Shown: positions 1 through 23,082 of the stretch, piece by piece | How positions within the stretch are numbered: position 1 is the stretch's first letter | How the letters are laid out: every line of letters starts with the position of its first letter | IMG/VR virus record: IMGVR_UViG_3300008954_000288 | Span: 1-23,082 of that record | Direction: 5' to 3' (one strand) | DNA: 23,082 nucleotides | Origin: a virus | Program-made: the position numbers and the translations under genes | Notes under the pieces: model-generated | What the model saw: the letters and a program-made list of their open reading frames with translations, nothing else | Told to the model about the DNA's origin: nothing | Database searches by the model: none

Positions 1-248
1 TCAAGCTTATCAGCAATTTTAGCAGTAGCTTTTACTGCTGTATCTACAGCGTCTTTTTCTAATTTAGCTGCATCTTCTTGTACTTGTTCAGCTACTTCTG
101 GTTTAGCCTTAGCTTTAGTTTTACGTTTAGCTTTAGGTTTAGCTGCAGGCATTTCTGTATGATTAGTATTAACAACAACTTCAGTTACTTCTAAGTTGTT
201 TATAAGCTCTGCAACTTCTTGTGATGACATTTCAATGACGAGTCTCAT
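1..248 (-). CDS. Lys/Ala-rich basic protein, 3' end outside window
   Basis: An open frame of 82 codons begins with ATG at 248 and runs off the left edge, so the product is incomplete. The start overlaps the stop of the resolvase gene as ATGA, which suggests translational coupling. The visible part has an ordinary N-terminal segment of about 30 residues. Then comes a strongly basic Lys/Ala/Pro stretch (residues about 36-48, including PKAKRKTKAKAKP) that resembles histone H1-like or HU-tail AKP repeats. An Ala/Glu/Lys-rich helical or coiled-coil-like part follows. A nucleic-acid-binding role is inferred from charge only. It is the last visible gene of the SSB-resolvase operon. I do not recognise the family. 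Confidence 0.8.
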   Translation of the reverse strand, partial: MRLVIEMSSQEVAELINNLEVTEVVVNTNHTEMPAAKPKAKRKTKAKAKPEVAEQVQEDAAKLEKDAVDTAVKATAKIADKL

Positions 249-706
249 AATAAATCCTTGTGGTTTTGTTTAATAAAATGGGCAAGCATTAAAGCATCAC
301 TTCTACCATCTAACAATCCTCCTCTAGCACCATATAAAGGAGCTTGAGGGTACAAATTATTAGCTATTTCAGCTACTTCTTTCTTTAATTGCTTACCACT
401 AGGTTTAGTACAACCTATGTACTTTTGCCATACTTTAGGTTGAATTTTGATAATAGGTATATCAAGTAATTCAGAGAGAGTGGTAACTAGCCCTAAATTG
501 TAACCAAATCTAAAATTAGATTTAGCTGACATCCCAAATAAAGAGTGTACATCTTCAATTGCAACAACACTAGCTTGTGAATTACGCATAAAGGTGTACA
601 AATCTATACTAGAATACTTGTTATGATCAGCAAATACTATGTCTCCCTGTGTAGGAAGACAACAAGTACTGCCATTTTGACCTGGGTCTATAGCAAGTAT
701 AGACAT
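245..706 (-). CDS. RuvC-like Holliday junction resolvase
   Basis: The 153-residue product has the RNase H-fold layout of RuvC-type resolvases. An N-terminal beta strand carries the first catalytic Asp (D7 in LAIDPGQNGS). A second strand carries a Glu (E51 in VVAIEDVHS), and a C-terminal Asp pair sits at D133 and D137 in LLDGRSDALMLAHF. These four acidic residues match the metal-binding set of the family, and the length is close to that of RuvC. It would cut branched replication or recombination intermediates before packaging. The ATG at 706 overlaps the TAA of the SSB gene by one base, so the two are probably coupled. The substrate is inferred from the family. Confidence 0.85.
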   Translation of the reverse strand: MSILAIDPGQNGSTCCLPTQGDIVFADHNKYSSIDLYTFMRNSQASVVAIEDVHSLFGMSAKSNFRFGYNLGLVTTLSELLDIPIIKIQPKVWQKYIGCTKPSGKQLKKEVAEIANNLYPQAPLYGARGGLLDGRSDALMLAHFIKQNHKDLL

Positions 707-1425
707 TAACTAAATACTGATTTCTTAGTTTCAGCTGTTGAAGCTGCTGCAAGATCCTTATTAGTTTGATCAATAGTATTACCAGCATTTTTTTCATGCC
801 ATGCATCCATGAATGTAGCTTCAGTTTCACCATTAGCCATTTCATCTACTGAAAGACCAGTAGTAGCATTAGCAAAGTAACGTACTTCATTAGTTTCGAA
901 AGTATCAGCAATATCTACATAACCAGCATCAGTTTTCTTCTGCTTATTACGTTTAAATTTCTGTACTGCAATCTTAATAGGCTTACCAATTAGATCAGTT
1001 AGTACCCACTTCTCAGTTGGAACTTCTTTTTTAGCTTCATAAGACCATACGTTAACCATTTTCTTTCCACCAGCTTTTACAGTAGTGTCTAGATTTTCAC
1101 CATTAGCAGCAACACACATACGGTTAGCAGCAGTATAACCAGGTAAAGGCTTCTTAACACCTTTCTGATCTACATAGTAAGGGTTTTGACCTTTAGCTTT
1201 ACCACTAGTAGCCCAGAAAGTATCTCTTAGTGGGAATACTTTAGCGTCTGCGTCAGCAGCTTTAATTGTTACGTTTACAGCAGTAGCACCACCTGAAGAT
1301 TCTTCAATGGTGGCCATTTCAATAATAGCATTGTATACTCCTGATTCCCATACACGTTGGTTTCCACCACCACCTAGGGTTTCTTTGTCTTGAACGACAT
1401 CAGCGTCTAATGTTAAATTAGGCAT
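706..1425 (-). CDS. single-stranded DNA-binding protein, N4 gp45-like
   Basis: I start this 239-residue protein at ATG 1425 because AGAGGAAAA lies just upstream. An in-frame extension to 1473 has no ribosome site and would run through an inverted repeat. The pattern of an N-terminal ESGVYNAIIEMA strand, a central VFPLRDTFWATSGKAKGQ segment and LPGYTAANRMCVAANGENL is what I associate with the single-stranded DNA-binding proteins of N4-like phages; N4 gp45 is a little longer. In N4 this protein serves replication and recombination and also activates host sigma70 polymerase at late promoters. The C-terminus (KKSVFS) is not acidic, so it lacks the bacterial SSB-type tail. It leads a cluster with the resolvase, behind a hairpin promoter-like element at 1495-1513. 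Confidence 0.75.
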   Translation of the reverse strand: MPNLTLDADVVQDKETLGGGGNQRVWESGVYNAIIEMATIEESSGGATAVNVTIKAADADAKVFPLRDTFWATSGKAKGQNPYYVDQKGVKKPLPGYTAANRMCVAANGENLDTTVKAGGKKMVNVWSYEAKKEVPTEKWVLTDLIGKPIKIAVQKFKRNKQKKTDAGYVDIADTFETNEVRYFANATTGLSVDEMANGETEATFMDAWHEKNAGNTIDQTNKDLAAASTAETKKSVFS

Positions 1426-1456
1426 AATATTTTCCTCTGTTGTCAGATATAATTTA

Positions 1457-1489
1457 AATTTACAATTAGACAACTAATAATTGTAAATT
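1457..1489. repeat. 12-bp perfect inverted repeat in the SSB leader
   Basis: AATTTACAATTA (1457-1468) and its exact complement (1478-1489) flank a 9-base loop. The element sits between the hairpin at 1495-1513 and the SSB start at 1425, so it would form a stem-loop in the SSB mRNA leader or a symmetrical DNA operator. No U-tract follows, which argues against a terminator. An autoregulatory site is one inference, since some phage SSBs bind their own leader RNA. Confidence 0.7.
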
Positions 1490-1494
1490 CATTA

Positions 1495-1513
1495 GAGGGT
1501 ACGGAGTACCCTC
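1495..1513 (-). promoter_or_regulatory. hairpin promoter-like element M1 (GGA loop), upstream of SSB
   Basis: The plus strand reads GAGGGTAC-GGA-GTACCCTC, an 8-bp perfect stem with a 3-nt loop. The apex ACGGAGT is shared with the elements at 14608 and 19649, and differs by one loop base from those at 22517 and 22909. The element lies about 70 bases before the SSB start and is followed in the transcription sense by TAATG. The form matches N4 virion RNA polymerase promoters, which are hairpins on the template strand with a purine at the loop centre. Promoter activity is inferred. Confidence 0.6.
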
Positions 1514-1575
1514 ATATATAAAATATGTTGTGTTAAATAAGTATAGAGATTTTCCTATTTTAGCTTTTTTTGTTA

Positions 1576-1581
1576 TATAAT
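1576..1581 (+). promoter_or_regulatory. possible -10 box for plus-strand island
   Basis: A perfect TATAAT ends 9 bases before the ATG at 1591. No good -35 box is visible at the usual distance. If it is used, the transcript would start within a few bases of the ATG and be nearly leaderless, which fits the absence of a Shine-Dalgarno site there. This is weak evidence in AT-rich DNA. Confidence 0.25.
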
Positions 1582-1590
1582 GCCACTACT

Positions 1591-1971
1591 ATGAGCGGAT
1601 TTGAAGATATTAAAGGGTTAAAGTTACCAGGTGTTGATGCTAAAGGTAACTTTCCTAGTAAACACCCCCAATTTATTACACAAAATGGGAAATCTGTAAT
1701 TAACCCTGCTTGGAATAAAGACCAAGCTATCTTACGTGAACAAGCTAAAGAAGTAGTTCGTATGAATCAGCAAGATATTATGAAAGATGCTGCTCGTCAC
1801 GAAAAGAATATGTATAAACCTAAACCTCAGAATACTGGTTTTAGATTCCCAGGAGGAACTAAATTACCAGGCGTGTTAGGTATTCCTTTCTTACTGCAAG
1901 ACTTTATGCATTTATATAACTTACAAACAGCTCCAGAAATCTTACCATCAGGTGCCCCTAAAGAAATATGA
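1591..1971 (+). CDS. unknown protein, first gene of plus-strand island
   Basis: The 126-residue product is not one I recognise. The start is placed at ATG 1591 (MSGFEDIK). Upstream codons from TTG 1570 are in frame, but neither start has a clear ribosome site. The protein is rich in Lys, Pro and Gly and repeats KLPGV twice (near residues 11 and 91). A charged segment in between is likely helical (AILREQAKEVVRMNQQD). There is no signal peptide and only a short hydrophobic patch (VLGIPFLLQDF). Its stop overlaps the next ATG. Lying against the direction of the replication genes, it may belong to the late transcription programme or be an acquired cassette. Its function is unknown. Confidence 0.7.
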   Translation: MSGFEDIKGLKLPGVDAKGNFPSKHPQFITQNGKSVINPAWNKDQAILREQAKEVVRMNQQDIMKDAARHEKNMYKPKPQNTGFRFPGGTKLPGVLGIPFLLQDFMHLYNLQTAPEILPSGAPKEI

Positions 1972-2354
1972 CCTCTGATGAATTAAAGCAGTTATCTCTT
2001 AATACTTTAGCAGGAGCATCTGCTGCACAAGCTGCAGATATGACCAGACATGCTTTAACAGGTAAAGGTCAGTCATGGTTACCTAATTCTATGGCAGCTA
2101 AACAAGGTATTCCTAATCCTTCCACTACTAATTGGTGGAAAGCAGGTAAACTTCCTATGAACCTTCAAGGTTCTTTTATGGGAGCTAAACCAACAGTAGG
2201 TGGTACTCTAGGTCTTGCAGCACTTGCAGGATATGGGGGTTACAAGTTAGGTGATTGGTTTATCAATACTAATGTTGCTGATTCTATAGGATTAGGTAGA
2301 AAAGATCTAGAAGGCTATGGTTCTTACCTAGCAAATCTTAAATTACCTAAATAG
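1968..2354 (+). CDS. unknown protein with Gly-rich hydrophobic segment
   Basis: The 128-residue product starts at an ATGA overlap with the preceding gene, so the two are almost certainly co-translated. The N-terminal half is polar and Ala-rich (TLAGASAAQAADM). Residues about 78-100 form a Gly/Ala-rich hydrophobic stretch (GGTLGLAALAGYGGYKLG) that could be a membrane or glycine-zipper segment. Small proteins of this kind occur among phage ejected virion proteins and in lysis modules, but nothing here decides between these. The stop abuts directly on the stop of the convergent minus-strand gene, with no terminator between. Confidence 0.7.
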   Translation: MTSDELKQLSLNTLAGASAAQAADMTRHALTGKGQSWLPNSMAAKQGIPNPSTTNWWKAGKLPMNLQGSFMGAKPTVGGTLGLAALAGYGGYKLGDWFINTNVADSIGLGRKDLEGYGSYLANLKLPK

Positions 2355-2846
2355 TTATTCCATACTTTCAACAAAGTTTTTCCAAGCTTTGTCATCTTTA
2401 ATCTGTTCTAGTAAACTACTGTCTTGAAATACATCAGTAGTAAAGTAGTTACCATCAGTAGCTTTTACAATATCATCATATAAAGCATACCATTCAGTAT
2501 CTAAGTCAAATTGATTAAACAGCTTATTTGAAGTCTGTAATGAAAGTAGTTTATTAGTTCCTTTTACTTTGATTCCTCTAGTATCTTTACGAATACCAAA
2601 TCTAGTAAACGATTTATTAAAAGTTATCATTACTGAATCATCATGGTGTAACCCTAATTTTTCAATAGCATTTGCGTGGAAACGCACATAAATACTATTA
2701 TTTTTATGTTGAGCATACTGTTTGATAGTAATATCAATTGCTTGTACGATATCTCCCATTAGTAAATTAAAATCTAAGTTTTCTGTAGATACTCCTAGAT
2801 CATTAGGTATTTTTGATTTGAAATTACGGTCTTTAATAAATCCCAT
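2355..2846 (-). CDS. hypothetical protein, 163 aa
   Basis: The start at 2846 follows TTAGGAGAATAAT, a good ribosome site. The product is a soluble, mixed alpha/beta-looking protein with no membrane segment and no motif I recognise. A stretch at about residues 52-78 (FHANAIEKLGLHHDDSVMIT) superficially resembles the loop-and-strand pattern of AbrB/SpoVT swapped-hairpin proteins, but that is too weak for a call. It follows its upstream neighbour by one base, so they form a pair. Its 3' end is convergent with the plus-strand island. Confidence 0.75.
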   Translation of the reverse strand: MGFIKDRNFKSKIPNDLGVSTENLDFNLLMGDIVQAIDITIKQYAQHKNNSIYVRFHANAIEKLGLHHDDSVMITFNKSFTRFGIRKDTRGIKVKGTNKLLSLQTSNKLFNQFDLDTEWYALYDDIVKATDGNYFTTDVFQDSSLLEQIKDDKAWKNFVESME

Positions 2847-2847
2847 A

Positions 2848-3057
2848 TTATTCTCCTAAATGCGTATAACGTTCTTTCATAATCTCATTTACAATGTGCC
2901 AACTAATCTGGGCAACATCAGTTGCATCACAGTAATTACGAGCAGCTATCACAGGTGCTATAGCTAAAACTAATTTATCTTCTAGTTTCATGTCTTCTGT
3001 ACCTGTTACTTGTTTGAACAATTTAAGTTGTTCAGGGGTCAGTTCTTTCTTCACCAT
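2848..3057 (-). CDS. hypothetical protein, 69 aa
   Basis: I place the start at ATG 3057 (MVKKELTPEQ), which has AGGAGAT seven bases upstream. An in-frame ATG at 3090 would add 11 residues and run into the arm of an inverted repeat. The protein is helical and charged, with no recognisable motif. Upstream lie a 9-codon leader-like frame (3072-3101) and the repeat at 3083-3150, so expression may be controlled at the leader. It pairs with the 163-aa gene downstream. Confidence 0.7.
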   Translation of the reverse strand: MVKKELTPEQLKLFKQVTGTEDMKLEDKLVLAIAPVIAARNYCDATDVAQISWHIVNEIMKERYTHLGE

Positions 3058-3071
3058 ATTTGGATCTCCTG

Positions 3072-3101
3072 TTATAATGTGAGTGTCCACCAGGTTTTCA
3101 T
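3072..3101 (-). CDS. possible leader peptide MKTWWTLTL
   Basis: ATG at 3101 is preceded by AAGGAGATATTT, as good a ribosome site as any in the window, and is followed by only nine sense codons and TAA. The peptide has two adjacent Trp codons. The codons for its Thr-Trp-Trp-Thr part are one arm of an 11-bp inverted repeat. The frame ends 14 bases before the start of the 69-aa gene. This is the layout of a regulatory upstream ORF, but chance cannot be excluded. Confidence 0.4.
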   Translation of the reverse strand: MKTWWTLTL

Positions 3102-3150
3102 AAATATCTCCTTATTACTTTAAAACCCATAAAAGTATACTGGTGGACAC
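3083..3150. repeat. 11-bp inverted repeat flanking the leader ribosome site
   Basis: GTGTCCACCAG (3083-3093) is repeated in inverted form as CTGGTGGACAC (3140-3150). In the minus-strand RNA the 5' arm lies before the leader peptide's ribosome site, the 3' arm lies inside its coding sequence, and the ribosome site sits in the 46-base loop. It could be an RNA switch on translation or a DNA operator. Confidence 0.6.
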
Positions 3151-3611
3151 CTGTATATTATGTAAAGAGATATATAGTTTGAATTAGAGTGCCTCTACAA
3201 ATAGGAAAGTAGAGGACTAACATTTACGATGTTTCTAACGATATAAACCTAATTGAGGGAGAACGTCATAGATCGAACTTACGTTTGGATCAACTAGTTT
3301 ATACTGAGGGTAGTTATTTTCATAATAGCCACCATCCCTCTATACGCTATTGTAGATTATATAATAGTAGTGCCTAACAACATAGATACCAGTACACTAC
3401 TACACTCCCCTCTACACAGGGATAAAACATTATTACTGGTACCTTTTACATTAATGCCCCTTTTTTACAGGGGACTAGTGATTAATATCCCTTCAGATAA
3501 GGGCAGCCCCAACAATCGAGGAGTGATCCATAAGGTAGATCATGTTGATCTGCCCCTGCAGCTGATTTAATGGCTCTAATCTGCGTAACCTTGGCTATCA
3601 TACCACGATAC
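3151..3611. other. non-coding, hairpin-rich region
   Basis: No convincing gene lies here on either strand. The stretch holds many short inverted repeats: CCTCTAC/GTAGAGG near 3191; TAGTAGTG/CACTACTA at 3365 and 3395; ACCAGTA/TACTGGT near 3388 and 3435; CCCCT/AGGGG near 3457; CCCTT/AAGGG near 3488; GGGCAG/CTGCCC near 3500 and 3550; and AGATCA-TGT-TGATCT at 3537-3551. The part from 3400 to 3600 looks richer in G+C than its surroundings. I see no tRNA. A structured RNA, a replication origin or a decayed gene are all possible. Confidence 0.45.
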
Positions 3612-4016
3612 TTAAGTAGCTTTATTAATTAATTTCCAGAAACCATCTGGGTCAAAGTACATACGTTGTTTAATGATACTAGGTACTGATTTTTCTTTTT
3701 TACGTGTCTTAGTATGTCTAGGTGCTAATACCTTTTTAGGATCTGTATAACAAGATAACCTAGTAGCAGCAGTAGACATTGGAATACTTAAAGCTTCAGA
3801 TAATGAAGCAGCATTCCATTTAGTGCCATCATCTAAAGTGTAAAACCTCCCGCCTTTATGGGTTTTATTAACTTTACGATAAACTAACTTAGGATCTTTC
3901 GATGCCATTAATCTTGCATAGGCAGTACTAACACTGCACCCTAATTGTTCACTAAGCTGGTTAGTTGTAATAACAGTACCATCATCTAATGTGAATTCTA
4001 AATTTTTACTGCCCAC
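3612..4016 (-). CDS. predicted DNA-binding protein with duplicated HTH-like unit
   Basis: The 134-residue product contains the same unit of about 38 residues twice (about 8-45 and 58-97). Each opens with TLDDGT, continues through LSE-x-L, a turn and STA-x2-RL, and ends with DPK-x-V. The LSEQLGCSVSTAYARL pattern is that of a helix-turn-helix, so two recognition helices may sit in one chain and read a repeated or palindromic site. The C-terminus is basic (TKTRKKEK). Translation starts at GTG 4016, supported by GGAG six bases upstream. A transcription regulator of the middle or late switch is inferred; the exact family is not recognised. Confidence 0.75.
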   Translation of the reverse strand: MGSKNLEFTLDDGTVITTNQLSEQLGCSVSTAYARLMASKDPKLVYRKVNKTHKGGRFYTLDDGTKWNAASLSEALSIPMSTAATRLSCYTDPKKVLAPRHTKTRKKEKSVPSIIKQRMYFDPDGFWKLINKAT

Positions 4017-4018
4017 AG

Positions 4019-4102
4019 TTACTCCTGGAAGTCGTTAATAATTAAATAAATAAGCCATGCTTGGTATAGAATACTTGCCCCAACTAGGTATTCAAATAAC
4101 AT
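4019..4102 (-). CDS. 27-aa single-span membrane miniprotein
   Basis: ATG 4102 opens a 27-codon frame ending at TAA 4019. It fits exactly between its neighbours, starting just inside the stop region of the winged-helix gene (GGGGAC upstream as ribosome site) and ending three bases before the GTG of the next gene. The product, MLFEYLVGASILYQAWLIYL followed by IINDFQE, is almost entirely one hydrophobic helix. The tight fit in the operon supports it, but the short length keeps confidence low. Confidence 0.4.
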   Translation of the reverse strand: MLFEYLVGASILYQAWLIYLIINDFQE

Positions 4103-4103
4103 A

Positions 4104-4406
4104 TTAGTCCCCTTGTGTAGGTATTAACCAATACACACGTTTATCAATGGAATCTACTTGACTCTCAATTAAAACACTCTGTTTAAGTTCTAATACTGCA
4201 CGTTTGATTGTAGATATTGATTTATCTGCAAAATACGGATTATGTACAATAGATGAAATATTTGCTTTGTTCGCTGCTATGTAGATAAAGATATCTTTAG
4301 CTGTATTACTTAAATCATATTTATCTAAAGCTTCATCTACTTCAGCTTTAACTAATTGTTTCTTACGCCAAATTTGCGCAATATTTTTTAATGCTCGATT
4401 TTTCAT
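4104..4406 (-). CDS. predicted winged-helix regulator
   Basis: The 100-residue product has a basic N-terminus. Residues about 34-95 then read as a winged helix: a helix (TAKDIFIYIAA), a second helix, a recognition helix (KSISTIKRAVLELKQ) and a wing strand (SQVDSIDKRVYWLIP). The overall pattern is MarR/GntR-like without an effector domain. ATG 4406 follows AAGGAG. It sits between the RecA-like ATPase and the duplicated HTH gene, so two predicted DNA-binding proteins are adjacent, which suggests a control block. A hairpin lies in its leader at 4425-4453. The target is unknown. Confidence 0.7.
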   Translation of the reverse strand: MKNRALKNIAQIWRKKQLVKAEVDEALDKYDLSNTAKDIFIYIAANKANISSIVHNPYFADKSISTIKRAVLELKQSVLIESQVDSIDKRVYWLIPTQGD

Positions 4407-4424
4407 TTTTCTCCTTAATTAGAA

Positions 4425-4453
4425 GGCAGTCTTAGTTAAAGTCATAAACTGCC
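4425..4453 (-). promoter_or_regulatory. leader stem-loop upstream of winged-helix gene
   Basis: GGCAGT (4425-4430) pairs with ACTGCC (4448-4453), and TTA/TAA pairs continue inside after a one-base bulge. It lies about 20 bases before the start of the 100-aa regulator, in a gap of 124 bases without a plausible gene. There is no U-tract. It may be an operator or an RNA leader structure. Confidence 0.35.
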
Positions 4454-4530
4454 AAAATGACTAGCAACTTGAGTTTAATTTATAGTCCTCGTCTACTAAA
4501 GGCTAAACTCTGCATATTTACATAAACACC

Positions 4531-5286
4531 TTAGTCTTCATAGTAAGTATGAAGACGTTCCAGTACATGTTGTATATTGTTATCAATGAATGTTTCATTC
4601 ATTTCCCACATACCTACTGGACTACGCATACGCTCGTTAACAGTTTCTTTAGTTAAACGAGTTTGGTATACATATTTAAAGCCAAGCATCTCTTCTGTGT
4701 CATTAATCTTATATAGAGGAGAGTTAGCAATTTCCATTTTAGTTAATGGCATCTTCTTACAGCTGATAACAGTAGAGAAGAAACTCTCTATACCTTGATT
4801 CATTAATGAGCCTTTAACTTTAACAAGCGTTTCATTAACCATTTCAGACTCATTATAGACATCTGAGGTATGAGCTAAGAAAATGATATTACGAGTAGAT
4901 TTAGCTACATCTTGTGCCATCATATTCTTCATAAACTGAGCATAACCTCCCCAGGCTTGCATAGTGTTAGATGAAGTCAGTACTTTAGTACTTTCATACA
5001 TATCCATTAGATACGTTAAACTATCTACTACAACTGTGTGAATGCTACCTGTATCATGGTCTTTACCACCAATATTGATAGACTCTTCAGTCTCTAACGC
5101 ATTGATAATCATAGGAACATGTTCAGGATCTGTGATTGTGTACTGAATAAAATCAGATTTAAAAGGTAATTTTTTATTGTTCTCACAATTAAGATACAAA
5201 ACACCTTTTGGGTCATCAATATGTTGAAGACTTGCTGATTTACCTGATGCGGATTTACCACATACTAATACTAAGTTATTGTTCAT
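4531..5286 (-). CDS. RecA-fold AAA ATPase (AAA_24/Sak4-like, N4 gp43-like)
   Basis: The 251-residue protein opens with a Walker A loop (GKSASGKS, residues 10-17). A Walker B strand follows at about residues 84-90 (TVVVDSL, D88), then a strand ending IIFLAHT that resembles the sensor strand of RecA-like phage ATPases of the AAA_24/Sak4 group. Such proteins act as small recombinases or SSB-linked annealing factors. N4 encodes a comparable ATPase (gp43) between the primase and SSB, and the position here is the same. ATG 5286 follows AAGGAG, which overlaps the end of the primase gene, so the two are coupled. The exact activity is inferred. Confidence 0.8.
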   Translation of the reverse strand: MNNNLVLVCGKSASGKSASLQHIDDPKGVLYLNCENNKKLPFKSDFIQYTITDPEHVPMIINALETEESINIGGKDHDTGSIHTVVVDSLTYLMDMYESTKVLTSSNTMQAWGGYAQFMKNMMAQDVAKSTRNIIFLAHTSDVYNESEMVNETLVKVKGSLMNQGIESFFSTVISCKKMPLTKMEIANSPLYKINDTEEMLGFKYVYQTRLTKETVNERMRSPVGMWEMNETFIDNNIQHVLERLHTYYED

Positions 5287-7419
5287 TTAAACTCCTTGAC
5301 GTTTAATTTTAGAATTAAGAGCTGCATTTACTTGATTTTTCAATTCAGTCTCTGGAAGAGGCACTTCTAACTTATCATTAAAGTTAGCTAGAAGACCTTC
5401 AATTTCACTCATATCTGCTCCACTATCTATGTATACACAACCTAATCTGTACAGCATATTAGAACGATTACCCATTTCTGTATTAGCTAAGAACCATCTT
5501 TCCATATTAGAAATAGCTCCTGCATCAATTACAGACTGGTTGAATTTATCTGATTTTTTAGTTTGAGGGATAAATAGTGTAGCGTCTACTAATTTACCTT
5601 GGTTGTATACATGATGCCCATTATGAGATAACCACTTACGTGAAATGTTCTTAGTTTGTGCATCTACATCAAAAGGTAACCACGAGAATACATTTTCCAT
5701 GAATTTACTATAGTCTCTTGATGATAGTTTTAGATAATGACTAATAGGTAGAATGATTCTAAATCTATTTGTATCAGTTGTATGACGTTTAGTAGTAGCC
5801 ATTAGATATGTATACTGCTCTAATAATGTTTCAGCAGTACTCATTTGTACAGTACCATCTAAATCTAAGATTAATAGATCAAAACCAGGAATAGCATTAT
5901 CACTATTACGATACCCATCTTTAAATGCATGAGCTGTATAGTGATATCCAGGGTTTGTCACTAATTCATGAAGCTTAGTAAAGTTTGTACAGTCTTCTTG
6001 AAAATTCTCAGTTATGTCAGTACTATGAGATACATGTATTTTATCTAAATCAGTTTTTTTAAGTGCTTCTCCTGAAAAGAACTCAATACCATCAGTTTCT
6101 GATCTACGAATAATAATATTATTCTTATACCCATAAGCAATAGCTAAATTCATTAAAGATTGTTTGTCTCTTTCACTGCCTTTATAAAAAGGTAAATCTT
6201 CTACAAGATCCACTTGTGTTACTTCAGTACCAATATCAGCAATATACTCAGCTAATCGAATATATGGGCCTTTCTTTTTTAAAATTCTATTGAAATGTTC
6301 TCCTGAATCTTCAACTAAAGTAATAGCAGCTTCTAAGTGTTCTCTTTTAACTTCTGTTTGGCCATCAATATACGCATAAGCACCAGCTAATTTAAGTGCT
6401 TTATAGTATCTATGCTTTATCTCAGTTTTGTGTAGTTCTTGATGAGCTTTCATTTTGATAGCTCTTTCTTCACAATCTGTTTTATAGGTAAGCAGCTGTA
6501 TTGAGATTTCTCTACTCATTTGTATTAGAGTATTAAAATGATTAGAATTACATAAACGCTTTAAATGAAGGCTAATTTGTTGCATCAAATTACTTTGGTT
6601 TTGGTCAACTAGCTTATCAAATTGTTCTTCTGGTGTTAGAGGTGAAACCACAGATTCTGCTTGCTCATAGCCAAATAAGAGTCTACGAGCATACCCAGTT
6701 TCTAACATTTGTTTGAAATCATCTTCAGTCTTACCACCATCTAGTAATTTAGTAGGTGTACCAAATAACATTAGATTAGTAGGAGTTCTACCATCAATGT
6801 CAGTCATTCTTTTATTTTCAGTAGTGCTCTTAATAAGCTTTTGTTTAGTCTTACCAATATCGTAGAGTTCTAAAAAAGTATTAATCATTTCTAGATTACC
6901 TAGCAGATTACTACCTACCTCATCCATTTCTAGATTCATAGAGCCTGCACCAGCTAATAGAAGCTTTTGACGCATTTGTTTAATTGCAGGTGTTGTACCT
7001 GAATCAAAACTAAATAGTAATTCACCACAACTTTCAAATTCACTAGTTAGTTTTTCTTCAATAGTGGTAATGTCTAGTTGACTTGTTTGAGCTAAAACTT
7101 TTGCTAATCCTGCTATGTTTTTAGCAGCTAAGCTAGGGAATAGTGTCTGTAGGTATTCTTCTTTGAAGTCAGCAATTAAACTTTCTTCAATTAAATTTGT
7201 AGAATATCCTTTACCTGCTCCTGAAGGCATTAAATTTAGCGCATAGGTATTAATAGGAATTACACCTCTATCTTGTGTTTCAATATTGACTCGCATCATA
7301 GATGCAACTTTACTTAAGTAGTAAGCAGTAAGAATTCTGAAGAAATGTCTATTGTTAGATTGTGTTTTAGCTACTAATACATCAACTATATCCTCAGATA
7401 ATTGAAAATATTTGGACAT
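5287..7419 (-). CDS. two-domain ATPase/primase, N4 gp42-like
   Basis: The 710-residue protein seems to join two modules. Residues 1 to about 390 look like a DUF3987-type P-loop ATPase, with a Walker A-like loop (MPSGAGKGYS, 64-73), a Walker B strand with D166-E167 (MNLEMDEVG), a sensor-like LMLFGTPTK and an arginine pair in YARRLLFG. Residues about 510-620 look like an archaeo-eukaryotic-type primase core, with LLILDLDGT (D519, D521), TTKRHT (542-547) and RFRIILP (552-558). Residues 640-705 resemble a PriCT accessory domain (RSNMLYRLG, then LPETELKNQV). Its place between the DNA polymerase and the RecA-like ATPase matches N4 gp42. It probably lays primers and may also translocate on DNA. Confidence 0.75.
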   Translation of the reverse strand: MSKYFQLSEDIVDVLVAKTQSNNRHFFRILTAYYLSKVASMMRVNIETQDRGVIPINTYALNLMPSGAGKGYSTNLIEESLIADFKEEYLQTLFPSLAAKNIAGLAKVLAQTSQLDITTIEEKLTSEFESCGELLFSFDSGTTPAIKQMRQKLLLAGAGSMNLEMDEVGSNLLGNLEMINTFLELYDIGKTKQKLIKSTTENKRMTDIDGRTPTNLMLFGTPTKLLDGGKTEDDFKQMLETGYARRLLFGYEQAESVVSPLTPEEQFDKLVDQNQSNLMQQISLHLKRLCNSNHFNTLIQMSREISIQLLTYKTDCEERAIKMKAHQELHKTEIKHRYYKALKLAGAYAYIDGQTEVKREHLEAAITLVEDSGEHFNRILKKKGPYIRLAEYIADIGTEVTQVDLVEDLPFYKGSERDKQSLMNLAIAYGYKNNIIIRRSETDGIEFFSGEALKKTDLDKIHVSHSTDITENFQEDCTNFTKLHELVTNPGYHYTAHAFKDGYRNSDNAIPGFDLLILDLDGTVQMSTAETLLEQYTYLMATTKRHTTDTNRFRIILPISHYLKLSSRDYSKFMENVFSWLPFDVDAQTKNISRKWLSHNGHHVYNQGKLVDATLFIPQTKKSDKFNQSVIDAGAISNMERWFLANTEMGNRSNMLYRLGCVYIDSGADMSEIEGLLANFNDKLEVPLPETELKNQVNAALNSKIKRQGV

Positions 7420-7422
7420 GAA

Positions 7423-7692
7423 TTACCCCTTTAGTGATTTTTTATATTTATTAATATTGTTATAGTACGTTACATATACTTTGTCATACCCATATTTTAA
7501 ATTGCCATAATCTACTAACTTAGCGTACGAAGTAACTCCATATTTCTTGTTCTCAAGAACATTAAGCAAATGCTCTAATTGCCCTTTTGTAAACTTACGC
7601 TTATCAGCTTTTTTACGTTCTTTCTTAATTACGGTTGGCACTTTTTCTGTGCTTGTAAACAATTTTTTAAATAAATTAATTAAGTATTCCAC
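7423..7692 (-). CDS. small basic protein
   Basis: The 89-residue product starts at GTG 7692, supported by AAGGAG five bases upstream. It is very Lys- and Tyr-rich, with a basic centre (KKERKKADKRK), which suggests nucleic-acid contact or a replication accessory role. There is no membrane segment and no motif I recognise. It is tightly packed between the nuclease and primase genes. Confidence 0.7.
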   Translation of the reverse strand: MEYLINLFKKLFTSTEKVPTVIKKERKKADKRKFTKGQLEHLLNVLENKKYGVTSYAKLVDYGNLKYGYDKVYVTYYNNINKYKKSLKG

Positions 7693-7701
7693 CTTATCTC
7701 C

Positions 7702-8682
7702 TTATAAAATTAATCTACCTTCAGCAGCTAATGCTTTAGCTTGTTGGCAGATATCAACAACATCACAGTAACGACAAGCTTTTGCTTCTCCCCGTACTGT
7801 TTTAACTACCCCAATCATTCCATCATCAGCCATACGTTGGTTAGCTTCTTCTAGAGTGTCAAAGTTCTTAGTAGCTCTTGTACCTTTAGGATTTTTAAAG
7901 TATTTATACTTAGTGTCACTTTCCCAAAGTTCTTCTTTAGTACATACAGGTAACTGCTCCTGTGGAGTGTCTATAAGTTCCTGTAATTTACTGAGCTTTT
8001 CTTTAATATACTGTTCAGTTTGTTCTACTGACCATAAAGGGTAACGTTTTGTCATTACTCTACTTTGAGGATATTTAGGATCTCTAAGAGCTGCAGCAGA
8101 TGACCAGTCAGTAAAAATGAATTGAATCTCCATATGCGTATCTGTAATACGTTCTGGAGCTAACCATTTATAAATACTTCCTTGTTGGGTGTATTTAAGA
8201 GCGTTAGAATCGTAAATATATGTCCATACAGAGGTACTTTTATAATCAGATAACGTACCGTTTAAGATTAGGTCATATTTCCCTGAAATGATAAAATTAT
8301 TAAGCTCTTTTTCATGACGTTGTTCTACGTATACAGGAATATCAGTATCTGTTAGTTCATTGTCTTCAGGATTAATATTAATGCGCTCAATTATGTTAGA
8401 CATACCTAAGGCTTTTAGAGCTTTTACTACGTTGTCTGGGTTAGTCCATGCTTCTTCAGCAATAGCATGAATAGCAGATCCCATTCTAGAACTGACTAAA
8501 TTTGAAATATCTACTGTTTTATCTAAGTCTTTATTTTGTTTTTGTAAAACTAGTTGACGAATAGGCTTAAGTAGAGATGTCGCACTAATTACATTAGATC
8601 TGCCATCATAATCATAGTCATCATTCATTAGCCATACTGCTAGAGGTAATGAAATGTTCTCATTATTAGTATATTTATACAT
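7702..8682 (-). CDS. PD-(D/E)XK nuclease, Cas4/RecB-like
   Basis: The 326-residue protein shows the RecB-family signature in order: H72 in MGSAIHAIAEEAW; D137 in ISGKYDLIL; the D146-x-K148 pair in LSDYKST; and a following helix with Q-x4-Y (Q167, Y172 region, QQGSIYKWL). Near the C-terminus C303-x2-C306-x5-C312 resembles the Fe-S cysteine cluster of Cas4/AddB nucleases. The fourth Cys that usually lies near the N-terminus is absent; C247 is the only other candidate. A 5'-3' exonuclease used for recombination or end processing is the likely role. Its stop codon lies next to the basic protein gene, and its start overlaps the 63-aa gene by 8 bases. Confidence 0.8.
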   Translation of the reverse strand: MYKYTNNENISLPLAVWLMNDDYDYDGRSNVISATSLLKPIRQLVLQKQNKDLDKTVDISNLVSSRMGSAIHAIAEEAWTNPDNVVKALKALGMSNIIERININPEDNELTDTDIPVYVEQRHEKELNNFIISGKYDLILNGTLSDYKSTSVWTYIYDSNALKYTQQGSIYKWLAPERITDTHMEIQFIFTDWSSAAALRDPKYPQSRVMTKRYPLWSVEQTEQYIKEKLSKLQELIDTPQEQLPVCTKEELWESDTKYKYFKNPKGTRATKNFDTLEEANQRMADDGMIGVVKTVRGEAKACRYCDVVDICQQAKALAAEGRLIL

Positions 8683-8866
8683 CTTCAGTTTTCTCTAAAT
8701 TAATAGGCTTAACACGATATTCTTTGTCTTCATGCCAGCCAGGAGTAACTTCACAGTCTATCCATCTGCCATTTTGTTTAGGTTCACAACAAAGGTATAC
8801 TTTCTTTTGTATAGTGTATCCTTCAGCCCAATGATGAATTACTTCAGCATGTTTATGTGGATTCAT
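8675..8866 (-). CDS. small phage protein with W-x-D/P-x-W/EYR-x-KP pattern
   Basis: The 63-residue product has the layout HHWAEGYTIQKK, then GRWIDC, then PGWHEDKEYRVKP. This resembles a common small phage protein in which a helix precedes a beta sheet ending in an EYRIKP-like strand. No function is established that I know of. ATG 8866 lies in AAGGAGAAGAAATG, and the gene overlaps both neighbours. Confidence 0.8.
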   Translation of the reverse strand: MNPHKHAEVIHHWAEGYTIQKKVYLCCEPKQNGRWIDCEVTPGWHEDKEYRVKPINLEKTEDV

Positions 8867-9003
8867 TTCTTCTCCTTGCGTGTAAATACACCCATTTTTT
8901 CTTCAACAGCAAATGACTTATCTAATACCCAACCATGTAATTGGTACTCTCCAAAATCCATGCAACGTCTCTTACCATCTATCATTTGGCAATACCAGCT
9001 CAT
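8863..9003 (-). CDS. 46-aa hypothetical protein
   Basis: ATG 9003 is preceded by ATAGGAGTAGCT, a clear ribosome site, and the frame ends in an ATGA overlap with the next gene. The product begins MSWYCQMIDGKRRCMDFGEY and has two Cys residues 9 apart. Its fit between the polymerase gene and the 63-aa gene makes it convincing despite its size. I do not recognise it. Confidence 0.75.
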   Translation of the reverse strand: MSWYCQMIDGKRRCMDFGEYQLHGWVLDKSFAVEEKMGVFTRKEKK

Positions 9004-9011
9004 AGCTACTC

Positions 9012-11462
9012 CTATAACGATTTTAAAATTTTATCTACTTCTTCTAGTGAAGCTCTATTAGGCAATAATGTCATATCTGCCCAAGATTTGCCTATATCTA
9101 AATCACTTAACATAGGAATATCATCTGACTGAATGAGCGGATGCTCATTCCATTCCATTTCTTCAATTAGAACATCGTTAAGGAATTTAACTACCTTAGG
9201 GTCATCTTTTACTAAGAAATAGGCAGCATCGTGAATCATGTTAACAGGAAGGATATCTGCATACATTTCTGCTTCTTCGATCCTTTGATTCGTAGCGATT
9301 ACTGCTCTATTAAGTAGCATCCCCCAGGATTGTGTAACTGCATTGTTAGCACTACGTACTTCTGCAGTTGCTGCATATGGAGTCTTTTTATTATCCATTA
9401 CAGACTTACTAATAATAGGTGTCTTAATTTTTAACCCAAAAGCACATTCCATGTAGCCATGTTTAATAGCAAATTTCTTGTTCTTTTCAGCAAACTCATC
9501 AGATACCTTATATAGTTCATGATAACTATCTTCAATTTCTTTAGCTTCCTTCAATGGGATACCAGCATTCTTATTTAAAGTGAACGCTGTACCTCCATAA
9601 GTTAAAGCAAATGTAGGTCCTTTACCTTTTTGTCTAAGTTCCTTGTATTTACTAGAAATTGAATTAATACTATCTACATCTTCTGGGTCTATGTCAGCCA
9701 TTTGGTCTTTAAAATATGCGTATGCATTTAGACAGTGACTGTCATAACCTTGAGTATAAATCTTAATTCTATTAGGGTCTCCAGATACAATTGCATTAAT
9801 TCTAGCTTCTAGAGCATTGAAATCTGCACCTGCAAATAACCACCCTTCAGGAGCTACAACACAGCTTTTAATTAACTTACCCATCTTACCTTGTGCAGGT
9901 AGATTAGTTAAATTAGGTGAATTACTAGATAGTCTTCCTGATTGTGTTCCACCTAATTTTAGATTACCATGTAAAAAGTTATTTCCAGCTTTAAAAGCTT
10001 TAAGAAATGTACCTGTTATTTTAGATACTTCTGCAATTTTAAGAATACCCTCTATAATTTCAAGAGCTTCTGTATTTTGAGTCTCTTTCTTAAGTTTTTT
10101 AAGTGTTTTAGCATCAGTAGCTGGACTACCTCCAGCAGTTATATCTAATACAGGTAGCTTTAGTATTTCGAAGAGTATTGTTGCTATTTGCTTTCCTGAA
10201 CTTGGGTTAAATTGAATATACTGAAAATCTTCAATAGACTTTACTTTAGTTTTTAATTTAGCATTAGCTTGTTCTCGTGCTTGTTCTTGAAATATTTGAT
10301 CAGCTTTTTGGATAGTAGGTAATTTATGTAACTTTACACGTACTGCATATTCTTCATCTTTTAGTTGTTTGTATACTGTATCTACTACTGCTTGGTCTAG
10401 TGGTAAGCCTACTAACATCATTTTAAGAATAGGCTTAATACTAGGCTTGAATATATCAATATACGTTTCACTAGTAAGTTGGTTACTATATTTGTTATAA
10501 ACAAACCATGTAGCTAACGTATCAATTAGATTGTATTTCATTAATTCTTCAGAAGTATGTTTAGTAATATCTTTTACATCTAAAGCATAATTTCCTACAT
10601 ATTCAAGAGCATTGCCTTTAAGCCCTAAATCTACTTGAGTAGTAGAGTTCTTTTCTAAATAAGCAAGTAACATGGTGTCGTCTACTTGACTAAATACTTC
10701 AAGACCTTCTTGCAATCCTTTGTAGTCAGTTTCAGATTCCATCCACCAATTAGCTATCATTAGCTTAGCATCAAATAATGCATTGTGCATAATTAAAGTA
10801 CCTGAGTAATTTACTAGGAATTCTTTAATATTCCAGTAACCAGTTTCTCTAATATCAATAGCAACACCATTATGTTGATCCCATGCAAAAGCAATAGTAA
10901 CAATAGTGTCTGTTAATTTAAGTCCTGTGGTTTCAATATCTACAGTCAGTGCTGGGTATTGGTATAGTTGATCTAAAATATCTAACTCAGTACCTAGAAC
11001 TTTAGTGTATTCTTCAGAATGTATGACAGCTTTTTTAGTAAAGCCTGTAATAGCTTTAAGTCCTATATCAATTAGTAATTGATTTTCAGGCTGTTTATAC
11101 AATGATTTGTAGTGAGGTACATGTACACACCTAAAGTCTTCATATTCGTCAAATTTACTCAGTACAGCAGTACCTACATGTGTGGATACCTTTGTATTTT
11201 TAGTTAACCACTTGTAGTAGTTACTGTCTGCAACAATTAAGTTAGTTACAGTAGTAGGAATTTGTTCCCTTAATTTAGTTAACCATGCTTTACCTACTTT
11301 AGCAGATACTTTTTTAGGTGTATCGTATATTAGTGGTTTAGCTATTATAGAATCTCTAGCTATACCTAATTTTTCTAAAGGAGCATAGTAGTATTCATTT
11401 AACGAATATTCATCTATCCCACCTCTCTCATTAATGAGAAGTACGGTAGTAATTGGTTTCAT
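9012..11462 (-). CDS. family A DNA polymerase with 3'-5' exonuclease domain
   Basis: The 816-residue replicative polymerase has all exonuclease motifs: D175/E177 in LTVDIETTG, D231 in LIMHNALFDAKL, and Y310-x3-D314 in KYNLIDTLA. The polymerase motifs are also complete: motif A D547 in FAGADFNALEARI; the O helix R610-x3-K614-x3-F618-x3-YG; and motif C H744-D745 in NMIHDAAY. The residue aligned with T7 Y526 / E. coli F762 is Phe (F618). About 160 residues precede the exonuclease domain and have no recognised domain. No thioredoxin-binding loop can be identified by eye. There is no strong ribosome site, but the start lies five bases after the upstream stop, so coupling is likely. Confidence 0.95.
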   Translation of the reverse strand: MKPITTVLLINERGGIDEYSLNEYYYAPLEKLGIARDSIIAKPLIYDTPKKVSAKVGKAWLTKLREQIPTTVTNLIVADSNYYKWLTKNTKVSTHVGTAVLSKFDEYEDFRCVHVPHYKSLYKQPENQLLIDIGLKAITGFTKKAVIHSEEYTKVLGTELDILDQLYQYPALTVDIETTGLKLTDTIVTIAFAWDQHNGVAIDIRETGYWNIKEFLVNYSGTLIMHNALFDAKLMIANWWMESETDYKGLQEGLEVFSQVDDTMLLAYLEKNSTTQVDLGLKGNALEYVGNYALDVKDITKHTSEELMKYNLIDTLATWFVYNKYSNQLTSETYIDIFKPSIKPILKMMLVGLPLDQAVVDTVYKQLKDEEYAVRVKLHKLPTIQKADQIFQEQAREQANAKLKTKVKSIEDFQYIQFNPSSGKQIATILFEILKLPVLDITAGGSPATDAKTLKKLKKETQNTEALEIIEGILKIAEVSKITGTFLKAFKAGNNFLHGNLKLGGTQSGRLSSNSPNLTNLPAQGKMGKLIKSCVVAPEGWLFAGADFNALEARINAIVSGDPNRIKIYTQGYDSHCLNAYAYFKDQMADIDPEDVDSINSISSKYKELRQKGKGPTFALTYGGTAFTLNKNAGIPLKEAKEIEDSYHELYKVSDEFAEKNKKFAIKHGYMECAFGLKIKTPIISKSVMDNKKTPYAATAEVRSANNAVTQSWGMLLNRAVIATNQRIEEAEMYADILPVNMIHDAAYFLVKDDPKVVKFLNDVLIEEMEWNEHPLIQSDDIPMLSDLDIGKSWADMTLLPNRASLEEVDKILKSL

Positions 11463-11467
11463 AGAAG

Positions 11468-11656
11468 TTAATGTAATACTTTAGGTGGCTTTGAAAGTAA
11501 ATCCAATATTTTTTCAGCTTTATCTAAATATTCTTCTTTATGCTGTGTGTAAAACTCTAAAGCTTCTTTTTTTGAAAAAGAAGTAGAAGTCTGTTCAATA
11601 GCACCCATGTAATACTCAAAGCATAATGCTTGAGATAATGTAATGATTTCAGTCAT
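11468..11656 (-). CDS. 62-aa hypothetical helical protein
   Basis: The product is helical and mildly charged, with no recognised motif. Its ATG overlaps the end of the VWA gene by 8 bases, and its stop lies five bases before the DNA polymerase start, so it bridges the two translationally. Confidence 0.65.
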   Translation of the reverse strand: MTEIITLSQALCFEYYMGAIEQTSTSFSKKEALEFYTQHKEEYLDKAEKILDLLSKPPKVLH

Positions 11657-12785
11657 TGATATAAATAGTCTCCCCTATTACTGCAGGCTCATGATCTGAG
11701 TTGCATACCCATAAAACATCATATTCTACATTATTTTGTACAGGCTCTGCGTATAAATCCGTGAAGTAGATTAGTATGTTAGGAGGATTATCTTTACAAT
11801 ATTCAAATACAGGATCGAAAGAAGTACCCCCTTCACCTTTAAATTGGATATCATGAATATCTGTATATTTATCTACTTTATGTACACCATGTATAATGTA
11901 ATCACAGTCAATTACTACTAGTTCTTCTGGCTGATAGGTATCTCTAATACTTTCAATTTCAGTTAGCATTTCAGTTAGTTCTTCTTGTGTAACTGAACCT
12001 GAAGTATCAATAGCAATAGTGATATTTCCAATTGTTTCAGAATACATGCTAGGCAAGTAATGATTAGGCATAAACCTTTTATTAGGTCTCATCCATGTAA
12101 AGTCATTCTTACTGCGTTCACTTACATACCTATCTAATAACTGTTTCCAATCTAATTTAGGATTAATTAGATCATCAATCATTCTAGCTACTTCCCCAGG
12201 GATTTCACCTTGTTGTTTACCAGCCATCATGGATTGTGTCTGTGCTTGTACAATAATACTAGTTAATTGCTCTTTTAGCTTATCAGTACCTTGTGCAGTA
12301 TTTTGAGAATCTTGATCATTAGTAGATCCTTCACCAGGTTCTAAGATATCTTGTACAAAGTTTTTATATTGATCTTGCTCTTCAAATATGATGTCATACA
12401 CTTGCTCAGTAGTCATATCAGCATATTTACTATCATGCAAACCATCAGCAGGTAATTTAAAATTTGCTTTAAGTAGCATATCATTAATTACGTAGTCACC
12501 AGCAACGTTCCATAAGCGCTTATCTCTATTTCCTACTCTTGTAATATGTTGGAATGCTACGTGCCACACTTCGTGTGCCAGTAGCCCAGTAAGCTCTTCT
12601 GTATCAATAGAAGCTACGAAATCAGGATTGTATAGAATAGTAAGTCCATTAGTACCTGCTGTAGGTATTACATCTGAAATTTCATGACGTAATCGAAGAC
12701 ATATAGTAGATAGAAACACAGATTTAGACATTAACTGCACTTTGGCATACCTAATTCTGTCTTCTAAAGTTTTGTTTGTCTCCAT
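11649..12785 (-). CDS. VWA/metallopeptidase-like protein (DUF2201 type, N4 gp25-like)
   Basis: The 378-residue protein has the two-part layout of the VWA-like/putative metallopeptidase family. The N-terminal part holds H71-E72-x2-H75 in LLAHEVWHVAFQH, followed by LWNVAGDYVINDMLL. The middle is Gln/Glu-rich and probably flexible. The C-terminal VWA domain carries a MIDAS set: D260-x-S262-x-S264 (DTSGS), T321 (GGTSFDP) and D343 (YFTDLYAE). The partner MoxR ATPase gene lies four bases upstream. Such pairs work as chaperones that insert metals or remodel protein complexes. In N4-like phages the pair is conserved (gp24/gp25), but its target is not known to me. Whether the HExxH site is catalytic is uncertain. 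Confidence 0.85.
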   Translation of the reverse strand: METNKTLEDRIRYAKVQLMSKSVFLSTICLRLRHEISDVIPTAGTNGLTILYNPDFVASIDTEELTGLLAHEVWHVAFQHITRVGNRDKRLWNVAGDYVINDMLLKANFKLPADGLHDSKYADMTTEQVYDIIFEEQDQYKNFVQDILEPGEGSTNDQDSQNTAQGTDKLKEQLTSIIVQAQTQSMMAGKQQGEIPGEVARMIDDLINPKLDWKQLLDRYVSERSKNDFTWMRPNKRFMPNHYLPSMYSETIGNITIAIDTSGSVTQEELTEMLTEIESIRDTYQPEELVVIDCDYIIHGVHKVDKYTDIHDIQFKGEGGTSFDPVFEYCKDNPPNILIYFTDLYAEPVQNNVEYDVLWVCNSDHEPAVIGETIYIND

Positions 12786-12789
12786 AGTA

Positions 12790-13818
12790 TTATCCTACCA
12801 TTAAGTGTGCATTCTTATTTACCCAATCTAAAATTAATTGATGTCCTTTTAATGCAGGTGTTTTACTATATACATCTTTTAATGTAAGTAATTGCATTTC
12901 AGGAGGTAGCTTATTAACTACAACTAGTAATTGTGTAATATTTTGTTCATTCATATTATGACTAACTAGAGTAGTTAAAGCGTATTGTTTATCTGGTTCA
13001 TCTGGCATCTGAATTCCATGAGGATTTTGTAACATATCCTCAATAGTAGGTAGAGATTCATAAATCTCGCAGTATGCTTTAAATTCAGTAGCAGGTCCTT
13101 GACCTACAGTACCCGACATTAATACATAGTCTGTATAGTCAAAGTCTTCTCTTGAAGCAATAATATCTGACAAGAAGCTCCAAGTTCTAGGACATGCAAA
13201 CGTATCATCACTATGATTAGGATCAAATGTATGTAGACGCTCAGGTCTAAATTTAATAAATGAAATTACTCTATGATCAATACCGTTTGTATTAGCCCAC
13301 TCTAACCAGTCCTTGTGACTTACAGATAGATTCATATGAATTAATCTAGACTGCATAGCTGTACTTAATTTGTTAACTACTGCCTTATCAGTCTTTTTAT
13401 TACCAGCACATACAATCCAAGTATTAGGGTGTAATTCATATTCTCCTACCATACGATCCAGTACAACTTTATAAGCTGCTGATTGTAGATTAGGGGTAGC
13501 TGAATTCATCTCATCTAAAAAGATTAGCCAACCATTCTTACCTTCAGGAATTTTATCAATACCTTTTAATGGAAATAATGATGGTGGTGCGTATTTCATA
13601 CGTATACCTGCTTTATCTACAATAGGAAATCCTAGTAGATCAGTAGGGTCTGCTTGTGCTAATCTTAGGTCACGTACTTCTACATTAACTGATTTAGCTA
13701 AATCATTAATAATGTCTGATTTACCAATTCCTGGGCTACCTACAAGCATAGGTACTTTATCTGCTTTAAATAAGCGTTTTAAGCCTTCTGAGGCATCTTT
13801 AGGTGTGATATCTAACAT
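12790..13818 (-). CDS. MoxR-family AAA+ ATPase (N4 gp24-like)
   Basis: The 342-residue protein shows Walker A GSPGIGKS (residues 27-34), Walker B FLDEMNS (D102-E103), then sensor-1-like WIVCAGNKK and an SRLIHM arginine region, in MoxR spacing. MoxR ATPases act with VWA proteins, and the partner gene follows directly. ATG 13818 has GGAGAATTAGT upstream, overlapping the end of the preceding gene. The energy-dependent remodelling target is unknown. Confidence 0.9.
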   Translation of the reverse strand: MLDITPKDASEGLKRLFKADKVPMLVGSPGIGKSDIINDLAKSVNVEVRDLRLAQADPTDLLGFPIVDKAGIRMKYAPPSLFPLKGIDKIPEGKNGWLIFLDEMNSATPNLQSAAYKVVLDRMVGEYELHPNTWIVCAGNKKTDKAVVNKLSTAMQSRLIHMNLSVSHKDWLEWANTNGIDHRVISFIKFRPERLHTFDPNHSDDTFACPRTWSFLSDIIASREDFDYTDYVLMSGTVGQGPATEFKAYCEIYESLPTIEDMLQNPHGIQMPDEPDKQYALTTLVSHNMNEQNITQLLVVVNKLPPEMQLLTLKDVYSKTPALKGHQLILDWVNKNAHLMVG

Positions 13819-13819
13819 A

Positions 13820-14410
13820 CTAATTCTCCAGAATATTTAAGGTAACTCTTTGTTGCATAGAAGATGTTGGTGCATCAGGAACTACTTCTTCTTTTACTTG
13901 TTTAGCTTTACGTGGTGCACGTTTAGGTTCTTCAGGAATATACTTATGAAGCATTTCAGGCCACCCTTTACGTAATTTAGTAGTAGTATTCCAAGTATCC
14001 AAAGAATCATTTAAGTACTGTTTCATTTCTTGCATTTCTTTTTGCAAATCAGTATCTTGTTGGTGTAGTGTAGATACTTCTTCTTCATGTTCTCTAGGAA
14101 CAGTAAAAGGAATTTCCAAAGGTCTCCACTCATCTTTTGGGTCTACTGTTGCTAAATAATAATGAGGATTACGTTTTGTATACCAACGTTCGCTTTCTTC
14201 CTCATTTACTAACATTTGCACTTTATGTTTATGATGAAAAAATCCAGCAGGTAATTTTGAAATATATGGAGTATAGTATGAAATCCATGTTTCATAACAT
14301 TTAGTAGTTAGTTCTGTTTTAGCTGTTTCAATTTTAGTTGTAGGCAGATTAAATAAATCATTCATAATATCTTGTTGAATGCTATATTGGGCTTGTTGTC
14401 CTAATCGCAT
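13820..14410 (-). CDS. hypothetical protein, 196 aa, likely coiled coil
   Basis: The start at 14410 overlaps the previous gene and has GAGGAG upstream. The product has a charged heptad-like helix (about residues 110-140, LHQQDTDLQKEMQEMKQYLN). A basic linker follows (about residues 160-170, EPKRAPRKAKQ) that may contact nucleic acid or a partner. No family is recognised. Its place just before the MoxR/VWA pair makes it a candidate adaptor or substrate of that pair (inference). Confidence 0.75.
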   Translation of the reverse strand: MRLGQQAQYSIQQDIMNDLFNLPTTKIETAKTELTTKCYETWISYYTPYISKLPAGFFHHKHKVQMLVNEEESERWYTKRNPHYYLATVDPKDEWRPLEIPFTVPREHEEEVSTLHQQDTDLQKEMQEMKQYLNDSLDTWNTTTKLRKGWPEMLHKYIPEEPKRAPRKAKQVKEEVVPDAPTSSMQQRVTLNILEN

Positions 14411-14589
14411 GACGGCTCCTCGTAAAGTAATTGTTTAATTGTAATAAGTAACTCATCTATTTGGTCTTCTTGAATTAATGTTGCATTAAATGTTAATTGC
14501 AGTATGTCTTCAGAGAGTTCTTCTACTTTATAGACGAGTTGATTTTCAGAATCTAATACTTTAAATTCTGTTTGGTTTTCTTCTAGCAT
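14401..14589 (-). CDS. 62-aa acidic hypothetical protein
   Basis: ATG 14589 follows AAGGAGC. The small acidic protein is predicted to alternate strands and helices, and ends PSCD. It is the first gene after the hairpin element at 14608-14622, so it may open the MoxR/VWA/polymerase transcription unit. Confidence 0.75.
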   Translation of the reverse strand: MLEENQTEFKVLDSENQLVYKVEELSEDILQLTFNATLIQEDQIDELLITIKQLLYEEPSCD

Positions 14590-14607
14590 TAATAGCTCCT
14601 TGCAATA

Positions 14608-14622
14608 AGGAACGGAGTTCCT
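14608..14622 (-). promoter_or_regulatory. hairpin promoter-like element M2 (GGA loop)
   Basis: AGGAAC-GGA-GTTCCT on the plus strand forms a 6-bp stem with a 3-nt loop and the apex ACGGAGT. It overlaps the stop codon of the zinc-finger gene and lies 19 bases before ATG 14589. A start 11-12 bases from the loop centre would give a very short leader holding only the ribosome site. Promoter function is inferred from its likeness to the other four elements. Confidence 0.55.
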
Positions 14623-14797
14623 ATTTGAACTTGGATTTTAACTTTCTAATTGTACGTTTAAAAAATCCAGGTGCTACATTAGGAATAAGATTGTAATGTG
14701 ATCTACACCACTTACACATCCCTTCTTCTAATTGAGAAGAATAAGAGCCACATGTTTCACATGTAGGCTGTGTTGGGTAATCTGCAGGCTGTTTCAT
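14621..14797 (-). CDS. 58-aa zinc-ribbon-like protein
   Basis: The frame from ATG 14797 to TAG 14621 encodes C13-x2-C16 (TCETCGS) and C28-x2-C31 (GMCKWCRSH), a four-cysteine zinc site, followed by a basic tail (FKRTIRKLKSKFK). A nucleic-acid- or polymerase-binding miniprotein is plausible. Its start lies next to the stop of the 42-aa gene. Confidence 0.75.
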   Translation of the reverse strand: MKQPADYPTQPTCETCGSYSSQLEEGMCKWCRSHYNLIPNVAPGFFKRTIRKLKSKFK

Positions 14798-14799
14798 AA

Positions 14800-14928
14800 T
14801 TATTTACAGCGCTTACTATTTGGGTGTCTTGTACAACGATATGTACCATGACTAACTGATTTTTTACTAATTCTGTTACCATTGGCATCTCTTCTTTGAG
14901 TTCTGCCTTCAATAAGTGTTTTACTCAT
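14800..14928 (-). CDS. 42-aa basic protein
   Basis: ATG 14928 has GGAAAT upstream. The 42-residue product is very basic (RTQRRDANGNRISKKS) and ends with HPNSKRCK, with two Cys residues in all. It fits between an intergenic gap and the zinc-ribbon gene. Its function is unknown. Confidence 0.65.
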   Translation of the reverse strand: MSKTLIEGRTQRRDANGNRISKKSVSHGTYRCTRHPNSKRCK

Positions 14929-15039
14929 AATATTTCCAAATATAAATTAAATTAAGTGAGAGTTTTTACACACCAGTACTCTCAAACTGGCTAACAAGGC
15001 TGAGGTCTATATGAGGCCTTTGTGTTCTTAAACTAGTTA
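14929..15039. other. intergenic gap with stem-loops
   Basis: This 111-base gap has no gene. It contains GAGAGT/ACTCTC (14958-14963 and 14978-14983, 14-base loop) and an AAGGC/GCCTT pair near 14996-15020. Neither is followed by a U-tract on the minus strand, and neither has the ACGRAGT apex. It may mark a processing site or a weak terminator. Confidence 0.35.
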
Positions 15040-15234
15040 TTAATTTCTTTCTAAATACTCAATGACCATGTCTTGCTTTTCAGCTAGGTCTTCATAGAAT
15101 TTTTGTTTAGTTGTGTAATGTTTAGATTTAGCTCGCTGCACTTGGTCTACTAAGTAGTTATGTATTTCAGTTGCCCAACCTATTTCAACACGATTATCTT
15201 CGTAGTTATGTTTATTATCTCCATAAATAGCCAT
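15040..15234 (-). CDS. 64-aa hypothetical protein
   Basis: ATG 15234 follows AAGGATTAGATT. The product is helical and charged (DQVQRAKSKHYTTKQKFYED), with no recognised motif. It is the last gene of the small-gene run before the gap at 14929-15039. Confidence 0.7.
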   Translation of the reverse strand: MAIYGDNKHNYEDNRVEIGWATEIHNYLVDQVQRAKSKHYTTKQKFYEDLAEKQDMVIEYLERN

Positions 15235-15237
15235 AAT

Positions 15238-15552
15238 CTAATCCTTAATAAACATACCATCTTCTCGAAGATAGCCTGTACGGTCTTTAATTTCATCGTA
15301 AGCTTGTTGTACACAGTTATCAAATTCAACACCTGCTGTTAAGCATACTCCCCTAAGGGTGACATAGATATCTCCTACTGCATCCATCATAGCGTGTCTA
15401 TCGTTACGATTAATAGCATCAATTAATTCAGTAGTTTCTTCCAGTGTTTTAATAGATTGTGTTAATGGATTACCATTCTGTGCAATCTGTCTGTCATAAA
15501 ACCACTGGTCAATCTTCATGTCTGACCATTCATCTAAATTAAATTCACTCAT
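15238..15552 (-). CDS. MazG-like nucleotide pyrophosphohydrolase
   Basis: I start this 104-residue protein at ATG 15552 (MSEFNLDEW), which has AGGAGAG upstream. An in-frame start at 15615 would run deep into the previous gene. The helix LEETTELIDAI gives the E38-E39-x2-E42 motif, and MMDAVGDIYVTL gives D57 and D61, the four-helix metal site of all-alpha NTP pyrophosphohydrolases. Phage MazG proteins hydrolyse (d)NTPs or lower ppGpp-like signals to keep host metabolism active. Which substrate applies here cannot be told. Confidence 0.8.
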   Translation of the reverse strand: MSEFNLDEWSDMKIDQWFYDRQIAQNGNPLTQSIKTLEETTELIDAINRNDRHAMMDAVGDIYVTLRGVCLTAGVEFDNCVQQAYDEIKDRTGYLREDGMFIKD

Positions 15553-15769
15553 TTTTACTCTCCTCTGGTTCGTAATACCAGTATTTCTGGCTGGTGTTGT
15601 AATGAAATAAGCCATAGTAGTTACCTATTAAAGTTTCTTCACCTACCTTCCAACGACCATAAGCACCATCCATACCGAGGAACTTCATGCTAGTAGGATT
15701 ATCATTAGAGTCACGCATTACTACTTTATCCCCTTTAGGGATGTTATATTGTTTAACTGATTCAGTCAT
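15545..15769 (-). CDS. 74-aa hypothetical protein, beta-rich
   Basis: The product has a beta-barrel-like rhythm, with KGDKVVMRDSNDNPTSMKF followed by many aromatic residues (YYGLFHYNTSQKYWYYEP). This is reminiscent of small SH3- or KOW-like phage proteins but not assignable. It overlaps the MazG start by 8 bases and starts in an ATGA overlap. Confidence 0.75.
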   Translation of the reverse strand: MTESVKQYNIPKGDKVVMRDSNDNPTSMKFLGMDGAYGRWKVGEETLIGNYYGLFHYNTSQKYWYYEPEESKNE

Positions 15770-15951
15770 GAGGTTAACTCCACCATGTAGTTATAAAATT
15801 TATCTATTTCCCAGTCATCAGATTCACCATCTTCAATTTCAGATAGCATTAAATCAAATGCATCTTCGATGTTGTCTTTATGTTTAGGAAACTTTTTAAT
15901 AGTAGCTTGGGCATCAGTAAATGCTTGGTGTATGTTTGCTGGATAGCTCAT
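15766..15951 (-). CDS. 61-aa acidic hypothetical protein
   Basis: This is a small acidic helical protein (MLSEIEDGESDDWEIDKFY). ATGA overlaps at both ends tie it to its neighbours. No motif is recognised. Confidence 0.7.
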   Translation of the reverse strand: MSYPANIHQAFTDAQATIKKFPKHKDNIEDAFDLMLSEIEDGESDDWEIDKFYNYMVELTS

Positions 15952-16130
15952 AGTTTCTCTTCTAAGTAATCAATTATAGCATCTTGCATATCTAGCAGCT
16001 CTCTACTATTCATTTCAACAGTTTTAAGTAGTCTTGTAACTGTAATGTAGTCTTCACTAGGATTTTCAATTTCTAGTAATAGATCTCTTACATTAAAAGC
16101 TTTATCTAGTATTTCATTTAAGTTACTCAT
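15948..16130 (-). CDS. 60-aa helical protein
   Basis: ATG 16130 is preferred over an in-frame ATG at 16148 because it has GGAG upstream and forms an ATGA overlap with the preceding stop. The product is one or two amphipathic acidic helices. Its function is unknown. Confidence 0.7.
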   Translation of the reverse strand: MSNLNEILDKAFNVRDLLLEIENPSEDYITVTRLLKTVEMNSRELLDMQDAIIDYLEEKL

Positions 16131-16399
16131 TGAACTACTCCAGGACATTCCATAGGGTTATCAGCAGTGCATTCTCTAACAGTAGGACTATCGCCAGTCC
16201 CGTAAGGATCAGTAGTCCTCTGTATGTGATAACATTCTTGGCAGTATTCACCTTCTTCTTCAACTTTTGCCCATTCTTCATAGTCATCCTTGTCTTTAGC
16301 TAATTTAGCTTTAGCATAGTCATCAAAATCAGGTTCTTGGTCACGCATGAATTCATCATGCTCTTGCTCATCAATAAGTTGTTGTTTAACTCTTCCCAT
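16127..16399 (-). CDS. acidic protein with C-terminal zinc-ribbon-like cysteines
   Basis: ATG 16399 (MGRVKQQ) is chosen, with GGAG ten bases upstream; a GTG at 16414 is also possible. The 90-residue product has an acidic helical half (DEFMRDQEPDFDDYAKAK). Four Cys follow (YCQECYH, then ECTADNPMECPG), as in a small zinc site. No family is recognised. Confidence 0.65.
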   Translation of the reverse strand: MGRVKQQLIDEQEHDEFMRDQEPDFDDYAKAKLAKDKDDYEEWAKVEEEGEYCQECYHIQRTTDPYGTGDSPTVRECTADNPMECPGVVQ

Positions 16400-16595
16400 A
16401 CTGGTAGTCTCCACGATTACGCTTTACAGAAAGTGTTCTAGTTTTAGTTTCGTATTTACGAAAGCCTACTTGTTCTTCAGGAGGTTGACCATCTAAATCT
16501 TCAAGTAATGTGTCTATAGTTGTTTTTACATTTGAGTAACCAGCATTATCTTGGTCACTACAATATGACATGTATTCATTAAAAGCATTGCTCAT
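16386..16595 (-). CDS. 69-aa hypothetical protein
   Basis: ATG 16595 follows AGGAGAATATT. The product has an acidic first half and a basic C-terminus (KTRTLSVKRNRGDYQYGKS). No recognised motif. It overlaps the next gene. Confidence 0.65.
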   Translation of the reverse strand: MSNAFNEYMSYCSDQDNAGYSNVKTTIDTLLEDLDGQPPEEQVGFRKYETKTRTLSVKRNRGDYQYGKS

Positions 16596-16604
16596 AATAT
16601 TCTC

Positions 16605-16769
16605 CTATTTTTCAAATTTAGTTTTAAAGTGTGTGAAATTTGCAGGGTCTTGTTTAATGACTCTACGATTAATATCTTTGTTGATTTCAATAGCCATTAC
16701 AAGACCATAACTAATTATAACTACTCCAATTGTAGCAATTACCAGTGTAAATATAGTAAAGGTATCCAT
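16605..16769 (-). CDS. 54-aa single-span membrane protein
   Basis: ATG 16769 follows AAGGAGTTTAATT, and the frame ends at TAG 16605. Residues about 4-27 form one hydrophobic helix (FTIFTLVIATIGVVIISYG), followed by a charged cytoplasmic-type tail (EINKDINRRVIKQD). A small inner-membrane protein of the early/middle region is likely. Such proteins may modify the host envelope or exclude other phages, but this is inference. Confidence 0.75.
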   Translation of the reverse strand: MDTFTIFTLVIATIGVVIISYGLVMAIEINKDINRRVIKQDPANFTHFKTKFEK

Positions 16770-16771
16770 AA

Positions 16772-17128
16772 TTAAACTCCTTCTATTCCTTGTGTAGGGT
16801 AAATTTCAAATTCATAGGCTGTACCTAAATGGTCTTCATAATCTCCAAATTCCTCACCTAATCTTACAATAGCACTTGTGTGTGTTAGACCGTCAGGATC
16901 TAATATTTCAGCCATTGTGTTTCTGTCTTGTAAGAAACCAGTAATTTTCTGTACATCTGTGTAACTGTCATACCATTTCCAATCTTCTAGTAAGTATGTA
17001 GTATGAGTACTCTCAGGAAATAGGTCAGTAGGGTATTTAGAATCCCACCATTCATCTTTTAGTAAGTTTTCAAATTCTTTAGTATACCCATTAGGAACTA
17101 CTAACCATACTGCACTTCTATAACCCAT
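16772..17128 (-). CDS. MGYRS-type phage protein, function unknown
   Basis: The 118-residue product begins MGYRSAVWLVVP, an opening I recognise from a widespread small phage protein of unknown role. It is rich in Trp, Tyr and acidic residues, and ends in a strand-like AYEFEIYPTQGIEGV. It sits in the packed small-gene run. Confidence 0.75.
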   Translation of the reverse strand: MGYRSAVWLVVPNGYTKEFENLLKDEWWDSKYPTDLFPESTHTTYLLEDWKWYDSYTDVQKITGFLQDRNTMAEILDPDGLTHTSAIVRLGEEFGDYEDHLGTAYEFEIYPTQGIEGV

Positions 17129-17130
17129 TT

Positions 17131-17322
17131 CTAATCTCTAAAGTTTTTAGTAATACGCTTATGAGTTAGCCCACACTCCTGACACTCATAAATAATATAT
17201 GAAGGTGCTTTAATACCATCACCTTCTGTTTCTTTAGTTTTTTTAAGGGTGTCTGTTTTACATGCATGACACTTACGTTTATGTTCAATCATATTGTCAT
17301 AAATAAATGAATAATTTAACAT
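17131..17322 (-). CDS. 63-aa zinc-ribbon protein
   Basis: Two CxxC knuckles, CHAC (near residues 18-21) and CQEC (near 47-50, YECQECGLTHKR), about 28 residues apart make a typical zinc ribbon. Similar miniproteins bind nucleic acid or RNA polymerase. ATG 17322 follows AGGAATTAAC. Confidence 0.75.
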   Translation of the reverse strand: MLNYSFIYDNMIEHKRKCHACKTDTLKKTKETEGDGIKAPSYIIYECQECGLTHKRITKNFRD

Positions 17323-17325
17323 TAG

Positions 17326-17607
17326 TTAATTCCTATGTTGTGAACCACATAAAGGCTCTGTTTTACAATGATGTGTACATTCTGAAGCATAACATTCCCC
17401 ACCATTATCTGGTGTTATAGAATTAAAACATTCAGGTTGTGTTCTACCATCTTCAAATCCTGCTGAGTATGCTGTATCTACTTGTTGTTTACTTACAGCA
17501 ATACCTATCCTATTAATTTTCTTTCCTATATGTCGCATTCCTTGCAGGAATGCTACTGTACCTATAATAGAAGTTATGATAGCTAGTTGCCATATTTCAA
17601 TTTGCAT
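17326..17607 (-). CDS. membrane-anchored Cys-rich protein
   Basis: Residues about 5-24 form an N-terminal transmembrane helix (IWQLAIITSIIGTVAFLQG), followed by a basic stretch. The C-terminal part carries five Cys residues and several His (ECYASECTHHCKTEPLC), which could bind zinc. The basic side after the helix suggests a cytoplasmic C-terminus. Its function is unknown. ATG 17607 uses GAGG inside the end of the preceding gene. Confidence 0.7.
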   Translation of the reverse strand: MQIEIWQLAIITSIIGTVAFLQGMRHIGKKINRIGIAVSKQQVDTAYSAGFEDGRTQPECFNSITPDNGGECYASECTHHCKTEPLCGSQHRN

Positions 17608-17609
17608 AG

Positions 17610-17861
17610 TTAGTCCTCATCAAAGTTTATAATTGTGTGTTCTGGTTCTAGAAGTAAGAAGGTTTGATTCACTTGGTTATTTAGATAAAAAGTGTGTTCT
17701 TCTCCAAATTCAAAACCATGATTACAATATACCTTACGTGAACCTGGGTGCCCTTTTGAAGTACTAACTACTACATGCTTTGTAAATTCACATTTCCCTC
17801 TATCAGTGGGAATTAGTAATCCCATTCCAGGAACAATATCAAATATATCAATAGCATTCAT
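17610..17861 (-). CDS. 83-aa hypothetical protein, beta-rich
   Basis: The product looks like a compact beta protein (GMGLLIPTDRGKCEFTKHVVV, then HTFYLNNQVNQTFLLLEP), with no recognised motif. It starts in an ATGA overlap with the helicase stop, so it is translationally coupled. Confidence 0.7.
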   Translation of the reverse strand: MNAIDIFDIVPGMGLLIPTDRGKCEFTKHVVVSTSKGHPGSRKVYCNHGFEFGEEHTFYLNNQVNQTFLLLEPEHTIINFDED

Positions 17862-19246
17862 CTAACTAATACTAACTGTTGCAGTGCTCGTGTACATGCT
17901 ACATAATATAAGTTATCTTCCTGTTGCTGTTCCCATTCCACATTTGTTCTTGTTTTTAGATAATCACAAATATCAGGATTAATGAAGAATACTGTGTCTG
18001 TTTCTAAACCCTTACTTGCATGAATTGTCATTAACTTTCTCTTACTTGCACTATCTTCGTGTAACTTCATAGATTTAATAAAAGTTTTAACTTCTGCAAT
18101 TGTGTTGCATCTATCTAAGATAGCAAAAATACCTGAGTATCTGTCATTTAATGCAGCAGTGTTCCAGTTCTTAGATTCATAAATCTGAAGTATCTTATGA
18201 TACTGTGCTTTTGTGTTATCAATTAATGTGTCAATACGACTATTTGTCTTCAGTAGTGGCTTTAGTTCTTTCTCTAATTGAGCTATAAACATTCTACCAA
18301 TTGAGAATTTAATATCTTTCTTGATAAACTGGTAAGCTAGTTTAATCAGTGAAGAATTAGTTCTACTAATAATAAAACAGTCATCAGGGTATTGTATACT
18401 ATGTGCGTATTTTTGCTGTAATACTCCTCCTGTCTTTTGACTAGTGATATGAGGAACTCTACTATGTACTATTGATAGTATTTCCTGAGGACATCTAAAA
18501 CTCTCATACATAGGATATTCTTTAGGATTGTATCCTTGTTTAATTAGATCAATAGCATGAGGATCACTACCTCTAAATCCATAAATAGCTTGATGAGCAT
18601 CTCCTACAAATACTATCTTGTTTGTTGGTATACAATTCAAGAACTTAATTTGTTGAGGATTTAAATCCTGGCACTCATCTACAAGTACCATATCGTACTT
18701 TTCTGTTTTCATTCCTAATCGCATAGGGTATTCCAACATTTCATCACCACTAATTTCAGTAGTGTGCATTAATCCCTGTTTCAGGAATACTTTAGCATCT
18801 TCAATTAGATTAGAAGCAATATTAAATCTATCACACGTTGCTTCCCATGATTTATCACTGGCATTACCTCCTAGTGTCATGTGCTTTTGTGCAAGATTTG
18901 CAGCTACATCATAGTTAAATAGCTTTGAATATTTTTTAAAATTTACTTTACTAGATTTAAATTTACTGTGTTGTTTCAACATAGAAAGGCCTAGTGAGTT
19001 GAAAGTCTTACAACTCCAACCCATAGGTAACTTATCAACTACATCATTTACAATTGCCTTATTAAACGCTAAATATAGCCCATTACTAGTTGTATTAGCT
19101 AATTGCATAAGTACAGAAGTCTTTCCTGATCCTGCTACAGCATTCACAATAATCGCAGATTCCGTACTATTAATAATATCTTGCTGCTCTTGAGTAAAGT
19201 TTATAGCAGGTGCAGAACTGCCAAAATTAAATGCAAAATTATTCAT
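17858..19246 (-). CDS. superfamily 1 DNA helicase, UvrD/Rep-like
   Basis: The 462-residue protein shows the SF1 motif series in order: FTQEQQDIIN (Q motif); AVAGSGKT (Walker A, K42); DMVLVDECQDLNPQQ (D190-E191); VFVGDAHQAIYGFRGSD (motif III); ESFRCP (IV); MTIHASKGLETDTVFF (V); and LYYVACTRALQQLVLV (VI). It is shorter than UvrD (about 720 residues), so the 1B/2B subdomains are reduced, as in compact phage helicases such as Dda. I saw no DnaB-type replicative helicase in the window, so this and the primase ATPase are the candidates for unwinding at the fork. It is part of the run downstream of 19621. Confidence 0.92.
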   Translation of the reverse strand: MNNFAFNFGSSAPAINFTQEQQDIINSTESAIIVNAVAGSGKTSVLMQLANTTSNGLYLAFNKAIVNDVVDKLPMGWSCKTFNSLGLSMLKQHSKFKSSKVNFKKYSKLFNYDVAANLAQKHMTLGGNASDKSWEATCDRFNIASNLIEDAKVFLKQGLMHTTEISGDEMLEYPMRLGMKTEKYDMVLVDECQDLNPQQIKFLNCIPTNKIVFVGDAHQAIYGFRGSDPHAIDLIKQGYNPKEYPMYESFRCPQEILSIVHSRVPHITSQKTGGVLQQKYAHSIQYPDDCFIISRTNSSLIKLAYQFIKKDIKFSIGRMFIAQLEKELKPLLKTNSRIDTLIDNTKAQYHKILQIYESKNWNTAALNDRYSGIFAILDRCNTIAEVKTFIKSMKLHEDSASKRKLMTIHASKGLETDTVFFINPDICDYLKTRTNVEWEQQQEDNLYYVACTRALQQLVLVR

Positions 19247-19445
19247 GTAACATCCTTTCAGTCATATGTAAGTCATTTTGTCTTCTTGCCTGACACATTG
19301 TAGGATTATGTAATCCTTCTACTAGAGTCCCATATTTCTCAATAGAGAGTAGATTAAGTCTACACCCCTGTCTAGTATGATTTATACATCCTAAATGGGT
19401 ACAATGCTTAATTTCAAAGTGTGAGTAGTGAAGTTTAGATGACAT
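19239..19445 (-). CDS. 68-aa Cys/His-rich protein
   Basis: The product holds four Cys and several His (KHCTHLGCINHTRQGC, later MCQARRQ) in a pattern compatible with a zinc site. It overlaps the helicase start by 8 bases. The ATG at 19445 has no strong ribosome site but lies about 12 bases from a predicted sigma70 start point. Confidence 0.6.
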   Translation of the reverse strand: MSSKLHYSHFEIKHCTHLGCINHTRQGCRLNLLSIEKYGTLVEGLHNPTMCQARRQNDLHMTERMLHE

Positions 19446-19463
19446 TGTGTGTTTTCAATATTA

Positions 19464-19492
19464 ATTATAGCAGTTAGTCTTTCGTCTAACAA
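19464..19492 (-). promoter_or_regulatory. sigma70-type promoter candidate before the helicase operon
   Basis: In the transcription sense TTGTTA (-35, four of six) and TATAAT (-10, six of six) are 17 bases apart. Transcription would begin near 19457, just before the 68-aa gene and the helicase. It would let host polymerase transcribe the middle genes. The AT-rich background makes chance matches possible. Confidence 0.4.
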
Positions 19493-19621
19493 TTATTCGA
19501 AATCTACAGAAGTAAAGTAAATTGTTGCTTTTTTAGCTTCAAATGGGATATCTAAATGTTGGCATAGTTGTACCCAACAATCCCCTATAAAGTCTTGTTT
19601 AAAAATAATTAATTGTTGCAT
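19493..19621 (-). CDS. 42-aa hypothetical protein
   Basis: ATG 19621 follows AAGGAAATGA, and the frame ends at TAA 19493. The product (beginning MQQLIIFKQDFIGDCWVQLC) is of mixed character with two Cys residues; no family is recognised. It is the first gene after the hairpin element at 19649-19665, with a leader of only about 25 bases, which supports it as real. Confidence 0.65.
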   Translation of the reverse strand: MQQLIIFKQDFIGDCWVQLCQHLDIPFEAKKATIYFTSVDFE

Positions 19622-19648
19622 TTCATTTCCTTTTTATTAATTCACATT

Positions 19649-19665
19649 AGTGGACGGAGTCCACT
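19649..19665 (-). promoter_or_regulatory. hairpin promoter-like element M3 (GGA loop)
   Basis: AGTGGAC-GGA-GTCCACT on the plus strand gives a 7-bp stem, a 3-nt loop and the apex ACGGAGT. In the transcription sense it is followed by AATG, as at 1495. It lies just behind the terminator of the RNA polymerase gene and just before the small gene at 19621, where a new transcription unit is expected to begin. Confidence 0.6.
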
Positions 19666-19692
19666 TCGTACTTTCAACCACCAACTCATAAT

Positions 19693-19728
19693 AAAAAAAA
19701 TAACCCCCTATACCTTACGGCATAGGGG
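19693..19728 (-). terminator. factor-independent terminator after RNA polymerase gene
   Basis: In the RNA sense CCCCTATGCC-GTAA-GGTATAGGGG forms a 10-bp stem (one G-U pair) with a tetraloop, followed by GTTA and a run of eight U residues. It begins six bases after the RNA polymerase stop codon. It separates the early polymerase unit from the middle operon. Confidence 0.9.
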
Positions 19729-19734
19729 ATTTTG

Positions 19735-21510
19735 TTAACTTAACATGTATTGACTACTTAGAATATCAACATCTAAATCATTAGACGCTTTAGTAACTGG
19801 TACATGATGTCCTTTTAACTCACTAAGGATATCACTCAATAGATTACTTCTAGCTATTTCAGCCATAATCTCTTTATACATACCTGTTACTGTTCTTAAG
19901 TAATTAGGGTGGAATACAAAGCAATCATGGATATGTACTAATTCAAAGTCTGCACGTCTTACCATTTCTCTAGCTATATAACCATCAACACTGTGAACAA
20001 TGTTAGCTACAAGGCTTCTATAGTTATTACTAGGTGTTTGCTTAGCGTATCTATAAGTAAACGTTCTATGGTTTAACTCATCTACTTCAATACGAGTATC
20101 AGTCATTTCCATAACTTTAACTTTAGCAACATGCCCATCTGGTAGAGTCCACTGATGTACATCAGCATCGTAGTTCCAGAAGTCATTGATAGTAGACATC
20201 ATAGCTTCAGCACCTTCAAAAGAATCATCTAATACTTTATAGAATACTTCTAACTGTTCCTCTGTAAAGGTATTAGCAGGATTAGCTTGTGAATTATAGT
20301 AATGAGTCATGATAGGCTTCTTAACTAACTTTCTATCAACAGTATTATTTAAGTGCTTATTCATTTCATCAGCTACCATTTCGTAAAGGTCTTCACGTTT
20401 ACCTGTATCAACCATATTACAAGCTTTAGCAGTCTTCTTACAGCCTGTAAGCGCTGCCATAACCTGTAAACCACTAGCTGTAGCATCTAAGGACATTGTA
20501 TAACCTGTAGCTTTACCATCTAAGGTATCTTGATAAGCTCTAATAGCCTTTCTACCTAAGATAGGTTCATCCCAATCTTTAGTTTCAAAGGTATCATTCT
20601 GAGCATTAAACCACTGTATACGTTCTCTCCAAGTTAACTTATCATGTCCTGCATGATTAGCAATAGCTATCTTAAGGTTAACAAGTTTAGTAATAACTTC
20701 TTTATTATGAAGAGATAACAAAGCTTTACCATATTCATTAGATTGAATATTAAGGTCATAGCCACTGCTGTAACTACGCCCACGCTTATCAAATCTCCAT
20801 ACAAAGTAGAAAGGCATACCAATATACTCTGATGCTATTGTTAAGAACTGATCAGGATCCATAGCAATATTACTATTAGTTTCATTTAGTAACACATCTG
20901 GGTCTATCTCCCATGGTACTGTCTGTAATTTATTTAAAGCATCTAAGGCTTGAGGTTCTTCATGGTGATTACCCTTACCAAGCAGTACACTCTTTTGTTC
21001 GAATAACCAGCCACCAGTATTGTTGTCTACCCATTCTTGAGGTACTTCTTTCATAGGCGGTAAGAACTGAAGCATATCTAGTTTATGCCTAGTATCAGTT
21101 TCTACTATCAATTTAGGTTTAACCTCTGTACCATCTGTATACAGCAGGATGTCAAATAAGCCTGTATTAGCTGTTACTGCTAATAACTCTGCACCAGTCT
21201 TAACTGCATCAACAGGGTTTCTCATACCTACATCAAAGCCTATAGAAGTAGCTGGGTCTTGAATAGGACGCTGTCTATCAGTCTTAAGAATGTTATAAAA
21301 GATAGCATTAACTACTTTATTAGTTTTCTTTAGGTGTTTAATACGTAGGTTCTTAGAATCATAGTACTTAGCACTTCTATAATTAGATACTGCTTGTAGT
21401 ACATCCATGTATAACTTAACTGGTAATTCTCTGTTAAGGTCTTCTAAGATAATGCTTTGAGTTTGTTGCTTGCTATATTGTTGTTCTGTTTGTAATTGAT
21501 TAGTTTCCAT
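19735..21510 (-). CDS. T7-type single-subunit RNA polymerase, unsplit
   Basis: The 591-residue protein aligns by eye with the T7 RNA polymerase catalytic core: DKRGR (241-245) for the T7 DxxGR motif; D342 in SLDATASGLQ for D537; R393-x3-K397 and Y405 in KLVKKPIMTHYYNS for R627, K631 and Y639; H506 in NIVHSVDG for H784; and D529 in HIHDCF for D812. All catalytic residues are present. T7 has 883 residues; here only about 145 precede the region matching the T7 start of the core, so the N-terminal promoter-binding domain is much reduced, as in N4 polymerases. N4 splits this enzyme into two chains (RNAP1, RNAP2); here it is one. AGAGGATAGT precedes ATG 21510. It probably transcribes middle genes. 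Confidence 0.92.
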   Translation of the reverse strand: METNQLQTEQQYSKQQTQSIILEDLNRELPVKLYMDVLQAVSNYRSAKYYDSKNLRIKHLKKTNKVVNAIFYNILKTDRQRPIQDPATSIGFDVGMRNPVDAVKTGAELLAVTANTGLFDILLYTDGTEVKPKLIVETDTRHKLDMLQFLPPMKEVPQEWVDNNTGGWLFEQKSVLLGKGNHHEEPQALDALNKLQTVPWEIDPDVLLNETNSNIAMDPDQFLTIASEYIGMPFYFVWRFDKRGRSYSSGYDLNIQSNEYGKALLSLHNKEVITKLVNLKIAIANHAGHDKLTWRERIQWFNAQNDTFETKDWDEPILGRKAIRAYQDTLDGKATGYTMSLDATASGLQVMAALTGCKKTAKACNMVDTGKREDLYEMVADEMNKHLNNTVDRKLVKKPIMTHYYNSQANPANTFTEEQLEVFYKVLDDSFEGAEAMMSTINDFWNYDADVHQWTLPDGHVAKVKVMEMTDTRIEVDELNHRTFTYRYAKQTPSNNYRSLVANIVHSVDGYIAREMVRRADFELVHIHDCFVFHPNYLRTVTGMYKEIMAEIARSNLLSDILSELKGHHVPVTKASNDLDVDILSSQYMLS

Positions 21511-21534
21511 ACTATCCTCTGTTTGTTAATTAAT

Positions 21535-21574
21535 AAAAAAAATATAAACCTTAAGAGCTATGACACTCTTAAGG
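21535..21574 (-). terminator. terminator between early gene and RNA polymerase gene
   Basis: CCTTAAGAG (21549-21557) and CTCTTAAGG (21566-21574) form a perfect 9-bp stem with an 8-base loop. In the RNA sense it is followed by UUUAUA and eight U residues. It begins 13 bases after the stop of the 154-aa early gene. The polymerase gene has no promoter element of its own after it, so partial read-through would set its level. Confidence 0.75.
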
Positions 21575-21586
21575 CTTAATTAGATG

Positions 21587-22051
21587 TTACAAGTTACCTA
21601 CAAGTACTTGTGCATCTGCAGTTGTTAGATGTTTAACAACCTGTTCTGGTTTAACAGCCTCTAACTCTGTCATCATATTACTAATTGTTAGAGCTTTCTG
21701 CTCTTCAGAACTAGTTTCAGTTAGTTCATTATCATAGTAATTGATAAAACCCATACCAACGTATTTACCAGCGTGCTCACCTTTAACAGGTTTAACTTTA
21801 ACTTGGAAGTTAGTATATACCTTGCCATTAACTTTCCTAGGCTTGGTAGTAGTGAACAATACATCGTTAGTTAGATTATTAGTAATAATCTTAAGTACTA
21901 AGTCTGTATTAAGTACGTTAGCTGTTGCCTCACTGTTAGGTGTGAAAACACAACTTCTTTCATCATCTAAATAGATGTTGTAGTACTCTTGGTTGTTTTG
22001 CTTTTTAGTGTTTTTAGTCTCTGCAGACTTATCAACTAATGTTATAGCCAT
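21587..22051 (-). CDS. 154-aa early protein, unknown
   Basis: ATG 22051 follows AAGGAAATAAAATC. The protein is mixed alpha/beta with Lys- and Thr-rich strands (KVNGKVYTNFQVKVKPVKG) and a helical C-terminus (ISNMMTELEAVKPEQVVKHL). The strand-rich centre could be an OB-like barrel, but I cannot support a family. Its mRNA leader can form a pseudoknot (22074-22126), so its translation may be regulated. It lies directly before the RNA polymerase in the early unit. Confidence 0.75.
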   Translation of the reverse strand: MAITLVDKSAETKNTKKQNNQEYYNIYLDDERSCVFTPNSEATANVLNTDLVLKIITNNLTNDVLFTTTKPRKVNGKVYTNFQVKVKPVKGEHAGKYVGMGFINYYDNELTETSSEEQKALTISNMMTELEAVKPEQVVKHLTTADAQVLVGNL

Positions 22052-22073
22052 GATTTTATTTCCTTATGAAATT

Positions 22074-22126
22074 ACTACCTATATTGAGATTAAGAGTATT
22101 AGCAGGTAGTTAAAACTAATATTCTT
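22074..22126 (-). promoter_or_regulatory. possible H-type pseudoknot in early-gene leader
   Basis: In the minus-strand RNA, AAGAATATTAG (22126-22116) pairs with CTAATACTCTT (22102-22092) in 10 of 11 positions. The 13-base loop contains ACTACCT (22110-22104), which is perfectly complementary to AGGTAGT (22080-22074) downstream. The second stem ends a few bases before the ribosome site of the 154-aa gene. The fold is predicted by hand only. Confidence 0.4.
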
Positions 22127-22202
22127 TATTAAATACTTTCTGGGTACTATCCTTTAGTTAAAAAGGAAATGAGCAGTTTTGAATCATGCTTAGGATATTG
22201 GG

Positions 22203-22460
22203 TTATGCTTTCTTTGTAGTCTTAGAATTGATTTCAGTGATGTTACCGTTGTCATCAATACATACGTTATGCTCGATTAAGAAGTCTGCTAATTCTTGCT
22301 TAGCCTCTACTCTATTCATAACTAATGATTGCTCAAGGCTCTCATTAATGATTGACATTGTATTTCTGGTTGATGCTCTTAGACCCTGTTCACCTGTGAG
22401 TTCATCTACTAAACCTAAAACGTTAACAATTGAATTACTTAAATGTTTCCATATTTTCAT
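22203..22460 (-). CDS. 85-aa early protein, unknown
   Basis: ATG 22460 follows AGGAGCAACAT. The product is helical (LEQSLVMNRVEAKQELADFL) with a short strand-like part (VCIDDNGNITEI) and a basic tail (SKTTKKA). No motif is recognised. It is the first gene after hairpin promoter E2, so it should be made immediately after infection. Host-takeover proteins are often of this kind. Confidence 0.75.
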   Translation of the reverse strand: MKIWKHLSNSIVNVLGLVDELTGEQGLRASTRNTMSIINESLEQSLVMNRVEAKQELADFLIEHNVCIDDNGNITEINSKTTKKA

Positions 22461-22486
22461 ATGTTGCTCCTATTAATGTATATAAA

Positions 22487-22509
22487 GTTATATATAAAGT
22501 ATATATAAC
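22487..22509. repeat. 10-bp AT-rich stem-loop at the start of the E2 transcript
   Basis: GTTATATATA (22487-22496) and TATATATAAC (22500-22509) are perfect complements around a 3-base loop. The element begins just after the predicted start of the E2 transcript (GGC at 22512-22510), so the mRNA would carry a hairpin at its very 5' end. That could protect the RNA from 5'-end-dependent decay; a second extruded DNA hairpin is the alternative. Confidence 0.65.
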
Positions 22510-22516
22510 GCCTGAC

Positions 22517-22529
22517 GTGACGAAGTCAC
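22517..22529 (-). promoter_or_regulatory. hairpin promoter E2 (GAA loop)
   Basis: GTGAC-GAA-GTCAC on the plus (template) strand gives a 5-bp stem with a 3-nt loop and a purine centre, as in N4 virion RNA polymerase promoters. GG follows at positions 11-12 from the loop centre in the transcription sense, exactly as in E1. It lies between the terminator of the first early gene and the second early gene. The flank at 22531-22583 is TG-rich with almost no gene-like content. Confidence 0.75.
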
Positions 22530-22583
22530 CCTATCCTATGTGTAGTCTGTGTGTCTATCTTTTGTGTGATGTGTGGTGTGTGT

Positions 22584-22623
22584 AAAAAAAAGGTATGTCC
22601 CAACACCCGAAGGTGCTGAGACA
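22584..22623 (-). terminator. strong terminator after the first early gene
   Basis: In the RNA sense, positions 22623-22596 fold into a 12-bp stem (two G-U pairs) closed by a UUCG tetraloop (CACC-UUCG-GGTG core). UACC and a run of eight U residues follow. It begins nine bases after the stop codon of the 76-aa gene and ends that early unit before promoter E2. Confidence 0.92.
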
Positions 22624-22632
22624 TTGCATTCG

Positions 22633-22863
22633 TTAGAATGCAGGCTCTTCGTCAGAAGAGTCAACTTTACCTGTAAGTAAAGCATTAACACCATTAGGTG
22701 CTTGCTTGTCTTTCCAGGCAGTTAAGGTAATATCATAATCACCACCAGTTAAGATGGTAATTAAGTTATCAACATTTACATCAGCACCAGACACACTGAT
22801 GTTCACTCCCTTAAGTTCTGTACCTGAAGCAAGGATGTTGTAGTTTTTGTATGATTTAGCCAT
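22633..22863 (-). CDS. 76-aa early protein with SSB-like acidic tail
   Basis: ATG 22863 follows AGGAGTC. The small protein looks like a beta-rich fold (NYNILASGTELKGVNISVSG, then DYDITLTAW) and ends with DSSDEEPAF. An acidic tail closed by Phe is the protein-interaction tail of bacterial SSBs (DDDIPF) and T7 gp2.5. It is the first gene behind promoter E1 and thus probably the first gene expressed. No family is recognised, and a DNA-binding role is inferred only from the tail. The last codons also fold into two small hairpins (22625-22642 and 22645-22660) next to the terminator. Confidence 0.75.
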   Translation of the reverse strand: MAKSYKNYNILASGTELKGVNISVSGADVNVDNLITILTGGDYDITLTAWKDKQAPNGVNALLTGKVDSSDEEPAF

Positions 22864-22908
22864 GATAGACTCCTATTTAGTTAAAAGATGACACAAAATT
22901 ATGCCAGG

Positions 22909-22923
22909 CGTGACGAAGTCACG
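22909..22923 (-). promoter_or_regulatory. hairpin promoter E1 (GAA loop)
   Basis: CGTGAC-GAA-GTCACG on the plus strand gives a 6-bp stem with a 3-nt loop. The 14-base core is identical to that of E2. In the transcription sense GGC lies at positions 11-13 from the loop centre, as in E2. It is about 45 bases before ATG 22863. The form fits an N4 virion RNA polymerase promoter on the template strand. Confidence 0.75.
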
Positions 22924-23082
22924 GGCAATGTGTAAGGAAAAAGATAGTTATGGTCAAGGCATAGGGGGGGGTACCTTTAAGAATCTGCCCCAATACAGTA
23001 AGTTACTACTCCCGTAAGTAGATTATGAAAATCTGTACTGCTCCATTAGTGTTTTCTAATATACTCCTCCTTCTGATAAGGA
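22924..23082. other. right-edge non-coding segment with G8 tract
   Basis: No gene is visible to the right of E1. The segment has a run of eight G residues (22964-22971). Just before it, GGCATAGGGG (22958-22967) is identical to one arm of the terminator at 19719-19728. An AAGGAGG-like ribosome site at the far right has no start codon at a proper distance. Short stem-loops occur near 23000-23035 and at the very edge (TCCTT/AAGGA, 23068-23082). It may lie near a genome end, but this cannot be shown. Confidence 0.4.

Follow-up and report, generated by a model that had tools for sequence, protein, structure and literature searches.

Probable hairpin promoters in N4-like phages

Promoters formed by extruded DNA hairpins are well characterised in phage N4, where all three lie at the first-injected end of the genome, and RNAPII requires a single-stranded DNA template. 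The G at −8 is a specific contact of the virion RNA polymerase (vRNAP) in N4 promoters, and transcription by this enzyme depends on gyrase and SSB. According to the accessible text of PMC4496689, N4 vRNAP requires a G-purine-A loop and a C:G closing pair, the loop being GAA in P1 and GGA in P2 and P3, and starts eight nucleotides from −8; approximately four vRNAP copies are injected, and the promoter sites lie within the leftmost 10%. The same text describes the middle promoters of N4 RNAPII as AT-rich from −7 to +2 and not as hairpins. Hairpins with 3-nt loops have also been predicted in the N4-like phages LUZ7/LIT1 (PMC3715699) and the Pectobacterium phages CB1, CB3 and CB4 (PMC6027278). Compared by description rather than by sequence, the accessible parts of these papers report three hairpins each, in the early region, whereas the present scan gives up to 15 C-GRA-G hairpins (stem of at least 6 bp) per genome. 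Searches of open-access literature listed nothing on middle-region hairpin promoters; the other literature cited, likewise in its accessible parts, comprises PMC3670811, PMC9525291, PMC13001222, PMC3915230, PMC10654107 and PMC10925440.

Identity of the virus and its polymerases

The window is the whole stretch of 23,082 nucleotides analysed here (positions 1 to 23,082 of IMG/VR record IMGVR_UViG_3300008954_000288). The virus is an uncultured N4-like phage and belongs to Schitoviridae, with vRNAP, an N4-type RNAPII, primase, family-A DNA polymerase, SSB and terminase as markers, of which the vRNAP and terminase genes are located on a 48-kb contig of the same virus, outside the window. A vRNAP gene of about 3000 codons had been expected beyond the window, and one is present 191 nt to its left with an ORF of 2717 codons, stop to stop (phrog_2206 match, 4.9e-194; RNAP-domain match, 6.8e-61). 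Its catalytic positions align with those of N4 vRNAP, which we take to be residues 559, 666, 670 and 951. Residues 437 and 440 are given as catalytic in the accessible text of PMC4496689. A single-sequence search of the PDB with this vRNAP gave no credible match. The N4 contact residues K114, R119, W129 and R904 were considered as predictors of the −8 base, and this prediction was dropped because no family-wide alignment of the loops that carry them was obtained.

Five hairpins and the units behind them

The hairpins and the neighbouring features are as follows, from right to left.

22909..22923, + strand: putative early-class template-strand hairpin CGTGAC-GAA-GTCACG, 5′ of o76; candidate start C 22905/22904
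22633..22863, − strand: o76, 76-aa early ORF; no PHROG match at E 0.01
22595..22624, − strand: terminator-like hairpin 3′ of o76 (13-pair stem, 4-nt loop, T run)
22517..22529, + strand: putative early-class hairpin GTGAC-GAA-GTCAC; candidate start C 22512/22511
22203..22460, − strand: o85, 85-aa early ORF; no PHROG match at E 0.01
21587..22051, − strand: o154, 154-aa ORF without PHROG or Pfam match
19735..21510, − strand: RNAPII, a single 591-aa chain fusing RNAP1-like and RNAP2-like parts (phrog_2166, residues 2-217; phrog_2051, residues 274-522; PF00940)
19702..19731, − strand: terminator-like hairpin immediately 3′ of RNAPII
19649..19665, + strand: putative middle-class hairpin AGTGGAC-GGA-GTCCACT, with TCACATTA 5′ of the stem; candidate start C 19645/19643
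17858..19445, − strand: unit behind the 19649 hairpin (68-aa ORF and helicase, phrog_1967)
14608..14622, + strand: putative middle-class hairpin AGGAAC-GGA-GTTCCT; candidate start C 14603, immediately before the AAGGAG of the next ORF
11649..14589, − strand: unit behind the 14608 hairpin (62-aa ORF, 196-aa ORF, gp24-like ATPase and gp25-like VWA/metallopeptidase protein)
1495..1513, + strand: putative middle-class hairpin GAGGGTAC-GGA-GTACCCTC; candidate start C 1490
706..1473, − strand: SSB, single-strand DNA-binding protein (phrog_743), behind the 1495 hairpin; its longest ORF begins with TTG 1473, and an ATG with a purine-rich leader lies at 1425
245..706, − strand: RuvC-like resolvase, the gene after SSB

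All five hairpins of the original prediction were recovered with perfect stems (8, 6, 7, 5 and 6 bp at 1495, 14608, 19649, 22517 and 22909), 3-nt loops (GGA in the first three, GAA in the last two) and an ACGGAGT or ACGAAGT apex. As had also been proposed, each is on the plus (template) strand directly 5′ of minus-strand genes. All five are outside the called ORFs, an intergenic status that rests on crude ORF calling, which missed o85. Covariation among the five was claimed as well; it is limited within the window, where the inner A-T pair never varies.

Chance or codon bias as the origin of such hairpins was assessed against 100 dinucleotide shuffles, in which perfect C-GRA-G hairpins of at least 5 bp averaged 0.05 over both strands (maximum 1), compared with five on the plus strand and one on the minus strand of the window; at 6 bp or more, the counts were four and zero versus 0.02 in shuffles. 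ACGRAGT occurs six times on the plus strand and twice on the minus strand. The sixth plus-strand copy (7527) has a stem of only 3 bp; of the minus-strand copies, 19669 falls within the flank of the 19649 hairpin, and the one at 12574 forms a hairpin of 5 bp, which by visual comparison with the protein lies in the HEVWH codons within the gp25-like gene and recurs in the relative described below, so that coding accounts for it. In the 48-kb contig, with pairing not used as a search criterion, intergenic plus-strand C-GRA-G copies are paired over at least 5 bp in five of six cases, the sixth lying inside a terminator-like hairpin, versus 3 of 27 elsewhere. Two extra plus-strand hairpins that this virus has within late genes (G005:2773 and G005:9551) were rejected as candidates, and 9551 is probably coding because its counterpart in the relative has the loop GCA. 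A chance origin does fit individual sites, for example 12574 and G005:9551; for the five as a set it is refuted by the shuffles and by the relative, with strand bias and conservation also against it, and we consider it practically negligible. The predicted DNA folding of the 22517 hairpin (−2.7 kcal/mol) is not striking, 16 of 200 shuffles being equally stable.

The location of the hairpins at transcription-unit boundaries would also suit RNA-level elements, either intrinsic terminators or 5′ leader hairpins. Terminator-like hairpins stand ahead of the 22517 and 19649 hairpins, in favour of a promoter reading of these, and the region of 22595..22624 has nine terminator-like sites versus a shuffle mean of 4.8; none of the five satisfies the terminator rule (G+C-rich stem and T run) that these nearby sites do. 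Considering that the loop and closing pair are invariant, that the C element lies 5′ of the hairpin on the plus strand and that no Rfam family was matched at gathering score, this explanation appears very improbable. Terminator, Rfam and tRNA readings of the hairpins all returned no matches.

Conservation in a relative and across Schitoviridae

A scan for relatives with the ATPase kept the best 80 of 289. In one relative (G006), the ATPase is 80% identical and the flanks have diverged (4-10 of 20 positions identical around the hairpins, ungapped). All five sites are retained in it:

counterpart of 22909: CGTCC-GTA-GGACG
counterpart of 22517: CCGTCC-GTA-GGACGG
counterpart of 19649: GTGGAC-GGA-GTCCAC
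counterpart of 14608: AGGGAC-GGA-GTCCCT
counterpart of 1495: GGGTAC-GGA-GTACCC, 5′ of the relative's SSB

Among 25 inner stem pairs, 16 are the same, nine have changed on both sides, and none is changed on one side only or broken. This bears out the proposals that selection acts on the hairpin itself and that related phages preserve the pairing, and it supplies the evidence for covarying stems. The early apex has shifted from GAA with A at −8 to GTA with C at −8 (vRNAP 44% identical), and the three shared middle sites keep GGA with A at −8 (RNAPII 71% identical). The relative also has a middle site ahead of its exonuclease gene with T at −8, and three CG[AGT]AG hairpins on its other strand.

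Inverted repeats in several copies could likewise be double-strand operators, or replication or packaging sites, for a DNA-binding protein. For an operator the half-sites, not the spacer, would be expected to be conserved; in the present sites, the outer stem shows compensated variation and the loop and closing pair are fixed, and the orientation on one strand and the placement ahead of operons also argue against such sites, which we regard as improbable.

In 22 Schitoviridae genomes, 117 such hairpins (stem of at least 6 bp) were detected versus approximately 4.5 in shuffles, and 63 of the 117 are intergenic, compared with 105 of 963 other 3-nt-loop hairpins. The majority strand carries 112 of the 117, and intergenic C-GRA-G copies, searched for without requiring pairing, are paired over at least 5 bp in 70 of 234 cases on that strand and 1 of 154 on the other; part of this bias is built in, since these very hairpins served to define the majority strand. 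The −8 base of the 70 intergenic sites is A in 27, C in 20, G in 19 and T in 4. In addition, majority-strand genic sites are in excess also in genes that they would read antisense (33/1201 versus 13/1164).

Comparison with N4 promoters

An identical scan of phage N4 returned P1, P2, P3 and one other site, P1 agreeing with the oligonucleotide in the accessible part of PMC12633501; no CG[AGT]AG hairpin was found by the scan on the N4 template strand in the middle region. Like P1-P3, the window hairpins are on the template strand, have a 3-nt G-purine-A loop closed by C-G and a stem of 5-8 bp with varying outer pairs, and stand 5′ of early genes. Unlike P1-P3, all five have A rather than G at −8. 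A template C at the N4 +1 position (9 nt from the loop-closing C) is present at 22517 and 22909, which have C at both +1 and +2, and absent at 1495, 14608 and 19649; these three are middle-region sites, and their C is 1-3 nt farther from the loop. Apart from the A at −8, 22517 and 22909 resemble N4 vRNAP promoters.

Early and middle classes

The hairpins form early and middle classes with distinct start-site elements, a result replicated in separate contigs. The class test used loops GAA, GGA and GTA and stems of at least 6 bp in 18 of 23 genomes; the other five (1.188.A, ZC03, RPP1, QDWS595 and RHph_Y2_6), in which such hairpins are few or absent, had been excluded before the count. For EE36phi1, the template strand was assigned by hand. 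Stem-5 sites being omitted, one of the window virus's two early sites was included. Among 130 classified sites (51 early, 79 middle), CC at 10-13 nt from the loop occurs in 27/51 early and 8/79 middle sites, and A at 7 nt in 31/51 and 70/79, respectively. The apex differs between classes within genomes (p = 0.0005), also without the window virus and its relative (p = 0.002 for the loop, 0.009 for −8); pooled across genomes, neither the loop nor the −8 base separates the classes (p = 0.36-1), and the partition is blurred in several genomes (BUCT194, JSF3 and SBP1).

Since the two-class idea was first noticed in some of the tested genomes, 66 other loci served as a separate check, with early and middle assigned by whichever RNAPII gene was found. 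Early and middle sites there differ in A at 7 nt (7/27 versus 45/55), CC (13/27 versus 5/55) and loop GGA (14/27 versus 46/55); C at 13 nt alone shows no class difference (p = 0.35), and 30 of the 66 loci are without any hairpin site. The hairpins at 1495, 14608 and 19649 (GGA, before the SSB, gp24/gp25 and helicase units) match this middle class, which is common to many Schitoviridae.

Proposed assignment to polymerases

The original prediction took all five hairpins as vRNAP promoters. For 22517 and 22909 this agrees with the N4 start C; the three GGA sites match the second class, whose start element differs. A vRNAP reading for the whole set is therefore not the one that fits best. It is possible, though rather doubtful, that vRNAP alone reads all of them and that differences in apex and start element merely tune strength or timing. 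Both classes share the C-GRA-G fold, and N4 itself has GAA in P1 and GGA in P2 and P3 (accessible text of PMC4496689). Moreover, in 17 distinct loci with a fused RNAPII no CG[AGT]AG hairpin of at least 6 bp is on the template strand (four are on the other), and vRNAP is present in all five contigs tested from fused-RNAPII loci without hairpins; this joint absence of early and middle hairpins also fits a single enzyme for both classes. Against it, the start element is class-specific, as is the apex within genomes; three of the five hairpins do not fit a start eight nucleotides from −8, and the low number of injected vRNAP copies and the leftmost location of N4 sites also count against it (PMC4496689, as accessible).

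Judged from sequence, the five hairpins are probably promoters of T7-like RNA polymerases that the phage itself encodes, the early class for vRNAP and the middle class most likely for RNAPII, the latter assignment having a slightly better than even chance. The changed early apex and the retained middle apex in the relative favour this reading; the A at −8 in all five, the AT-rich middle promoters of N4, the similar apex of the two classes in the pooled test and the fused-RNAPII loci devoid of template-strand hairpins count against it. Negative supercoiling would extrude the C-GNA-G hairpin on the template (plus) strand, and the polymerase would grip its apex and initiate at a nearby template C, a few nucleotides 5′, producing leftward transcripts. 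The GAA hairpins 22909 and 22517, with CC at N4 +1/+2, may act as early promoters of the vRNAP entering with the DNA, serving the first small genes; the RNAPII gene lies farther down from 22517. Newly made RNAPII would then most likely read the GGA hairpins 19649, 14608 and 1495 as middle promoters for the helicase, gp24/gp25 and SSB units. The kinds of genes served (replication, SSB) are the same as for N4 RNAPII middle promoters, and an extruded hairpin could supply the single-stranded DNA that RNAPII needs, which possibly explains how it locates middle genes.

More broadly, the chances seem evenly balanced that many Schitoviridae run early and middle transcription from template-strand hairpins, vRNAP and RNAPII each using a separate apex code, set by the loop centre and the −8 pair, and a separate start spacing, with codes that drift between viruses and N4, with three early hairpins, as a reduced exception. 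Hairpin promoters of two classes spread over tens of kilobases in many relatives would challenge their confinement to the first-injected end, and may provide naturally occurring enzyme-promoter pairs in which hairpin recognition can be studied.

Other sequence features

A scan for sigma-70 promoters (both halves) returned fewer matches than shuffles. Counts of wobble mismatches were too small for judging RNA versus DNA pairing. RNAP1 length was dropped as a marker of middle hairpins because it is contradicted by 1.188.A, which has 304-306 aa and no hairpins, and by hairpin-bearing metagenome loci, which have 267-311 aa; in cultured genomes, RNAP1 measures 311-442 aa in 12 with at least three middle sites and 260-276 aa in eight with none or one.

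Hairpins in the Gene Cluster

The window comes from an uncultured member of the Schitoviridae and covers its leftward cluster of early and middle genes, with genes for an SSB, a Sak4-like protein, a primase, an exonuclease, a family-A DNA polymerase, a gp24/gp25-like pair, a helicase and the second phage polymerase (RNAPII). The five hairpins of the original prediction were all located at their predicted positions, with perfect stems:

1495, plus strand, stem of 8 bp, loop GGA (middle class)
14608, plus strand, stem of 6 bp, loop GGA (middle class)
19649, plus strand, stem of 7 bp, loop GGA (middle class)
22517, plus strand, stem of 5 bp, loop GAA (early class)
22909, plus strand, stem of 6 bp, loop GAA (early class)

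With stems of at least 5 bp, C-GRA-G hairpins number five on the plus strand and one on the minus strand, against a mean of 0.05 and a maximum of 1 in 100 dinucleotide shuffles of the window (both strands counted), which agrees with the predicted excess over shuffled sequence; at 6 bp or more, there are four and none, against a shuffle mean of 0.02. Read by eye, the sole minus-strand hairpin (12574) falls where the gp25-like gene encodes HEVWH; it is also present in the close relative G006, so it is best explained by coding. Folded as single-stranded DNA, the five range from -2.7 to -8.1 kcal/mol, overlapping N4 P1-P3 (-4.1 to -7.3); 22517 is the least stable, with an equally good fold in 16 of 200 shuffles.

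Seven further contigs of this virus supplied 14 loci, in which each of the five sites that a locus covers is present, flanks included; the sites scored as absent lie outside the locus ranges. In the longest contig of this virus (L044, 48,070 bases), the window corresponds to positions 18,305-41,386, with five differences in 23,082 bases, none of them in hairpins. Just past hairpin 1495, the minus-strand cluster is broken by two plus-strand ORFs of 133 and 128 aa (1570-2354) that lack a PHROG match, so that SSB would need its own promoter.

The contig G006, whose ATPase, RNAPII and vRNAP share 80%, 71% and 44% identity with those of the window phage, keeps all five sites ahead of orthologous genes. 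Among the inner five pairs of each site, 16 are unchanged and nine changed on both sides, with no one-sided change and no broken pair, and only 4-10 of 20 positions match in the ungapped flanks; this bears out the proposal that compensated stems reflect selection for the hairpin. Eight of the nine paired changes fall at the two early sites, where GAA with A at -8 (N4 promoter numbering) has become GTA with C at -8; the three middle sites retain GGA and -8 A, one carrying a compensated pair. Two extra plus-strand sites occur in G006, a GGA hairpin with -8 T ahead of the exonuclease and a GTA hairpin at the early end; its opposite strand has three CG[AGT]AG hairpins, the HEVWH site among them.

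Polymerase Genes and Comparison with N4

The virion RNA polymerase (vRNAP) gene predicted to lie outside the window was found on L044:

L044 9972-18113, plus strand, vRNAP gene (phrog_2206, 4.9e-194), ending 191 nt ahead of the window
Window 19735-21510, RNAPII, a single 591-aa chain (residues 2-217, phrog_2166, N4-like RNA polymerase; 274-522, phrog_2051, RNAP2-like)

The vRNAP of this virus matches the RNAP domain (6.8e-61) and the C-terminal domain (5.0e-139) separately, and N4 vRNAP residues D559, R666, K670, D951, K437 and R440 are all matched in the alignment, the first four being those that we take to be catalytic. Between this vRNAP and that of G006, the stretch from motif B to motif C, the expected position of the N4 specificity loop, is one of the regions of greater divergence. 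The L044 ORF is without most of the ~1000-residue N-terminal part of N4 vRNAP, which may be encoded separately by a 1224-codon ORF (6308-9982) that overlaps the vRNAP ORF start and has no PHROG match at E 0.01. Motif A reads ExDAxxxG (LEADAVTSG), so this vRNAP would not pass the ExDGxxxG filter of PMC10654107.

PMC4496689 reports a heterodimeric RNAPII for every vRNAP species it examined except two, in contrast to the fused chain here. Of 74 metagenome ATPase loci (from the best 80 of 289 ATPase relatives), 20 encode fused chains of 548-606 aa (18 of these loci are distinct, including G006), and vRNAP is present in G006 and in the five other fused-RNAPII contigs tested. In Achromobacter phage JWDelta, RNAP2 (L095:4759-6928) is apparently split into two ORFs.

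As a positive control, the same scan of the first 50 kb of N4 recovered all three promoters of that phage and a single additional site. The N4 apex is GCGRAGC rather than ACGRAGT, and its -8 G, which PMC4496689 describes as a contact of R904, is A at all five sites, with T as the pairing base. CC stands at the N4 +1/+2 positions at 22517 and 22909; the C is displaced outward by 1 nt at 14608 and 19649 and by 3 nt at 1495. Thus, of the proposal that all five are N4-type vRNAP promoters, the template-strand hairpin likeness and the vRNAP gene stand, but -8 G fails at five of five sites and start spacing at three of five, and the set is not classed as that type. On sequence grounds, they are candidate promoters that would work like it.

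Distribution in Schitoviridae

N4 hairpin promoters are classical, and three have been predicted in each of LUZ7 and LIT1 (PMC3715699) and of the Pectobacterium phages CB1, CB3 and CB4 (PMC6027278). No account of middle-region hairpins, or of a division into two classes, was found in the open-access literature, supplements excluded.

Consistent with the original prediction, 22 genomes (20 named Schitoviridae, N4 and the window phage) contain 117 C-GRA-G hairpins with stems of at least 6 bp, against a summed shuffle mean of ~4.5. The majority strand, which was set from these same hairpins, carries 112 and the other five; 63 of the 117 are intergenic, compared with 105 of 963 other 3-nt-loop hairpins. 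When pairing was not required in the search, a stem of at least 5 bp was present at 70 of the 234 intergenic C-GRA-G occurrences on the majority strand and at 1 of the 154 other-strand ones. The spread is uneven, nine genomes having 0-3 such hairpins (none in 1.188.A, ZC03 and QDWS595; one in RPP1; two each in RHph_Y2_6, JWDelta, Pokken and N4; three in EE36phi1). In 12 genomes of the 22, hairpins precede the gp24/gp25 operon, the ATPase being one of the first four called genes after the hairpin. In 67 distinct metagenome loci, found via the ATPase from the best 80 of 289 relatives, the 1,500 nt upstream of the ATPase carry a template-strand C-GRA-G hairpin in 23 loci and an other-strand one in two; overall, these loci have 101 against 16.

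Among the 70 paired intergenic hairpins, A lies 7 nt 5' of the loop in 73% and C at 13 nt in 56%, against 27% and 16% of 161 unpaired same-strand controls. The -8 base is A in 27, C in 20, G in 19 and T in 4; hence, -8 G is no family rule. GTA-loop hairpins in PG11, VBP47, Pylas, PT15A5, phi50-12 and the G006 early sites are oriented like those with GRA loops; a purine at the loop centre is therefore not universal. Majority-strand paired C-GRA-G within genes that it would read antisense is also in excess (33/1201 vs 13/1164 on the other strand); several genomes have such sites in late genes (e.g., G005:2773, in another sequence of the window virus).

Early and Middle Classes

After five genomes with hardly any sites or none had been set aside, the remaining 18 of 23 were used to compare hairpins (loops GAA, GGA or GTA; stems of at least 6 bp) of the early region, reaching at most 20 kb ahead of RNAPII, with those of the middle region, from RNAPII to SSB. 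Within-genome permutation gives p=0.0002 for CC located 10-13 nt from the loop, seen at 27 of the 51 early sites and 8 of the 79 middle ones, and p=0.0014 for A at 7 nt (31 of 51 early, 70 of 79 middle). Pooled over genomes, neither loop nor -8 base differs by class (p 0.36-1), but within genomes the apex separates the classes (p=0.0005), also when the window phage and G006 are omitted (loop, p=0.002; -8, p=0.009). The code thus varies from genome to genome. The two-class difference recurs in 66 other metagenome loci: A at 7 nt (early 7/27, middle 45/55), CC (13/27, 5/55) and loop GGA (14/27, 46/55), with no difference for C at 13 nt alone (p=0.35).

We favour a reading in which the hairpins would be extruded promoters on the template strand, the early class being read by vRNAP and the middle class by RNAPII. 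A serious rival is that vRNAP alone reads all five; the class-specific start elements and within-genome apex codes speak against it, as does the change of the early code in G006 alongside vRNAP divergence, the code of the shared middle sites being unchanged. On the other hand, 17 distinct fused-RNAPII loci (e.g., the metagenome loci L166, L192 and L226) have no template-strand CG[AGT]AG hairpin of at least 6 bp of either class, and four on the other strand, with vRNAP present in all five contigs tested, which speaks against the two-enzyme reading and would also fit a single enzyme; these viruses may use a different promoter apex.

Under the two-enzyme reading, the incoming vRNAP would use 22517 and 22909, the former leading towards RNAPII, which would then use 1495, 14608 and 19649. 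N4 RNAPII needs a single-stranded template and an unknown factor for promoter opening (PMC4496689). Minus-strand terminator-like hairpins lie ahead of 22517 and of 19649, so both hairpins would open new units, although on the way from 22517 to RNAPII another such site sits between a 154-aa ORF (21587-22051, minus strand) and RNAPII; nine occur in that region against 4.8 expected, single ones being uncertain. At 14608, a start at the C 5 nt off the stem would yield a leader beginning just ahead of AAGGAG.
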